Assembly (NCBI RefSeq): GCF_000718165.1
Contig: NZ_JOEY01000022.1
Coordinates: forward strand, 62,001-126,000
Length of the DNA: 64,000 bases
From: Streptomyces fulvoviolaceus
GTDB lineage: Bacteria; Actinomycetota; Actinomycetes; Streptomycetales; Streptomycetaceae
Reading direction: 5' to 3'
The position numbers were made by a program, and so were the translations under genes. Shown here piece by piece: positions 1 to 64,000 of this stretch (within the stretch, counting starts at the first letter, position 1; each line of letters starts with the position of its first letter). The notes beneath the pieces were generated by a model, which saw only the letters and a list, made by a program, of their open reading frames with translations, was not told the origin of the DNA and searched no databases.

Positions 1-1232
1 CCGTCGGTCCAGCGGGTGACGCGGGTCTCGACGGGGGTGGCGTCCAGGCCGGTGGCCGCTTCGAGGTCCTGCCGGGAGACGTCCACCAGGCCGGCGTCGT
101 CGCGCCCGAGGATCTCCGTCTCGCCGTACCGCCCCACGGAGGTGCGCAGGACGAGCAGGTCCGGGTTCTCCTCGGCGATCCAGCCCCACTTCTGGGAGGC
201 GAAGGTGGACGCCTTGATGGTGCGACCGTCGACGGGCGGGACCAGGAAGCCGCTGCCCTCGGGGAGCGTGACGTCGGCGCGGCGGTAGGCGAGGCTGACC
301 AGGGCCATCGAGGCGTACTCGACGGCGGCGAGTTCGGTGGCGGCCGCGGGGGCCTCGGCACGCAGGAGGCCGGCGGCGACCGGGGCGGGTACGGCGACCA
401 CGACGGCGTCGGCGTGCAGAACGCGGTCGCCGGCGACGGCCCGCCATCCGCCGGCGGCCTCGCGGCGCAGCTCCGTCACGGACGCCCCGGTGACGATCTC
501 GCCGCCCCCCGCGCGCACCGACTCCGCGACCGCGAGCGGGAGGCTGCCCACGCCGCCCTCGATGCCCATGAACACCGGCCCGGTCTGCTGGTTGGCGGCC
601 ATCTTCGCCTGGATCTCGCGGACCGCCTCCGTCAGGGAGTCGTGGGTCAGTGCGGCCTGGTACAGCTGCGGGACCGCCGAGCGCATCGAGATGCGGTAGG
701 CGTCGCCCGCGTACACACCACCGAGCAGCGGTTCGACGAGGCGGTCCACGACCTCCCGGCCCAGCCGCGCCGCCACGTACTCCCCGACGGCCACGTCGTC
801 GCCGACCTCCGTGCGGGGCAGGTCGGCGTCGCGCTCGATGCGGGCGAGGCCCTCGTCGGAGAGCACGCCGGTCAGGGCGGACGCGGTGCCGGGGACGCCC
901 ATCACATGGCCCTTGGGCATGGGACGCAGGGCGCCACGGGTCCAGAGGGAGGCGGTCGCGGTGGCGGGCGGCTGCAGGCGGTCGGTCAGGCCGACCTCGC
1001 GGGCGAGGGCCACGGCCTCCGGGCGGCGGGCCAGCATCGACTCGGCGCCGAAGTCGACGCGGGCGCCCGCGATCTCGCCGGGCAGCAGCTTGCCGCCGAC
1101 CCGGTCCGACGCCTCCAGCACGGTCACGCGCGCGCCGCGCTGCACCAGCCGGTGAGCGGCGGCCAGCCCCGCGATGCCGGCTCCGATGACGACGACCTGC
1201 CCCGTGCCCGTACGACTCTGCTCTTCGCGCAT
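1..1232 (-). CDS. hemY: Protoporphyrinogen/coproporphyrinogen III oxidase (C-terminus beyond window)
   Basis: FAD-dependent oxidase of haem synthesis; it oxidises the porphyrinogen macrocycle (in actinobacteria usually coproporphyrinogen III to coproporphyrin III). The reading frame starts at the ATG at 1232 and runs off the left edge, so about 410 of the usual 470-490 residues are visible. Residues about 13-48 carry the FAD dinucleotide-binding fold (VVIGAGIAGLAAAHRL, then EASDRVGGKL), followed by the substrate-domain pattern typical of the HemG/HemY family (DFGAESMLARRPEAVALA, VGEYVAARLGREVVDRLVEP). hemE lies 4 kb away, consistent with a haem gene neighbourhood. The DUF4349 lipoprotein is divergent. 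Family assignment is firm; the exact substrate is taken from the actinobacterial pathway. Confidence 0.9.
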   Translation of the reverse strand, partial: MREEQSRTGTGQVVVIGAGIAGLAAAHRLVQRGARVTVLEASDRVGGKLLPGEIAGARVDFGAESMLARRPEAVALAREVGLTDRLQPPATATASLWTRGALRPMPKGHVMGVPGTASALTGVLSDEGLARIERDADLPRTEVGDDVAVGEYVAARLGREVVDRLVEPLLGGVYAGDAYRISMRSAVPQLYQAALTHDSLTEAVREIQAKMAANQQTGPVFMGIEGGVGSLPLAVAESVRAGGGEIVTGASVTELRREAAGGWRAVAGDRVLHADAVVVAVPAPVAAGLLRAEAPAAATELAAVEYASMALVSLAYRRADVTLPEGSGFLVPPVDGRTIKASTFASQKWGWIAEENPDLLVLRTSVGRYGETEILGRDDAGLVDVSRQDLEAATGLDATPVETRVTRWTD

Positions 1233-1391
1233 GTCCCCAGCCTCTCAGACCCCACTGACAGACCGTCCGCGCCCCGGTGTCCTTCACGAGTCCTGACCGT
1301 GACCTCATCGGGACCCTCGAAGGCCAACGTCCGGGCCCGCCCCGGCGTCGAAGAAGCGTCAGTCGTCACAACCCTCGGGGGGTACGCCCAC

Positions 1392-2378
1392 ATGCGCACA
1401 CGACGTTCCGTACGACCCGTCCAGGCCCTGGCCGGGATCCTGCTGGCCGCGGCCCTCGCCCTGACCGGCTGCAGCGGCGGCGCCGACAGCAGCGACTCCG
1501 GCGCGGGCAGCCTCGCCCAGGACGAGGCCGCCTCGCAGGGCGACGAGAAGGGCGCGGCCGGCGCCGCGGACAGCGACGCCGGCGGCGCCAAGGCGACCAC
1601 GGCACCCCAGGTCGCCACGAACCACATCATCCGCACCGCCACTCTGACCGTGCAGGTCAAGGACGTACCGAAGGCGCTCGACGCGGCCCGGACGACCATC
1701 GAGACCGCGGGCGGCTACGTCGGCAAGGAGTCCACCTTCCGGGACGAGGAGGGCGAGGAGCAGACCGACGTCGTGCTGCGCGTGCCCGTCGACCAGTACG
1801 ACGAGGTCCTCGCCGACCTGGAGGGCGCGGGCAAGCTGCTCGAGCGCACCGCGAAAGCGCAGGACGTCACCGACCAGGTCGTGGACGTGGAGAGCCGCAT
1901 CACCACGCAGCGCGCGAGCGTGGCGCGGATCCGCGAACTGATGGACCAGGCCACCAAGTTGAGCGACGTGGTGACGCTGGAGGGCGAGCTGAGCTCCCGC
2001 CAGGCCGAACTGGAGTCGCTGCTCGCCCGACAGGCGTCCCTGAAGGACCGCACCACCATGGCCACCATCACCCTGTCCCTGGCCGAGTCCCCGGTGAAGG
2101 CGGCCGCCGAGGACGACGACCCGGGGATCGTCGACGCCCTGGCGGGCGGCTGGAGCGCCTTCGTGACGATGCTGCGCTGGATCGTCGTGGCGCTGGCGGC
2201 GGTGCTGCCGTTCGCGGCGGTGCTCGCGCTGATCGTGCTGGTGTGGCTGCGTCTGATCCGCCCCCGGCTGCCGCGCCGGCCGGCCACCGCCTCCGTGATG
2301 ACCGCGCTGGGCCCGATGCCGACGGCCCGGACGGCACCGGAGCCCACCCGCCCGCAGGAGGGCGGCGAGGAGAACTGA
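1392..2378 (+). CDS. DUF4349 domain lipoprotein
   Basis: Predicted 328-residue membrane-anchored lipoprotein. The start ATG follows a GGGGGG ribosome-binding stretch. Residues 1-30 form a lipoprotein signal with lipobox LALTGC, then an acidic/Ala-Gly-rich linker to about residue 75. Residues about 80-235 match DUF4349: a beta/alpha unit (IIRTATLTVQVKDVPKAL, TAGGYVGKES, VVLRVPVDQYDEVLADL), then a long heptad-like helix (residues about 160-220) likely to be a coiled coil. One transmembrane helix (about 255-285, VVALAAVLPFAAVLALIVLV) ends in a basic cytosolic tail. No biochemical function is established for the family. It stands alone between divergent hemY and a co-directional flavoenzyme. Confidence 0.85.
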   Translation: MRTRRSVRPVQALAGILLAAALALTGCSGGADSSDSGAGSLAQDEAASQGDEKGAAGAADSDAGGAKATTAPQVATNHIIRTATLTVQVKDVPKALDAARTTIETAGGYVGKESTFRDEEGEEQTDVVLRVPVDQYDEVLADLEGAGKLLERTAKAQDVTDQVVDVESRITTQRASVARIRELMDQATKLSDVVTLEGELSSRQAELESLLARQASLKDRTTMATITLSLAESPVKAAAEDDDPGIVDALAGGWSAFVTMLRWIVVALAAVLPFAAVLALIVLVWLRLIRPRLPRRPATASVMTALGPMPTARTAPEPTRPQEGGEEN

Positions 2379-2407
2379 ACCAGCCTGAGCAGGCCTACTG
2401 TGTTTTC

Positions 2408-2424
2408 CCGGGGGATACCCCCGG
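2408..2424. promoter_or_regulatory. CCGGGGG-ATA-CCCCCGG inverted repeat
   Basis: Perfect 7-bp arms around ATA, between the DUF4349 stop and the flavoenzyme start 32 bases downstream. It may be a terminator (a T-run lies before the stem but none follows it) or an operator. C/G-rich palindromes containing ATACCCC are the type bound by CsoR/CstR repressors, which in other bacteria control persulfide and CoA-disulfide enzymes; that link is speculative. Confidence 0.35.
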
Positions 2425-2455
2425 ACCCCCTGCCCTGCCCCCGTAGCGTGTTCGC

Positions 2456-3862
2456 ATGAGCATGAGCCGTACGAGCGCTACGAACCGTGGGACAGAGCGT
2501 CTGGTCGTGATCGGCGGCGACGCCGCGGGAATGTCCGCGGCGTCGCAGGCACGCCGTCTGAAGGGCCCCGGCGAGCTGGAGGTCGTGGCCTTCGAGCGCG
2601 GCCACTTCACCTCCTTCTCGGCGTGCGGCATCCCGTACTGGGTGGGCGGCGACGTCCCCGAGCGGGACCAGTTGATCGCCCGTACGCCCGAGGAGCACCG
2701 CGCCCGGGACATCGACCTGCGCATGCGGACGGAGGTCACGGAGATCGACGTGGACCGGGGCCGCGTACGCGCGCGTGACCTCGATTCCGGGGCCGAGTCC
2801 TGGACGTCGTACGACAAACTCGTGATCGCGACCGGCGCCCGCCCGATCCGCCCGGACATGCCGGGCGCCGACGCCCCGGGTGTGCACGGCGTGCAGAACC
2901 TCGACGACGGCCAGGCACTCCTCGACACGCTGGCACGCACGCGTGGCCGGCGTGCGGTGGTCGTCGGTGCCGGGTACATCGGCGTGGAGATGGCCGAGGC
3001 GCTCATCAACCGGGGCTACGAGGTGACGGTCGTCAACCGTGGCAGCGAGCCCATGTCCACGCTGGACCCGGACATGGGCCGTCTGGTGCACGAGGCCATG
3101 GAGGGCATGGGCATCACCATGGTCAACGACGCCGAGGTGACCAAACTGCTCACCGGCGAGGACGGGTGGGTGCGGGCGGTGGCCACGGAGGACGGCGAGT
3201 ATCCGGCGGACGTGGTCGTGCTCGGCATCGGCGTACGTCCCGAGACGACGCTCGCCAAGGCCGCGGGACTGCCGCTCGGCAAGCACGGCGGGCTGCTGAC
3301 CGACCTCGCGATGCGGGTGCGCGGGCACGAGAACATCTGGGCCGGCGGCGACTGTGTCGAGGTCCTCGACCTGGTCTCCGGCCAGGAGCGCCACATCGCC
3401 CTCGGCACCCACGCCAACAAGCACGGCCAGGTGATCGGCTCCAACGTCGGCGGCGGCTACGCCACCTTCCCCGGCGTCGTCGGCACCGCGGTGAGCAAGG
3501 TCTGCGACCTGGAGATCGCCCGCACCGGCCTGCGCGAGAAGGACGCGCGCAGGGTGGGCCTCCAGTTCGAGACGGTCACCATCGAGTCGACCAGCCGCGC
3601 CGGGTACTACCCCGGCGCCTCCCTCATGACGGTGAAGATGCTCGCCGAGCGCCGCACAGGGCGGCTGCTCGGCGTGCAGATCGTCGGCAGGGAGGGCGCG
3701 GGCAAGAGGGTGGACGTCGCGGCGGTGGCCCTGACGGCCGGGATGACGGTGGAACAGATGACGGCCCTGGACCTGGGCTACGCACCACCGTTCTCACCGG
3801 TTTGGGACCCAGTGCTGGTCGCCGCCCGCAAAGCAGCGAAGACGGTAGGACAGCACCCTTAG
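2456..3862 (+). CDS. CoA-disulfide-reductase-like FAD/NAD(P)H oxidoreductase
   Basis: 468-residue flavoprotein of the single-cysteine CoADR / NADH oxidase / persulfide reductase family. Residues 17-30 are the FAD-binding loop (VVIGGDAAGMSAA); Cys57 in SACGIPYW is the single redox cysteine; a second dinucleotide fold for NAD(P)H is at about 162-178 (VVVGAGYIGVEMAEAL); the FAD-ribityl motif NIWAGGDC is near residue 300; the dimerisation domain fills the last 120 residues. No rhodanese domain is fused. Likely reaction: NAD(P)H-dependent reduction of a low-molecular-weight disulfide or persulfide; substrate not deducible. Two in-frame ATGs lie 6 bases apart (2456, 2462); neither has a strong ribosome-binding site, so translation may be leaderless. 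Confidence 0.85.
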   Translation: MSMSRTSATNRGTERLVVIGGDAAGMSAASQARRLKGPGELEVVAFERGHFTSFSACGIPYWVGGDVPERDQLIARTPEEHRARDIDLRMRTEVTEIDVDRGRVRARDLDSGAESWTSYDKLVIATGARPIRPDMPGADAPGVHGVQNLDDGQALLDTLARTRGRRAVVVGAGYIGVEMAEALINRGYEVTVVNRGSEPMSTLDPDMGRLVHEAMEGMGITMVNDAEVTKLLTGEDGWVRAVATEDGEYPADVVVLGIGVRPETTLAKAAGLPLGKHGGLLTDLAMRVRGHENIWAGGDCVEVLDLVSGQERHIALGTHANKHGQVIGSNVGGGYATFPGVVGTAVSKVCDLEIARTGLREKDARRVGLQFETVTIESTSRAGYYPGASLMTVKMLAERRTGRLLGVQIVGREGAGKRVDVAAVALTAGMTVEQMTALDLGYAPPFSPVWDPVLVAARKAAKTVGQHP

Positions 3863-3890
3863 GGGCGCGGGGAACTGCGCGACCAGCCAC
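3861..3890 (+). repeat. Dispersed intergenic repeat, copy 1
   Basis: Begins AGGGGCGCGGGGAACTGCGC and ends in GACCAGCCAC. The same unit occurs at 26191-26226 (same strand) and, inverted, at 16055-16090, with a diverged inverted copy at 22265-22350. All copies sit just beyond a gene end. It overlaps the last two bases of the flavoenzyme stop region. Repeats of this type are familiar from Streptomyces intergenic DNA. Confidence 0.75.
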
Positions 3891-3916
3891 ATACGGCATG
3901 CACCCCGCAGACGGCC

Positions 3917-4240
3917 CTACGCGCTCCCATTGATCCGCTCAATAGCTTGCCGTGCCTGATCCGCCGGAGGCCGCGGCGGCAACGACGACACAGACGCACT
4001 GCTCGGCACCGCAGCGGGCTGCTCCCCCGCCGGTTTCGCATGCGAAGCCGCGGCCCGCGTGGACCGCAGCCGGCTGCTCACCGCCTCGTCCAGTGTCACC
4101 GGCCGCTGCATCTGGGAGGCCAGCCGCCCGGCCTCCTGGCCCAGCCTCGCCACGTCTTCCCAGGGCAGACGCAGCACCAGCGAGATCTCTGCTTCACCGT
4201 CGGGAAGAGCTTGCATCGGAGGAGTAACTCGGTCGTTCAT
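3917..4240 (-). CDS. Conserved hypothetical protein, 107 aa
   Basis: Small protein of unknown function. The start ATG at 4240 has an AGGAAC ribosome-binding sequence about 4 bases upstream. Residues 15-60 look ordered (amphipathic segment EAEISLVLRLPWEDVARLGQEAG, quoted in part: ISLVLRLPWEDVARL), while residues 60-100 are Ala/Pro/Ser-rich and probably disordered. No signal peptide, membrane helix or recognised domain. It is divergent from the rhomboid gene, sharing the 125-base spacer. GC3 is high and the frame is conserved-looking, which is why I accept it as real; function unassigned. Confidence 0.6.
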   Translation of the reverse strand: MNDRVTPPMQALPDGEAEISLVLRLPWEDVARLGQEAGRLASQMQRPVTLDEAVSSRLRSTRAAASHAKPAGEQPAAVPSSASVSSLPPRPPADQARQAIERINGSA

Positions 4241-4365
4241 CGCCTGTTCCTCACGTAGTCCCCGCGACCCGCCTTCCCCGTGCCGCGGGCAGTTGAGGAG
4301 TCATACGTACGCGCGCGTGCCGGTGTTCACCGATTCGTCCGGTCCATCGGGGGCAGACATTCCTT

Positions 4366-5193
4366 GTGGTCATCCCCGTCCATGACGTGAACCCGGTGCG
4401 CAGCACCCCCTGGGTGACATACGCACTGATCGCCGCGAACGTCCTCGTCTTCCTGTTCACACCCGGCCTCGCCGGTTCCGTGGCGGGCGACAGCAGCCTG
4501 TCCCAGCTCTGCCATCTACAGGCCTTCCTGGATCAGTACGCGGCCGTGCCGCAGGAGTTGATCCACCATCAGATGCCACGGCTCGTGCCCACGGGCGACG
4601 TCGGAGTGAGCCAAGGGGGGACGCCGGGCTGTCTGGTGGGCCCTCCGGACTACGACAAGTCCCCCGCGCTGTCCGTCCTCACGGCGATGTTCCTGCACGG
4701 CAGTTGGCTGCACCTGCTGGGCAACATGCTCTTCCTGCTGATCTTCGGCAACAACATCGAGGACCGCATGGGACATGTGCGGTTCACGCTCTTCTACGCC
4801 GTCTGCGGCTATGCGGCGTCGTACGGCTTCGCGCTTCTCAACGACGACTCGGGCGACCCGCTGATCGGCGCCTCGGGAGCCATCGCCGGGGTCCTGGGCG
4901 CCTATCTGGTGCTGTATCCGAAGGCCAGGGTCTGGGTGCTCGTGCCGTTCCTGGTCTTCCTGCCGCTGCGGCTGCCGGCCTGGCTGGTGCTCGGCTTCTG
5001 GTTCGTGCTGCAGGCGTTCTACTCGTCCGGCGAGGGCGTCTCGGACGTCGGCACGGTGGCGTACGCGGCGCACGTCGTGGGCTTCCTCGCGGGCATGCTG
5101 CTCGCCTGGCCGCTCAAGCCGGGCACACCCCCGCCTCCGGAACCGCGCCGCCTGCTGTTCGGCAGGCAGGCCCGGCCCCGGCACACGTGGTGA
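4366..5193 (+). CDS. Rhomboid-family intramembrane serine protease
   Basis: 275-residue polytopic protease cleaving transmembrane substrates within the membrane. Helix 1 is at about 17-33. An unusual 60-residue extracytoplasmic insert (about 40-100) contains two Cys (C49, C89). The core follows: HGSWLHLLGN (residues 111-120, His/Asn oxyanion elements), the Ser170 nucleophile in GASGAIAGV, and His236 in VAYAAHVVGFLAG, completing the Ser-His dyad. Six or seven hydrophobic helices in total. The C-terminus is short and basic. The GTG at 4366 is taken as start because the first helix begins soon after; the ribosome-binding site is weak. Convergent with hemE, 7 bases apart. Substrate unknown. Confidence 0.88.
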   Translation: MVIPVHDVNPVRSTPWVTYALIAANVLVFLFTPGLAGSVAGDSSLSQLCHLQAFLDQYAAVPQELIHHQMPRLVPTGDVGVSQGGTPGCLVGPPDYDKSPALSVLTAMFLHGSWLHLLGNMLFLLIFGNNIEDRMGHVRFTLFYAVCGYAASYGFALLNDDSGDPLIGASGAIAGVLGAYLVLYPKARVWVLVPFLVFLPLRLPAWLVLGFWFVLQAFYSSGEGVSDVGTVAYAAHVVGFLAGMLLAWPLKPGTPPPPEPRRLLFGRQARPRHTW

Positions 5194-5200
5194 GCGCTTC

Positions 5201-6268
5201 TTATCGAGCCGTCTGCGCGTGGACGTACTCCACGAGCCGGGTCAGCGCGTCCGGGTCCGTGGACGGCATGACACCGTGGCCGAGGTTGAAGACGTGGCCC
5301 TCCAGGCCCGCGGCCGAGTCGAGGACCTCACGGGCCTTGGCCTCGACGGCCTCCGGGCCGGCGAACAGGACCGTCGGGTCGAGGTTGCCCTGGAGCGCCT
5401 TGCCGGGGCCGACCCGGCGGACGGCCTCGTCGAGCCGGACGCGCCAGTCGACGCCGACGACGTCCGCGCCGGCCTCGCCCATGAGGCCGAGCAGTTCACC
5501 GGTGCCGACGCCGAAGTGGATGCGCGGGACGCCGTACCCGGCGACGGCCTCGAAGACCTTGACGGAGGCGGGCAGCACCGAGCGGCGGTAGTCGGCCGGG
5601 GCGAGGGCGCCGGCCCAGGAGTCGAAGAGCTGGACCGCCGAGGCGCCCGCCTCGATCTGCACCTTCAGGAACGCGGCCGTGATCTCCGCGAGGCGGTCGA
5701 GCAGGTCGGCCCACAGCTCGGGGTCGCCGTACATCATCGCCTTGGCGTTCTCGTACGTGCGCGACGGACCGCCCTCGACGAGGTAGCTCGCGAGGGTGAA
5801 AGGCGCACCCGCGAAACCGATGAGCGGGGTGGAACCGAGCTCGCGGGTCAGCAGGCCGATGGCCTCGGTGACGTAGGAGACGTCCTCGGGGGTGAGGTCA
5901 CGGAGCTGGGCCAGGTCGGCGCGGGTGCGGATCGGCTTCTCGACGACCGGGCCGACGCCGGGCTTGATGTCGAGGTCGATGCCGATGGCCTTGAGCGGGA
6001 CGACGATGTCGCTGAAGTAGATCGCCGCGTCGACGTTGTGCCGGCGGACCGGCTGCAGCGTGATCTCGGTGACCAGCTCGGGACGCATGCAGGACTCGAG
6101 CATCGGGATGCCCTCGCGGACCTTGCGGTACTCCGGCAGTGAGCGCCCGGCCTGCCGCATGAACCACACCGGGGTGTGCGGCACGGGCTCGCGCCTGCAC
6201 GCCTTGAGGAAGGCGGAATCGTACGTCGCTGTCGGCTGCCGGCCCTCGGGGCCCTCGTTCGCGCTCAC
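5201..6268 (-). CDS. hemE: Uroporphyrinogen decarboxylase
   Basis: Decarboxylates the four acetate side chains of uroporphyrinogen III to coproporphyrinogen III in haem synthesis; cytosolic TIM-barrel enzyme. The N-terminal signature [13 protein letters not shown] and the motif [16 protein letters not shown] with the catalytic Asp are present, as are [17 protein letters not shown], the [10 protein letters not shown] segment, and the C-terminal [14 protein letters not shown] chose the GTG at 6268 (355 residues, normal family length) rather than an in-frame start at 6301, which would add an Arg-rich extension. Divergent from the DUF3000 gene; together with hemY it marks the haem region. Confidence 0.95.
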
Positions 6269-6367
6269 GACGGAAAGTCTCGCACGCCGCCGAACCGACA
6301 AGGCCGCGCACCCCTACAGGGGTGTCCCTCCCTGCGCTGAGGCCCCGTTCCCCTTAATCTTCCCCGC

Positions 6368-7036
6368 ATGGCTGCGGCTCAGGGACGACTGTCGGACGGC
6401 ACTGGCGGAATGGACGACGCGAAGGAGGGGGACCGAAATGCGAGCAGTGATGCTCCGCTGCCCTTCCGGGCTGCCGTCGACGCACTGAGGACCGCGCGGC
6501 TGCGGCCGCAGATCGAGGTCGAGCCGACGCGGGCGCCACAGCGGCTCGCCCCGCACGCGTACGCACTGGAGGCCGCGGTCGTCGACGGCGACCAGGACCT
6601 GGCCGACGGCCGGCTGGTGCTGCTGCACGACCCGGACGGGCACGAGGCCTGGCGGGGCACCTTCCGGCTGGTGACGCTGGTGCGCGCCGAACTGGAGCCC
6701 GAGATGGCCGCCGACCCGCTGCTGCCCGACGTGTGCTGGTCGTGGCTGACCGGTGCGCTCACGGCGCGCGGACTGGCGTTCGGCGAGCCGAGCGGCACCG
6801 TCACGCGCGCGAGCTCCCACTACTTCGGCGGCCTGTCCGAACGTCCGGCCGCCTCGCAGATCGAGATCCGCGCCTCCTGGACGCCCCGCGAGGGCCTGGG
6901 CGGCGTGCCGGACACGGCCGCACACCTGGCCGCCTGGTGCGATCTGCTCGCCCAGGTCGCCGGCCTGCCGCCGGCCGGTCCGGGCGACGCGTCCGTGGTG
7001 ACCCTGCCGCAGCGGCGCGGGCCCCAGTCACGCTGA
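6368..7036 (+). CDS. DUF3000 family protein
   Basis: 222-residue actinobacterial protein of unknown function. After a low-complexity N-terminus (about 30 residues) the DUF3000 core starts at FRAAVDALRTARLRPQIEVE and includes RGTFRLVTLVRAELEPEMA, LLPDVCWSWL and RASSHYFGGL. No signal peptide or membrane helix. In Streptomyces genomes this gene commonly sits between hemE and the response-regulator/RNase D pair, as here. Another in-frame ATG lies at 6410 (residue 15), so the first 14 residues are uncertain. Confidence 0.8.
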   Translation: MAAAQGRLSDGTGGMDDAKEGDRNASSDAPLPFRAAVDALRTARLRPQIEVEPTRAPQRLAPHAYALEAAVVDGDQDLADGRLVLLHDPDGHEAWRGTFRLVTLVRAELEPEMAADPLLPDVCWSWLTGALTARGLAFGEPSGTVTRASSHYFGGLSERPAASQIEIRASWTPREGLGGVPDTAAHLAAWCDLLAQVAGLPPAGPGDASVVTLPQRRGPQSR

Positions 7037-7125
7037 CGGCAGCCTCACCGACTGCGGGCACACCGACGGCGGGCGTTTGGCGGTCACTTTGTCGATACGG
7101 CCACTTTCAGTCAGGACCGGATCCT

Positions 7126-7145
7126 CGAACGAACCGATTCGTTCG
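7126..7145. promoter_or_regulatory. CGAACGAA-CCGA-TTCGTTCG inverted repeat upstream of response regulator
   Basis: Perfect 8-bp arms with a 4-base spacer, in the 242-base spacer before the response-regulator gene (start 7279, about 134 bases downstream). The spacer is conspicuously A/T-richer than its surroundings (TTGTTACTCACTAGATCGTG) and has no open frame, so it is probably the promoter region. The repeat could be an operator or a terminator for the DUF3000 gene; it lacks a T-run. Confidence 0.45.
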
Positions 7146-7278
7146 CCGAACGATCGACCGCCTGTCCGAATTGCACGAATTGTTACTCACTAGATCGTGA
7201 TCTTTCTCTAAAGGATCCCAGGTTTGGTGCCGAAGACGTCTGTGACCTTCAAAGCCGTCCCGCACCCCAGGAGGCCTG

Positions 7279-7941
7279 GTGTCCGTTCTCCTCGAGCAGC
7301 CCGCAAGCCTGGTCGCCTACCGCCCGAACAAGCCGACCGCCATGGTGGTCGTGGCCGACCCCCGCGTCCGCTCCACCGTCACCCGCCACCTGTGGGCGCT
7401 CGGTGTGCGCGACGTCATCGAGGCCTCGTCCGTCGCGGAGGCTCGTCCCCGCATCGGCAACCCCCGCGACATCTGCGTCGCCGACGTCCACCTGCCCGAC
7501 GGCTCGGGCCTCACCCTGCTGTCCGAGACCCGCGCCGCGGGCTGGCCCAACGGCCTGGCCCTGTCCGCCGCCGACGACATCGGTGCCGTACGCAACGCCC
7601 TCGCGGGCGGAGTCAAGGGCTACGTCGTCACCGGCACCCGTACCAACGTCGGGCTCCCCACCCGGCCGGGCGCCGCCCCCATCGGCTCCGCCGCCGCCCG
7701 TATGCACCGCCGCCCCCCGGGTTCCCCGAGCCACCCGGGCGGCTACCGAGAACTGTCCGGCCGTGAGGTCGAGGTGCTGCGACTGGTCGCGGAGGGCCAG
7801 TCGAACAAGGCGATCGGCGTCTCAATGGGCCTGTCCGCCCTGACCGTCAAGAGCCACCTCGCCCGCATCGCCCGCAAGCTCGGCACGGGTGACCGCGCCG
7901 GCATGGTGGCGGTGGCCCTGCGCACCGGAATCATCCACTGA
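7279..7941 (+). CDS. Atypical NarL/LuxR-type orphan response regulator
   Basis: 220-residue DNA-binding regulator. GTG start with AGGAGG four bases upstream. The N-terminal receiver-like domain (about 20-130) keeps an Asp at 69 (VADVHLPDG), aligned with the phosphoacceptor, but has only one acidic residue (Asp27) where two are normal, and the conserved Lys near the end is not evident (GYVVTGTRT). Residues about 155-215 form a LuxR helix-turn-helix (LSGREVEVLRLVAEGQSNKA then ALTVKSHLARIARKLG). No kinase gene is adjacent. It may be controlled without, or with inefficient, phosphorylation. The RNase D gene follows in the same direction after a hairpin. Confidence 0.85.
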   Translation: MSVLLEQPASLVAYRPNKPTAMVVVADPRVRSTVTRHLWALGVRDVIEASSVAEARPRIGNPRDICVADVHLPDGSGLTLLSETRAAGWPNGLALSAADDIGAVRNALAGGVKGYVVTGTRTNVGLPTRPGAAPIGSAAARMHRRPPGSPSHPGGYRELSGREVEVLRLVAEGQSNKAIGVSMGLSALTVKSHLARIARKLGTGDRAGMVAVALRTGIIH

Positions 7942-8038
7942 CCCTGTCCCCGGCACGTCCCCGCCGATCCTCAGCCGCACCCTCCCCGCACCGTGAACCG
8001 GATCTTTCACTGACCTGACTGGTTTACGACCCTCAGAC

Positions 8039-8068
8039 GCCCGTCGACGGAACGTTCCGTCGGCGGGC
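8039..8068 (+). terminator. GC-rich hairpin between response regulator and RNase D
   Basis: Near-perfect 15-bp inverted repeat: GCCCG-T-CGACGGAAC against GTTCCGTCG-G-CGGGC (the odd T/G can pair as wobble). The centre is the 18-bp palindrome CGACGGAACGTTCCGTCG. There is no U-tract, as is common for Streptomyces terminators. An operator role is an alternative, since it lies only 30 bases before the RNase D start. Confidence 0.5.
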
Positions 8069-8096
8069 GCCGTCCATACACAGATACCCTTGACAT

Positions 8097-9377
8097 GTGA
8101 CCGACGCCCAAGAGACCGCAGCAGACAGCTCACTGCGAACCACCGGAGGCGCCCCTCCGGACGACGTCGAACCGGCGCCGATCCCTTTGCTCGAGCCCCG
8201 CGAGGGCATTCCTCCCGTAATCGCCGACGAGGACTCCCTCGCCCAGGTGATCGCCGCGTTCGCCGCGGGCTCCGGCCCGGTCGCCGTCGACGCCGAGCGC
8301 GCGTCCGGCTACCGCTACGGCCAGCGCGCCTACCTGGTCCAGCTGCGCCGCGAAGGCGCGGGGACCGCGCTGATCGACCCCGTCGGCTGCCCCGACCTCT
8401 CCGGCCTCGGCGAGGCCCTCTCCGGAGTGGAGTGGGTGCTGCACGCCGCCACTCAGGATCTTCCCTGTCTCCGCGAGATAGGCATGGTGCCCACGCGCCT
8501 GTTCGACACCGAGCTGGCCGGGCGGCTCGCCGGGTTCCCCCGGGTCGGCCTCGGCGCGATGGTCGAGGGCGTGCTGGGCTTCGTACTGGAGAAGGGGCAC
8601 TCGGCCGTCGACTGGTCGACCCGCCCGCTCCCCGAGCCCTGGCTGCGCTACGCCGCGCTGGACGTGGAGCTCCTCGTCGACCTGCGGGACGCGCTGGAGA
8701 AGGAGCTGGACCGGCACGGCAAGCTGGAGTGGGCCCTGCAGGAGTTCGACGCGATCGCCTCGGCTCCGCCGCCCGAGCCCCGTAAGGATCCCTGGCGGCG
8801 GACCTCCGGGATGCACAAGGTGCGGCGGCGCCGACAGCTGGCCGTCGTACGGGAGCTGTGGCAGACGCGGGACCGGATCGCCCAGCGGCGGGACGTGTCG
8901 CCGGGCAAGGTGCTGTCGGACGCGGCCATCGTGGAGGCCTCGCTCTCCCTTCCGGTCAACGTGCAGGCGCTGGCCGCGTTGAACGGGTTCGGGCATCGGA
9001 TGGGGCGGCGGCAGCTGGAGCAGTGGCAGGGTGCGGTGGATCGGGCCAAGGCCCTTCCCGACGCGCAGCTGCCGCAGCCGGGGCAGCCGGTGACGGGGCC
9101 TCCGCCCCCGCGCGCCTGGGCCGACAAGGATCCTGTCGCTGCGGCTCGGTTGTCCGCGGCGCGCTCCGCGGTGTCCGCGCTGGCCGAGCAGGTCAACATG
9201 CCTCAGGAGAATCTGATCACGCCGGACACGGTGCGGCGTGTGTGTTGGGAGCCGCCCAAGGATGTGGACGCCGAGTCCGTGGGCGCCGCGCTCGCGGGGT
9301 ACGGGGCCCGGCCCTGGCAGGTGGAGCAGGTGACTCCTGTGCTGGTGGCTGCGCTGTCCGCGTCCGCGTCCGCCTAG
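8097..9377 (+). CDS. rnd: Ribonuclease D-like 3'-5' exonuclease (DEDDy, HRDC)
   Basis: 426-residue 3'-5' exoribonuclease. The DEDD active site is visible: Asp-x-Glu in VAVDAERASGYRY, the second Asp in LHAATQDLPCL, and Tyr-x3-Asp in LRYAALDVELL. The HRDC nucleic-acid-binding domain follows at about 225-300 (RRRRQLAVVRELWQTRDRIA). The C-terminal 120 residues are the extension common in actinobacterial proteins. Start is GTG at 8097; no ribosome-binding site precedes it and a -10-like GATACCCT lies 10 bases upstream, so the transcript may be leaderless. Convergent with the permease gene that begins the sugar island. Confidence 0.9.
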   Translation: MTDAQETAADSSLRTTGGAPPDDVEPAPIPLLEPREGIPPVIADEDSLAQVIAAFAAGSGPVAVDAERASGYRYGQRAYLVQLRREGAGTALIDPVGCPDLSGLGEALSGVEWVLHAATQDLPCLREIGMVPTRLFDTELAGRLAGFPRVGLGAMVEGVLGFVLEKGHSAVDWSTRPLPEPWLRYAALDVELLVDLRDALEKELDRHGKLEWALQEFDAIASAPPPEPRKDPWRRTSGMHKVRRRRQLAVVRELWQTRDRIAQRRDVSPGKVLSDAAIVEASLSLPVNVQALAALNGFGHRMGRRQLEQWQGAVDRAKALPDAQLPQPGQPVTGPPPPRAWADKDPVAAARLSAARSAVSALAEQVNMPQENLITPDTVRRVCWEPPKDVDAESVGAALAGYGARPWQVEQVTPVLVAALSASASA

Positions 9378-9396
9378 CCGCTCCGGAGAAGGCGGC

Positions 9397-10227
9397 TCAC
9401 CTGGTCGCTCCTCTCATGAAGCCGTTGTAGATGAAGCGCTGCAACGACAGGAACACGATCAGCGTCGGCAGGATCACCAGCACCGCTCCGGCCGAGATCA
9501 CCTCCCAGTGGGCTGCGTAGGGGCCGCGGAAGCGGAACAGGGACGTCGAGATCACGCCAAGATCCTCGGAGGGCATGTAGAGGAAGGGGATGTAGAAGTC
9601 GTTGTAGACGGTGATCCCCTTCACTATCACCACCGTCGCTATCGCCGGCTTCAGGAGCGGGAAGATGATCTTTCGGTAGATCGTGAAGGCGTTGGCGCCT
9701 TCGAGGCGGGCGGACTCGTCCAGGGAGATCGGGATGGACCGTACGAACTGCAGGAAGATGTAGATCGAGACGATGTCCGTGCCCATGTAGAGCGCGATCG
9801 GCGCCCACAGGCTGTCGAACATGCCGAAGCTGTCGACGATCTGGAAGGTCGCCACCTGGGTGGTGACGCCGGGGACCAGTGCGGCGACCAGGAAGAGCCC
9901 GACCACCAGCTTCTTGAAGCGGAAGGCGAAGCGGTCGATGGCGTACGCCGTCATCGAGCCGATGAGGACCGTGCCGCCGATCGAGACCAGCAGGATGATC
10001 GCCGTGTTGGTGAACGCGGAGAGCATCTCGCCGTCCTGGAACGCCGTCACGTAGTTGTGGAAGTTCAGCAGGTCGTGGGGGAGTTCGAGTGCGCCGCTCG
10101 TGTTCGCCATCTCCTTCTCGGACTTGAGAGAAGTCAGGAGAACGACGAGGAGCGGGAGCAGGACCACCAGGGTCGCGCCGATCAGCGACAGGTACACGAG
10201 GGTGCGGGCCACCGTGCGGCGCGTCAT
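9397..10227 (-). CDS. Carbohydrate ABC transporter permease (MalG-type)
   Basis: 276-residue inner-membrane permease with six predicted helices, of the binding-protein-dependent sugar ABC family. The cytoplasmic EAA loop that contacts the ATPase is at about 180-199 (LDESARLEGANAFTIYRKII). The start ATG at 10227 overlaps the stop of the preceding permease (ATGA), so the two are translationally coupled. Last gene of the binding protein-permease-permease operon 12493-9397. No ATPase gene is present; MsiK, the shared sugar-importer ATPase of Streptomyces, probably serves it. Position beside GH2 mannosidase and LacI suggests a mannoside substrate (inference). Confidence 0.88.
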   Translation of the reverse strand: MTRRTVARTLVYLSLIGATLVVLLPLLVVLLTSLKSEKEMANTSGALELPHDLLNFHNYVTAFQDGEMLSAFTNTAIILLVSIGGTVLIGSMTAYAIDRFAFRFKKLVVGLFLVAALVPGVTTQVATFQIVDSFGMFDSLWAPIALYMGTDIVSIYIFLQFVRSIPISLDESARLEGANAFTIYRKIIFPLLKPAIATVVIVKGITVYNDFYIPFLYMPSEDLGVISTSLFRFRGPYAAHWEVISAGAVLVILPTLIVFLSLQRFIYNGFMRGATR

Positions 10228-11174
10228 ACGAGGTCCACCCCCTTTTCGTCGGAGCCGGGTACCAGGCGCCGCTGCACCCAGGTCACCAGCAGGATGATCA
10301 GCAGGAGGACGATGGCGGTCGCCGAGGCCAGGCCCGTCTTGTTGAAGCGGAAGGCCAGGTTCACCGACTGGATCACGAAGGTCTCGGTGCCGGTCGCCCC
10401 GCCGGTCATGATGTACGGGATCTCGAAGACCGAGAGCGAGCCGGAGATCGAGAGGATCACCGTCAGGGTCAGGACCGGCTTGATGCCCGGCGCGATGATG
10501 TAGCGGAACTGGTGCCAGCGGTTCGCGCCGTCCAGTTCGGCCGCCTCGTACAGCTCCCCCGGGATCGACTGGATCGCGCCCAGGAACAGGACGAAGTTCA
10601 GGCCCAGGTAACGCCAGACCGAGACACCGGCGAGCGAAGTGTTCGCGGAGACCGGCGTGCCCAGCCAGGCGTGGTCGGTTTTCACGCCGAACAGACTCAG
10701 CACCGAGTCGAGAGTGCCGCCGTCCTGGAAGAAGTAGAGGAACACGAAGCCGATCGCGACCCCGTTGATCAGGTACGGGAAGAAGAGCACGCCCTTGAAG
10801 AAGTTCCGGAAGCGGACGTTGAAGCTCAGGATCGTCGCGAAGTAGAGGGCGGCGACGATCTGGACGACGGAGGCGGCGAGGTAGTAGCCGCTGACCCAGA
10901 ACACCTCGAAGAGTTCCGGGCGGGTGAAGATCTCCTCGTAGTTCTCGGCGCCCGTGTAATGCAGTACGGGGCTGACGCCGTCCCAGTCGGTGAAGCTGTA
11001 CGCGACCATGTTGGCGATCGGCGCGTAGGTGAAGGTGATCAGCAGGGCGAGCGGGGCGACGAGGAAGAACCAGGGGGTGACACCTCGCCAGAGGCGGGTC
11101 CTGCGCGGGGCGGGAGCCGGGACGGGGGCGGCCGGGATCACCTCCACGGCCGCCTTCTGAGTCGTGTCCGTCAT
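10224..11174 (-). CDS. Carbohydrate ABC transporter permease (MalF-type)
   Basis: 316-residue permease with a Pro/Ala-rich cytosolic N-terminus (residues 1-30) and six predicted helices. The EAA motif is at GELYEAAELDGANRWHQFRY (about residues 210-229). The ATG at 11174 shares one base with the stop codon of the binding-protein gene, and its own stop overlaps the next permease. Middle gene of the operon that is divergent from the beta-mannosidase gene. Confidence 0.88.
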   Translation of the reverse strand: MTDTTQKAAVEVIPAAPVPAPAPRRTRLWRGVTPWFFLVAPLALLITFTYAPIANMVAYSFTDWDGVSPVLHYTGAENYEEIFTRPELFEVFWVSGYYLAASVVQIVAALYFATILSFNVRFRNFFKGVLFFPYLINGVAIGFVFLYFFQDGGTLDSVLSLFGVKTDHAWLGTPVSANTSLAGVSVWRYLGLNFVLFLGAIQSIPGELYEAAELDGANRWHQFRYIIAPGIKPVLTLTVILSISGSLSVFEIPYIMTGGATGTETFVIQSVNLAFRFNKTGLASATAIVLLLIILLVTWVQRRLVPGSDEKGVDLV

Positions 11175-12493
11175 CAGGACCCCAGGTTCTTCTGGGCGTC
11201 CGTCCACCGCTTGCTGAGGTCGGCGAGGAAGCCGTCGAGGCTGCCCTTGCGGGCGCCGCGGGCGAGGTCCACAAGGTTCTGGCGGTACTCGGGGGCGTAG
11301 ATGCCGACCTCCGAGTCGCTGTCCAGCTGCTTGACCCGCGCGCCCTGGGCGTCGTCCACCTCGATGAACTTCACGCCCTCGTCCTCGTACGGCTTCATCA
11401 CGGCGGGCAGCGGGGCGTCCTTGAGCGGGGAGATGGCGAGGTTGTCCTCGGCGTAGGTGGACTTGTCGGTGAACCAGTCGATCCAGGCACGGGCCGCGGC
11501 CTTGTGCTTGGAGTGGACGTTGATGCCCTGGTTGTAGTCGGGGGCGATGGTCGCGCAGAACTTGCCGTCCGTCTGGGACGGGAAGGGCATGAAGCCGATG
11601 TCGTCGGGGTTCACGCCGGCCTTCTTGGCGGCGTCCTGGAACTGCACGATCGCCCACGTGCCGAGCCACTGCGTGGCGATCTCGCCCTTCGCCGTCCTGG
11701 GTTTGGACTCCTCCCAGTTACTGGTGGTCGGGTCCTTCTCGATCAGATCGGAGTGCACGATGTCGTAGAGCAGCTGGTCACCGGTGCGCAGGTCCGCGCC
11801 CTTCGCCCACGGGTCGCCCTCGGCCAGCTTGTCGGTCGCCTGCGGGTCACAGGTGACCGCGCCGTCGACGTACGTCCACGAGGTGAGCGTCCAGCCGGCC
11901 GCGAAGTTGGTGTAGTACGGGATCGCGTCCGTCTTGGTCTTGATGGCCTTGAGGTCCTCGATGAACTCGGCTGGTGTGGTGGGCCATTCGGTGACCCCGG
12001 CCTCTTTCCAGATCCGCTTGTTGTAGATGAAGCCGGGGCTCACGGCGACCGGGCTCTGCCCGTAGACCTTGCCGTCCACGGTGGTGTAGTCGGTGAAGCG
12101 GTACTTCTTGCCGCGCTCCTCCTGGGTGCCCAGCGAGGCGAAGAACCTCGGGTAGTCGGCCTTCTTGATGACGGCCGGGATCAGCAGCACATCACCGTAG
12201 TTCTCGGTGTTCATGCGGATCTTGACCTCGGCCTCGTAGTCCGTGAGGCCCTCGAACTCGACCTTGACCTTCGGATAGGTCTTGTTGAACTCGGCGGCGT
12301 ACTTCTTCAGCGTGCCGTCCTGTACGAGGTCGGTACGGACGGTGAGGACCTTGATGGTCCCGGTGACCTTCGACGGGTCGGTGGGCGCCTTGGCGTCGGC
12401 GCCCTTCGAGGATCCTCCGGTGCCGGTGCACCCCGGTACCAGCAGGGCGGCTCCCACGACCACGGCCAGGACTGTACGGCGGTTCATGTGCAT
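11174..12493 (-). CDS. Sugar ABC transporter substrate-binding lipoprotein
   Basis: About 439-residue extracytoplasmic solute-binding protein, family 1. Residues 1-25 form a lipoprotein signal with lipobox LLVPGC, then a Gly/Ser/Ala linker. The mature part shows the fold-typical TGTIKVLTVRTDL, aromatic residues able to stack on sugar rings (W-rich NFAAGWTLTSWTYV), and TAKGEIATQWLGTWAI near residue 265. ATG at 12493 or 12487 could be the start; the latter is better spaced from GGAG. First gene of the importer operon. Its promoter region carries TGACAACGTTTTCT and a TTAACCGGTAAA element and is shared with the divergent GH2 gene. Substrate is inferred, not shown. Confidence 0.87.
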   Translation of the reverse strand: MHMNRRTVLAVVVGAALLVPGCTGTGGSSKGADAKAPTDPSKVTGTIKVLTVRTDLVQDGTLKKYAAEFNKTYPKVKVEFEGLTDYEAEVKIRMNTENYGDVLLIPAVIKKADYPRFFASLGTQEERGKKYRFTDYTTVDGKVYGQSPVAVSPGFIYNKRIWKEAGVTEWPTTPAEFIEDLKAIKTKTDAIPYYTNFAAGWTLTSWTYVDGAVTCDPQATDKLAEGDPWAKGADLRTGDQLLYDIVHSDLIEKDPTTSNWEESKPRTAKGEIATQWLGTWAIVQFQDAAKKAGVNPDDIGFMPFPSQTDGKFCATIAPDYNQGINVHSKHKAAARAWIDWFTDKSTYAEDNLAISPLKDAPLPAVMKPYEDEGVKFIEVDDAQGARVKQLDSDSEVGIYAPEYRQNLVDLARGARKGSLDGFLADLSKRWTDAQKNLGS

Positions 12494-12546
12494 CAGCTCC
12501 GTTCTCGGGACGGACGAGCACGTGCGGGTTGGCTGGTTCCGAACTC

Positions 12547-12560
12547 TGACAACGTTTTCT
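12547..12560. promoter_or_regulatory. Putative LacI-family operator (TGACAACGTTTTCT)
   Basis: Imperfect copy of the palindrome GACAACGTTGTC (10 of 12 core positions) in the divergent promoter between the ABC operon and the beta-mannosidase/lacI operon. Perfect or near-perfect copies precede both GH92 genes in this window (34936, 53120, 53165). Central-CG palindromes are typical of LacI/GalR proteins, and a lacI-type gene is in the divergent operon. Confidence 0.6.
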
Positions 12561-12571
12561 TAACCGGTAAA
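12560..12571. promoter_or_regulatory. Second palindromic element (TTAACCGGTAAA)
   Basis: Eleven to twelve bases with an ACCGGT centre and five of six symmetrical positions, directly abutting the GACAACGTT-type element. It resembles the perfect TTACCGGTAA at 48536 in front of the xylan-type ABC operon. May be a second LacI-family operator or part of the same bipartite site. Confidence 0.4.
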
Positions 12572-12638
12572 GTCCCTATCCCGCCAACGATGCTCAAACG
12601 TTCCCCAGTGCTGAACTCGATCGGTTTAGGGAGTGCGC

Positions 12639-15008
12639 ATGCTTCAGGACACACCACTTGCCGGGGGATGGATCCTGCGGCATGAGGGGGCTGAACTCCC
12701 GGCCGTCGTACCGGGATGCGTGCACACCGACCTGCTGGCGGCCGGGGCCGTCCCGGATCCCTTTCTCGGCCGGAACGAGACCGAGGTCGCCTGGGTGGGG
12801 CGGCGGGACTGGACCTACGAGACCGAACTGCAGGCCACCAACGGACACGAGCAGACCGACCTCGTCTTCGACGGTCTGGACACCGCGGCCGAAATCCTTC
12901 TCGACGGCCAACTCCTCGGCCGGACAAGGAACATGCACCGCTCGTACCGCTTCGACGTGACCGGCATGGCGGGCCGGCTGTCCGTGCGGTTCGCGTCCGC
13001 CTACGCCGAAGCCGAGGCCGTGCGCGGGAAACTGGGCGAGCGACCCGCCGCCTACACCGAGCCGTACCAGTACATCCGCAAGATGGCCTGCTCCTTCGGC
13101 TGGGACTGGGGGCCGACCCTGGTGACCGCCGGGATCTGGCGGCCGGTGCGGCTGGAGCAGTGGTCCACGGCCCGGATCGCCCGGGTCCGACCGCTGGTGA
13201 CCGTCGAAGACGGGCTGGGGCGCGTCGAGTTGGCCGTCGAGGTCGAGCGGAGCAGGGTCGAGGCACCGCTCGCCGTCGAGGCGACGGTGGGCGGCGTGCG
13301 GGCCCGTGCGGAGCTCGACGGGACGGCGGGGATCGTACGGCTGGAGGTGCCGGACGTGCGGCTGTGGTGGCCGCGCGGGTACGGCGAACAGCCGCTGTAC
13401 GACGTCGAGTTGACGCTGCTGCACGAGGATCGCGCGCTGGACGTGTGGCGGCGGCGGATCGGCTTCCGGACCGTCGAGCTGGACCGCCGGTCCGATGAGC
13501 ACGGCACCGGGTTCGCCTTCGTCGTCAACGGCGAGCGGCTCTTCGCGCGGGGCGTGAACTGGATCCCGGACGACCCGTTCCCGTCGCGCATCAGCCGGGA
13601 CCGGTACCGGGAGCGGCTGCGCCAGGCCGCCGACGCCGGCGTGGACCTCGTACGTGTCTGGGGCGGCGGGATCTATGAGAGCGAGGACTTCTACGACGCC
13701 TGCGACGAGTTCGGGCTGCTGGTCTGGCAGGACTTCCCGTTCGCGTGCGCGGCCTACCCTGAGGAGCAGCCGCTGCGGGGCGAGGTGGAGGCGGAGGCCC
13801 GCGAGAACGTCGTACGGCTGATGCCGCATCCGTCCCTGGTGCTGTGGAACGGGAACAACGAGAACCTGTGGGGGTTCCGGGACTGGGGATGGGAACCGCG
13901 GCTCGCCGGGGAGTCCTGGGGCGAGGGGTACTACCTCGGCGTACTGCCGCGTGTGGTGGCCGAGTTGGACCCTACGCGGCCGTACACGGCGGGCAGTCCG
14001 TGGTCGGGGTCGTGGGACCGGCATCCGAACGATCCGGCGCACGGGACGCACCACTCGTGGGAGGTGTGGAACCGGGAGGACTACGCGGAGTACCGCGCCG
14101 ACGTGCCTCGTTTCGTCGCCGAGTTCGGGTGGCAGGCACCGCCCGCGTACGCCACCCTGCGGCGCGCGCTGCCGGGTGAGGAGCTCGCATCCGACTCCCC
14201 CGGCATGCTGCACCATCAGAAGGCCGACGACGGCAACGGCAAGCTGGAGCGCGGGCTCGCGCGTCATTTCGCCCTGCCGGAGGGGGACTTCGACCGCTGG
14301 CACTACCTCATGCAGGTCAACCAGGCGCGGGCCGTGGCCGCCGGGATCGAGCACTGGCGGTCGCACTGGCCGGTGTGCGCGGGAACGGTCGTATGGCAGC
14401 TCAACGACTGCTGGCCGGTGACTTCTTGGGCGGCGATCGACGGGGACGGGCGGGAGAAGCCGCTCTACCACGAGCTGCGGCGGCTGTACGCGGACCGGCT
14501 GCTCACGTTCCAAGTGCGGGAGCAGGGGCTGGTGTTGGCCGCCGTCAACCAGGCCCCGGGGGCGTGGACGGGCCCTGTGCGGTTGCGTCGGATGTCCGTC
14601 GAGGGGGGCATGATCACCGAGACCTCACTCGATCTCAGGGCCGAGGCGCGGTCGGTGGCCGATCTCGGTGTCCCGCATGAGCTGGAGCCGGTCGGCGCCA
14701 AGGAGTTCCTGGTCGCGGACGCGGACGGGCTGCGGGCCGTGCGCTTTCCGGCGCCGGATCGTGAAGTGCCGTATCTGCGGCCGGAGTTCGACGTCACGCT
14801 CGTGCCGGGCGGGATCACGGTGACGGCCCGGACCCTCGTACGGGATCTGCTGCTGCAGGCCGACCGGCTGGACCCGGACGCGCGGGCGGACACCGGGCTC
14901 GTCACGCTGCTGCCCGGTGAGCAGGTGACCATCGGCATACGGGGCTGGGAGACTCCTGACGCCGAGGCCGCCCGAGCGGCCCTGTACTGCCTGGAGGCCG
15001 GCCGATGA
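12639..15008 (+). CDS. Beta-mannosidase, glycoside hydrolase family 2
   Basis: 789-residue retaining exo-beta-mannosidase; releases terminal beta-1,4-linked mannose from manno-oligosaccharides or from the Man-GlcNAc core of N-glycans. The N-terminal sugar-binding jelly roll (about 1-165, with VPGCVHTDLLAAG and FGWDWGPTLVTAGIWRPV typical of mannosidases rather than galactosidases), an Ig-like domain, then the TIM barrel with acid/base Glu408 (LWNGNNEN) and nucleophile Glu495 (FVAEFGWQA). No signal peptide: cytoplasmic, so it acts on imported oligosaccharides. The ATG at 12639 is preceded by AGGGAG at 6 bases; a GTG at 12633 is too close. Stop overlaps the lacI start (ATGA). Confidence 0.92.
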   Translation: MLQDTPLAGGWILRHEGAELPAVVPGCVHTDLLAAGAVPDPFLGRNETEVAWVGRRDWTYETELQATNGHEQTDLVFDGLDTAAEILLDGQLLGRTRNMHRSYRFDVTGMAGRLSVRFASAYAEAEAVRGKLGERPAAYTEPYQYIRKMACSFGWDWGPTLVTAGIWRPVRLEQWSTARIARVRPLVTVEDGLGRVELAVEVERSRVEAPLAVEATVGGVRARAELDGTAGIVRLEVPDVRLWWPRGYGEQPLYDVELTLLHEDRALDVWRRRIGFRTVELDRRSDEHGTGFAFVVNGERLFARGVNWIPDDPFPSRISRDRYRERLRQAADAGVDLVRVWGGGIYESEDFYDACDEFGLLVWQDFPFACAAYPEEQPLRGEVEAEARENVVRLMPHPSLVLWNGNNENLWGFRDWGWEPRLAGESWGEGYYLGVLPRVVAELDPTRPYTAGSPWSGSWDRHPNDPAHGTHHSWEVWNREDYAEYRADVPRFVAEFGWQAPPAYATLRRALPGEELASDSPGMLHHQKADDGNGKLERGLARHFALPEGDFDRWHYLMQVNQARAVAAGIEHWRSHWPVCAGTVVWQLNDCWPVTSWAAIDGDGREKPLYHELRRLYADRLLTFQVREQGLVLAAVNQAPGAWTGPVRLRRMSVEGGMITETSLDLRAEARSVADLGVPHELEPVGAKEFLVADADGLRAVRFPAPDREVPYLRPEFDVTLVPGGITVTARTLVRDLLLQADRLDPDARADTGLVTLLPGEQVTIGIRGWETPDAEAARAALYCLEAGR

Positions 15009-16033
15009 CCACCTCCCGCGTCACCATCAAGGACGTCGCCGCGCGTGCCGGTGTGTCCAAGGGTGCCGTGTCCCTCGCGTTCAACCACAAGCCGGGGCTG
15101 TCGGAGGCGACCCGGGAGCGGATCTTCCAGGCCGCGCAGGAGCTCGGCTGGGCGCCGAGCCTGACCGCCCGGACGCTGGCCGGCTCTCGGGTGGACGTGG
15201 TGGGCCTCGCGATCTGCCGGCCCGCCCGGCTGCTCGGGCTCGAACCCTTCTACATGGAGTTCATCTCCGGCGTGGAGAGCGTCCTGACCGAGCACTCCTG
15301 CTCGCTGCTGCTGAGGCTCGTACGGAGTGTGGAGGAGGAGGTCGGGATACAGGAGTCGTGGTGGCGGGGCCGGCAGATCGGCGGATCGATCCTCGTCGAC
15401 TTCCGCCCGGACGACCCGCGGGTGGCGGCCGCCGAACGGCTCGGGATGCCCGTGGTCGCCGTAGGACATCCGACCCTGACCGGCGGCCTCACGTCCGTGT
15501 GGACGGACGATGCCACCGCCGTGACGGAGGCCGTGCGGTATCTGGCCGCGCTCGGGCACCGGCGGGTCGCCCGGGTCGGCGGGGCGGCGGCCCTCGGGCA
15601 CACCGCGATGCGTACAGCCGCCTTCGACGAGGCGGCGCGGACGTTGGAACTGGCCGGAGCCCGGCAGCTCACCACCGACTACTCGGGCGAGGCGGGGGCG
15701 CGGGCCACCCGGTCGCTGCTCAGCGCTGCGGCGGCGGACCGGCCTACGGCGATCGTGTACGACAACGACATCATGGCGGTGGCCGGGCTGTCCGTGGCCG
15801 CGGAGATGGGGTTGTCGGTGCCGGGGGATGTGTCTCTGCTGGCGTGGGACGACTCTCAGCTGTGTCGGCTGACGCATCCGACGTTGTCCGCGATGAGTCA
15901 TGACGTGCATGGATTTGGTGTGGAGGCGGCTCGGACGCTGTTCGGGGTGCTCTCGGGAGAGGGGCCGGGGTCGCATCCGGTGCCTACTCCGGTGCTGACG
16001 CCTCGGGGGTCCACGGCGCCGCCGTCTCGGTAA
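15005..16033 (+). CDS. LacI-family transcriptional repressor
   Basis: 342-residue sugar-responsive repressor. The helix-turn-helix is at residues 6-26 (VTIKDVAARAGVSKGAVSLA), a hinge helix follows with SLTARTLAGSR, then a periplasmic-binding-protein-like effector domain (DVVGLAICRPARL to WDDSQLCRLTHPTLSAM). Translationally coupled to the beta-mannosidase gene, so it most likely senses a product of mannoside breakdown and represses this operon and the divergent importer. I propose that it binds GACAACGTTGTC, which also occurs before both GH92 genes. Effector unknown. Confidence 0.9.
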   Translation: MTTSRVTIKDVAARAGVSKGAVSLAFNHKPGLSEATRERIFQAAQELGWAPSLTARTLAGSRVDVVGLAICRPARLLGLEPFYMEFISGVESVLTEHSCSLLLRLVRSVEEEVGIQESWWRGRQIGGSILVDFRPDDPRVAAAERLGMPVVAVGHPTLTGGLTSVWTDDATAVTEAVRYLAALGHRRVARVGGAAALGHTAMRTAAFDEAARTLELAGARQLTTDYSGEAGARATRSLLSAAAADRPTAIVYDNDIMAVAGLSVAAEMGLSVPGDVSLLAWDDSQLCRLTHPTLSAMSHDVHGFGVEAARTLFGVLSGEGPGSHPVPTPVLTPRGSTAPPSR

Positions 16034-16054
16034 TCGCCGTTTGTGGCCGCGGGT

Positions 16055-16090
16055 CCGTTGTGGCTGGTCGCGCAGTTCCCCGCACCCCTT
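16055..16090 (-). repeat. Dispersed intergenic repeat, copy 2 (inverted)
   Basis: Reverse complement of the unit at 3861: reads TGGCTGGTCGCGCAGTTCCC then CGCACCCCTT on the plus strand. It lies 22 bases after the lacI stop, in the 213-base spacer before fadA. Confidence 0.75.
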
Positions 16091-16161
16091 GAGGGGCGCT
16101 CCAGCACTGCCCTCTTCGATGTGACCTTCGCCGCTCCACCCTCCAGGGGTGTGCAGCTACG

Positions 16162-16198
16162 TTACCGATAAGTAGCATGGGCCTGAGCGCGCGCTCAG
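16162..16198. promoter_or_regulatory. fadAB promoter/operator region
   Basis: Contains TTACCGATAA (16162-16171), a plausible -10 (TAGCAT at 16173) and a perfect 16-bp palindrome CTGAGCGCGCGCTCAG at 16183-16198, which would cover the transcription start. fadA begins at 16247. Position and symmetry suggest a repressor site, most likely for a TetR-type fatty-acid regulator, but the protein cannot be named from the sequence. Confidence 0.5.
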
Positions 16199-16246
16199 CG
16201 CTTGCGCCGTGCAGCAGTGCCATCCCGCATCTGGAGGAGAGCCATC

Positions 16247-17473
16247 GTGCCTCGTACCGTCAGGGACGTCGTCTTCGTCGACGGCGTCCGCACCCCGTTC
16301 GGCAAGGCGGGCCCGAAGGGCATCTACCACGAGACCCGTGCCGACGACCTCGTCGTGAAGGCGATCCGGGAGCTGCTGCGCCGCAACCCGGGTCTCGAAC
16401 CCAAGCAGATCGACGAGGTCGCCATCGCCGCGACCACGCAGATCGGCGACCAGGGCCTGACCCTCGGCCGCACCGCGGGCATCCTCGCCGGTCTCCCTCA
16501 GTCGGTCCCCGGCTACTCGATCGACCGCATGTGCGCCGGCGCGCTGACCGCCGTCACCTCCGTCGCGGGCTCCATCGCCTTCGGTGCCTACGACGCCGTC
16601 ATCGCCGGTGGTGTCGAGCACATGGGCCGCCACCCCATGGGCGAGGGCGTGGACCCGAACCCGCGCTTCGTGAGCGAGAAGCTGGTCGACGAGTCCGCCC
16701 TGTTCATGGGCATGACCGCGGAGAACCTGCACGACCGCTACCCGACGATCACCAAGCAGCGCGCCGACGAGTACGCCGTGCGCTCGCAGGAGAAGGCCGC
16801 CAAGGCGTACGCCAACGGCAAGATCCAGCAGGACCTGGTGCCGGTCTCCGTACGCCGGACGAACCCGGAGGCCGGTGAGACGGGCTGGGGCCTGGTCACC
16901 GCCGACGAGCCGATGCGCCCGGGCACCAGCCTGGAGAGCCTGGCCGGTCTGAAGACGCCGTTCCGGGTGCACGGCCGGGTCACCGCCGGTAACGCGGCCG
17001 GTCTGAACGACGGTGCCACCGCGTCGATCATCGCGAGCGAGGACTTCGCCCGCGAGAACAACCTGCCGGTCAAGATGCGCCTGGTCTCGTACGCCTTCGC
17101 GGGCGTCGAGCCGGAGGTCATGGGCTACGGCCCGATCCCGGCCACCGAGAAGGCCCTCGCCAAGGCGGGCCTGTCGATCGAGGACATCAACCTCTTCGAG
17201 ATCAACGAGGCCTTCGCGGTCCAGGTGCTCGCCTTCCTGGAGCACTACGGCATCGCCGACGACGACGCGCGCGTCAACCAGTACGGCGGCGCCATCGCCT
17301 ACGGTCACCCGCTGGCCTCCTCCGGCGTGCGTCTGATGACGCAGCTGGCCCGCCAGTTCGAGGAGCAGCCGGAGGTCCGTTACGGCCTGACCACCATGTG
17401 CGTCGGCTTCGGCATGGGCGCCACGGTCATCTGGGAGAACCCGCACCACAAGGACGCCGGAGGCGACAAGTGA
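16247..17473 (+). CDS. fadA: Acetyl-CoA acyltransferase (3-ketoacyl-CoA thiolase)
   Basis: 408-residue thiolase, last step of fatty-acid beta-oxidation: 3-ketoacyl-CoA plus CoA to acetyl-CoA and shortened acyl-CoA. Nucleophilic Cys in YSIDRMCAGALTAVTS, catalytic His in GGAIAYGHPLASSG, and second Cys in TTMCVGFGMG are present, as is the NEAFAVQ motif. GTG start at 16247 has GGAGGAG 8 bases upstream; an in-frame ATG-type start farther up would lie in the promoter. Stop overlaps fadB start by GTGA, forming a two-gene operon closed by a strong terminator. Confidence 0.95.
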   Translation: MPRTVRDVVFVDGVRTPFGKAGPKGIYHETRADDLVVKAIRELLRRNPGLEPKQIDEVAIAATTQIGDQGLTLGRTAGILAGLPQSVPGYSIDRMCAGALTAVTSVAGSIAFGAYDAVIAGGVEHMGRHPMGEGVDPNPRFVSEKLVDESALFMGMTAENLHDRYPTITKQRADEYAVRSQEKAAKAYANGKIQQDLVPVSVRRTNPEAGETGWGLVTADEPMRPGTSLESLAGLKTPFRVHGRVTAGNAAGLNDGATASIIASEDFARENNLPVKMRLVSYAFAGVEPEVMGYGPIPATEKALAKAGLSIEDINLFEINEAFAVQVLAFLEHYGIADDDARVNQYGGAIAYGHPLASSGVRLMTQLARQFEEQPEVRYGLTTMCVGFGMGATVIWENPHHKDAGGDK

Positions 17474-19596
17474 GCACCGCTGAACTCCTCAAGGGAGCGG
17501 CCGAGCTGTTCCCCGACGAGGTCGTCACGTCCGCGCACGTACGCCACCTCGACCTGCCGTTCGGTGCCGGGCGCTTCGCGCTCATCACCCTCGACAACGG
17601 CTTCGACCACACCAAGCCGACCACCTTCGGCCCGGCCTCGCTGGCGAACCTCGACGCCGCCATCGACCAGGTCTCGAAGGAGGCCGCGGCCGGCGAGATC
17701 GTCGGTGTCGGCATCACCGGCAAGCCGTTCATCTTCGCGGTCGGCGCCGACCTCAAGGGCGTCGAGCTCCTCAAGGAGCACAAGGACGCGCTGGCCATCG
17801 GCAAGGGCGGCCACGAGGTCTTCAAGCGTCTGTCCGGCATCGGGGTCCCGACCTTCGCGTACTACAACGGCGCGGCGATGGGCGGCGGTGTCGAGGTCGG
17901 TCTGCACTGCGAGTACCGGACCGTCTCGAAGGCCATCGCGGCCTTCTCGCTCCCCGAGGTCTTCCTCGGCCTGGTCCCCGGCTGGGGCGGCTGCACGATC
18001 CTGCCGAACCTGATCGGTGCCGACAAGGCCGTCTCGGTGATCATCGAGAACAGCCTCAACCAGAACAAGCAGCTCAAGGGCCAGCAGGTCCTCGACCTGG
18101 GCATCGCCGACGCCCTCTTCGAGGGTGCCGACTTCCTGGAGCAGTCGCTGATCTGGACCGCCCAGGTGCTGAAGGGCGACGTCGAGGTCGAGCGCCCGGT
18201 GATCGACCGCGGTGAGGCCTGGGACCAGGCCGTCGCGCGCGGCCGGTTCGTCGCCGACTCCAAGGTGCACGGTGCGGCCCCGGCCGCCTACCGCGCCCTC
18301 GACATCATCGCCGCCGCCAAGAACGGCGACCTGCAGCAGGGCTACGACGCCGAGGATGTCGCCCTCGCCGACCTGATCATGGGTGGCGAACTGCGCTCCG
18401 GTATCTACGCGTTCAACCTGGTGCAGAAGCGCGGCAAGCGCCCGGCGGGTGCGCCGGACAAGTCCCTGGCGCGTCCGGTCACCAAGGTGGGCGTCGTGGG
18501 CGCGGGCCTGATGGCCTCGCAGCTCGCCCTGCTCTTCCTGCGCCGCCTGGAGGTGCCGGTCGTGCTGACCGACATCGACCAGGAGCGCGTCGACAAGGGT
18601 GTGGGCTACGTCCACGCCGAGATCGAGAAGCTGCTCGGCAAGGGCCGTATCAACCAGGACAAGGCCAACCGCCTCAAGGCCCTGGTCTCCGGTGTGCTGG
18701 ACAAGGCCGAGGGCTTCTCCGACGCGGACTTCATCATCGAGGCCGTCTTCGAGGAGATCGGCGTCAAGCAGCAGGTGTTCGCGGAGGTCGAGGCGGTCGC
18801 TCCGGCGCACGCGATCCTCGCCACCAACACCTCCTCGCTGTCGGTGACCGAGATGGCGTCGAAGCTCAAGAACCCCGAGCGGGTCGTGGGCTTCCACTTC
18901 TTCAACCCGGTCGCGATCCTCCCGCTCCTTGAGATCGTCCGCGGTGAGCAGACGGACGACGCCTCGCTGGCCACGGCCTTCGGTGTCGCCAAGAAGCTGA
19001 AGAAGACGGCGGTTCTGGTGAAGGACGCCCCGGCGTTCGTCGTGAACCGCATCCTCACCCGCTTCATGGGCGAGATCCAGAACGTCATCGACGAGGGCAC
19101 GTCGGTCGAGGTCGCGGAGAAGGCGGTGGAGCCCCTCGGCCTGCCGATGTCTCCTCTCGTCCTCCTGGAGCTGGTCGGTCCCGCGATCGGTCTGCACGTC
19201 TCCGAGACCCTCAACCGGTCATTCCCGGAGCGCTTCACGGTCTCCCCGAACCTCGCGGCCGTCGTCAAGGCCGGCAAGCGCGGCTTCTACGTCTACGACT
19301 CCGGGAAGCCGGAGCTGGACCCGGAGGTCGCCGCGATCCTCAAGCAGGGCGATGTCGTCCTGACCGAGGAGCAGGTCCGCGAGCGCGTCCTGGACGCGGT
19401 GGCGCAGGAGATCGGGCTCATGCTCGACGAGGGCGTCGTCGCCGAGGCCCAGGACATCGACCTCTGCCTCATCACGGGCGCCGGCTGGCCCTTCCACCTG
19501 GGCGGCATCACGCCGTACCTGGACCGCGAGGGCGTCTCCGAGCGCGTGAACGGCAAGAAGTTCCTGGCTCCGGGCGTGGCGTCGGTTCCGGCGTAA
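17470..19596 (+). CDS. fadB: Fatty-acid oxidation multifunctional protein (enoyl-CoA hydratase / 3-hydroxyacyl-CoA dehydrogenase)
   Basis: 708-residue two-domain enzyme of beta-oxidation. Residues about 15-220 are the crotonase domain (oxyanion loops FAVGADLKG and YYNGAAMGGGVEVGLHC; catalytic Glu in SLPEVFLGLVPGWGG). From about 340 the NAD-binding dehydrogenase domain begins (VGVVGAGLMASQLALLFL), with the catalytic His in VVGFHFFNPVAILPLLEIV, and two C-terminal helical domains. Works with FadA as the trifunctional complex. Start GTG overlaps the fadA stop. The region is very well conserved in codon use, fitting a highly expressed core gene. Confidence 0.95.
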   Translation: MSTAELLKGAAELFPDEVVTSAHVRHLDLPFGAGRFALITLDNGFDHTKPTTFGPASLANLDAAIDQVSKEAAAGEIVGVGITGKPFIFAVGADLKGVELLKEHKDALAIGKGGHEVFKRLSGIGVPTFAYYNGAAMGGGVEVGLHCEYRTVSKAIAAFSLPEVFLGLVPGWGGCTILPNLIGADKAVSVIIENSLNQNKQLKGQQVLDLGIADALFEGADFLEQSLIWTAQVLKGDVEVERPVIDRGEAWDQAVARGRFVADSKVHGAAPAAYRALDIIAAAKNGDLQQGYDAEDVALADLIMGGELRSGIYAFNLVQKRGKRPAGAPDKSLARPVTKVGVVGAGLMASQLALLFLRRLEVPVVLTDIDQERVDKGVGYVHAEIEKLLGKGRINQDKANRLKALVSGVLDKAEGFSDADFIIEAVFEEIGVKQQVFAEVEAVAPAHAILATNTSSLSVTEMASKLKNPERVVGFHFFNPVAILPLLEIVRGEQTDDASLATAFGVAKKLKKTAVLVKDAPAFVVNRILTRFMGEIQNVIDEGTSVEVAEKAVEPLGLPMSPLVLLELVGPAIGLHVSETLNRSFPERFTVSPNLAAVVKAGKRGFYVYDSGKPELDPEVAAILKQGDVVLTEEQVRERVLDAVAQEIGLMLDEGVVAEAQDIDLCLITGAGWPFHLGGITPYLDREGVSERVNGKKFLAPGVASVPA

Positions 19597-19611
19597 CTTC
19601 CAAGCACTGAA

Positions 19612-19646
19612 GGGGGCTTCCGCAAATCGCGGAGGCCCCCTTTTTT
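19612..19646 (+). terminator. Rho-independent terminator of fadAB
   Basis: GGGGGCTTCCGC, 5-base loop AAATC, GCGGAGGCCCCC, then TTTTTT. Twelve-bp stem with one T/G wobble and a real U-tract, 15 bases after the fadB stop: a classical intrinsic terminator, relatively rare in Streptomyces. Confidence 0.92.
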
Positions 19647-19740
19647 CGTTCTTCGCTTCTTGTTTACAAAATCACCACTTCTTGTGCATGATCGTCCGAT
19701 CATCGTCTTGCAGTGCGGGATCGAGAGGATCCGGACCAGG

Positions 19741-20751
19741 ATGAGACGTCGGACAACTCGCAACATCCTCATCGGCCTGGCCGTGCTCGTGGTGGCCGTC
19801 GCCGGTACCGGCTACTGGCTCTACAGCGACCTGAACGGCAACATCAGGGGCGTCGACCTCGACAAGGCGATCGGTGACGACCGGCCCGAGAAGCTGCCCA
19901 CCACGGGCCGGAACCTCCTGGTGCTGGGCTCCGACTCACGCGCCGGCGCCAACTCGGCGCTGGACGGAGGCAGCAAGGTCGCGGGGGCACGCTCCGACAC
20001 CGCGCTGGTGATCCACATACCCGAGGGCCGCACGAAGGCCGTCGCCGTGAGCATCCCGCGCGACACCCTGGTGACACGCCCCGAGTGCACCACGCGGAAC
20101 GGCTCCACACTGCCCTCGGCCCAGCGCGTGATGTTCAACTCCGTCTACTCGCTCGCCGGTCCGGCCTGTGTGGTCAAGACGGTCGAGAAGATGTCCGGGG
20201 TGCGGATGGACCATCTCGTGGAGGTCGACTTCGCGGGATTCAAGAGGCTGGTCGACGCGATAGGCGGGGTCACCGTCACGATCGACCAGGACATCGAGCC
20301 GCTGAACCTGACCTCCGGCACACACAAGCTCGACGGTACGCAGTCCCTGCGCTTCGTCCGCACCCGGTACGGCTACGGCGACGGCAGCGACCTGGGCCGC
20401 ATCGGCCTGCAACAGCAGTTCCTGATCGCCCTGCTGAGCGAGATCAAGAAGCAGGATCTGCTCGGGAGCCCCACCAAGGCGTACCGGATCGCCGACAGCC
20501 TCACCGAGTCCCTCACCACCGACTCGGGCCTCGACTCCCTCACCGAACTCGCCGACTTCGGCCGCAGCATGAACGGCATCGATCCGTCCACGATGGAGAC
20601 GCTCATGCTGCCGGTGAAGTACGACACCCAGGACCCCAACCGCGTGGTCGCCGCCCAGCCGCAGGCCGGCCGGCTGTGGCAGGCCCTGCGCGAGGACCAG
20701 CAGATCCCGGAGTCGGCGAAGAAGTCACCGGCGACCGGCGGAACATCCTGA
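19741..20751 (+). CDS. LytR-CpsA-Psr (LCP) family cell-wall glycopolymer ligase
   Basis: 336-residue membrane-anchored enzyme that transfers wall teichoic acid-like or other glycopolymers from lipid carrier to peptidoglycan. One N-terminal signal-anchor helix (about 8-30, ILIGLAVLVVAVAGTGYWL), then the extracellular LCP domain (about 55-235): GRNLLVLGSDSRAG, KAVAVSIPRDTLV with the conserved Arg-Asp, VDFAGFKRLVDAIGGVTV and LRFVRTRYGYGDGSDLGRI with the pyrophosphate-binding arginines. The C-terminal 80 residues are less conserved. ATG at 19741 is chosen because the anchor begins directly after it; an upstream in-frame start at 19660 overlaps the promoter. Monocistronic. Confidence 0.9.
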   Translation: MRRRTTRNILIGLAVLVVAVAGTGYWLYSDLNGNIRGVDLDKAIGDDRPEKLPTTGRNLLVLGSDSRAGANSALDGGSKVAGARSDTALVIHIPEGRTKAVAVSIPRDTLVTRPECTTRNGSTLPSAQRVMFNSVYSLAGPACVVKTVEKMSGVRMDHLVEVDFAGFKRLVDAIGGVTVTIDQDIEPLNLTSGTHKLDGTQSLRFVRTRYGYGDGSDLGRIGLQQQFLIALLSEIKKQDLLGSPTKAYRIADSLTESLTTDSGLDSLTELADFGRSMNGIDPSTMETLMLPVKYDTQDPNRVVAAQPQAGRLWQALREDQQIPESAKKSPATGGTS

Positions 20752-20764
20752 CGGCACCGGGGCC

Positions 20765-21781
20765 TCAGGCCTCCTGCCAGGCCGTCAGGGCCAGTCCCGG
20801 CTCGTCCTTCCGCCGCGCGAGCAGGAGTTGGCCGCTCGACGGGGACAACGTCGCTGCCACGACCCCGCCGTTCTCGTCCGTCGCCAGTGACACCACGGCG
20901 TCCGCGGGGAGTTGAGGTCCCGACTCCGTCCACCACGCGCCCGCCGTCTCCTGCTCGGTCGGGTAGGCGGCGAAGGCGACGCGACCGCTCGCCGAGCGCT
21001 GGGCGAGCAACGTGCAGTCGTGGCCGTCGAGTTCGCAGCGGACGGCGGAGACCGGGCCGGGGCCGGCCGAGGCGAGGAGGGTGACCGGCTTGCCACCGGG
21101 GCGCCAGGCGCACAGGTCGCCGGAGGTGTCGGTGTAGAAGAGCGTGGTGTCGTCCGGGGAGGTGGCGAGGGCGTTCAGGGTGCCCGGGCGGACCGGGGCC
21201 TCGATCGCCTCCTCCAGGACCGGCGGGCGGCCCGGCTCCTCCTGCCGCCAGTGCAGGATGCCGCCCGGGGCCGCCGCGTACACCTCGACGCGTCCGGACT
21301 CCCCCGTCACGGCCGCCAACTCCTCGTGGATCTCACGTCCCTTGAGGTCGCGCCACGGGTCCCAGCCGCCCTTCTCCTTCTGGGCGACCATGCCGACCCC
21401 GCCCGCGGAGTTGCGTACGAAGACATGGGCGCGTCCCCGGTCGTCCACCGCGACGGCGGGTGTGCCGGTGCGGTCGCCCTTCTTGTCCGGGTGCCCGATC
21501 GGGGCCCAGTCGAGGGCGGCGAGCCGGGGCCGGAAGTGCGTGGAGTGCACGAGGCCGGACTCGCCGGACCGGGTGGGCCGCCAGGAGACGAGATGGGCGT
21601 AGCCGTCGGCGCCCTGACCGAGCGCGAGCACGGGGTGCACCTTCTGGTCGCCGCCCACGCGACGGGCGGGTTCCCAGGGTCCGCCGGGGCCGCGCTCCGC
21701 CCGGCACAGTACGGCGTCGCCCGAGGGCAGATAGACACTGAGCCGGCCGTCGCGGCCGCGTATGAGCCAGTCGCCGTTCAC
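20765..21781 (-). CDS. Hypothetical beta-propeller-like protein
   Basis: 338-residue protein without signal peptide. It is built from five to six repeats of about 45-55 residues with a W-x3-G / VHVF / DGRA pattern (for example AVAVDDRGRAHVFVRNSAGG, AYAHLVSW-type strands, HWRQEEPGRPP, LFYTDTSGDLCAWRPGG), as in PLL/tectonin-like propellers. Such folds bind sugars or proteins, but no catalytic residues are recognisable. GTG start at 21781. Convergent with the LCP gene (13 bases apart) and divergent from the small PIN/NYN-like gene. Function unknown. Confidence 0.7.
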   Translation of the reverse strand: MNGDWLIRGRDGRLSVYLPSGDAVLCRAERGPGGPWEPARRVGGDQKVHPVLALGQGADGYAHLVSWRPTRSGESGLVHSTHFRPRLAALDWAPIGHPDKKGDRTGTPAVAVDDRGRAHVFVRNSAGGVGMVAQKEKGGWDPWRDLKGREIHEELAAVTGESGRVEVYAAAPGGILHWRQEEPGRPPVLEEAIEAPVRPGTLNALATSPDDTTLFYTDTSGDLCAWRPGGKPVTLLASAGPGPVSAVRCELDGHDCTLLAQRSASGRVAFAAYPTEQETAGAWWTESGPQLPADAVVSLATDENGGVVAATLSPSSGQLLLARRKDEPGLALTAWQEA

Positions 21782-21868
21782 CGGTTCACTCTAAGCGGCC
21801 CCCTTCGCTCCCTGCCTGGTCACCCCCGGCATACAGGCTCGGTGCGGTGAGCGTGGCACCCTGGCCGG

Positions 21869-22243
21869 ATGGACGACAACGACCCCCTGCTCGTGATCGT
21901 GGACGCCGCGAACGTCGTCGGGTCGGTGCCCGACGGATGGTGGCGGGACCGGCGAGGGGCCGCGGAACGGCTCCGGGACCGGCTGGCGGCGGACGGGGTG
22001 CCGGGGCGGTCCGGTCCCGTGGAGATCGTCCTCGTGGTCGAGGGGGCGGCCCGGGGAGTGGAGTCGGTGCCCGGCGTCCTGGTGGAGGCCGCGCCGGGCA
22101 GCGGGGACGATCGCATGGTCGAGCTGGTGGCGCGGGCCGGTGAGCGCCCGGTGCTGGTCGTCACGGCGGACCGGGAGCTACGGCGGAGGGTCACGGAGTT
22201 GGGCGCGGAGGTGGCGGGGCCGCGGACTGTCAGGCCGGGCTGA
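21869..22243 (+). CDS. NYN/PIN-like domain protein (putative RNA-cleaving)
   Basis: 124-residue protein. The pattern fits the NYN/PIN nuclease fold: an N-terminal Asp after a beta strand (LLVIVDAANVVGSVPD, Asp12), a central acidic pair (GSGDDRMVELV) and a third Asp (VLVVTADRELRRRVTELGAE), the four acidic positions that bind metal in such nucleases. It may act on RNA, but activity cannot be shown from sequence. Stands alone; starts 87 bases from the divergent propeller gene. Confidence 0.7.
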   Translation: MDDNDPLLVIVDAANVVGSVPDGWWRDRRGAAERLRDRLAADGVPGRSGPVEIVLVVEGAARGVESVPGVLVEAAPGSGDDRMVELVARAGERPVLVVTADRELRRRVTELGAEVAGPRTVRPG

Positions 22244-22264
22244 GCGCTCCGCTGGTTGTGCGGT

Positions 22265-22350
22265 TCGTTTGCCGCGGGCCGGTGGGGGCTGGTCGCGCCC
22301 ACGCGGCGGAGCCGCATATCGATACTGCCTCGCGCCCCTTTGGGGCGCCA
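22265..22350 (-). repeat. Dispersed intergenic repeat, diverged copy 3
   Basis: Contains GGTGGGGGCTGGTCGCGCCC and ends CGCGCCCCTTTGGGG, matching the inverted unit at 16055 but with the middle replaced by ACGCGGCGGAGCCGC. It lies directly after the NYN-like gene. Confidence 0.55.
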
Positions 22351-22353
22351 AGA

Positions 22354-22391
22354 GGCCCCGTGCCTCTTGCCGGAGCCGGAGGCACGGGGCC
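22354..22391. terminator. Bidirectional hairpin terminator
   Basis: Perfect 13-bp inverted repeat GGCCCCGTGCCTC ... GAGGCACGGGGCC with a 12-base loop, in the spacer between the convergent NYN-like gene and the amino-acid permease gene. Confidence 0.85.
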
Positions 22392-22412
22392 CGTGTGTCA
22401 GGGCGCGGTCGG

Positions 22413-23936
22413 CTACTCCGCGCCGCCACCCGGCGGCTTCAGGACCTGACCGACCGTCGTCTCCTCCTGCCGTCCGAGACGGCTGTGGGAGCGGCCGTAG
22501 AGGAAGTACACGGCGAAGCCGAGGACCATCCAGATGGCGAATCGCAGCCAGGTCTCGGTGGGCAGGTTGAGCATCAGCCACAGGGAGGCGCACACCGACA
22601 GGATGGGCAGGGCCGGCACCCACGGGGTGCGGAAGGCCCGGTGCAGGTCGGGGCGGGACTTGCGGAGGATGATCACGCCGATCGCGACCACCACGAAGGC
22701 GAACAGCGTGCCGATGTTGACCAGTTCGGCGAGTTCGCTCAGGGGCGTGAAGCCCGCGACGATCGCGATGACCACACCGAGGAGGATGGTCGGGCGGTGC
22801 GGGGTCCTGAACCGCGGGTGGACGTGGGAGAAGAAGCGGGGCAGCAGTCCGTCGCGGCTCATCGCGAAGAAGACGCGGGTCTGTCCGAGGAGCAGGATCA
22901 TGCAGACCGTCGTCAGGCCGACCGCCGCGCCGAAGCTGATGAAGCCCGCGAACCAGGGGTGCCCTGTGGCCTTGAAGGCGTCGGCGAGCGGCGCGGTGAT
23001 GGACAGCTCGGTGTAGTGCTGCATACCGGTCACGACGATCGACACGGCGACGTAGAGGACCGTGCAGATGACGAGGGAGCCGAGGATGCCGCGGGGCATG
23101 TCCCGTTGCGGGTTCTTGGTCTCCTCGGCGGCCGTGGCGACGACGTCGAAGCCGATGAAGGCGAAGAAGACGACCGAGGCGGCGGTGAAGATGCCCATCA
23201 CGCCGAAGTTGGAGGGAGCCCAGCCGAACATCAGCTGGATGAGCGGCGCTTGGAGGTCTCCGCCGGCCTCCACGGTCTGCGCCTTCGGGATGAACGGGTC
23301 GTAGTTGTCGCTCTTGATGAAGAAGGCGCCCGCGATGATCACGGTCAGGACGACGGTCACCTTGATGGCGACGACGAGCGAGGTGACGCGCGCGGAGAGC
23401 TTCGTGCCGAGCACGAGGATGCCGGTGAGCACCAGGACGAGCGCGGCGGCGAGGATGTCGAAGCCGAAGCCGTCGGCCCCGTCTCTGCCGCTGAGCGCCT
23501 CCGGCAGGTGCCAGCCCGCGTTGTCGAGGAGCGAGGCGATGTAGCCGGACCAGCCGACCGCGACCACCGCCGTACCGAGCGCGAACTCCAGGACCAGGTC
23601 CCAGCCGATGATCCAGGCGGGCAGTTCACCGAGCGAGGCGTACGAGAAGGTGTACGCGGAGCCCGCCACCGGGACCGTGGAGGCGAACTCGGCGTAGCAG
23701 AGCGCGGCGAGTCCGCAGACGACGCCGGCCACGACGAAGGCCAGGGCGACGGCGGGGCCGGCGTTGTTCTTGGCGACCGTGCCGGTCAGGACGAAGATGC
23801 CGGTGCCGATGATGACGCCGACGCCGAAGACGGTCAGATCCAGCGCGGACAAGGATTTCTTGAGCGCGTGCTCTGGCTCCTCGGTATCGAGGATGGACTG
23901 CTCGACCTTCTTCGTCCGGAAGAGGGTGCTGCTCAC
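22413..23936 (-). CDS. APC-superfamily amino acid permease
   Basis: 507-residue polytopic transporter with 12 predicted helices. N-terminal APC hallmark in helix 1 (LTVFGVGVIIGTGIFVLTG), then GPAVALAFVVAGVVCGLAAL and YAEFASTVPVAGSAYTF, and the loop EETKNPQRDMPRGIL, which is typical of cationic amino-acid transporters (CAT/YfnA-like). GTG start at 23936 with GGGAGG 8 bases upstream. Substrate probably basic or bulky amino acids; not certain. Single gene flanked by hairpin terminators on both sides. Confidence 0.88.
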   Translation of the reverse strand: MSSTLFRTKKVEQSILDTEEPEHALKKSLSALDLTVFGVGVIIGTGIFVLTGTVAKNNAGPAVALAFVVAGVVCGLAALCYAEFASTVPVAGSAYTFSYASLGELPAWIIGWDLVLEFALGTAVVAVGWSGYIASLLDNAGWHLPEALSGRDGADGFGFDILAAALVLVLTGILVLGTKLSARVTSLVVAIKVTVVLTVIIAGAFFIKSDNYDPFIPKAQTVEAGGDLQAPLIQLMFGWAPSNFGVMGIFTAASVVFFAFIGFDVVATAAEETKNPQRDMPRGILGSLVICTVLYVAVSIVVTGMQHYTELSITAPLADAFKATGHPWFAGFISFGAAVGLTTVCMILLLGQTRVFFAMSRDGLLPRFFSHVHPRFRTPHRPTILLGVVIAIVAGFTPLSELAELVNIGTLFAFVVVAIGVIILRKSRPDLHRAFRTPWVPALPILSVCASLWLMLNLPTETWLRFAIWMVLGFAVYFLYGRSHSRLGRQEETTVGQVLKPPGGGAE

Positions 23937-24018
23937 GGGTACCTCCCACGCTGTGTCGTCCTCGACATGATCGAGAGGGGGCGTACTGCGTATGCCCCGG
24001 CGCGTGGGGATTCACGCA

Positions 24019-24064
24019 AATGGGCCGCTCCCACCACTCTTCGCAGTGGTGGGAGCGGCCCATT
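24019..24064. terminator. Strong hairpin terminator after dxs
   Basis: Two perfect 20-bp arms (starting AATGGGCCGCTCCC and AGTGGTGGGAGC) around a CTTCGC loop, 31 bases beyond the dxs stop. One of the longest perfect stems in the window; no U-tract. Confidence 0.88.
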
Positions 24065-24094
24065 CGGGCGTGCCGTTCGCGGGTCGGCCGCGGG

Positions 24095-26014
24095 TCAGTC
24101 GCGGGCTGGCTCCACCTCGGCCGCGCTGTCGCTGTAGCGGCCGTCCAGCTTGGAGACCAGGCCGGTGACCTGGCGGGCGATGTCCGGGGCCGTGAGGCCG
24201 ATCTCCGCCATGACCTCGGCGCGGGAGGCATGGTCGAGGAAGCGCGGCGGGATGCCGAAGTCGCGCAGCGGGACGTCGACGCCGGCGTCGCGCAGAGCCT
24301 GCGCGATCGCCGAACCGACGCCGCCGACGCGGCTGTTGTCCTCGACGGTGACGACCACCCGGTGGCGCTCCGCGAGGGGAGCCATGGCCTCGTCGACGGG
24401 CTTGACCCAGCGCGGGTCGACGACCGTGGTGGAGATGCCCTGCTTGTTCAGCAGGGAGGCGATCTCCAGGCACATCGGGGCCAGAGCGCCGATGGAGACG
24501 AGGAGCACGTCGGGGGTGTCCGTGCCCGGCTCGCGCAGGACGTCCATGCCACCGACGGTGCCGACGGCGGGTACGGCGGGGCCGACGACGCCCTTGGAGT
24601 AGCGCAGCACGGTCGGCGCGTCGTCGACGTCGACGGCCTCACGCAGCTGGGCGCGCAACTGCTCGGCGTCGCGCGGGGCGGCGAGTCTGAGGCCCGGCAC
24701 GACCTGGAGCATCGACATGTCCCACATGCCGTTGTGCGAGGCGCCGTCGTCGCCGGTGACGCCGGCCCGGTCGAGCACGAAGGTCACGCCGCACTTGTGC
24801 AGGGCGACGTCCATGAGGACCTGGTCGAAGGCGCGGTTGAGGAAGGTCGCGTACACCGCGAAGACGGGGTGTACGCCGCCGGTGGCCAGGCCGGCCGCGG
24901 AGACGGCGGCATGCTGCTCGGCGATGCCGACGTCGTAGATGCGCTCGGGGAAGGCCTCGGCGAACTTCTTCAGGCCGACCGGCTGGAGCATGGCGGCCGT
25001 GATGGCCACGACGTCCTTGCGCTCCCGGCCGAGCTTGACCATCTCGTCGCCGAAGACCGAGGTCCAGCTGGCGGCGGAGGCCTTGACCGGCAGGCCGGTG
25101 TCGGGGTGGATGGGGCCGATGCCGTGGAAGCGGTCGGCCTCGTCCTGCTCGGCGGGTTTGTAGCCGCGCCCCTTCTCGGTGAGGCAGTGCACGATGACCG
25201 GCCCGCCGAACCGCTTGGCGCGGGCCAGCGCCGACTCCAGCGCGTCGATGTCGTGCCCGTCGATGGGGCCGACGTACTTCAGGCCGAGGTCCTCGAACAT
25301 GCCCTGGGGGGCGATGAAGTCCTTCAGCCCCTTCTTCGCCCCGTGCAGGGTCTCGTAGAGGGGCTTCCCGACGACCGGGGTGCGCTCCAGGAGGTCCTTG
25401 CCGCGGGCCAGGAAGCGCTCGTAGCCGTCGGTCGTCCGCAGGGTCGCCAGATGGTTGGCGAGGCCGCCGATGGTCGGTGCGTACGACCGCTCGTTGTCGT
25501 TGACGACGATGACCAGCGGGCGGTCCTTGGCGTCGGCGATGTTGTTGAGCGCCTCCCAGGCCATACCGCCGGTGAGGGCACCGTCACCGATGACGGCGAC
25601 GACGTGGTCGTCGCGCTCGAGGACCTGGTTCGCCTTCGCCAGGCCGTCGGCCCAGCCGAGGACCGTGGAGGCGTGCGAGTTCTCGATGACGTCGTGCTCG
25701 GACTCGGCGCGCGAGGGGTAGCCGGACAGGCCGCCCTTGCTGCGCAGCTTCGCGAAGTCCTGCCGGCCGGTGAGGAGCTTGTGCACGTAGGCCTGGTGAC
25801 CGGTGTCGAAGAGCACCCTGTCCTTCGGCGAGTCGAAGACCCGGTGCAGAGCGATGGTCAGCTCGACCACACCGAGGTTAGGGCCCAGGTGGCCGCCGGT
25901 CTTGGAGACGGCGTCGACGAGGAAGGTCCGGATCTCCTCTGCCAGCTGGTCCAGCTGCTCCAGGCTGAGCCGGTCCAGATCGCGCGGTCCCCTGATGCGG
26001 GTCAGCAGCGGCAC
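24095..26014 (-). CDS. dxs: 1-deoxy-D-xylulose-5-phosphate synthase
   Basis: 639-residue thiamine-diphosphate enzyme: pyruvate plus glyceraldehyde 3-phosphate to DXP, the first step of the MEP isoprenoid pathway. N-terminal domain with [17 protein letters not shown], the ThDP/Mg site [19 protein letters not shown], the Glu-containing domain II motif [18 protein letters not shown], and [22 protein letters not shown] domain II (present as [20 protein letters not shown]). The C-terminal transketolase domain contains [14 protein letters not shown] start at 26014 with AAGGAGG 6 bases upstream. Streptomyces often carry two dxs genes; this is the one next to xylFGH in S. coelicolor by memory. Confidence 0.96.
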
Positions 26015-26149
26015 CCGTGCCTCCTTGCAGTAGAGCTGTTGCCGGGCTTGTCGAGTCTAATGTTCCGCCTTTGCGGACGGCGCCCGGGAGGTGCGTCATA
26101 CGTCACGCGATCGGCTGTACCCAAGATCGGCCGTTCCTACGACATGACA

Positions 26150-26180
26150 GTTGCCCGGCACCAAATAGGCACCGGGCAAC
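26150..26180. terminator. Hairpin after xylFGH
   Basis: GTTGCCCGG ... CCGGGCAAC, 9-bp perfect arms with a 13-base loop, in the 256-base spacer between xylH (stop 26271) and dxs (start 26014). Likely terminator of the xyl operon. Confidence 0.65.
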
Positions 26181-26190
26181 ATGACCCACC

Positions 26191-26226
26191 TAGGGGCGCG
26201 GGGAACTGCGCGACCAGCCACAACGG
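26191..26226 (+). repeat. Dispersed intergenic repeat, copy 4
   Basis: TAGGGGCGCGGGGAACTGCG then CGACCAGCCACAACGG, nearly identical to copy 1 at 3861 and to the inverted copy at 16055 (which also has the CCGTTGTGG end). Located between xylH and its hairpin. Confidence 0.75.
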
Positions 26227-26270
26227 ACCGGCACTCGCAGCACGACCCGCACCCCTACGGCGCAAAGGCG

Positions 26271-27590
26271 TTATGCACGCCCCGCCGCCTTCTGACTCTT
26301 ACGGGAGACGGAGTCGATGACAACCGCACCCAACAGCACCGCACCGGTGATCATGTACTGGATCGACGTGTTCATGTTCAGCAGGTCAAGACCGGTCTGG
26401 ATCGACTGGATGACCAGCATGCCGAGCAGCGCGGACCAGACAGAACCGCGACCACCGAAGAGGCTCGTACCGCCAATGACAGCGGCCGCAATCGCCAGCA
26501 TCAGCGTGTTACCGCCACCCGACGTCAGCGAAGCGCTCTGCGTCTGCCCGGCGAAGAACATGCCGCCGACCGCCGCGAAGCCACCCGCGATGGCGAAGAC
26601 GGAGATCCGCACCAGCGACACGTTGATACCCGCACGCCGCGCCGCCTCGATCCCGCCGCCGACCGCGAACACCTTGCGGCCGAACGGCGTACGCCGCAGC
26701 ACGAAGTCCACGATCACCAGGCACACGAGGAAGATCACCAGGGCGTTGGACACACCGTTGGAGGAGTTCAGCACGTACGCGGCGACGAACGCGGCCACCG
26801 CGAGCAGACCGACGCGCAGCGCGATCTCACCGTTGGTCCGGAAGGGCACCCCCGCGGCCTTGCGGCGGCGCTGCTCGATGAGCGAGCCGACGAGCAGGGA
26901 GGCGACACCAAGAGCGGCCAGCAGGTAGGCGCCGATGATGGCCTGGTCCATGAAGAAGGAACGCTGGCTGAGGAGGTGCACCGGACCGGTGTCCGGGATG
27001 TTGATGGTGCCGGTCGAGCCGAGCAGCCAGAGCATCAGGCCGAGCCAGCCGAGGAAGCCGGCCAGGGTCACGACGAAGGCCGGTACGCCGATCTTCGCGA
27101 AGAACCAGCCGTGGAACATGCCGATGCCGACACCGATCAGCACGGTGAGGATCAGGCCGAGCCAGGGGTTCATGGAGTGGTTGACCACGAACACCGCGAA
27201 CAGCGCGGAGGCGAGGCCGCTGACGGAGCCGACCGACAGGTCGATCTCACCGAGCAGCAGCACGAACACCAGGCCGATGGCGATCATGCCGGTGGCCGAC
27301 AGGTAGAAGCTGATGTTGGACAGGTTCTCGGCGCTGAGGAACCGGTCGTTCTTCAGCTGGAAGATCGTCCAGATGACGATCAGGCCGAGGACGACCGGCA
27401 GGGAGCCGATCTCGCCGCCCTTCACCTTGCGCTTGAACTCGGTCCAGTAGCCCTTGAGGCCCTCTTCACGGACCAGCAGGCGCGGGTCGACGACGGAGAC
27501 GGCTGCCGCCGTCGGGTCGTCGGCCGGAGCGACCGTGGTCTGTCCCTCGACCACGCCGTCCGTCTTGTCCACCTTCGACGTGTCGCTCAC
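26271..27590 (-). CDS. xylH: Xylose-type ABC transporter permease
   Basis: 439-residue permease of the ribose/xylose (CUT2, BPD_transp_2) class with 10-12 predicted helices and a cytosolic N-terminus of about 65 residues. Diagnostic CUT2 segments: LLLGEIDLSVGSVSGLASAL, VTLAGFLGWLGL, GRKVFAVGGGIEAARRAGIN (the cytoplasmic coupling loop) and AVIGGTSLFGGRGSVW. GTG start at 27590 overlaps the xylG stop (GTGA). Third gene of xylFGH; controlled by the adjacent ROK regulator in S. coelicolor (established for rok7B7). Substrate xylose by homology. Confidence 0.92.
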   Translation of the reverse strand: MSDTSKVDKTDGVVEGQTTVAPADDPTAAAVSVVDPRLLVREEGLKGYWTEFKRKVKGGEIGSLPVVLGLIVIWTIFQLKNDRFLSAENLSNISFYLSATGMIAIGLVFVLLLGEIDLSVGSVSGLASALFAVFVVNHSMNPWLGLILTVLIGVGIGMFHGWFFAKIGVPAFVVTLAGFLGWLGLMLWLLGSTGTINIPDTGPVHLLSQRSFFMDQAIIGAYLLAALGVASLLVGSLIEQRRRKAAGVPFRTNGEIALRVGLLAVAAFVAAYVLNSSNGVSNALVIFLVCLVIVDFVLRRTPFGRKVFAVGGGIEAARRAGINVSLVRISVFAIAGGFAAVGGMFFAGQTQSASLTSGGGNTLMLAIAAAVIGGTSLFGGRGSVWSALLGMLVIQSIQTGLDLLNMNTSIQYMITGAVLLGAVVIDSVSRKSQKAAGRA

Positions 27591-28369
27591 TTTGCCGCCT
27601 CCGCACTGCGACGCCCCGCACGACGGGTGACGGCGTTCTCCGTGGCACCCGTGATCGCGGCGATGATCTCTTCGTGGCTGGTGTCCTTCACGGAGAAGGA
27701 GCCGTTGTTCTTGCCGAGGCGCAGCACGGCGACAGTGTCGGCGACCGCCTTCACGTCGGCCATGTTGTGACTGATGAGGATGACGGCGAGGTTGCGCTCA
27801 CGCAGCCGCTCGACCAGGTCGAGGACCTGCGCGGTCTGCTCGACGCCGAGGGCGGCGGTGGGCTCGTCGAGGATGACGACCTTGGGGTCACCGATCAGGG
27901 CGCGCGCGATGGCGACGACCTGGCGCTGGCCACCGGAGAGGCTCGCGATCGGGATGCGGACGCTCGGGATGCGGATGGAGAGCGTGCTCAGCAGCTCTCG
28001 GGCGTTCTTCTCCATCGTGACTTCGTCGATCACACCTCGGCGCAGCAGCTCGCGTCCGAGGTAGAGGTTGCCGACCACGTCGAGGTTGTCGCACAGGGCG
28101 AGGTCCTGGTAGACCGTCGCGACGCCGAGTCCCTGGGCGTCGTGCGGCTTGTTGATGCTGACCGGCTTGCCGTCCCACTCGATGACGCCCTCATCGATGG
28201 GATGCACACCGGCGACCGTCTTTACGAGCGTGGACTTTCCTGCGCCGTTGTCGCCCACCAGGGCGACCACTTCTCCGGCGTGGACCTCCAGTTCGACGTC
28301 GGTGAGTGCCTGCACCGCACCGAATCGCTTGGAGACTCCGCGCAACGCCAGCACGGGCGTAGCGGACAC
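27587..28369 (-). CDS. xylG: Xylose-type ABC transporter ATP-binding protein (single-domain)
   Basis: 260-residue ATPase with one nucleotide-binding domain: Walker A GDNGAGKSTLVK, signature SLSGGQRQVVAIARAL, Walker B VVILDEPTAAL, H-loop LISHNMADV. Typical CUT2 ATPases (E. coli XylG, RbsA) are about 500 residues with two such domains, so this short form must work as a homodimer. I chose the GTG at 28369 because AAGGAG stands 9 bases upstream; an ATG at 28378 abuts that site. It is separated from xylF by a 224-base spacer with a hairpin, suggesting lower expression than xylF. Confidence 0.92.
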   Translation of the reverse strand: MSATPVLALRGVSKRFGAVQALTDVELEVHAGEVVALVGDNGAGKSTLVKTVAGVHPIDEGVIEWDGKPVSINKPHDAQGLGVATVYQDLALCDNLDVVGNLYLGRELLRRGVIDEVTMEKNARELLSTLSIRIPSVRIPIASLSGGQRQVVAIARALIGDPKVVILDEPTAALGVEQTAQVLDLVERLRERNLAVILISHNMADVKAVADTVAVLRLGKNNGSFSVKDTSHEEIIAAITGATENAVTRRAGRRSAEAAK

Positions 28370-28522
28370 GTGAACCATCTCCTTCGCCGCCTGACCGGCG
28401 GGGATGCCGCGCTTGGGATAGGGCGCGGAGGGTTGTGCTGAATGCACAGATTTACAAGATGAACATGCACGCGGCCGATGCCCTTTGGCAACGGCTGCGT
28501 TCGCCATGCTTCCGTCCGGCGC

Positions 28523-28554
28523 CCGCCCCACAGCGGGGTCTGAAGGTGGGGCGG
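28523..28554 (-). terminator. Intra-operon stem-loop between xylF and xylG
   Basis: CCGCCCCAC ... GTGGGGCGG, 9-bp perfect arms, 14-base loop, in the 224-base gap between xylF stop (28594) and xylG start (28369). Likely a partial terminator or mRNA-stabilising structure that gives more binding protein than membrane components, as is common in sugar ABC operons. Nothing else is evident in this gap. Confidence 0.6.
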
Positions 28555-28593
28555 ACACCGGACAGGTCTACTGCCGCAAGGAGCGGCGGCTGC

Positions 28594-29691
28594 TTACTGC
28601 AGACCGGCCTTCTTGCACGCGGCGGCGAAGTCCGCGGTGCAGATCTCGGCGACGGTGTACAGCTTGTCCTTGATCACCGTGCTCTCGATGTTGTCCTTCG
28701 TGAGCGCGACCGGGGTCAGCAGCTGCGAGGGCACCTTGTCGCCCGAGCCGCTGGTCTGGGTCGTGGTGGCCAGGGAGTCGATGCTCTTGCCCTCCAGCAG
28801 GTTCACGGAGAGCTCGGCGGCGGCGTCGGCCTCCGGCTTGTACGCCTTGTAGATCGTGCTGGCCTGGGTGCCGGCGAGGATCCGCTGGATGCTGCTGAGC
28901 TCCGCGTCCTGACCGGTCAGCGGGACGGTGCTGATGCCGGCGCCCTTGAGGACGGTGGCGATACCGCCTGCCATGCCGTCGTTGGCGGAGTAGACGCCCG
29001 CGATCTTCTTGGCGCCGAGCTGCGTGATGGCGGCGGACATCTTCTGGGCGGCGACCTTGTCGTCCCAGTCGCCGGACTGCTCGTAGGCGATCTTGACCTT
29101 GCCGTCGAGGACGCTGTGGGCGCCCTTCTTGAACAGCGCGGCGTTCGGGTCGGAGGCCAGGCCGTTGATCATGACGACGTTGGCCGAGGGGGTGGCCTTG
29201 GAGCCCATGGCGTCGAGCAGGGACTGGCCCTGGAGCTCGCCGACCTTCTCGTTGTCGAAGGAGATGTACGCGGAGACCGGGCCCTGGGCGAGGCGGTCGT
29301 AGGCGACGACCTTGATGCCCTTGTCGACGGCGGCCTGGATGGAGGACTTGATGGCGGCGGAGTCCACGGCGCTGATCGCGATGACCTTGACGCCCTTGGT
29401 GATCATGCTGCTGACCTGCTGGGCCTGGGTGGCCGCGCTGCCTGCGGCATTGGCGTACTCAAGCTTGCAGTCGGAGCAGAGCTCCTTGACCTTCGCGTCG
29501 AAGTACGGCTTGTCGAACTTGGCGTACCGGGTGGTGACGCTGTCGGGCAGGAGCAGGCCGATCGACTTGTCGCCCGACGAGCTGCTGCCGCTGTCGGAGT
29601 CGTCGTCGCCGGCCTTGCCGCAAGCGGTGGCCGTGATGGCGAGGGCCGAGATCGTGACGGCAACGGCTGCACGACGCATACGCGTATTCAC
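28594..29691 (-). CDS. xylF: Xylose-type ABC transporter substrate-binding lipoprotein
   Basis: 365-residue periplasmic-binding-protein-like lipoprotein (Peripla_BP_4). Signal with lipobox AITATAC near residue 24, an Asp/Ser/Gly linker, then the sugar-binding domain: SIGLLLPDSVTTRYAKFD, VKVIAISAVDSAAI, KVVAYDRLAQGPVSAYISFD (the YDR sugar-contact motif of XylF), VYSANDGMAGG and VPLTGQDAEL. GTG start with GGGAGG upstream. First gene of xylFGH; promoter region is shared end-to-start with the rok7B7 gene, which lies upstream on the same strand. Confidence 0.93.
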   Translation of the reverse strand: MNTRMRRAAVAVTISALAITATACGKAGDDDSDSGSSSSGDKSIGLLLPDSVTTRYAKFDKPYFDAKVKELCSDCKLEYANAAGSAATQAQQVSSMITKGVKVIAISAVDSAAIKSSIQAAVDKGIKVVAYDRLAQGPVSAYISFDNEKVGELQGQSLLDAMGSKATPSANVVMINGLASDPNAALFKKGAHSVLDGKVKIAYEQSGDWDDKVAAQKMSAAITQLGAKKIAGVYSANDGMAGGIATVLKGAGISTVPLTGQDAELSSIQRILAGTQASTIYKAYKPEADAAAELSVNLLEGKSIDSLATTTQTSGSGDKVPSQLLTPVALTKDNIESTVIKDKLYTVAEICTADFAAACKKAGLQ

Positions 29692-29771
29692 TTCAGAAAC
29701 CTCCCTGACGAGGCCGCGTCGTTGCGGCCGAGGTGGCTGGAAGTCAACTCGGCCACACGTGCGACGTCAAG

Positions 29772-29783
29772 AAGTAAATACTT
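29772..29783. promoter_or_regulatory. A/T-rich symmetrical element upstream of xylF
   Basis: AAGTA-AA-TACTT in the 121-base spacer between rok7B7 and xylF, about 80 bases upstream of the xylF start and in an unusually A/T-rich patch for this genome. Probably the xylFGH promoter or a regulator site. ROK-family control of xylFGH is known in S. coelicolor; that this is the Rok7B7 site is inference. Confidence 0.4.
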
Positions 29784-29812
29784 AACGAGATGGCAACGGC
29801 GTCCTGCGTTCT

Positions 29813-31012
29813 CTAAGTGAACGCAGGAGTTGCTGCATGCAGCGTGCTGTCCAAAAGGGTCGAATCACCCATCTCGCTGAGGGCGAGAGCGAGTGCTCCG
29901 AGCACCTCCGCGCGACCTCCAAGTGCCCCGGGAAGCACGGACAGTTGGCGTGCCGCACTGGGGATCGCATAGCGGCCGACGGACTCCCTGATCGGCCCGA
30001 GCACCAGCTCACCGGCCTCGGCGAGATCACCGCCGAGGACCACCCTGCTCGGGTTCAGCAGATTGCAGAGATTGGCGACTCCACTGCCGATGTGGCGGCC
30101 GACGTCGGCAATCACCCGACGGCAGCCTGGGTCTCCGTCCCGGGCCAGTCGTACGACGCCTTCCATCGTCAGGTCGGTGCCATGGCTGGACTGGAGCAGC
30201 GGAAGCACATAGCGCGCGGCCGCGAAGGTCTCCAGGCAGCCCCGGTTGCCACAGCGGCAGACGGGACCGGACTCATCAAGAGTAATATGCCCGATTTCTC
30301 CCGCTGTGCCACCCGGGCCCCGGTAGATCTGGCCGTTGATGACCAGGCCGGCGCCGACACCGCTCGCGACCTTGATGTACGCCAGGTCCCTGACGCCCCT
30401 GCCGCTGCCCCAGACGAGCTCGCCGAGGGCGCCGAGGTTGGCGTCGTTGTCCACGTGCACGGGCACGCCCAGGCGGCCGCCGAGCTCCTCGGCGGGCTTG
30501 GTGCCGATCCAGCCCGGCAGGATGGCGGAGGAGCCGAGGGTGCCGGATTCCACGTCGATCGGGCCGGGCACGCCCAGGCCCACGCCGGCGATCTTCGAAC
30601 GGTCGACGCCCGTTGCTGCGATCAGGCGATTGACCAGCTGTTCCGCCCGGTCGAAGCCCTGCGTCGAGGAGGCGTCCACGTCGAGGGGCTCGGACTCCTC
30701 GGCCAGTACCTGGTGGGCGAGGTTCCCGACCGCGACGCGCAGGTGTGTGTGCCCGAAGTCGACGCCGATGACGATGCCGGCGTCGCCGCTCAGGGAGACG
30801 CTGCGGGCCCTGCGGCCACCCGCCGAAGTGGGGGTGACCTCGACCGTTCCGCCGTCCTTGAGCTCGCGCACGATGTTGGAGACGGTCGCCGCGGACAGAC
30901 CCGTCGTCCGCGCGATCTCCGCCTGCGTGAGCGACCCGGCAAGGCGTACGGCCCGTACGACCCGTTCCAGGTTGGCTCTGTGCAGCGACGACTGCGACCC
31001 CGGAGTCTCCAC
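29813..31012 (-). CDS. rok7B7: ROK-family transcriptional regulator Rok7B7
   Basis: 399-residue regulator: N-terminal winged helix (about 10-75, LTQAEIARTTGLSAATVSNI) and a sugar-kinase-like ROK domain with VIGVDFGHTHLRVAV, VGLGVPGPIDVESG, the substrate motif HVDNDANLGALGEL, and the zinc motif CRCGNRGCLE. The DGxDxGxT-type phosphate loop is altered (GVDFGHTHL), typical of ROK repressors rather than kinases. The GTG at 31012 has AGGAGG 5 bases upstream; a TTG at 31063 would add 17 residues without a ribosome-binding site. In S. coelicolor this gene influences xylFGH, carbon catabolite control and antibiotic production (established). Located between ngcEFG and xylFGH. Confidence 0.92.
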   Translation of the reverse strand: METPGSQSSLHRANLERVVRAVRLAGSLTQAEIARTTGLSAATVSNIVRELKDGGTVEVTPTSAGGRRARSVSLSGDAGIVIGVDFGHTHLRVAVGNLAHQVLAEESEPLDVDASSTQGFDRAEQLVNRLIAATGVDRSKIAGVGLGVPGPIDVESGTLGSSAILPGWIGTKPAEELGGRLGVPVHVDNDANLGALGELVWGSGRGVRDLAYIKVASGVGAGLVINGQIYRGPGGTAGEIGHITLDESGPVCRCGNRGCLETFAAARYVLPLLQSSHGTDLTMEGVVRLARDGDPGCRRVIADVGRHIGSGVANLCNLLNPSRVVLGGDLAEAGELVLGPIRESVGRYAIPSAARQLSVLPGALGGRAEVLGALALALSEMGDSTLLDSTLHAATPAFT

Positions 31013-31168
31013 GACGACCTCCTGCGCGCGGGACCGCACCGATGAGGCCCCGTCTATGTCCAACTAGTGAACTCTAAGCTGAGCCGTTCGGGTCGCCTCC
31101 CGTCAAGAGGTTGAACCGGATCCGGGTTCTTGGACACAGCGCGGCGGCCCCACCCCCGCGGGACCGGC

Positions 31169-31187
31169 GCCCTTACGGCCGTAGGGC
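31169..31187. terminator. Small hairpin after ngcG
   Basis: GCCC-T-TACGGCCGTA-GGGC, a 10-bp palindrome extended by four pairs, immediately beyond the ngcG stop. Probably terminates ngcEFG; short, without loop or U-tract. The rest of the 31013-31189 spacer contains only the rok7B7 leader. Confidence 0.45.
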
Positions 31188-31189
31188 CG

Positions 31190-32143
31190 TTACTTCAACG
31201 CACCCGCCGTGAGACCCGCCTGAACCTGCCTCTGGAAAATGAAGTAAACGATCAACACCGGAAGCATCGCGATCATCATGCCGGCCATCAGCGCGCCCCA
31301 GTCGTTCTCGTAGCCCTGCTGCAGGGCGATCATCGCGAGGCCCTGGGTGAGCACGTACTTGTCCTCGTTCTGGTTGAGCACCATGGGCAGCAGGTACTGG
31401 TTCCACTGTCCCAGGAAGTTGAAGATCCCGATACTGATCAGGCCCGGCTTGGCCATCGGCAGCATCACCTGGAAGAACGTTCGCGTGTGCGACGCCCCGT
31501 CGATCAGCGCGGCCTCCGCGATCGAGGTGGGCAGCGTGCGGAAGAAGGCCGTCATGAAGAAGACCGTGAACGGCAGCGAATACGCGATGTAGACGAGGAT
31601 CAGGCCCTGGTACGTCGCGAGGAGCGAGCTGCCCGGGAAGTCCCGCAGCACGAAGAACAGCGGGATGACCAGCATGAACACCGGGAAGGACATGCCGGCC
31701 ACGAACAGGTAGTAGATGAAGCGGTTGCCGGGGAAGGTGAAGCGGGCCAGGACGTACGCGGCCATGGAGCCGAGCACCATCGTGCCGATCACCGAACCGC
31801 CCACCACGATCGCGGTGTTGACGAAGTACCGGCCCATGTTCGCCTGGTTCCAGGCGTTGGCCCAGTTCTCGAAGTGGAACGTGGTCGGCAGGCCCCACGG
31901 GTCGGACAGGATGCCGTTGCTGGTCTTGAAGGAGCTCCACAGCACCCACAGCAGCGGAACGCCGACCATCAGCGCCCACACGACGAGCATGCCGTGCGAG
32001 AAGACGTGCAGGATGCCGCCCTCGGAGCTGCGGCCGTCGGTCGGGCCGAGCTTCTTCGTGATGCCGCCGGGACGGGGTTCGTCGGTCTTGCTCACCGCGT
32101 CCGTGATCGCGTTCGTGTCCGTCGTCATGTCGCCCGTCGTCAT
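31190..32143 (-). CDS. ngcG: N-acetylglucosamine/chito-oligosaccharide ABC permease NgcG
   Basis: 317-residue CUT1 permease with six predicted helices and a hydrophilic 40-residue N-terminus. The EAA loop is IAEAALIDGASHTRTFFQVM (about 215-234). ATG at 32143 is preferred: GCGGGG lies 4 bases upstream; a GTG at 32155 is only two bases from the previous stop. Last gene of ngcEFG. In S. coelicolor the orthologous transporter takes up chitin oligosaccharides (established). It has no cognate ATPase gene here; MsiK is the known partner class. Confidence 0.9.
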   Translation of the reverse strand: MTTGDMTTDTNAITDAVSKTDEPRPGGITKKLGPTDGRSSEGGILHVFSHGMLVVWALMVGVPLLWVLWSSFKTSNGILSDPWGLPTTFHFENWANAWNQANMGRYFVNTAIVVGGSVIGTMVLGSMAAYVLARFTFPGNRFIYYLFVAGMSFPVFMLVIPLFFVLRDFPGSSLLATYQGLILVYIAYSLPFTVFFMTAFFRTLPTSIAEAALIDGASHTRTFFQVMLPMAKPGLISIGIFNFLGQWNQYLLPMVLNQNEDKYVLTQGLAMIALQQGYENDWGALMAGMMIAMLPVLIVYFIFQRQVQAGLTAGALK

Positions 32144-32157
32144 GTCGCCCCGCACCC

Positions 32158-33081
32158 CTAGAACTCGATCCGCTCACGCCGCGCGAAGCGCATCGTGAGC
32201 ACTGCGAACGTCATGGTGACGATGAGCATCGCGACGCCCATCGCGGACGCGTAGCCGAACTGGCTGTCGCGGAAGGCCGTCAGGTACAGGCGCAGCGGCA
32301 TGACGTCCGTGGCGCCGTCGGGGCCGCCCATGTTGACCGACATGATCTGCACCAGGGCGAAGCCGTCCAGGGCGATGATGCCCATGTACACCCAGCCGGT
32401 CTGCACGGTGTCCCACAGCAGCGGGAGGGTGATCCGGAAGAAGGTGTGGAAGCGCCCCGCGCCGTCGAGCAGCGCCGCCTCGTAGATGTCCCGTGGGATG
32501 GAGGCCATCGCCGCTGAGAACAGCACTACGTAGAAACCGACGTGCGACCAGATCATCACCGCCATGATGCACAGCAGGGCGATGCTCTTCTCGCCCAGCC
32601 AGGCGTTCTGCCAGCTGTCCAACCCCACCGCACCCAGCAGGGAGTTGAGCATGCCGTCGTCGGGGTCCGGGTTGTAGATGTTGAACCAGATGACGGCGAC
32701 GATGGTGATGGAGATGACCTGCGGGAAGAAGAACACGAAGCGGTAGAACTTCGAGCCGGCGACGCCGGTGATCACTTCGTTCTTACGGCGTTTTCCGCCG
32801 ACGTTGAGCATGAAGGCGAAGAACAGGCCGAGCCCCAGCGTGATGATCGGGACGAAGATCAGCATGTAGACGTTGTGGCGCAGCGCGTTCCAGAAGTCCT
32901 CGTTGTTCCACAGCTTTTCGAAGTTCTCGAGTCCGACGAACTTCGCCGTGCCGACCAGCCCCGACCAGTCGGTCAGCGAGATCTGGAACGCCTGGACGAA
33001 CGGCGAGATCACGAAGATCGCGTAGACCAGCACGGGTAGGGCCAGGAAGCCCACGATGAATCGGTATTTGCCGTGTTGCAT
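32158..33081 (-). CDS. ngcF: N-acetylglucosamine/chito-oligosaccharide ABC permease NgcF
   Basis: 307-residue CUT1 permease. Six predicted helices (first at about 8-30), EAA loop YEAALLDGAGRFHTFFRITL at about 205-224. ATG at 33081. It follows ngcE by 45 bases and precedes ngcG by 14, so the three form one transcript. Confidence 0.9.
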   Translation of the reverse strand: MQHGKYRFIVGFLALPVLVYAIFVISPFVQAFQISLTDWSGLVGTAKFVGLENFEKLWNNEDFWNALRHNVYMLIFVPIITLGLGLFFAFMLNVGGKRRKNEVITGVAGSKFYRFVFFFPQVISITIVAVIWFNIYNPDPDDGMLNSLLGAVGLDSWQNAWLGEKSIALLCIMAVMIWSHVGFYVVLFSAAMASIPRDIYEAALLDGAGRFHTFFRITLPLLWDTVQTGWVYMGIIALDGFALVQIMSVNMGGPDGATDVMPLRLYLTAFRDSQFGYASAMGVAMLIVTMTFAVLTMRFARRERIEF

Positions 33082-33126
33082 GGTGTGCTTCCCGGCCCTT
33101 CCCCTCGAATACCGCCTGCCCGGACC

Positions 33127-34578
33127 CTACTTTTCGCGCTTGAACTTCTCGACCGAGTCGTCCTTGGCCACGGCGTCGGCGTATGCCTGGGTCTTCTTGA
33201 TCCAGTCGGCCGCCTTCAGGTCACCCGTGAGCAGCTGCCCGGTGAGACCGCCGATCTTCTCGTCGGTGAGCGCGGGGTACCACTCCTGGAGCTGGAGGCT
33301 GATGATGTTGTCGCCGGCCGCCTTGAAGGCCGCGCTCGCCGAGGTCAGACCCGGCGAGAGAGTCATGCCCTCGGTCGCGTCGAGCACACAGGTCAGCGAC
33401 TTCACGAGCTTGGCGAAGTTCTGCGCGTGCTTCTTGGAGAGCATGATGCGCAGCAACTCCATGCCGCCGACCGGGTTCTTGCCCTTGGCGGCGACGATGT
33501 ACGGCTCGCTGGGCTCGGCGCGCAGGGTGCCGTTGGGCATCTTGTCGCCGGTGCCGTCGAAGAGCGCGCCGACGGACATCGCGAAGTCCTTGGGCGTGGT
33601 CGGGGCTGCCTCGTTCTCCACCCAGGAGCCGTTCGGGATGAAGACGGCCTTGCCCTTGGTCCAGGCGGTCTGCGACTGGATGTGGGTCAGGCCCTGGCTG
33701 CCCTCCAGGAAGTACTTCTTGGCGGCCAGCTCCTCGTAGAACTCGACGACCTCCTTCACCGCGTCGTTGGAGGTCCAGGCCTTGGGCTCCAGGTTGTCGA
33801 TCGCGATCCAGCCGTCCATGCCGCCGATCTTGGCGATCTCGGCGAACAGGTTGAAGTGGACGTAGTACGGGTACTTTCCGGCGTACGTCCAGGGCGCGAT
33901 GCCCTTCTTCTTGATCTCACCGGACAGCGTGACCATGTCCTGCAGGGTCTTCGGGTACTCCCAGCCGTTGTCGTCGAGGACCTTCTGCGAGTACCAGGTG
34001 CCGTAGATCGTGAAGGCGTAGTAGAGCACGTCGAAGACGTCTCCGTGCTTGCCCTTCTCGATGGTGCTCGGGTGGATGACGTCCGAGATCTTCTTGCTCG
34101 CGTCGTCCATGGAGGGCGCGTCGAGCAGCGCCTGGAGGTCCTGGAGCTGCCCTTGCGTGGACAGCTTGTTCATGTCGAGGTGGTCGGCGCCGGAGTTGTC
34201 GATGACGTCCGGCGGGTTGCCCCCCGCGAAGCGCGGGGTGAGCTTGGGGCCGACCTGCTGGGTGCCGGTGTGCTTGACCGTGGCGGCGTACTTCGTCTTG
34301 TAGTCGGCCTCCGCGTCCTTGGCGTACTGGTCGCCGAGGCCGCCCTTGAAGATGAACGCGTCGAGGGCGAGGCCCTTCTTGACGCCGAGGGGGTTCGCGG
34401 CCGACTTCGCCCCTTCGGGGGCCTTGGTCTCCTTCTCGTCGCCGCCACCGCCGGTGGCACACGCGGACAGGAAGCTCATCGTGGGTACGGAGATCAGACC
34501 GAGTGCGGCCGACCGCTTGATCAATTCGCGGCGGCCGACACCTGCGGCGCCGTTGTTCTCGGCGGAAGTGGATCCCAT
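33127..34578 (-). CDS. ngcE: N-acetylglucosamine/chito-oligosaccharide-binding lipoprotein NgcE
   Basis: 483-residue solute-binding lipoprotein. The N-terminus has twin arginines (GVGRRELIKRSAALG) followed by lipobox MSFLSAC, so export may use the Tat route. The mature SBP_bac_1 domain includes NPLGVKKGLALDAFIFKGGL, TGTQQVGPKLTPRFAGGNPP-type ligand region and WTKGKAVFIPNGSWVENE. ATG at 34578 is taken as start; a TTG 6 bases upstream is less likely. A near-consensus DasR site (34730-34745) lies about 150 bases upstream, fitting GlcNAc-responsive control. Confidence 0.92.
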   Translation of the reverse strand: MGSTSAENNGAAGVGRRELIKRSAALGLISVPTMSFLSACATGGGGDEKETKAPEGAKSAANPLGVKKGLALDAFIFKGGLGDQYAKDAEADYKTKYAATVKHTGTQQVGPKLTPRFAGGNPPDVIDNSGADHLDMNKLSTQGQLQDLQALLDAPSMDDASKKISDVIHPSTIEKGKHGDVFDVLYYAFTIYGTWYSQKVLDDNGWEYPKTLQDMVTLSGEIKKKGIAPWTYAGKYPYYVHFNLFAEIAKIGGMDGWIAIDNLEPKAWTSNDAVKEVVEFYEELAAKKYFLEGSQGLTHIQSQTAWTKGKAVFIPNGSWVENEAAPTTPKDFAMSVGALFDGTGDKMPNGTLRAEPSEPYIVAAKGKNPVGGMELLRIMLSKKHAQNFAKLVKSLTCVLDATEGMTLSPGLTSASAAFKAAGDNIISLQLQEWYPALTDEKIGGLTGQLLTGDLKAADWIKKTQAYADAVAKDDSVEKFKREK

Positions 34579-34729
34579 GCTCAAGTCCTCGCCTTCTCCA
34601 GGACTCAGGCGGTGAACCGGATCCTCCCGGGCACCGCGGTCAGGTCAAGCAGGGTCGTGCTGGACGTGCTGATCATGACGTACGGATCATGGACTGTGGA
34701 TCATCGACGGCGGATCGTGTGAATCGCCG

Positions 34730-34745
34730 ACAGGTATAGTCCACT
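34730..34745. promoter_or_regulatory. Putative DasR-responsive element (dre) of ngcEFG
   Basis: ACAGGTATAGTCCACT agrees with the DasR consensus ACTGGTCTAGACCACT at 13 of 16 positions. It lies in the 397-base divergent spacer between ngcE and the GH92 gene. DasR is the GntR-type regulator of GlcNAc and chitin genes in Streptomyces and is released by GlcN-6-P (established). The remainder of the spacer holds no gene; it includes a TTGGCCAA palindrome near 34790 and TTGACA at about 34885. Confidence 0.6.
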
Positions 34746-34935
34746 TCTTGCCAGCTGAGCAAGATCGAATGCAAGGTTGGCCAACGGTCTTTTCCGAGTT
34801 GAGACCTCGCGGAAATATGAGCGGCCCGTGTACCGCTTGCCGGAAAAATCCGCGACATAGACCCCGAATGCCACAGCCAACACCCTTGACATCACTGTCC
34901 ACTTGAGCCACAACTGATCCTTGCACGGAAATGCT

Positions 34936-34947
34936 GACAACGTTGTC
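34936..34947. promoter_or_regulatory. Perfect palindromic operator GACAACGTTGTC (GH92-1)
   Basis: Perfect 12-bp palindrome 29 bases upstream of the chosen GH92 start, downstream of a TTGACA -35-like hexamer. It is identical to the site at 53165 upstream of the second GH92 gene. Placement between promoter and start codon fits repression by a LacI-family protein. Confidence 0.68.
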
Positions 34948-34975
34948 CGGCCTCGTGCAGGGAGGGTACTCGCGA

Positions 34976-37900
34976 ATGCGGTGGTACAGAACTCGACTCA
35001 GACGGCGGGGTACGGCGGTCGTGATCACGACCGCCTTTGTCATGACGGTGGGCTCGCAGGGGGCGGCGGTCGCGCTACCGGAGGCGGCCGCCGCGGCCGA
35101 CCGGTCCTTCGCCTCCTCCTTCGAGGCGGGTGACCCTACCCCCGACTGGCTCAACACCGTCGACACCGCGCCGGACGGCTCCCCGCGGGCCTCGGGCGTC
35201 GACGGCGGCTACAGCACCGGCATCCCCGGCAACGTCACCGACCACGTCACGGACGTGCGGGCGAGCGGCGAGAACACCGGCGGCGGCGAGGTGAAGGAGA
35301 ACCTCGTCGACGGCGAGCCCGGCACCAAGTGGCTGACCTTCGAGCCCATCGGCTGGGCCGAGTTCGACCTCGACAAGCCGGTCAAGGTCGTCACCTACGC
35401 CCTCACCTCGGCCAACGACTTCGCCGAACGCGACCCGAAGGACTGGACGCTCCAGGGCTCGACGGACGGCAAGGACTGGAAGACCCTCGACACGCGCTCC
35501 GGGGAGTCCTTCGCCGAACGGTTCCAGACAAAGTCGTACGACCTCACCGATCCGGCCGAATACCAGCACTTCCGCCTCGACATCACGGCGAACAACGGCG
35601 CCCCCGGCATCCTCCAGCTCGCCGACGTCCAGTTCTCCACGGGCGGCGGCAACGGCCCCGTCCCGCAGGACATGCTCTCCCTGGTCGACCGCGGCCCGAG
35701 CGGCTCGCCCACCGCGAAGGCGGGCGCGGGCTTCACCGGCAAACGGGCGCTGCGGTACGCCGGCCGGCACACGGCGGACGGGCGGGCGTACTCGTACAAC
35801 AAGGTCTTCGACGTGAACCTGCGGGTTCGCCCGGACACGCGGCTGTCGTACCGGATCTACCCGTCGATGGCGGACGGCGACCGGGACTACGACGCTACGA
35901 ACGTGGCGGTGGACCTGGCCTTCACCGACGGCACGTATCTGAGCGAGCTCAACGCGACGGACCAGCACGGGTTCGGACTCAGTCCTCAGGGGCAGGGCGC
36001 CGCCAAGGTGCTCTACGTCAACCAGTGGAACAACGTGGCCTCGGGGATCGGGTCGGTCGCGGCCGGGAAGACCGTCGACCGGATCCTGGTCGCGTACGAC
36101 TCCCCCAAGGGCCCGGCCAAGTTCCGCGGCTGGCTGGACGACCTGGCGATCGAGCCCGTCCGGCCCGAGCGGCCCAAGGCCCATCTGTCCGACTACGCGC
36201 TCACCACCCGCGGCACCAACTCCAGCGGCGGCTTCTCGCGCGGCAACAACTTCCCGGCCACGGCGGTCCCGCACGGCTTCAACTTCTGGACCCCGGTGAC
36301 GAACGCGTCCTCGCTGAGCTGGCTGTACGACTACGCCCGCGCCAACAACGACGACAACCTGCCGACGATCCAGGCGTTCAGCGCGAGCCATGAGCCGAGC
36401 CCCTGGATGGGCGACCGGCAGACCTTCCAGGTGATGCCGTCCGCCGCCTCCGGCACCCCGGAGACGGGCCGTGAGGCACGGGAGCTGGCCTTCCGGCACG
36501 AGAACGAGACCGCGCGGCCGTACTACTACGGGGTGGAGTTCGAGAACGGGCTGAAGGCGGAGATGGCCCCGACCGACCACGCGGCGGCGCTCCGCTTCAC
36601 CTACCCCGGCGACGACACGAGCGTCCTCTTCGACAACGTGACGGACCAGGCCGGGCTGACGCTCGACAAGGACGCGGGTGTCGTCACCGGGTACTCGGAC
36701 GTGAAGTCGGGGCTGTCGACGGGGGCCACCCGGCTCTTCGTGTACGGCGTGTTCGACAAGCCGGTGACCGACGGGGACTCCGGCGGGGTCAAGGGCTATC
36801 TGCGCTTCGACGCCGGTGACGACCGGACGGTCACGCTACGGCTGGCGACCTCGCTCATCAGCCTCGACCAGGCCAAGGACAACCTGCGCCAGGAGATCCC
36901 GGACGGCACCTCCTTCGAGAAGGTCACGTCACGTGCCCAGCGGCAGTGGGACCGGATCCTCGGCAAGGTCGAGGTCGAGGGCGCGACACCGGACCAGCTG
37001 ACCACGCTGTACTCCAGCCTCTACCGGCTGTACCTGTACCCCAACTCCGGCTTCGAGAAGGTCGGTTCGAAGTACCAGTACGCCTCCCCGTTCTCGCCGA
37101 TGCCCGGGCCCGACACCCCGACGCACACCGGCGCGAAGATCGTGGACGGCAAGGTGTACGTCAACAACGGCTTCTGGGACACCTATCGGACGACCTGGCC
37201 GGCGTACTCACTCCTGACGCCCACTCAGGCGGGCGAGATGGTCGACGGGTTCGTCCAGCAGTACAAGGACGGCGGCTGGACCTCACGCTGGTCCTCCCCC
37301 GGGTACGCGGACCTGATGACCGGCACCTCCTCGGACGTCGCCTTCGCGGACGCGTACGTCAAGGGTGTCGACTTCGACGCCAAGCCGGCGTACGAGGCGG
37401 CCCTGAAGAACGCCACCGTCGTGCCGCCCTCCTCGGGCGTGGGCCGCAAGGGGATGGCGACCTCGCCCTTCCTCGGCTACACGAGCACCGACACGCACGA
37501 GGGCCTGTCGTGGGCGCTGGAGGGCTGTCTCAACGACTACGGCATCGCGCGGATGGGCCAGGCGCTGTACCGGAAGACGGGCGAGAAGCGGTACGCGGAG
37601 GAGTCGGAGTACTTCCTCAACCGGGCCCGGGACTACGTGAACCTGTTCGACACGAAGGCCGGCTTCTTCCAAGGCCGCGATGTCGACGGGGACTGGCGCG
37701 TCGAGTCCTCCGCCTACGACCCGCGCGTATGGGGCTACGACTACACCGAGACCAACGGCTGGGGCTACGCCTTCACCGCCCCGCAGGACAGCCGGGGCCT
37801 CGCCAACCTCTACGGCGGCCGCAGCGGGCTCGCCGAGAAGCTCGACGAGTACTTCGCCACCCCCGAGACGGCCTCGCCGGACTTCGTCGGTTCCTACGGC

Positions 37901-38785
37901 GGGGTCATCCACGAGATGACGGAGGCGCGGGACGTCCGGATGGGCATGTACGGCCACTCCAACCAGGTCGCCCACCACGTCAACTACATGTACGACGCGG
38001 CCGGTCAGCCGTGGAAGACACAGCGGAACGTCCGTGAGGTGCTGTCGCGGCTGTACACCGGCAGCGAGATCGGCCAGGGGTACCACGGTGACGAGGACAA
38101 CGGCGAGCAGTCGGCCTGGTACCTGTTCTCCGCGCTGGGCTTCTACCCGCTGGTGATGGGAAGCGGCGAATACGCCGTCGGATCACCGTTGTTCACGAAG
38201 GCCACGGTCCATCTGGAGAACGGCCGGGACCTGGTGGTCAGGGCGCCGAGGAACAGCGCGCGGAACGTGTACGTGCAGGGGCTGCGGGTCAACGGGCGTA
38301 CGTGGACGTCGACTTCGCTCCCCCACTCGTTACTCGCGAAGGGTGGGACGCTGGACTTCGACATGGGGTCGCGGCCGTCGTCGTGGGGCACGGGCAAGGA
38401 CGCGGCTCCCGTCTCCATCACCCAGGACGACAAGGTGCCGACGCCTCGGGCGGACGTGCTGAAGGGCGAGGGGGCCCTGTTCGACAACACGTCGGTGACG
38501 GACGCGACGGTGACGTCGGTGGACCTTCCGGTGACCGGGCCGGTCAAGGGGCTCCAGTACACGGTGACTTCATCCTCGGACCACACGAAGGCACCGACCG
38601 GCTGGACCCTCCAGGGTTCGGACGACGGGACCGAGTGGAAGACGCTCGACCAGCGATCGGGCGAGTCCTTCGCGTGGGACAGCCAGACACGGGCGTTCAC
38701 GGTGGGGTCTCCGGGTACGTACGGGAAGTACCGCCTGGTCCTCGACGGCGAGTCCGTCGTGTCGGAAGTCGAACTGCTCGCCTGA
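34976..38785 (+). CDS. Secreted GH92 alpha-mannosidase with two F5/8-type C domains
   Basis: 1269-residue exo-alpha-mannosidase, Ca-dependent, releasing mannose from mannans or high-mannose N-glycans. Signal peptide about 1-43. First discoidin/F5-8C carbohydrate-binding module about 80-225 (KWLTFEPIGWAEFDL, DWTLQGSTDGKDWKTLDTRS). GH92 N-domain and catalytic helical barrel about 390-1150: acid Glu925 in YTETNGWGY and the Asp pair in HGDEDNGEQSAWY (Asp1039/Asp1041). A second F5-8C-like module ends the protein (GWTLQGSDDGTEWKTLDQRS, repeating the first). ATG at 34976 has GGGAGGG 9 bases upstream; an in-frame ATG at 34931 lies inside the operator region. GH67 follows 20 bases later. Confidence 0.9.
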   Translation: MRWYRTRLRRRGTAVVITTAFVMTVGSQGAAVALPEAAAAADRSFASSFEAGDPTPDWLNTVDTAPDGSPRASGVDGGYSTGIPGNVTDHVTDVRASGENTGGGEVKENLVDGEPGTKWLTFEPIGWAEFDLDKPVKVVTYALTSANDFAERDPKDWTLQGSTDGKDWKTLDTRSGESFAERFQTKSYDLTDPAEYQHFRLDITANNGAPGILQLADVQFSTGGGNGPVPQDMLSLVDRGPSGSPTAKAGAGFTGKRALRYAGRHTADGRAYSYNKVFDVNLRVRPDTRLSYRIYPSMADGDRDYDATNVAVDLAFTDGTYLSELNATDQHGFGLSPQGQGAAKVLYVNQWNNVASGIGSVAAGKTVDRILVAYDSPKGPAKFRGWLDDLAIEPVRPERPKAHLSDYALTTRGTNSSGGFSRGNNFPATAVPHGFNFWTPVTNASSLSWLYDYARANNDDNLPTIQAFSASHEPSPWMGDRQTFQVMPSAASGTPETGREARELAFRHENETARPYYYGVEFENGLKAEMAPTDHAAALRFTYPGDDTSVLFDNVTDQAGLTLDKDAGVVTGYSDVKSGLSTGATRLFVYGVFDKPVTDGDSGGVKGYLRFDAGDDRTVTLRLATSLISLDQAKDNLRQEIPDGTSFEKVTSRAQRQWDRILGKVEVEGATPDQLTTLYSSLYRLYLYPNSGFEKVGSKYQYASPFSPMPGPDTPTHTGAKIVDGKVYVNNGFWDTYRTTWPAYSLLTPTQAGEMVDGFVQQYKDGGWTSRWSSPGYADLMTGTSSDVAFADAYVKGVDFDAKPAYEAALKNATVVPPSSGVGRKGMATSPFLGYTSTDTHEGLSWALEGCLNDYGIARMGQALYRKTGEKRYAEESEYFLNRARDYVNLFDTKAGFFQGRDVDGDWRVESSAYDPRVWGYDYTETNGWGYAFTAPQDSRGLANLYGGRSGLAEKLDEYFATPETASPDFVGSYGGVIHEMTEARDVRMGMYGHSNQVAHHVNYMYDAAGQPWKTQRNVREVLSRLYTGSEIGQGYHGDEDNGEQSAWYLFSALGFYPLVMGSGEYAVGSPLFTKATVHLENGRDLVVRAPRNSARNVYVQGLRVNGRTWTSTSLPHSLLAKGGTLDFDMGSRPSSWGTGKDAAPVSITQDDKVPTPRADVLKGEGALFDNTSVTDATVTSVDLPVTGPVKGLQYTVTSSSDHTKAPTGWTLQGSDDGTEWKTLDQRSGESFAWDSQTRAFTVGSPGTYGKYRLVLDGESVVSEVELLA

Positions 38786-38805
38786 GCAGGTGCATTGGGG
38801 GTCTC

Positions 38806-40758
38806 ATGCAGGGTGTCGATCCGGCCTGGCTGCCGGACGAGGCGTACCGGCCGATCGGCACCCGGCGGACGCTGATCCGTGGATCGGGGCCGCTGGTGGA
38901 GACGGTGCACGGGGAAGTGACCCAGGCCTGCGTACGGTTCGGAGGAAGCGTCTCATTCGACGGGCCCGCCGGGCCGTACGACCTGGTGCTGGAGCTGACC
39001 GGCGACGGCTCCTCCGAGGCGTTCACCTTCGAGCGCGGTGACGGCTGTACGACCGTCACCGCGTCCGATGGGCCCGGGCTGCTGTACGGCCTGTTCCACG
39101 TCGTACGGCTCGGGAAGGCGGCGTTCCGGGGCTCGTACGAACGTGAGGAGCACCGACCGGAGCTGGCCCTGCGCATGCTCGACCACTGGGACAACGTGGC
39201 CGTGCACCCGGTGATGGGCCAGGTCGAGCGGGGCTATGCCGGCGGGTCCCTGTTCTGGCAGGACGGGCGGACCCGGGGGGACCTGGAGCGCGTGCGGGCG
39301 TACGGCCGGCTGCTCGCGGCCTGCGGGATCAATGCCGTGGCGGTGAACAACGTCAACGTGCACGGGACCGAGGCCCGTCTGCTCACGGACCGGATCGGTG
39401 AAGTGGCGGACATCGCGGGGGCGTTGAGGCCTTACGGGATCCGGGCCCATCTGTCGGTCACCTTCGCCGCCCCGGTGGTGCTCGGCGGCCTGGAGACGGC
39501 CGACCCGCTCGACGCGGGCGTACGGGAGTGGTGGGCCGAGGCGACCGCCCGGGTGTACGAGGCGATCCCCGACTTCGGCGGGTACGTGGTGAAGGCCGAC
39601 TCCGAGGGGCAGCCGGGGCCGTTCGCGTACGGCCGCAGCCATGCCGACGGGGCGAACGCCCTGGCCGCCGCCCTCGCTCCGCACGGCGGCATCGTGCACT
39701 GGCGGGCCTTCATCTACAACCACCGCCAGGACTGGCGGGACCGGAGGACGGACCGGGCGCGGGCCGCGTACGACCATTTCGTGCCGCTGGACGGGGAGTT
39801 CGCCAGCAACGCCGTTCTCCAGGTGAAGCACGGGCCGATGGACTTCCAGGTCCGGGAGCCGGTCTCACCTCTGATCGGGGCGATGCCCCGGACCCGGCTG
39901 ACGGTGGAGCTGCAGGCGACGCAGGAGTACACCGGGCAGCAGCGGCACGTCTGTTGGCTGGGGCCGATGTGGAGCGGGGCACTGCGGTTCCGGCCCGAAG
40001 AGGGCTCACCTGTGGGCGAGTTGGCGCGCGGCGGCCTGGTGGCCGTCTCCAACGTCGGCGACGATCCGTTCTGGACCGGGCATCCGCTGGCCCAGGCGAA
40101 CCTGTACACCTTCGGGCGGCTGGCCTGGCAGCCGGACGCGGATCCGGACGCCGTTCTCGACGAGTGGATCCGGCTCACCTTCCCGGACGCCCCACAGCGG
40201 CTCATCACCGGGCTGCACGCCGTACTCCACGGCTCCTGGGCGACGTACGAGAAGTACACCGCTCCCCTCGGCGTGGGCTTCATGGTGCAGCCGGGGCACC
40301 ACTACGGGCCGAGCGTGGACGGGTACGAGTACAGCCCGTGGGGCACCTACCACTTCGCCGACCGGGACGGCATCGGCGTCGACCGGAGCGTGGCGAGCGG
40401 GACCGGGTACGCGGGGCAGTACGCCAAGCCGTGGGCCGAGGTGTACGAGTCGTCTGAAACCTGCCCGGACGAACTGCTGCTGTTCTTCCACCATGTGCCG
40501 TACGGGCACGTCCTGAAGAGCGGGAAGACGGTGATCCAGCACATCTACGACACGCACTTCGAGGGCGTGGCGGAGGTGGAGGAGGCCCGGGAGGTGTGGG
40601 CCTCGCTCACGGACCTCGTCGATCCCGCGCGCCACGCACGGGTCGCGGAGCGGTACGAGGAGCAGCTCCGCAGCGCCCGCGAGTGGCGCGACCAGATCAA
40701 CAGCTACTTCCTGCGGAAGTCTGGTGTGCCCGACGCACATGGGCGGCGCATCTACTGA
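38806..40758 (+). CDS. Alpha-glucuronidase, GH67
   Basis: 650-residue inverting enzyme releasing (4-O-methyl)-glucuronic acid from the non-reducing end of aldouronic acids made from glucuronoxylan. Catalytic residues align exactly in spacing with the Geobacillus enzyme (Glu285, Asp364, Glu392): here Glu267 (KADSEGQPGP), Asp346 (PMDFQVREP) and Glu374 (ELQATQEYTG). No signal peptide: cytoplasmic. ATG at 38806 follows GGGGG at 5 bases. It lies 20 bases after the GH92 gene and is probably co-transcribed with it, an unexpected pairing of mannan and xylan functions. Its stop overlaps the convergent GH42 stop by 7 bases. Confidence 0.92.
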   Translation: MQGVDPAWLPDEAYRPIGTRRTLIRGSGPLVETVHGEVTQACVRFGGSVSFDGPAGPYDLVLELTGDGSSEAFTFERGDGCTTVTASDGPGLLYGLFHVVRLGKAAFRGSYEREEHRPELALRMLDHWDNVAVHPVMGQVERGYAGGSLFWQDGRTRGDLERVRAYGRLLAACGINAVAVNNVNVHGTEARLLTDRIGEVADIAGALRPYGIRAHLSVTFAAPVVLGGLETADPLDAGVREWWAEATARVYEAIPDFGGYVVKADSEGQPGPFAYGRSHADGANALAAALAPHGGIVHWRAFIYNHRQDWRDRRTDRARAAYDHFVPLDGEFASNAVLQVKHGPMDFQVREPVSPLIGAMPRTRLTVELQATQEYTGQQRHVCWLGPMWSGALRFRPEEGSPVGELARGGLVAVSNVGDDPFWTGHPLAQANLYTFGRLAWQPDADPDAVLDEWIRLTFPDAPQRLITGLHAVLHGSWATYEKYTAPLGVGFMVQPGHHYGPSVDGYEYSPWGTYHFADRDGIGVDRSVASGTGYAGQYAKPWAEVYESSETCPDELLLFFHHVPYGHVLKSGKTVIQHIYDTHFEGVAEVEEAREVWASLTDLVDPARHARVAERYEEQLRSAREWRDQINSYFLRKSGVPDAHGRRIY

Positions 40759-42758
40759 ATCCGCAGGATCGCTGTGCCCCGCGGGTCGAGGGTCAGGGGC
40801 TCGCCCTCCCCGACCCGCTTGCCGGTCAGGAGGTCGGTGGCGGCGGCATGGGCGGTCAGGTGGGCCGGGTCGGCCGTGTGGTTGAGGAGGAAGAGGAGGC
40901 GGCTTCCGTCGGGGGCCACGCGGGTTGCCGTCTCCACGGCGGGCTGGTGGGCGTACGGGCCGAGGAGGCTGTGGCGGGTCAGGATGCGGCGGATCACCCA
41001 GTCGACGCCGGGCTGGTCGAGGGCGGTGGCCACGTACCAGCCCTCGCCCTGGCCGTATGCGTGCCGCGTCACGGCCGGGGTCCCCGCGTAGAAGTCGGCG
41101 CCGTACGTCCCGACGGGCTCGGCGCCCCGCGGCTGCACGATCTCGAAGAGGAGCCGGGCCTCTGCCTCGAACTCCCCCAGTTCTACCGGCTGTACGACGT
41201 CCTGCGGGCGCGAGTCCCACTCGTCGACGCGGATGCCCATGAGGGGCGCGAGCGGGCCGGGGACGTCGGTCGGGAAGGCGCGGTCGTGCTCGTCGACTCG
41301 CCCGGAGAGGAAGGTGGTGAGAACCGTGCCGCCGCGGGCTGCCACCGCTTCGAGGCGGGCGGCAAGGTCGCCCTTGACCATGTGCAGGACGGGCGCGAGG
41401 ACCACGTCGTACGGGGTGAGGTCGGCGGTGTGCGGGACGACGTCCACGTCGGCGCCGGCCTCGCGGGCGGCCCGGTAGTAGGCGTGGAGCACCTCCTGGT
41501 ACTTGACCAGCCGGGAGGGGCCGTCGGAGATCTCCAGGGCCCACCAGCTGTCCCAGTCGAAGATCAGGGCGGTGCGGGCGGGAGTGCGGGCGCCCAGCGA
41601 GGCGTCGCCCAGCAGCTCCAATTCCCGCCCCAGTTCCGCCACTTCGCGGAAGACGCGGGTGTCGTCGCGGCCGGCGTGGCCGATGACCGCGCCGTGGTAC
41701 TTCTCGCAGGCTCCGCGGGAGGCGCGCATCTGGAAGTAGAGGGCCGCGTCGGCGCCGTGGGCGACAGCCTGGAAGGTCGCGAGGCGCAACTCCCCCGGTC
41801 TGCGCAATGGGTTGACGTCACGGCAGGCCGTGGTGGACGGGGTCTGTTCCATCAGCCAGAAGGGGGCGCCGTCCTTGAGGCCGCGCATCAGGTCGTGGGC
41901 CAGGGCGGGCCAGGTCGGCGGGGCGTCGAGGGGCGGGTAGCTGTCCCAGGAGGCGAAGTCGAGGTGGGGTGCCCAGCGGTGGTAGTCGAGGGGGCGAAAC
42001 ATGCCCATGAAGTTGGTGGTGACGGGCGTGTCCGGGTCATGGGCGCGGATCACCTCCTTCTCGGCGAGGAAGCAGCCGAGCAGTGCGTCGGTGGTGAAGC
42101 GGAAGTAGTCGAGGGTGATGCCCTGGAAGGCGGTGTGGTCGGGGCCGCGCCAGTGCTCGGTGAGGGCGTTCGGGGGCTCGATCTCGGCCCAGTCGGTGAA
42201 GCGGTGCGACCAGAAGGTCGTCCACCAGGCGTCGTTGAGGGCGTCCAGGGTGACGTACTTGTTCCGCAGCCACTCCCGGAACGCGTCGGCGCACACGTCG
42301 CAGTAACAGACCCCGCCGTACTCGTTGTTGATGTGCCAGGCCAGCAACGCCGGGTGGTCCGCGTACCGTTCGGCGAGACATCCGGCCATCGCCGTGGCGT
42401 GGCGGCGGTACGCCGGTGAGCTGGGGCAGAAGTTGTGGCGCTGGCCGTAGCGGTGGCGGCGGCCCTCGAAGTCGGTGCGGTTGACCTCGGGGTGCGCCTT
42501 GGCCAGCCAGGGCGGCAGGGCGGCCGTTCCGGTGGCCAGACAGACCTGTCGGCCCTCGGCCGCCGCCCGGTCGAGGATGCGGTCCAGGACCGTGAAGTCG
42601 TAGGTGTCCTCGGCGGGTTGGGTGAGGGACCAGGAGAAGACACCGACCGTGAGGGTGTCGATGCCGGCCCGCGTGAAGAGGCGGTGGTCCTCGTCCCAGA
42701 CCTCCTCGGGCCACTGCTCGGGGTTGTAGTCGCCGCCGTACCGGATCTTGTGCGTCAT
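40752..42758 (-). CDS. GH42 beta-galactosidase (or arabinopyranosidase)
   Basis: 668-residue glycosidase of family 42. TIM-barrel with acid/base Glu146 (WHINNEYGG) and nucleophile Glu304 (FWLMEQTPS). The Cys cluster CYCDVC after the first Glu and Cys111 form the zinc site of the family; a trimerisation domain (about 390-600) and a small beta domain follow. No signal peptide. ATG at 42758 overlaps the preceding stop (ATGA). Last gene of the xylan-type ABC operon, so it probably removes beta-galactose or alpha-L-arabinopyranose side groups from imported oligosaccharides. Confidence 0.9.
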   Translation of the reverse strand: MTHKIRYGGDYNPEQWPEEVWDEDHRLFTRAGIDTLTVGVFSWSLTQPAEDTYDFTVLDRILDRAAAEGRQVCLATGTAALPPWLAKAHPEVNRTDFEGRRHRYGQRHNFCPSSPAYRRHATAMAGCLAERYADHPALLAWHINNEYGGVCYCDVCADAFREWLRNKYVTLDALNDAWWTTFWSHRFTDWAEIEPPNALTEHWRGPDHTAFQGITLDYFRFTTDALLGCFLAEKEVIRAHDPDTPVTTNFMGMFRPLDYHRWAPHLDFASWDSYPPLDAPPTWPALAHDLMRGLKDGAPFWLMEQTPSTTACRDVNPLRRPGELRLATFQAVAHGADAALYFQMRASRGACEKYHGAVIGHAGRDDTRVFREVAELGRELELLGDASLGARTPARTALIFDWDSWWALEISDGPSRLVKYQEVLHAYYRAAREAGADVDVVPHTADLTPYDVVLAPVLHMVKGDLAARLEAVAARGGTVLTTFLSGRVDEHDRAFPTDVPGPLAPLMGIRVDEWDSRPQDVVQPVELGEFEAEARLLFEIVQPRGAEPVGTYGADFYAGTPAVTRHAYGQGEGWYVATALDQPGVDWVIRRILTRHSLLGPYAHQPAVETATRVAPDGSRLLFLLNHTADPAHLTAHAAATDLLTGKRVGEGEPLTLDPRGTAILRIQ

Positions 42759-43432
42759 TCGGTGAAGTCCTCCTGGGTCTCGGCGATCACCGGGCGGCTG
42801 CTGTGCAGCAGGGACAGGAGCAGCGGGGCGGCCAGCAGCGCGGGCAGGGCCTCGGTCAGCAGGACGGTCCCCGCGGCGGTCAGGACGAGCAGCGAGGCGG
42901 CACCGAGGGTGGCGCGGCCGTGCCGGAACAGGAAGTACCCGGCGAGGCGTGCGGTGTCCCGGCCGCGGAAGGCGAAGAGGGAGGTGAGGACGAGCGCGTG
43001 CGCGCCCCAGAGGAGGGACGCCGGCCCGATGACCGCCAGCAGCACGGCCCACCAGCCGGGCAGGCCGGTCGCGGAGAAGTGGGTCAGGGTGAACGCGATC
43101 ACGGTGAGCCAGGCCAGCAGGGGCGCCCACAGTTTCAGGGCCGGTACGGCGTTCAGCCGCCAGCCCCGCCAGTAGGCGCGGGCCGGGTGGAGGTCGGTGA
43201 GGTCGCGGTCGCGGTGGTGGAGGGCGTACAGGGCGGCGGAGAGGGCCGGGCCGAGGGGCAGTAGGCATACGGCGGCGAGCGGGAGGTTGGACGGGTCGGG
43301 GCCCACCAGCAGGAGCGCGGCCAGGCCCGGGGAAGCGGCGACGAGCAGCAGGGCCTCGACGGTGACGAGGGTGTGGACCAGCGCGGCGGCGCGGGAGAGG
43401 GCGCCCTCCCCGAAGGTGACGGGTGTGCTCAC
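42755..43432 (-). CDS. YesL-like DUF624 membrane protein
   Basis: 225-residue membrane protein with five to six predicted helices (for example ALLLVAASPGLAALLLVG and WWAVLLAVIGPASLLWGAHA). YesL/DUF624 proteins of unknown function occur regularly inside YtcP/LplB-type sugar importer operons, usually next to LipO-type binding proteins, as here. GTG start at 43432 overlaps the GH39 stop and its stop overlaps the GH42 start, so translation is coupled on both sides. A role in transporter function is inference. Confidence 0.75.
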   Translation of the reverse strand: MSTPVTFGEGALSRAAALVHTLVTVEALLLVAASPGLAALLLVGPDPSNLPLAAVCLLPLGPALSAALYALHHRDRDLTDLHPARAYWRGWRLNAVPALKLWAPLLAWLTVIAFTLTHFSATGLPGWWAVLLAVIGPASLLWGAHALVLTSLFAFRGRDTARLAGYFLFRHGRATLGAASLLVLTAAGTVLLTEALPALLAAPLLLSLLHSSRPVIAETQEDFTE

Positions 43433-44940
43433 TGCGGCTCCCTTCCGAGCAGCCGTCGCTCGTCCGACCAGGGCGGGGTCTCGTCCGCGACGGCACTGAC
43501 CTCGACGAGGGTGACCTCGTGGCGGGCAAGGGTCAGGTCCAGGTCCACCCGGCCGTCCTCGACCGGCAGGCGCAGGTGGCGGCGGGCGGGCTCGGCGGCC
43601 TCGTGCAGGACGTCGAGCCAGTGGGGCCCGGGCGAGCGCGGGCTGCCCATCCGCTGCCAGGCGGTGCGGGCATTGCCGTACTCCTCGTCGACCACGGACC
43701 GCCGTACGAACGCCTCCCGCGAGCCCGGTACCGGCACGGACAGCCGCAGCCTGTGCCGCTCGGGTCCGGGGGGCTGCCCGCTCGCGTCGACCGGCGCCCA
43801 CGCGAGGACGGTCACACGGCCGTCGGCGTGCCGTGTGACCAGGTGGTCGTCGCCGCGGGTGAGCAGTTCGGGGCCCATCCGCGCCATGAAGGCGTACAGG
43901 TGGTACGTCGGTTTCTTCACCTGTCGGTGGGCGAGCAGGCCGAAGCCGCCGTGGAAGAGCGCGGTCGGCACGCCGGTCTCCTCGAACATGTCGCTGAAGG
44001 TCCAGTACGAGAAGGAGTCGACGTGGTCGCCGCCGCGGGCGAGGACGGGCGCCAGGTACGCGGCGTGGAAGGCGGTGTCGTGGACCGGGTTGTCGGGGCG
44101 GTAGGAGGAGTTGAACTCCGTGATGTGGAGGGGGAGTTCGGCGAGCCGGGTGCCCTTCAGTCGCTCTCGCGGAGTGGCGAACTGGTCCAGGAGGCCCTGG
44201 GCCGGCGCGAGGGTCTGGTGGACGCCGAACGGCACGTGCTGGGCGGGGCCCGACGTGTAGGCGTGCTTCGACACGAAGTCGACGGGGACGTCGTGGTACT
44301 CGGCGAACTCGGCGAAGCGGTCCAGCCACTCGTCCGCACCGGGTGAGACGGCGGGGCCGCCCACCTGCAACTCCGCGTCCACGTCCTTCACCGCACCCGC
44401 CGTCACCTCGTACAGCCGGTGGTACGCCGCCTCGTCCGCACCCTCCCAGAAGTCGGGCAGGTTGGGCTCGTTCCACACCTCGATGGGCCAGGTGCGCACC
44501 TCGTCGAGGCCGTAGCGGTCGACGAGGTGGGCGAGGGTGGCCCGGACCAGTCCGGCCCACTCCTTCGCGTCCCGGGGCGGAGTGACATTGCCGTGCCACC
44601 AGAACACGGTCTGCCGGCCCGAGGCCAACTCGGCAGGCATGAAGCCGAGTTCGAGGAAGGGGCGGATACCGAGTTCCAGATAGGCGTCGACGACCTGGTC
44701 GACGTAGGTGAAGGAGTGATGGACGCGTCGGGCGCCCTGCCACTCGTACGGCCGGTGCACACCCATTCCGTCGCTGAGCAGCCCGTGCCCGCGGATGTAC
44801 CGGAACCCGATCTCGCGCTGGAGCAGGGCGAGCGAGTCCTGGTAGTCGCGGCGCAGGGCGAGTTCGATCCGGCCGGTGCCGACGCAGTGGCGCCAGGCGT
44901 CGGAGAGCCGGCCGGACGGCTCGGCGGGGACGAGGATCAC
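43429..44940 (-). CDS. GH39 beta-xylosidase
   Basis: 503-residue retaining exo-beta-1,4-xylosidase. Acid/base Glu158 in EVWNEPNLPDFW and nucleophile Glu275 in LHITEFNSSY are the family 39 signatures; the N-terminal RDYQDSLALLQREIGFRYIR and the C-terminal beta-sandwich (from about 360) agree with family length. No signal peptide: acts on imported xylo-oligosaccharides. GTG start overlaps the binding-protein stop (GTGA). The neighbouring GH67 and CE7 genes support xylan rather than alpha-L-iduronide, the other GH39 activity. Confidence 0.9.
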   Translation of the reverse strand: MILVPAEPSGRLSDAWRHCVGTGRIELALRRDYQDSLALLQREIGFRYIRGHGLLSDGMGVHRPYEWQGARRVHHSFTYVDQVVDAYLELGIRPFLELGFMPAELASGRQTVFWWHGNVTPPRDAKEWAGLVRATLAHLVDRYGLDEVRTWPIEVWNEPNLPDFWEGADEAAYHRLYEVTAGAVKDVDAELQVGGPAVSPGADEWLDRFAEFAEYHDVPVDFVSKHAYTSGPAQHVPFGVHQTLAPAQGLLDQFATPRERLKGTRLAELPLHITEFNSSYRPDNPVHDTAFHAAYLAPVLARGGDHVDSFSYWTFSDMFEETGVPTALFHGGFGLLAHRQVKKPTYHLYAFMARMGPELLTRGDDHLVTRHADGRVTVLAWAPVDASGQPPGPERHRLRLSVPVPGSREAFVRRSVVDEEYGNARTAWQRMGSPRSPGPHWLDVLHEAAEPARRHLRLPVEDGRVDLDLTLARHEVTLVEVSAVADETPPWSDERRLLGREPQ

Positions 44941-46592
44941 CCGTTCGCCTTCTTGAAGCGCTCGTACGCCTTGTTGTGCAGGTCGACGAGCTGCTGCATG
45001 TTCTTCGCCTTCAACTCGGAGACGTACGCGTCCCATTCGGAGATCGGGCGCTTGCCGAGGACGAACTGGAGCGTGTTCTGGATGGCGTGGTCCTTCAGCG
45101 GGGTGTCCCAGAGCGTCGCCTGTTCCTGCTCGAAGGACTGGAGCGGGTGGGCCGGGTCGACGGGCAGTTCCTCACGCTGGGACATCACGTCCTGGAACTT
45201 CTTCTCGTCCGGGCTGAAGGAGGAGGAGACCAGCTTCCAGCTGCCGCCGTAGGTGAAGACGCCGTTGAAGAAGCCGAAGTCCTTCTGAAGGTCCTTCGGG
45301 GCGTCCGGGTCGGAGCCCATGAGGGAGATGCCGGGCTCCAGCTTGTAGGCGCCGGCGGACTCGGTGTACGTGACGCCCTTGACACCCCACTTGCACAGCA
45401 CCTGGCCCTCGTCCGAGTACCACAGCCAGTCCACGAACTGCATCATCGCGACGAAGGTGTCGCTCTTGAGGGCCTTGCTGGAGATCATGACGCCGTTCTC
45501 CAGCCGGATGCCGCTCAGGACGATCGGGCCGGCCGGTCCGAGGGGCACCGGCACCATCTCGATCTTCGCGCCCTTGACCTGCTTCTCCAGGTTGTAGCGG
45601 TAGTTCTGCACCAGCTCCTGCGGATTGGCGCTGATCACATAGGACTTCTCCGCCAGCAGCTTCTGCACGGCCTGGTCGTCCTGCTGGGTGAAGCTCTCCG
45701 GGTCAAGGAGCTTCTCGGCGACAATCTTTCTCAGGTACTCGACCATCTGGCGGTAGGCGTCCGTCGCGGCGGTGAAGACGAACTTCTGCGCCTTGGTGTC
45801 GAAGCTGATGTTGTCGTACGTCCAGCCCGCCTTGACCCCGTACGCCTGGCCGAGGTAGCTGAACAACGCACCGCACGGGAACGGGGTGTTGGTGCTCCAG
45901 CGGTCGGTCCAGGGGTACTTGTCGGGGTACTCCTCCTTGAGCGCCTTGAGGACGTCGTACACCTCGTCCCAGCTGGTCGGCAGAGTCAGCCCGTGCTTGT
46001 CGAGGATGTCCGTGCGGAAGGACAGCGAGTAGCCGGCCTTGGGCTTCTCGTGCAGGCCGGGCAGCAGGTAGTACTCGCCGTCGGACTGGCGGATGGAGTC
46101 GAGCTCGGGCTCCAGGCTCCACTTCTTCACCTTGTCCCGGAAGTTGGGCATCAGGTCGACGTACTCGCTCACCGGGAGGATCGCGCCCGAGGACACGAAG
46201 GCCACCTCGGAGGGGTGGTACGTCTTGGGGATGATGAAGGGGGCGTCGCCCGCGCCGATGAGGACGCCGCGCTTCTTCTCGTAGTCGGCCAGCGGGACGT
46301 CGACGGGCTTGAGCGTGATCCCGGTGCGCTTGGTGACCTCCTTCCAGAACAGCCAGTTGTTCTTCAGCGGGTAGACCGGGTTGTCGTTGTGCAGCATCGA
46401 GAAGGACAGCGCCTTGGCCGCCTTGAACTGCTGCCCGGCGCGGTACTCCTTCATCGCGCCGTCCTGCTTCTTCGACAGGTCCTTGGTGTCCCCGCCGTCG
46501 TCTCCGCTGCTGCAGCCGGTGAGCGTGGCGAGGCCGATGAAGCCTGCGGCGGCCAGGATCTGACGCCGTGACAGCTGTCCTGAGTTCTCCAC
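44937..46592 (-). CDS. LipO-type oligosaccharide-binding lipoprotein
   Basis: 551-residue solute-binding lipoprotein of the large type associated with LplB/YtcP permeases (B. subtilis LipO/YtcQ/YesO). N-terminus has twin Arg (LSRRQILAAAGFIGLATLTG), with the lipobox Cys at about 27 and an Asp/Gly linker. The mature part contains LHEKPKAGYSLSFRTDILDK and QSDGEYYLLPGL. GTG start at 46592 with AAGGAG 5 bases upstream. Downstream of two permease genes and ahead of GH39. Likely substrate: (glucurono)xylo-oligosaccharides, from context. Confidence 0.88.
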   Translation of the reverse strand: MENSGQLSRRQILAAAGFIGLATLTGCSSGDDGGDTKDLSKKQDGAMKEYRAGQQFKAAKALSFSMLHNDNPVYPLKNNWLFWKEVTKRTGITLKPVDVPLADYEKKRGVLIGAGDAPFIIPKTYHPSEVAFVSSGAILPVSEYVDLMPNFRDKVKKWSLEPELDSIRQSDGEYYLLPGLHEKPKAGYSLSFRTDILDKHGLTLPTSWDEVYDVLKALKEEYPDKYPWTDRWSTNTPFPCGALFSYLGQAYGVKAGWTYDNISFDTKAQKFVFTAATDAYRQMVEYLRKIVAEKLLDPESFTQQDDQAVQKLLAEKSYVISANPQELVQNYRYNLEKQVKGAKIEMVPVPLGPAGPIVLSGIRLENGVMISSKALKSDTFVAMMQFVDWLWYSDEGQVLCKWGVKGVTYTESAGAYKLEPGISLMGSDPDAPKDLQKDFGFFNGVFTYGGSWKLVSSSFSPDEKKFQDVMSQREELPVDPAHPLQSFEQEQATLWDTPLKDHAIQNTLQFVLGKRPISEWDAYVSELKAKNMQQLVDLHNKAYERFKKANG

Positions 46593-46629
46593 GGATACTC
46601 CTTTGTTCCGTAAGTGAATTGACGGACTG

Positions 46630-47499
46630 TCAGCCCTTGACCGCGCCGAGCATCACGCCCGAGACGAAGTAGCGCTGGACGAACGGGTACACCGCGAGGA
46701 TCGGGAGGGCGGTGAGGACGATGGTGACGGCCTGGATGTTGGCGCCGACCTGGCTGAGCTGTTCCGTGCCGGCGCCTGCGTTGCCGCCGCCGGTGGCGCC
46801 CGCGATGAGGTTGCGCAGGTAGACGGTGACCGGCATCAGGTCGCTGCTGTCCATGTAGAGGAACGCGCTGAACCAGGAGTTCCAGAAGGACACCGAGTAG
46901 AAGAGCACCATCGTCGCGACGACCGCTTTGGACAGCGGCAGCACGATCCTGAGCAGGATGCCGTAGGTGCTCAGGCCGTCGATCTGCGCTGCCTCCTCCA
47001 GCTCGGACGGCAGGCTCTCGAAGAAGGCCTTCATGACCAGGAGGTTGAACACGCTGATCGCGTTGGGCAGCGCGATCGCCCAGACGCTGTTCTTCAGGCC
47101 GAGGCTGGTGACCAGCACGTAGTTGGGGATCAGACCGCCAGTGAAGAGCATGGTGAACACGGCGACACCGACCAGCGCGGTGCGCCCCCTGAGGTGCCTC
47201 TTCGACAGGACGTAGGCGTAACAGGTCGTCAGAACCATGGCCACGACGGTCCCTACGACCGTGTAGAGCACGGTGTTGCCGTAGTTGCGCCAGAACATCG
47301 AGTCCTGGAAGACGATTTTGTACGTGGTGAGGTTGAACCCCTTGGGCCACAGGGTCACTTCACCGGCACGGATCTGCCGTTCCCCGCTGAAGGACCTCGC
47401 GATGATGTTGACGAAGGGGTACAGGGTCACCAGCACGACGAAGGTGAGGACGACCCCGTTGACACCCTGGAAGACCCGGTAGGAACGACTCGGCTTCAC
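46630..47499 (-). CDS. YtcP-type carbohydrate ABC permease
   Basis: 289-residue CUT1 permease with six predicted helices. The EAA motif is LEEAAQIDGLSTYGILLRIV (about 186-205), and the YtcP hallmarks FTGGLIPNYVLV and FWNSWFSAFLYM are present. The second of two adjacent GTG codons (47499) is chosen because it overlaps the preceding permease stop (GTGA). Pairs with the LplB-type permease upstream. Confidence 0.88.
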   Translation of the reverse strand: MKPSRSYRVFQGVNGVVLTFVVLVTLYPFVNIIARSFSGERQIRAGEVTLWPKGFNLTTYKIVFQDSMFWRNYGNTVLYTVVGTVVAMVLTTCYAYVLSKRHLRGRTALVGVAVFTMLFTGGLIPNYVLVTSLGLKNSVWAIALPNAISVFNLLVMKAFFESLPSELEEAAQIDGLSTYGILLRIVLPLSKAVVATMVLFYSVSFWNSWFSAFLYMDSSDLMPVTVYLRNLIAGATGGGNAGAGTEQLSQVGANIQAVTIVLTALPILAVYPFVQRYFVSGVMLGAVKG

Positions 47500-48488
47500 C
47501 ACAGGCTGGTCCCCACTGTGCGACGCGAGAGCGTGTTGGCGGACGTGATGAGGACCAGGCCGATGATCGACTCGAACAGCCCGATGGCGGCGGCGTAGCT
47601 GAAGCTGCTGGACTCCACACCGGCCCGGTAGACGTACGTCGAGATCACGTCGGCGGTCGGATACGTCAGCGGGTTGTACAGCAGCAGGACCTTCTCGAAG
47701 CCGACCGCCATGAACGTGCCGATGTTGAGGATCAACAGCGTGATCATGGTGGGGCGGATGCCGGGCAGGGTGACGTGCCAGATCTGCTGCCAGCGGTTGG
47801 CACCGTCGATGCGTGCGGCCTCGTACAGGTCCTCGTCGATCGTGGTGAACGCGGCGAGGTAGAGGATCGTGCCCCAGCCGGCGGTCTGCCAGATCTCCGA
47901 GCCGACGTAGAGCGTGCGGAACCACTCGGGTTCCTGGATGAAGCGGATCGGGTCGTGGCCGAACCAGCCGAGGACATGGTTGACCGGGCCGTCGCTGGCC
48001 AGCATCTGCATCGTGATCCCCGCGACGATCACCATCGACAGGAAGTGCGGAAGGTACGACACCGACTGGACGAACCGTTTCAGCGAGTGTCTGCGCACCT
48101 CGTTCAGCAACAGCGCCAGCACGATCGGGATCGGGAAGCAGAAGACGAGCGTGAGCCCGCCGAGCCACAGGGTGTTGCGGAACACCTGCCAGAAGGTGGG
48201 ATCGCTGAGGAACATGCGCACATAGCGCAGGCCCACCCAGTCCTCACCGAACATCGAGCCGCCCGGTTCGAAGCGCCGGAAGGCGATCACGTTGCCGATC
48301 ATCGGCAGATAGCGGAAGAGCAGGAAGAACAGCAGCGGCAGGAGCGCCAGCGAGTACAGCTGCCAGTCGCGGCGCAGGGCCCGGCGCCAGGTGGGGCGCT
48401 TGGCGGGACGTGCGGGGCGGTCTCCCGTCTTGGGCGGCGGTGGCTCCTGGGTGCCGGGCGGCGGAGCCGATGTGGTGGGGGTGCTCAT
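47496..48488 (-). CDS. LplB-type carbohydrate ABC permease
   Basis: 330-residue CUT1 permease. Pro-rich cytosolic N-terminus (1-35), then six helices starting at LYSLALLPLLFFLLFRYLPM. EAA loop YEAARIDGANRWQQIWHVTL at about 228-247. First gene of the six-gene operon 48488-40752 (permease, permease, binding protein, GH39, YesL, GH42). Its promoter region carries CGAAACTTTCG and TTACCGGTAA and is divergent from the CE7 esterase gene. Confidence 0.89.
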   Translation of the reverse strand: MSTPTTSAPPPGTQEPPPPKTGDRPARPAKRPTWRRALRRDWQLYSLALLPLLFFLLFRYLPMIGNVIAFRRFEPGGSMFGEDWVGLRYVRMFLSDPTFWQVFRNTLWLGGLTLVFCFPIPIVLALLLNEVRRHSLKRFVQSVSYLPHFLSMVIVAGITMQMLASDGPVNHVLGWFGHDPIRFIQEPEWFRTLYVGSEIWQTAGWGTILYLAAFTTIDEDLYEAARIDGANRWQQIWHVTLPGIRPTMITLLILNIGTFMAVGFEKVLLLYNPLTYPTADVISTYVYRAGVESSSFSYAAAIGLFESIIGLVLITSANTLSRRTVGTSLW

Positions 48489-48519
48489 GCTCGGGCCTCC
48501 CGGGCGGGGCGCGCGGAAC

Positions 48520-48530
48520 CGAAACTTTCG
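48520..48530. promoter_or_regulatory. Xylan-type operator CGAAACTTTCG
   Basis: Eleven-base palindrome around a central C, 32 bases upstream of the first permease start. The GAAACTTTC core is the conserved element described upstream of Streptomyces xylanase genes and bound by a LacI-type repressor of the BxlR kind (family knowledge). It supports xylan-responsive control of this operon and possibly of the divergent esterase. Confidence 0.6.
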
Positions 48531-48535
48531 AGCTC

Positions 48536-48545
48536 TTACCGGTAA
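48536..48545. promoter_or_regulatory. Perfect palindrome TTACCGGTAA
   Basis: Ten-base palindrome 5 bases beyond the CGAAACTTTCG box in the 227-base divergent spacer. Similar to TTAACCGGTAAA at 12560 and TTACCGATAA at 16162. Central-CG symmetry suggests a LacI/GalR-type site. The rest of the spacer holds promoters for the two divergent transcripts and no gene. Confidence 0.5.
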
Positions 48546-48715
48546 CTTCGCGGCAACTTAGAGGCACCCAGAAAGCGCTGTCAATGGGTCACGCAGGAGA
48601 TTCCCGGGACGAACGTGAGGCATTGGAACCGGCGTGGGCGGGGTAGAACAGGGAAACCAAATCCCGGTCCCCTCCGCAAGTTTCACTACTTTGACCGACT
48701 CATGCGAGGTGCCCT

Positions 48716-49714
48716 GTGCCTGCGTTCGACCTGCCGACGAGGGAGCTGGCGGACTACCGTCCCGATGTCGAAGAACCCCCGGAATTCGACGAGTTCTGGC
48801 GTGACACTCTGAAAGAGGCCGCCCAGTGGGACCCGTTGGTCTCGGTGCGCCCCGCGGAGAGCGGGCTACGGCTGACGGAGACCTGGGACGTGACCTTCCG
48901 GGGTTTCGCCGGGGATCCGGTACGCGCCTGGTACAGCAGGCCCGCCGGAGTGCGCGAGCCACTGCCGGCGGTCGTCGAGTACGTCGGCTACGGCCGCGGT
49001 CGCGGCCTTCCCCACGAGCGGCTGACCTGGGTGAACGCCGGGTACGCGCATCTGCTGATGGACAACCGCGGCCAGGGCGACCAGTACGGCAACGGCGGCG
49101 CCACGCCCGACCCGCACGCGACGGCGCCGGGTGGCCCGGGCCCGGCGGCACGCGGCCTGCTCGACCCGCGCGACCACCACTACCGACGGCTGATCACGGA
49201 CGCGGTGCGCGCGGTGACGGCGGTGCGCGCGCTGCCCGGCGTGGACGTGTCCCGCACCACCGCCGTCGGCAACAGCCAGGGCGGCGGCCTCGCCCTGGCC
49301 GTCGCCGGGCTGGTCCCGGACCTGGCGGCGGTCCTGGTCACCGCCCCTTTCCTGTGCGGCATCCGGCGCGCACTGGACCTCACCGACGCGAGTCCCTACG
49401 GCGAGATCACCGCGTACCTGTCGGTCCACCGCGGCTCCGAGCAGGCCGCCTACCGGACCCTCTCCTACATGGAGGGCATCTCGTTCGCCCGGCGCGCGCA
49501 GGCCCCGGCCCACTTCGGGGTGGGCCTGCGCGACACCGTGTGCCCGCCGAGCGGGGCGTACGCGGCCTTCAACCGCTACGGGGAGTTGACCGGCGCGGAC
49601 CCACGCAAGGAGATCCACGCCTATCCGTACAACGGCCACGAGGGCGGCGACGCCTTGCACGTACGCCGCCAACTCGACTGGTTGGACCAGGTGTTCAGCC
49701 CTGAGCCAGCGTGA
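48716..49714 (+). CDS. Acetyl xylan esterase, CE7 family
   Basis: 332-residue alpha/beta hydrolase (AXE/cephalosporin C deacetylase) that removes O-acetyl groups from xylo-oligosaccharides. Catalytic triad Ser187 (VGNSQGGG), Asp273 (GLRDTVCPP), His308 (YNGHEGG), with spacing very close to B. subtilis CAH; N-terminal DEFWRDTLKEA segment is family-typical. No signal peptide, as usual for CE7. GTG start at 48716. Divergent from the xylan ABC operon, convergent with the second GH92 gene, their 3' ends overlapping by 20 bases. Confidence 0.92.
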   Translation: MPAFDLPTRELADYRPDVEEPPEFDEFWRDTLKEAAQWDPLVSVRPAESGLRLTETWDVTFRGFAGDPVRAWYSRPAGVREPLPAVVEYVGYGRGRGLPHERLTWVNAGYAHLLMDNRGQGDQYGNGGATPDPHATAPGGPGPAARGLLDPRDHHYRRLITDAVRAVTAVRALPGVDVSRTTAVGNSQGGGLALAVAGLVPDLAAVLVTAPFLCGIRRALDLTDASPYGEITAYLSVHRGSEQAAYRTLSYMEGISFARRAQAPAHFGVGLRDTVCPPSGAYAAFNRYGELTGADPRKEIHAYPYNGHEGGDALHVRRQLDWLDQVFSPEPA

Positions 49715-52700
49715 ACACGTGCAGGTCCGCGTCGTCGGGCAGTTTCACGCTCGCGATGCTCTTCCCTTCCGGCGCCGTGAACGGCTTCGTGGCGAAGACG
49801 TACGTGGCGACCGGGTCCCGGTCCGCACCCGCCACGTTCCGGTACGCGGCCCGGGCGACGACCTCGTTGCCGTACTGGACGGTGCCGCCGCCTCCGCCGA
49901 CGGTCCAGTCGGTGAGGGCGAGGCCGATCGTGTCCGTGCTGCCGTCGGTGTAGGTGACGGTGGCCTGGGCCTGCTGGTTGCCGTTGACCGCGCTGCCGAG
50001 GAAGGACAACTGACTGACTGGCTCGTCCAGTTGGATGGTCTGACCGTTCGCCGAGGCGTTGTCGGGGCGTCCGCTGGGCGAGTCCGGCCAGGTGAAGGCG
50101 AGACCGGCGGCCGTGCCCTGCTTCCCCGGTGCCAGCCCGGCCGCGGCCAGCGCCTGGCGGGAGTAGTTCCAGCCGCCGCCGTCGTAGTCGGCCTCGTCGT
50201 GGTCGCCGGAGTCGTCCGAGATCCCGGTGTTGTCGTACGCGGCGAGGAGGGTGCCGGGCGCGGCGACGGTCAGGGACACCGGCTGCTCGTACGAGGTGCC
50301 GTCCGAGGTGACCGTGACCTTGACGTCGTAGAAGCCCTGCTCGGTGTCCCGGGTGGAGCTCAGCGTGATCTCCTGGCTGCCGTCGACGACCGTTCCCCCG
50401 GCGGGAGTTGCTTCGACGCCGTCGGGCGCCTCGACACGGAAGCGGATCTCCGGACCCGCCCCGCCGCTCAGTGACAGGGCGCGGATGCCGACCTTCGTGC
50501 TGCCGCCCGGTGCGATCGTCGCCGTGGTCGGGCCGACACCGATCTGGTACCGCTGCTCGCCCTCACGGAAGGACGGCGGGGCGTCGGCCGTCGCACTCCC
50601 CCAGCCCTTGTCCGGGGTGCCGGAGAGCGTGTAGTCCAGGGTGCCGCCGTCCCGGACGAAGGAGGCGGGGAGCCAAGGGCGGTCGCTGGTACGGCCGTTG
50701 ACCTTCAACGAGTTGATGTACGGCGCGACCGCCGCCGCGCCCTCCGCGTGGACGGAGATGTCGTTGCCGTGGGGGCGGTCGATCTCGATCCGGGGGAACA
50801 GCGGGGAGGCGAGGGCGAGTTCGGCGCGGGAGGGCACCTGGGGGTACATGCCGAGCGCGGAGAAGACGTACCAGGAGGACATCGCGCCGAGGTCGTCGTT
50901 GCCGGGGATGCCGCCGGGCTGTGGGGACCAAAGCTCGCGCATCGCCGCCCGGACCGTCTCCTGCGTCTTGTAGGGGGCGCCCGCGTAGTCGTACAGGTAG
51001 GGCACGTTGATCGACGGCTCGTTGTCCAGCTCGGACTTCTCGCCGCCGCTGCCGGTGAAGGCCCAGCCGCCGTCGGCGTCGTGGAAGAAGGAGTCGAGGC
51101 GGGCCAGCGCCTTGTCCCGGCCACCCATCGCGGCGAACAGACCGGCGGGGTTGTGCTGGACCATCCAGGTGTACTGGGCCGCCGTACCCTCGACGAAGCC
51201 GTTGCCGGTGGCCGGGGTGAAGCCGGTGACCCAGCTGCCGTCGGCCTTGCGGTTGGCGATGTAGCCGCCTGTCGCATCGGCGGCGATGTTGAAGTTGTTC
51301 TGCCACCACTGGGAGCGGGCGGCGAACGTGTCCGCGGTGCTCTTCTCCCCTGCCTCTGCGGCCAGTTGGGAGAGTGCGAAGTCGGCGCCGGACATCTCCA
51401 GCGTCTCGGCGGCGCCGCCCCAGGCGTTGGAGACGGACGGCATGTAGTGCAGCTTCAAGTACTTGTCGAGGGAGGGGCGTTGACCGACGGACAGCACCGG
51501 CTTTCCGGCGGGTGAGAGGTCCTGTTCGGTGGGGACCGTGGCCGCCTTGGTCAGCGAGGCCAGTGCGCCGCGCAGGTCGAAGTCCGCGCCGCCGAAGGCG
51601 CGGATGCCGGCCAGGGCGATGGGTGAGGGGTCGCCGTTCATGACGTGGGTGCCGCTCGCGCCATGCAGCCAGCGGTCCCAGATGCCGCCGTTCTGCTCGG
51701 CCAGTTCGTACAGCGACTGGGCGATGTCGGAGCCGGTGCGGGGGTTCAGCAGGGTCAGCAGCTGGACCTGGTCGCGGTAGACGTCCCAGCCGGAGAAGGT
51801 GCCGTACTGGGCCCGGTGGCCGCGGGTGACGGTGTGCACCTCGTCGTCGCTTCCGCGGTATCTGCGGTCGGCGTCGCTGATGACGTTGGGGTGGAGGAGG
51901 GAGTGGTAGAGCGCGGTGTAGAAGGTGGTGCGTTCGTCGTCCGTGCCGCCGCCGACCCTGATCGCGTCCAGCTGGTCGCGCCAGGCGCGGTGGGCCGCGT
52001 CCCGCACGGAGTCGAAGGAACGCCCGGGTGGGTTCTCGGCGGCGAGGTTGGCCTCGGCGCCGGCTCTGCTGACGTACGAGATGCCGACCTTGACGCCGAC
52101 CTGTTCCGTGCCGGGCGCGAACTCGACGTATCCGCCCGCCCCCTTGCCGGCGACGGGACGACCGCCGGCCGCGAAACCCCCCGTGCCGCCACTGGACTTC
52201 AGAGATCCGGGATCGAGGCGGTCGTCCTGCCAGGTCCCAGCCTCCTTGAAGGGGCGGTCGAAGTGAGCCGTGAAGTGCAGGGTGTAGTAGGCGCGTTGGC
52301 CCTCGGGATCGAGGTAGCCGCAGAAGTTGCCGGAGGTGACGGAGCCGGAGATCGTGCGGGTCGCCGGGTCGATGTCGATCGCCGAATCGGTCGAGCCCAC
52401 CTCGGAGTTGGCGGTGCGGACCAGGAGCGAGGCGGGCTTGTCGGCCGGGAAGGTGAAGCGGGCCGAGCCCGTGCGGGCGGTGGCCGTGAGGTCGGCCGTG
52501 ACCCCGGTCGCGAGGCCCACCTTGTAGTGGCCGGGCTCCGCGGTCTCGTCGGCGTGGCTGAAGTCGGCGGCGTAGACCGCGTCCTTGGTGTCGCTCGCGG
52601 GGGACGAGGTGACCTCGCCCGCGTACGGGAAGAACGGGATGTCGCCGCTGCCGCCCCCGCAGCCCGTGCCGGACATGTGGGTGAGGCTGAAACCGCGGAT

Positions 52701-52961
52701 GCGGGTGGCGTCGTACTGGTAGCCGCCGGGGGCGGCGGTACGGGTGGCGTCACCGCGGGTGTTCTCGGGGCTGAAGGAGAACATGCCGAACGGGGCGACG
52801 GCGCCCGGGAAGACGTTGCCGCCGTTCTTGGTGCCGATGAGCGGGTCGACGTACGCGGTGGGATCGCCGACCAGGTCCGGCGGCGGTGCCGCGAGGGCGG
52901 GAGTGGCGCCGGCGAGCGCCAGAACGGCGGCCAGCAGCAGGGACGTAGGACGGAAACGCAT
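49695..52961 (-). CDS. Secreted GH92 alpha-mannosidase
   Basis: 1088-residue secreted exo-alpha-mannosidase. Signal peptide 1-25 (LLLAAVLALAGATPALAA). GH92 N-terminal beta-sandwich (about 30-310: YVDPLIGTKNGGNVFPGAVAP-type start, SHADETAEPGHYKVGL) and catalytic helical domain (about 310-770) with acid Glu591 (FVEGTAAQY) and the base-motif PGNDDLGAMSSWY (688-690). It then continues with a NEW3-like bacterial Ig domain (about 815-890) and a C-terminal jelly-roll-like domain of about 190 residues (YDNTGISDDSGDHDEADYDG). ATG at 52961 with AAGGAGG upstream. Two GACAACGTTGTC-type sites lie 160-215 bases upstream. Lacks the F5-8C modules of the first GH92. Confidence 0.9.
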   Translation of the reverse strand: MRFRPTSLLLAAVLALAGATPALAAPPPDLVGDPTAYVDPLIGTKNGGNVFPGAVAPFGMFSFSPENTRGDATRTAAPGGYQYDATRIRGFSLTHMSGTGCGGGSGDIPFFPYAGEVTSSPASDTKDAVYAADFSHADETAEPGHYKVGLATGVTADLTATARTGSARFTFPADKPASLLVRTANSEVGSTDSAIDIDPATRTISGSVTSGNFCGYLDPEGQRAYYTLHFTAHFDRPFKEAGTWQDDRLDPGSLKSSGGTGGFAAGGRPVAGKGAGGYVEFAPGTEQVGVKVGISYVSRAGAEANLAAENPPGRSFDSVRDAAHRAWRDQLDAIRVGGGTDDERTTFYTALYHSLLHPNVISDADRRYRGSDDEVHTVTRGHRAQYGTFSGWDVYRDQVQLLTLLNPRTGSDIAQSLYELAEQNGGIWDRWLHGASGTHVMNGDPSPIALAGIRAFGGADFDLRGALASLTKAATVPTEQDLSPAGKPVLSVGQRPSLDKYLKLHYMPSVSNAWGGAAETLEMSGADFALSQLAAEAGEKSTADTFAARSQWWQNNFNIAADATGGYIANRKADGSWVTGFTPATGNGFVEGTAAQYTWMVQHNPAGLFAAMGGRDKALARLDSFFHDADGGWAFTGSGGEKSELDNEPSINVPYLYDYAGAPYKTQETVRAAMRELWSPQPGGIPGNDDLGAMSSWYVFSALGMYPQVPSRAELALASPLFPRIEIDRPHGNDISVHAEGAAAVAPYINSLKVNGRTSDRPWLPASFVRDGGTLDYTLSGTPDKGWGSATADAPPSFREGEQRYQIGVGPTTATIAPGGSTKVGIRALSLSGGAGPEIRFRVEAPDGVEATPAGGTVVDGSQEITLSSTRDTEQGFYDVKVTVTSDGTSYEQPVSLTVAAPGTLLAAYDNTGISDDSGDHDEADYDGGGWNYSRQALAAAGLAPGKQGTAAGLAFTWPDSPSGRPDNASANGQTIQLDEPVSQLSFLGSAVNGNQQAQATVTYTDGSTDTIGLALTDWTVGGGGGTVQYGNEVVARAAYRNVAGADRDPVATYVFATKPFTAPEGKSIASVKLPDDADLHVFTLAQG

Positions 52962-53119
52962 GACGCGGCCCCTCCTCCTTCGGACGGGTCGCGCACCACA
53001 GGTCGCACAAGCCGCAGGGACAGTAACGTGCGCCACCGGTACCACGGAAGGGCGCGTGCGGCGGTGGGGGCGCGCGGGCGGGTCACCCGGGTGGGGCAGT
53101 CGGCTCCCCCAACTGATTT

Positions 53120-53131
53120 GACATCGTTGTC
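53120..53131. promoter_or_regulatory. Operator-like GACATCGTTGTC (GH92-2, proximal)
   Basis: Eleven of twelve positions match GACAACGTTGTC. It lies 159 bases upstream of the second GH92 start and 45 bases, centre to centre, from the perfect site at 53165, so two repressor dimers could bind and loop. Confidence 0.55.
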
Positions 53132-53147
53132 CGTTGACGCGGTAGAG

Positions 53148-53163
53148 TCTTGTGTAGACCACT
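53148..53163 (-). promoter_or_regulatory. Weak DasR-like site upstream of GH92-2
   Basis: On the minus strand AGTGGTCTACACAAGA: the first nine bases equal the DasR half-site AGTGGTCTA and 12 of 16 positions match in total. It sits between the two LacI-type operators. Weaker than the ngcE site; may be chance. Confidence 0.35.
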
Positions 53164-53164
53164 C

Positions 53165-53176
53165 GACAACGTTGTC
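53165..53176. promoter_or_regulatory. Perfect palindromic operator GACAACGTTGTC (GH92-2, distal)
   Basis: Perfect 12-bp palindrome (14 bp with flanking C/G), identical to the one before the first GH92 gene. The 343-base spacer 52962-53304 contains these sites, the hairpin at 53247 and no credible gene. Confidence 0.65.
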
Positions 53177-53246
53177 GCGCCGACTGGTCGCACCAAGCCA
53201 CGCACCATCCGGGTCGGCAACACCCCCCCTCGCCGACCCGGCTCGC

Positions 53247-53276
53247 GGACCCGGTGGCTCACTACCCACCGGGTCC
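53247..53276 (-). terminator. Hairpin after LPMO gene
   Basis: GGACCCGGTGG ... CCACCGGGTCC, 11-bp perfect arms with an 8-base loop, 29 bases beyond the LPMO stop; separates LPMO transcription from the GH92 gene on the same strand. Confidence 0.8.
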
Positions 53277-53304
53277 GCCCAGAGCGGAGGGTTCAGGTGA
53301 CGGT

Positions 53305-54393
53305 TCAGCCGACCTGGCAGGGAAGCGTCGTGGCCGTGTCACCTCCGTCGCCCGTGACGACGTAGCCGAAGGTCGCACTCTCGCCCGGATCCAGCGAGCC
53401 GTTCCAGTCGGCGTTGTGGACCATCACGTCCTGGCCGCTGTAGGTCGCGTTGCCGCTCCAGAGACTGTCGACCTTCTGGCCGCTCGGCAGTGTCCAGTTG
53501 ACCATCCAGCCCAGCATCGGGACGTCGCCGGAGTTGGTGACGGTCACCTCGGACTGGTAGCCGCCGCTCCAACTGCCCGTCGTCTTACGGGTGGCCGCGC
53601 AGGTGCCCGGTACCGGGTCGGTCGGGTCGCCCGGGTCGTGGATGCCGGTGACCTCGCCGTTGCCGCCGTCGAAGGTGACGTCGGAGCAGGAGTAGAAGGT
53701 CTCCGCACTGTCCGAGCGCTGCCAGACCATGTAGATGATGTGGCGCCCCGACTTGTTCGCCGGAAGCTGGCCGGTCCAGGAGTAGTTGGCCTCGACCGTG
53801 CCCGGGCTGCCGTTGAGCGGCGGGTGGTCGACGCTCAGGAACGGCGAGTCCTCCATGTCGTCCCAGGTGAGGGTCTGGGTCGGGTCGAAGCCGTCCTTGG
53901 TCACGTAGACGTAGAACCAACCCGGGTGCGCGGCCCAGGCGTTGTACGAGAAGTCGACCGTCGCGCCCGAGGTGAGATGGGTGAGCGGCCAGTCGTCGCG
54001 GGCCGCGTTGAAGCCCGTGAAGTTGGTGTTGCCGCCGCTGCACAGTTCGCCGTCCGGCACGAAGCCGCGGGTGCGGCCGGCGCCGTCCGAGCGCAGCACG
54101 GAGAACCAGTTGTAGAACGGCGTGGTGCCGCTGACCGCCTGTGCGTTCTTGCAGGCCGGGTTGACCGGCTTGATCTCACCGGTGTCGGTCAGCCCGTCCT
54201 GCCAGCACAGGAAGGTGCGACTCGCGGGCTTCATGGGGGTGCCGTGGGCCTCCGCGTCACCGCCGGCCGTGATGACGAGGCTCAGGGCCGGGATCGTGGC
54301 GAGCAGGGAGAGAAGAACGAGGAAGAGGGCGCTGGTTCGGGTGGGGGGTGTTAATCGGCGACCCGGGGACGCCTCTTTTCTTGTCAGGATCAT
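53305..54393 (-). CDS. AA10 lytic polysaccharide monooxygenase with CBM2
   Basis: 362-residue secreted copper enzyme that oxidatively cleaves crystalline cellulose (possibly chitin). Signal peptide ends at Ala49, so the mature protein starts with His50 (AEAHGTPMKP), which with His156 (AAHPGWFYV) forms the histidine brace. The AA10 domain reaches about residue 243. A short Pro/Asp linker (HDPGDPTDPVPGT) leads to a C-terminal family 2 carbohydrate-binding module (about 257-362, Cys-bounded CAATRKTTGSWSGGYQSEVT ... LPC). ATG at 54393. A perfect CebR box stands 86 bases upstream, which favours cellulose as target. Confidence 0.93.
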   Translation of the reverse strand: MILTRKEASPGRRLTPPTRTSALFLVLLSLLATIPALSLVITAGGDAEAHGTPMKPASRTFLCWQDGLTDTGEIKPVNPACKNAQAVSGTTPFYNWFSVLRSDGAGRTRGFVPDGELCSGGNTNFTGFNAARDDWPLTHLTSGATVDFSYNAWAAHPGWFYVYVTKDGFDPTQTLTWDDMEDSPFLSVDHPPLNGSPGTVEANYSWTGQLPANKSGRHIIYMVWQRSDSAETFYSCSDVTFDGGNGEVTGIHDPGDPTDPVPGTCAATRKTTGSWSGGYQSEVTVTNSGDVPMLGWMVNWTLPSGQKVDSLWSGNATYSGQDVMVHNADWNGSLDPGESATFGYVVTGDGGDTATTLPCQVG

Positions 54394-54478
54394 GACAGTC
54401 CAGTCCGTTCCTTGAGGTACGGGCCGTGCGGATGCGTGGGGTGGGAGCGACCCTCGGGCAGGTTCCGGTCCACCGGTG

Positions 54479-54492
54479 TGGGAGCGCTCCCA
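54479..54492. promoter_or_regulatory. CebR operator (TGGGAGCGCTCCCA)
   Basis: Exact match to the 14-bp CebR consensus known from Streptomyces cellulase and cellobiose-transport genes; extends to a 16-bp palindrome with flanking G/C. About 30 bases closer to the LPMO lies a half-site (GTGGGAGCGA near 54441). CebR is the cellobiose-responsive LacI repressor (established). Confidence 0.88.
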
Positions 54493-54583
54493 CCACACTT
54501 CCTTCGGAAGCTAGCGCCACGGGAAGCGGTTGTAAACGCTTGGCGCACAAGGGCCGCACCCGGGTGGGTGCGGCCCCTGCGGC

Positions 54584-54896
54584 TCAGTGGTGGTGCGGCG
54601 ATGTCAGCAGGTGCCGGCGCAGCAGTTCCTTGCCGTAGTCGTTGCCGTTGGGGGTGCGGACGACGCAGTGCAGGTGCTGCTGGGTGGGGTCGCCGCCGTT
54701 GGTCTCGCCGGACAACGACCCGAAGGCGAACGGTGACTGGCAGTTCACCTCGATCCAGATGACGGGGCTCTGGGATACGGCAGTAGAAGGCCGCGTCGCC
54801 GGCGGTGCCGCCCATCCAGGCGAAGTAGGTCTCTGCGGCTGCTCGGTCGTGGGGTCGGCCATCCTCGCCGGCTCCCTTCGTCGTCGGCACGTCCAT
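54584..54896 (-). pseudogene. Frameshifted C-terminal fragment of a DUF3500 protein
   Basis: Two overlapping frames join into one protein end. Frame A from 54896 reads [20 protein letters not shown]; frame B reads [18 protein letters not shown] and ends [19 protein letters not shown]. Removing one C from the run at about 54774-54777 gives [14 protein letters not shown], continuous with the DUF3500 pattern (YYRI.SPVxWIEFD..., HIH.[15 protein letters not shown]). Complete DUF3500 proteins are several hundred residues, so only the final about 100 remain. It is therefore a truncated and frameshifted remnant, unless the single base is a sequencing error. Confidence 0.65.
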
Positions 54897-54987
54897 GGCG
54901 GACGGCCTGGCACGGACGACACTGGGGGCGCAACCTGAGGGAATCCTGAAGCGGCTTGGGACAGGGGCGAGATAGGCGGATCGGGGG

Positions 54988-55590
54988 TCAGCGACTCCGG
55001 CCCACCGGATAGGACGCCTGGAAGGCCAGCCGTGCGTCGGCGCCCTCCCCTACGGCCGACAGGAGGTCGTCCAGGTCCAGGAACTCCTCCCAGACCGTAC
55101 GGCCGCTCGCCTCGGCCAGCCTTCTGACGATCCGGTCCTCCAGGTCAGGGACGCGTTTGTTCTTCCAGATCTTGTCGGCCAGGCTGACCAGCAGGTCCTC
55201 GATGCCGAGGTCCGGGAGGGTCCAGGTCGCGTGGGTGGCGGCGAAGCGGGCCAGACGGGCGTCGACGCCGTGGGCCAGCAGCAGCCGGCGGCCGGTCTCC
55301 TCGTGCGCCGAACCCGGGCCGGCGAGTTCGGTGACGTGGGCGGTCTTCCCTATGTCGTGCGTGGCGGCGCCGAAGAGGACGGCTTCGCGGGCGAGCGGTG
55401 TCGCCGGGTGCCTCCGCGCCATCCAGTCGACGAGTTGATACGCCACGTCGTGCACCGCTCGCAGGTGGGCCGCGAGGCGTGGCGGCGCGTCGAGTTCCCG
55501 CAGCAGCTGTGCCGCTCGGTCCGGCAGGAGGTGCAGGGGTGGGTCGCCGGGGTCGTGGAGGGCGTTCAGGAGGAGGTCGGTGGGCGTCAC
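54988..55590 (-). CDS. HD-domain metal-dependent phosphohydrolase
   Basis: 200-residue protein of the HD superfamily. Metal ligands: His in [10 protein letters not shown], His-Asp in [14 protein letters not shown], His in [11 protein letters not shown] region and Asp in [14 protein letters not shown]. Substrate unknown (nucleotides or cyclic nucleotides are common). No signal peptide. GTG start at 55590 without a clear ribosome-binding site. Downstream of, and co-directional with, the two-component genes but separated by 25 bases; may be in the same transcript. Confidence 0.85.
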
Positions 55591-55615
55591 GCGGTCAGGG
55601 TAGGGGCCCGGGCTC

Positions 55616-57129
55616 CTAGACGGACGCCGGCCGCGGCAGAACCGCAGGGAGTTCGTTGACCTCGCCCACCACCGGAAGCTCGATCGTGAACTCCGTACGA
55701 CCCGGGACGCTCTCCACCCCGATCCGCCCCCCGTGCGCCCCCGTGATCGCCGACGCGATCGCCAGTCCGAGGCCCGAGCCGCCCGACTTCGCATCCGCAC
55801 GAGCGCGGGACGTATCCGCTCGAGTGAAGCGTTCGAAGACCGTGGGGAGAAGGCTGGGCGGGATACCCGGCCCGTCGTCGCGGACGCGGATGACGCAGCG
55901 GGAGTCGGTCGACTCGACGGAGGCCACCACCCGGGTGCCGACAGGTGTGTGCATACGGGCGTTGGCCAACAGGTTGGCCACCACCTGGTGGAGGCGGGCC
56001 TCGTCGCCGAAGACCAACGCCGGGGCGTCGAGGCGGAGTTCGAGCTGCCAGTCGTGGCCGCCGCCCGCGGCCCGGGCGTCCCACACCGCCTCGGCCACCA
56101 GGGCCGCCAGGTCCACTTCGGACGACTGCAGCGGACGCCCCTCGTCCAACCGGGCCAGCAGGAGCAGGTCCTCCACCAGGCCCGTCATGCGCGCCGACTC
56201 GGCGGAGACCCGGCGCCAGGCCAGCACCGGCTCGACCCGGTCGGTGCCACGGTTCATCAACTCGGCGTATCCGGCGATCGAGGCGAGCGGCGTACGGAGT
56301 TCGTGGCTGGCGTCGGCGAGGAAGCGCCGCATGCGTTCCTCGCTGCGCCGCATCTGCTCCTCGCTGCGCTGCCGTTCGGCCAGTGAGGACTCGACGTGGT
56401 CGATCATGAGGTTGAGCGCGGCGCCGACCTGGCCGGCCTCGCTGTCCGGGTCCGTGTCGCGGTCCGGCACCCGGGTGAGGCCGGCGACCTCGCCGTGGCC
56501 GAGCGGTGCGCGGGAGACCTCGGCGGCGGTGGCGGCGACCCGGCCGAGGGGGCGCAGTTGCCGTCGTATGACCACCGCGCAGACGCAGCCCGCGACGGTC
56601 AGGCCGGCGGCCGCCACGCCCGCCTCGATCACGACCAGTCCGCTGATCATGTCCTGTACGTCGTCCATCGGGAGGCCGGTGAGGACACGGACTCCGTTGT
56701 TGTTCAGCGCGGTGACCCGGTAGGTGCCGAGGCCGGGGACCGTCCGGGTGTGCTTCGAGCCGTCGGCCGTGATGCCCGCCAGGGCGGTGCGCTGGGCCGC
56801 GGTGAGGGTCTGCGGCTCCGCGTCCTGGCCGACGAGCGCCGCGGCGACGATCGAACCGTCGGCGTCGAGCCGGGCGGCGAGCATGCCGGCGGGGTGACCG
56901 CTCTCGTGGAGGAACGTGAGGTCCTTGTCGAGATCCGGGTGGAGTGAGGCCCCGCCCAGGCTGCGCTCGGCGGCGTTGGTGACGCGGTCGTCCAGGTTGC
57001 CCAGCAGATAGGAGCGTTGGGCGAAGACGGTGGTGAGTGCCATCGCGGCGCACACGACGACGAGGGTGGCGCTGATGAAGAGGAGCAGCCGCGTGCGCAT
57101 CGAGCGGGTGCGCGGCCTCGGGCGGGCGG

Positions 57130-57133
<4 letters not shown>
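55616..57133 (-). CDS. Membrane sensor histidine kinase
   Basis: 505-residue kinase of the EnvZ/OmpR class. Helix 1 about 14-38, extracytoplasmic sensor about 39-163, helix 2 about 164-190, HAMP about 191-250. A predicted coiled segment rich in Glu/Arg (RQRSEEQMRRSEERMRR) leads to the phosphoacceptor His277 (ASHELRTPLAS). The ATPase domain has N box NLLANARMHTP, G1 RDDGPGIPP and G2 SGLGLAIASAI. ATG at 57133 overlaps the response-regulator stop (ATGA). Partner: the regulator at 57130-57855. Stimulus unknown. Confidence 0.92.
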
Positions 57134-57855
<722 letters not shown>

Positions 57856-57982
57856 GTCTCGATCCTGTCCCCGTCCGCTTAGGGAACCCTGTGTTCCACC
57901 TGAGGGTGGGTGATGACCTGGGGCTTTGTGACCCACAGGCGGCGGCTCGCAGACGGCCGCCCGCACGGTTCCGGACATGGCG

Positions 57983-58017
57983 GAGGGCCGCACCCCCTCG
58001 CCGGGGATGCGGCCCTC
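57983..58017. terminator. Terminator after acnA
   Basis: GAGGGCCGCA-CCCC, CTCGCC loop, GGGG-A-TGCGGCCCTC: 14 pairs with one bulge, 32 bases beyond the acnA stop. Confidence 0.82.
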
Positions 58018-58048
58018 AACTGCCCTGTCGTACCGCGTACTTGACCGC

Positions 58049-60829
<2,781 letters not shown>

Positions 60830-60830
60830 C

Positions 60831-60861
60831 TAAGGTCAGGCTAAGTTAGGTATGCCTTACT
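60831..60861. promoter_or_regulatory. Candidate DmdR/IdeR iron box of acnA
   Basis: TAAGGTCAGGCTAAGTTAGG followed by TATGCCTTAC. The first 19 bases match the DmdR consensus TTAGGTTAGGCTCACCTAA at 13 positions, and an overlapping second register (TTAGGTATGCCTTAC) matches 11 of 15. Overlapping registers are usual for DtxR-type sites, which bind two dimers. About 70 bases upstream of the acnA start. No experiment known to me for this site. Confidence 0.4.
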
Positions 60862-60904
60862 GCCATGCCGATGATGGCGTGCGGCCGCGGTGCGCCTCGG
60901 CAGA

Positions 60905-60922
60905 TATCTCGATGTCGAGATA
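60905..60922. promoter_or_regulatory. 18-bp palindrome TATCTCGA-TG-TCGAGATA (TamR/MarR-like)
   Basis: Perfect 8-bp arms around TG, about 142-159 bases upstream of acnA. MarR-family TamR of S. coelicolor controls aconitase genes and binds 18-bp palindromes of this shape (from memory). The site may serve acnA or the plus-strand DUF4236 gene 210 bases away. Nothing else is recognisable in 60923-61134. Confidence 0.5.
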
Positions 60923-61134
60923 ACTCTAGTACATGAGGCCGGGATGGTCATGCCCGGGCTCGGGGTTGTGACGTCCTGCACGACCCCGCACGTCCGGGCC
61001 CGCCAGGTGATTATCCGGCCGAACGGCACCTTCGGCGCGGGCTGCGTGCCGCAACACAGGGACCGGGCCTGCCATCAGTACGCGAAGTCGGGGTAACCGA
61101 CAGATACGTTCCACGACTTCGACGGGAGACAGAC

Positions 61135-61332
61135 ATGCCCCTCACGTTCCGCAAGAGTTTCCGGATCCTTCCCGGGGTGCGCCTGAACATCAACCGGCGC
61201 TCCTGGTCCATCACCAGCGGCGGCAAGCACGGACCGCGGCGGACCCACAGCAGCACGGGACGTCGTACGACATCAATGGATTTGCCCGGACCTTTCGGAT
61301 GGCGCCGCACCCGTACCGCCAAGCGGCGTTGA
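61135..61332 (+). CDS. DUF4236 family small protein
   Basis: 65-residue protein. Matches the start of DUF4236: basic MPLTFRKSFRILPGVRLNIN, then a Gly-rich strand (SWSITSGGKHGPR) and TTSMDLPGP resembling the TTVGIPGTG segment. GGGAGA lies 6 bases before the ATG. Family function unknown; members are often small and basic, this one very Arg-rich (11 Arg). Stands alone between acnA (divergent) and the XRE-MurA gene. Confidence 0.72.
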   Translation: MPLTFRKSFRILPGVRLNINRRSWSITSGGKHGPRRTHSSTGRRTTSMDLPGPFGWRRTRTAKRR

Positions 61333-61388
61333 CGAACCCTCAGATCCACCTCAGGTCCGTCACCCGAATGGCCCCCTCGAGATGTGCC

Positions 61389-61404
61389 ATCTCATATCTG
61401 AGAT
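61389..61404. promoter_or_regulatory. Inverted repeat ATCTCA-TATC-TGAGAT before XRE-MurA gene
   Basis: Six-bp perfect arms, 13 bases upstream of the start codon, preceded by another GAGAT half-site at 61380. Overlaps the likely promoter. Since the downstream protein carries its own helix-turn-helix, autoregulation is an attractive possibility (inference). Confidence 0.45.
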
Positions 61405-61416
61405 AGCCTCAACCTC

Positions 61417-62946
61417 ATGGCAGACGACTACCTCGTACGCATCGGCAAGCTCATCCGTGTCGCCCGGCAGCATCGGGGCTGGACACAGTCGCAGCTTGCC
61501 GAGGCGCTCGGCACCAGTCAGAGCGCGGTCAACCGCATCGAGCGCGGCAACCAGAACATCAGCCTTGAGATGATCGCTCGAATCGGTGAAGCCCTGGACA
61601 GCGAAATCGTCTCTCTGGGCTACGCGGGCCCGATGCACCTGCGCGTGGTCGGCGGTCGTCGGCTGTCCGGCGCGATCGACGTCAAGACGAGCAAGAACGC
61701 GTGTGTGGCCCTGCTGTGCGCCTCGCTGCTCAACAAGGGGCGCACGGTGCTGCGCCGGGTCGCCCGTATCGAGGAGGTCTACCGCCTCCTGGAGGTGCTG
61801 AACTCCATCGGTGTCCGCACCCGCTGGATCAACGGCGGCGTCGACCTGGAGCTCGTGCCGCCGGCCGCGCTGGACATGGCGGCGATCGACGCCGAGGCCG
61901 CCGTACGGACGCGGTCCATCATCATGTTCCTCGGTCCGCTGCTGCACGTCATGGACCGCTTCAAGCTGCCGTACGCCGGCGGCTGCGACCTCGGCACCCG
62001 GACCATCGAGCCGCACATGATCGCCCTGCGGCGGTTCGGGCTCGACATCGCCGCCACCGAGGGGCAGTACCACGCCCAGGTCGACCCGTCGGTCCGCCCG
62101 GACCGGCCGATCGTGCTGACCGAGCGCGGGGACACGGTCACCGAGAACGCGCTGCTCGCGGCCTCGCGGCACGACGGCGTCACCGTCATCCGCAACGCGT
62201 CCTCCAACTACATGGTCCAGGACCTCTGCTTCTTCCTGGAGGCGCTCGGCGTCAGGGTCGAGGGCATCGGCACCACCACCCTCACCGTGCACGGCGTGCC
62301 GACCATCGACGTCGACGTGGACTACTCCCCCTCCGAGGACCCGGTCGAGGCGATGAGCCTGCTGGCCGCCGCGGTGGTGACGGAGTCGGAACTGACGGTG
62401 CGTCGCGTTCCCATCGAGTTCCTGGAGATCGAGCTCGCCGTCCTGGAGGAGATGGGGCTCGACCACGACCGTACGCCGGAGTACTTCGCCGACAACGGCC
62501 GTACGCGACTGGTGGACCTCACCGTCCGGCCCTCCAAGCTGGAGGCGCCGATCGACAAGATCCACCCCATGCCGTTCCCCGGACTGAACATCGACAACGT
62601 CCCGTTCTTCGCGGCCATCGCCGCCGTCGCCCAGGGCCAGACGCTGATCCACGACTGGGTCTACGACAACCGCGCGATCTACCTGACGGACCTCAACCGC
62701 CTCGGCGGACGCCTCCAACTCCTCGACCCGCACCGCGTGTTGGTGGAGGGCCCGACCCGCTGGCGCGCCGCCGAGATGATGTGCCCGCCCGCGCTCCGGC
62801 CCGCCGTGGTCGTCCTGCTGGCGATGATGGCGGCGGATGGCACGTCCGTGCTGCGCAACGTGTACGTCATCAACCGCGGGTACGAGGATCTCGCCGAGCG
62901 GCTCAACTCCGTCGGGGCGCAGATCGAGATCTTCCGGGACATCTGA
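61417..62946 (+). CDS. XRE helix-turn-helix fused to UDP-GlcNAc 1-carboxyvinyltransferase-like (MurA2) domain
   Basis: 509-residue fusion. Residues 5-60 are a complete Cro/C1 helix-turn-helix (LIRVARQHRGWTQSQLAEAL, TSQSAVNRIERGNQNISLEM). From about 72 an EPSP-synthase-like two-lobed domain follows: Lys93 in TSKNA (UDP-GlcNAc/PEP-binding Lys of MurA), Cys190 in YAGGCDLGTR (the active-site Cys loop, PGGCxxGxR in MurA), and FPGLNIDNVPF (D305-like). Cys and Lys are conserved, so it may be catalytic, making UDP-GlcNAc-enolpyruvate. Such fusions are seen in Streptomyces as a second MurA; whether it feeds peptidoglycan is unclear. Monocistronic, closed by a hairpin. Confidence 0.88.
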   Translation: MADDYLVRIGKLIRVARQHRGWTQSQLAEALGTSQSAVNRIERGNQNISLEMIARIGEALDSEIVSLGYAGPMHLRVVGGRRLSGAIDVKTSKNACVALLCASLLNKGRTVLRRVARIEEVYRLLEVLNSIGVRTRWINGGVDLELVPPAALDMAAIDAEAAVRTRSIIMFLGPLLHVMDRFKLPYAGGCDLGTRTIEPHMIALRRFGLDIAATEGQYHAQVDPSVRPDRPIVLTERGDTVTENALLAASRHDGVTVIRNASSNYMVQDLCFFLEALGVRVEGIGTTTLTVHGVPTIDVDVDYSPSEDPVEAMSLLAAAVVTESELTVRRVPIEFLEIELAVLEEMGLDHDRTPEYFADNGRTRLVDLTVRPSKLEAPIDKIHPMPFPGLNIDNVPFFAAIAAVAQGQTLIHDWVYDNRAIYLTDLNRLGGRLQLLDPHRVLVEGPTRWRAAEMMCPPALRPAVVVLLAMMAADGTSVLRNVYVINRGYEDLAERLNSVGAQIEIFRDI

Positions 62947-62978
62947 CAGAACATCACTCTCTGCTGAGCTGCAGAGGA

Positions 62979-63005
62979 CCCCTGGCAAGGAGGCCTTGCC
63001 AGGGG
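62979..63005. terminator. Terminator after XRE-MurA gene
   Basis: CCCCTGGCAAGG-AGG-CCTTGCCAGGGG, 12-bp perfect arms with a 3-base loop, 33 bases past the stop codon. Confidence 0.88.
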
Positions 63006-63030
63006 CCGGCCACCGGGGGGCACCACTACC

Positions 63031-63059
63031 GGTTGAGGCGGTGGATCTACGCCTCAACC
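63031..63059. terminator. Hairpin overlapping the CHAT gene stop
   Basis: GGTTGAGGCG ... CGCCTCAACC, 10-bp perfect arms; the right arm contains the minus-strand stop codon of the CHAT-domain gene. Acts together with the hairpin at 62979 as a back-to-back terminator of convergent genes. Confidence 0.78.
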
Positions 63060-64000
63060 GGTCGCAGCCGACGCCGGGTTGCCCTGGTGGGTGAAGGCAG
63101 CCCAATGATGAATGCGGTGGAGGTCGGGGCGGGTGGCTTCGTGGCGGAGGGGGCCGTCGAGGGTGGGCGGGAGTTCTCGGTAAGGGTTGAGCATCCACAA
63201 CTGAGCGGCGCGCAGGGCGTCGGGCGGGGCCAGACCGCCGACGGTGAGATGGTGGTGGAAGACGGCCATCATCACGGCGGTCGGACCATCACGCACCGCC
63301 CAGCGGGACCCCACGACATCGGCGGCACCGCCCGCGACCAGCACGGTGGCGAGGGTCAACGCCTCGTCGTGATGGCGAGTGCTCAGGTCGGTCTCGCAGC
63401 CGCTGAGCACCACCAGTGGGCCGGCGTCCGGCCGTCGACCGGTGGCGCCGTCGAAGATGTCGGCCACGGTGAGCCGGCCGGCGTCCGGGCCCGCGCCGGG
63501 CGGGGCGGCCAGCCACAGCGCGGAGCCGGTGGGGCGCGGCGCGGCAAGGGCGTGGCAGGACAGGTGCACCACGGAGGCCGGCGACGCGCCGCCGGGCAGG
63601 ACGGCGAGCAGCTCCGCCGGTGTGCCGGCGGCGTCGGGTACCACACCGGTGGTGACGAACTCGCCGTACCGGAGCGCGTCGGGGTAGCAGCCGGCGCGCA
63701 GCGCGGCCGCCTCCATCTCGGCCCACGGGAGGGTCAGTTGCGGGTCGGCGACGAGCACTTGCCGCCCGTCGGCGGGAGACATCCGACGCCGGGCGGCAGC
63801 GGCCAGGAACTGGGTGCCGGAGGGGGCGTAGCTGAGGACGGCCTCCTGGCAGGCGTACCGGTGGCCGTGCGCGCCCAGACCCCGGATGCGCGCGGCGTGC
63901 CACGGGACGACGCCGAGCGGGCCGCACGGCACGAGCACGACCCTCGGTGGCCGGGCCAGCGGTCCCTGGGCCGCGAGCAGCGGGCGTACGACCGCGAGCA
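63054..64000 (-). CDS. CHAT-domain (caspase-like peptidase) protein, N-terminus beyond window
   Basis: C-terminal 315 residues of a longer protein; the frame is open to the right edge, so its true start lies outside (an internal GTG at 63938 is not the start). The visible part is a CHAT domain: RVVLVPCGPLGVVPWHAARI, then the catalytic His in VVHLSCHALAAP and the catalytic Cys in LVVLSGCETDLSTR, followed by VLVAGGAADVVGSRWAVRD. CHAT proteases act in bacterial conflict systems and often follow TPR or WD repeats; those would be outside the window. Function here is unknown. Confidence 0.82.
   Translation of the reverse strand, partial: LAVVRPLLAAQGPLARPPRVVLVPCGPLGVVPWHAARIRGLGAHGHRYACQEAVLSYAPSGTQFLAAAARRRMSPADGRQVLVADPQLTLPWAEMEAAALRAGCYPDALRYGEFVTTGVVPDAAGTPAELLAVLPGGASPASVVHLSCHALAAPRPTGSALWLAAPPGAGPDAGRLTVADIFDGATGRRPDAGPLVVLSGCETDLSTRHHDEALTLATVLVAGGAADVVGSRWAVRDGPTAVMMAVFHHHLTVGGLAPPDALRAAQLWMLNPYRELPPTLDGPLRHEATRPDLHRIHHWAAFTHQGNPASAATG

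Follow-up and report, generated by a model that had tools for sequence, protein, structure and literature searches.

The 12-bp palindrome GACAACGTTGTC is very probably the operator of a LacI-family regulator, LacI2, that is encoded outside the analyzed window (a 64,000-nucleotide stretch of the Streptomyces fulvoviolaceus genome) and is predicted to repress its own gene, a ROK kinase gene, and the alpha-mannosidase genes GH92-1 and GH92-2; the LacI protein encoded in the window, LacI1, would act separately. The relevant features are as follows.

9397-12487, minus strand: genes for the binding protein (11174-12487) and two permeases of a sugar ABC importer
12548-12559: GACAACGTTTTC, 11/12 match to the consensus, in the divergent importer/GH2 promoter
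12563-12568: ACCGGT inside AACCGGTAAAG, candidate LacI1 operator or part of a -35 box, in 13/13 promoters compared
12639-15008, plus strand: GH2 beta-mannosidase (Pfam; the best PDB relatives are beta-mannosidases)
15005-16033, plus strand: LacI1, LacI HTH and sugar-binding domain
31190-33081, minus strand: two genes 3' of ngcE, taken to be the permease genes ngcF and ngcG (gene calls; synteny with SCO6005-6007)
33127-34578, minus strand: ngcE, N-acetylglucosamine/diacetylchitobiose ABC transporter binding protein (TIGR03851 equivalog, 560 bits vs. a cut-off of 399.65)
34730-34745, minus strand: DasR-responsive element, 16/16 match to the published S. coelicolor SCO6004-SCO6005 site
34936-34947: perfect palindrome GACAACGTTGTC, 28 bp 5' of the GH92-1 ATG (34976)
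34976-38785, plus strand: GH92-1 alpha-mannosidase with F5/8-type domain
49695-52961, minus strand: GH92-2 alpha-mannosidase
53120-53131: 11/12 palindrome GACATCGTTGTC, GH92-2 start 158 bp downstream (minus strand)
53165-53176: perfect palindrome GACAACGTTGTC, GH92-2 start 203 bp downstream (minus strand)
C60:84655-85716, outside the window: LacI2, LacI-family gene, divergent from the ROK kinase gene

At one mismatch or fewer, the window contains four copies, all intergenic and located upstream of GH92-1, of GH92-2 (two copies, spaced 45 bp apart), and of the ABC importer/GH2 pair; in 100 first-order Markov simulations, the average is 0.12, and no simulation gives more than 1. At two mismatches or fewer, there are eight copies, compared to a mean of 2.43 and a largest value of 7 in 100 shuffles. 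A preliminary description of this DNA had correctly placed all four copies in mannosidase promoters, and its perfect copies at 34936 and 53165 and its 11/12 copy at 53120 are indeed present. The fourth copy exists as well, but its start is at 12548 instead of 12547, and it agrees with the consensus in 11/12 positions, the reported 10/12 being its self-symmetry; similarly, the copy at 34936 is separated from the GH92-1 start by 28 rather than 29 bases. The assignment of GH92 to alpha-mannosides and of GH2 to beta-mannosides holds.

Allowing up to one mismatch, the whole genome contains 51 copies, vs. 10 for the reversed control; three copies are perfect, vs. none; perfect copies in 61 genomes of the genus total 197, vs. 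8 for the control. The three perfect palindromes precede GH92-1, GH92-2, and LacI2 (115 bp before the gene). The genomic context, read for 50 of the 51 copies with genes from a simple gene caller, is a called gene in 36/50 cases and an intergenic region or a gene start in 14/50; hence, one-mismatch copies alone are mostly background, and the one-mismatch scan was rejected as a list of targets.

Ten of the intergenic or gene-start copies lie beyond the window, one of them being that of LacI2. For the copies at C2, C17, C24 (two), C47, C57, and C76, inspection by eye revealed no mannose link in the facing genes. Two copies may be further members: at C40:68949, GACAACGATGTC, identical to the GH92-2 variant, is followed after 22 bp by a gene for a sugar-ABC-like binding protein, beside another LacI gene, and the copy at C11:9152 extends over the called start of a ThuA/sorbosone-dehydrogenase gene; perfect copies occur close to relatives of this gene (L262, L271). 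GACATCGATGTC, considered as a variant operator, has six copies in the genome. Of 47 perfect copies inspected in relatives, six fall within called genes, and a few more are directed at genes without a sugar link; the GH78 genes of L254 and L270 and a GH78-like gene of L286 contain perfect copies internally, which were taken as coding coincidence.

Conservation is strongest at GH92-1, where the perfect palindrome is seen in the promoters of all 38 orthologues read (30/30 and 8/8). At GH92-2, all 11 nearest relatives keep one or two copies within one mismatch, 9/11 of them perfect, and the paired sites are retained in 7/11; 8/14 more distant GH92 relatives are without any copy. GH92-3, a further gene of this genome (C60), was rejected as a regulon member, having no copy of the palindrome. 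Judged from sequence, the palindrome is a real and highly conserved predicted switch site before Streptomyces genes for mannose-releasing enzymes, and the data support a conserved LacI-type predicted operator connecting both GH92 loci.

The regulator with which these sites travel is LacI2, found in 59 of the 61 genomes of the genus and in all 46 that have GH92-1. It has an N-terminal LacI HTH domain (PF00356) and a C-terminal periplasmic-binding-protein-like domain (PF13377), both above cut-offs. Its own promoter carries the perfect palindrome in 44/50 cases in the genus (30/30 and 14/20, G036 being counted among the latter by the coordinates of gene and palindrome), and in 80/80 named close records, which overlap the genus set and are not independent of it; LacI2-like genes of other genera show it in only 2/8 cases.

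A regulator other than LacI2 might bind the palindrome, LacI2 being merely one of its targets. The genome has 57 LacI-type HTH matches, a site before a regulator gene is no proof of autoregulation, and the six genomes of the genus that have no perfect copy, having no GH92-1 and having lost the copy before LacI2, still retain LacI2; its recognition region GVGLKTVSRVVN is kept in these six and also in L372, likewise without the palindrome. However, among the matches listed in a survey of LacI loci of this genome, based on a loose HTH pattern that may miss some of the 57, LacI2 alone was preceded, within 400 bases, by a copy having fewer than two mismatches; together with the presence of LacI2 in every genome with GH92-1, this makes another regulator improbable.

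The preliminary description had named LacI1 as the regulator, binding GACAACGTTGTC and controlling all three loci. The LacI1 gene does adjoin the one-mismatch copy at 12548, which lies in the promoter region of its operon, and its domains are those expected of such a protein. Nevertheless, a LacI1 orthologue (at least 69% identity) is present in only 11 of the 46 genomes with GH92-1, and where there is none, the perfect palindrome is retained in all 28 of the GH92-1 promoters read. Furthermore, the site is unstable in LacI1's own promoter: among 13 LacI1-linked promoters (the window and 12 of 20 loci, leaving out L184, with neither the importer nor the GH2 start called, and L193-L199, with no called GH2 neighbour), the element at 12548 reads GACAACGTTTTC in 3/13 and GACAGCGCTTTC in 6/13 and is absent from 4/13, whereas ACCGGT is kept in all. 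Control of all three loci by LacI1 is therefore very unlikely.

Hence, the regulon of the preliminary description seems largely right but its regulator wrong, since the palindrome is kept at LacI2, at GH92-1 without LacI1, and at GH92-2. Of the three loci said to be linked, the two GH92 loci are; the third link, to the GH2-lacI locus, is doubtful because GACAACGTTTTC is poorly kept, ACCGGT is kept, and another LacI has the palindrome genus-wide, and membership of the copy at 12548 in the palindrome regulon is only weakly supported. LacI1 is probably a separate local regulator of the GH2/importer pair, more likely using the ACCGGT elements of its own promoter. In the three genomes with GACAACGTTTTC, the second ACCGGT is changed to ATCGGT and AGCGCT to AACGTT; in this clade, which includes the window, control of the beta-mannosidase operon may be shifting from the local LacI to the palindrome regulon.

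The view that the palindrome is no operator but a chance string or part of the promoter is hardly credible: a T often precedes it, yielding the -35-like string TGACA, and most one-mismatch copies in this genome fall inside genes, but all 12 letters are constant in 38/38 GH92-1 and 30/30 LacI2 promoters while the flanks vary, perfect copies far outnumber those of the control, and the pairing of sites is kept at GH92-2.

The probable targets of repression by LacI2 are its own promoter, the ROK kinase gene on the divergent side, and both secreted alpha-mannosidases. At GH92-1, the site lies between promoter and start codon, where a repressor on the DNA would stop transcription; the paired sites at GH92-2 could accommodate two dimers. 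We infer that LacI2 would be released by a mannose-derived sugar, mannose or mannobiose, as reported for SsManR of Streptomyces sp. SirexAA-E, to which we take LacI2 to correspond. Ohashi et al. reportedly described SsManR in 2021 (Appl Environ Microbiol) as a mannose- and mannobiose-responsive regulator, and its 12-bp palindrome is said to occur four times in the genome, in two cases before alpha-1,2-mannosidase genes. The present regulon is similar in having few perfect palindromes, before alpha-mannosidase genes and the regulator, the likeness concerning arrangement and not motif letters; apparently, then, a related strain has already provided an example of such a regulon. The adjoining DasR element, the genus-wide counts, and the separate LacI1 promoter are features found here.

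In the literature searched, the palindrome letters were found only in two papers, whose titles do not concern Streptomyces, and no description of the motif was found. In the available part of a survey of LacI-family regulons (PMC4052901), these combine an HTH with a periplasmic-binding-protein domain and have even palindromes with a central CG upstream of sugar genes, and five ManR-type groups are listed for mannose and mannosides; LacI2 shares the domain pair, the even, central-CG palindrome, and the position 5' of sugar genes.

The divergent region between GH92-1 and ngcE corresponds to that of SCO6004-SCO6005, for which the accessible parts of two DasR studies (PMC6167110, PMC4398421) give a 16-base DasR element between an alpha-mannosidase gene and ngcE; the window has the same arrangement and an identical element, exact in 29/30 intergenic regions of relatives and with one mismatch in 1/30. 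The palindrome beside it is the added feature of the window: those parts do not mention it, and the word LacI does not occur in PMC6167110. With N-acetylglucosamine (DasR) and mannose (LacI2) signals predicted to share one intergenic region, alpha-mannosidase and chitobiose import may be coordinated. A conserved two-input junction at GH92-1/ngcEFG, plus a beta-mannosidase operon perhaps joining the palindrome regulon in the window clade, is a tentative reading; if true, the junction would serve the breakdown of eukaryotic glycans or of the fungal wall (mannoprotein and chitin). The suggested high-mannose N-glycan or mannan theme spread over 40 kb gains from the ngcE gene; the predicted regulon itself extends beyond 40 kb.

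If SsManR is indeed as reported, the core regulon is already known, and the new elements are the extent to which it is conserved, the junction with DasR, and the separate LacI1 promoter elements. Generally, the regulon assigned to this LacI regulator, which occurs in 59/61 sampled genomes of the genus, is small and sharply defined; the obvious assumption of control by the neighbouring LacI is corrected; and the predicted meeting of chitin-sugar (DasR) and mannose control in one promoter region provides a testable case.

Perfect copies of the palindrome occur in the window at 34936 and 53165, and a one-mismatch copy (GACATCGTTGTC) at 53120, all at the positions given in the preliminary description. 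The fourth copy claimed there, with 10 of 12 matching bases at 12547, also exists, but is found at 12548 (GACAACGTTTTC) and matches at 11 of 12. The window of 64 kb holds these four when one mismatch is allowed; across 100 first-order Markov simulations, the mean count was 0.12 and the highest 1. Genome-wide (11.6 Mb), three copies are perfect; allowing one mismatch raises the count to 51, versus 10 for the reversed control. By the calls of a simple purpose-made gene caller, 36 of the 50 copies whose context was read are within called genes; the other 14 lie between genes or at the start of one.

The third perfect copy (C60:84528) lies 115 bp upstream of LacI2, a LacI-family gene outside the window, and 98 bp upstream of a divergent ROK-family gene, whose product matches several sugar-kinase models, all with scores below the cut-off. 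In an alignment of 347 columns, LacI2 is identical at 102 to LacI1, the LacI protein of the window encoded beside the GH2 beta-mannosidase and initially proposed as the regulator. The recognition regions differ, GLKTVSRVVN in LacI2 versus SKGAVSLAFN in LacI1.

LacI2 is present in 59 of the 61 genus genomes (threshold 1e-80), and the perfect palindrome is seen in 44 of the 50 promoters read: in 30/30 of a first set and, in a second set of 20, in 13 and additionally in G036, at 255 bp upstream, as calculated from the coordinates of the gene match and the palindrome. In the other six genomes (G012, G038, G039, G042, G046, and G054) the best match has at least four mismatches; no perfect copies genome-wide and no GH92-1, the alpha-mannosidase gene at 34976–38785, were found there. 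Since five of the six have an identical string at the best-match place, they may represent a single lineage. Their LacI2 recognition region is unchanged despite the loss of GH92-1 and all perfect palindromes. The LacI2 copy is retained in some genomes lacking GH92-1 (G004, G015, G031, G047, G009, G013). Among named LacI2 records, the best 80 of 506 all have the perfect palindrome, and all 79 of them with enough sequence show a divergent ROK gene; these 80 are all Streptomyces or labelled Kitasatospora, 89–94% identical, and overlap with the 61-genome set. Farther out, the palindrome is found at LacI2 in 4/4 distant genus members and 2/8 genomes from other genera.

GH92-1 orthologues are found in 46 of the 61 genomes, all 46 having LacI2 and 11 a LacI1 orthologue (at least 69% identity; 14/61 overall). 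All 38 GH92-1 promoters read (30/30 and 8/8) contain the perfect palindrome, 28 of them in genomes without such a LacI1 orthologue; in the first 30, the reversed control never comes closer than three mismatches. For GH92-2, the alpha-mannosidase gene at 49695–52961, 25 matches were compared. Each of the nearest 11 (53–100% identity) carries the palindrome with no more than one mismatch, perfect in nine, and seven, like the window, show paired copies 45–46 bp apart. Among the more distant 14, three have a perfect copy upstream, one has a perfect copy at the aligned start, and two have a two-mismatch copy; the remaining eight, including GH92-3 of the window's genome, have none.

Outside LacI2 promoters, 47 copies in relatives were read among the matches listed of 197 perfect ones, leaving out those of the window's own genome and one within GH2 of G017. 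Here, 25 precede GH92 genes and six are within called genes; others occupy promoters of GH26, GH5, a GH1/ROK pair, GH43, GH127, and a ThuA-type gene, and some face genes without a sugar link. Perfect or one-mismatch copies at or near the 5' end of a ThuA/sorbosone-dehydrogenase gene in three genomes (L059 position 3153, C11:9152; L262; L271) make it a possible further regulon member. In L076 (position 3450, C40:68949), GACAACGATGTC lies 22 bp upstream of a binding-protein-like ABC gene adjoining another LacI gene.

In the GH2-lacI promoters, AACCGGTAAAG is conserved in 13/13 compared, with a second ACCGGT close to the GH2 start in 10/13; the window background is about one ACCGGT per 2,460 bases. 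At 12548, three promoters (window, L180, L182) carry GACAACGTTTTC and six carry GACAGCGCTTTC; four lack the element. On the importer strand, TTTACC and CAGAGT, read by eye as putative −35 and −10 boxes, flank it, and this −35 may account for part of the ACCGGT conservation. Judged by sequence, the ACCGGT elements are the better candidate LacI1 operators. Some regulator may use the 12548 element as an operator. The element's link to LacI2 is weak; in support of it, second copies altered at the same letter (GACAACGTTATC) occur at two LacI2-like genes of other genera. Perfect palindromes within the GH2 coding sequence of two relatives (L190 position 3215, L191 position 3319) are probably coding coincidence. 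In L184 and L186 (G040, G017), the GH2 gene adjoining LacI1 appears shortened or broken, while lacI is kept.

The gene facing GH92-1 encodes NgcE (equivalog model). DasR is bound at agtggactatacctgt in the S. coelicolor region of SCO6004, a putative alpha-1,2-mannosidase gene, and SCO6005, by ChIP-on-chip and gel shift (PMC6167110, PMC4398421); this site has an exact match in the window at 34730–34745. The element is exact in 29/30 orthologous regions, with one mismatch in 1/30. The DasR element and the palindrome are not phased, as their start-to-start distance ranges from 185 to 413 bp. At 26271–34578, a Rok7B7-like ROK regulator gene (29813–31012) adjoins ngcE and a sugar ABC operon, which includes:
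28594–29691, Peripla_BP_4 binding protein
The gene order matches that described for SCO6005–SCO6011 (PMC6167110). Between and beside the GH92 genes (38806–49714 and 53305–54498) are GH67, GH42, and acetyl-xylan-esterase-type genes, a further ABC binding protein, and a CBM2-bearing LPMO; this is a dense polysaccharide-degradation region.

In Streptomyces sp. SirexAA-E, Ohashi et al. (2021) reportedly described a palindrome of 12 bp that occurs at four positions, in two cases preceding alpha-1,2-mannosidase genes, and a regulator, SsManR, said to respond to mannose and mannobiose. If this is right, LacI2 is very likely the SsManR orthologue. At the LacI2 locus, a gene for a secreted GH27-type alpha-galactosidase lies directly past the ROK gene (L050, 5381–7366), which would fit galactomannan use.
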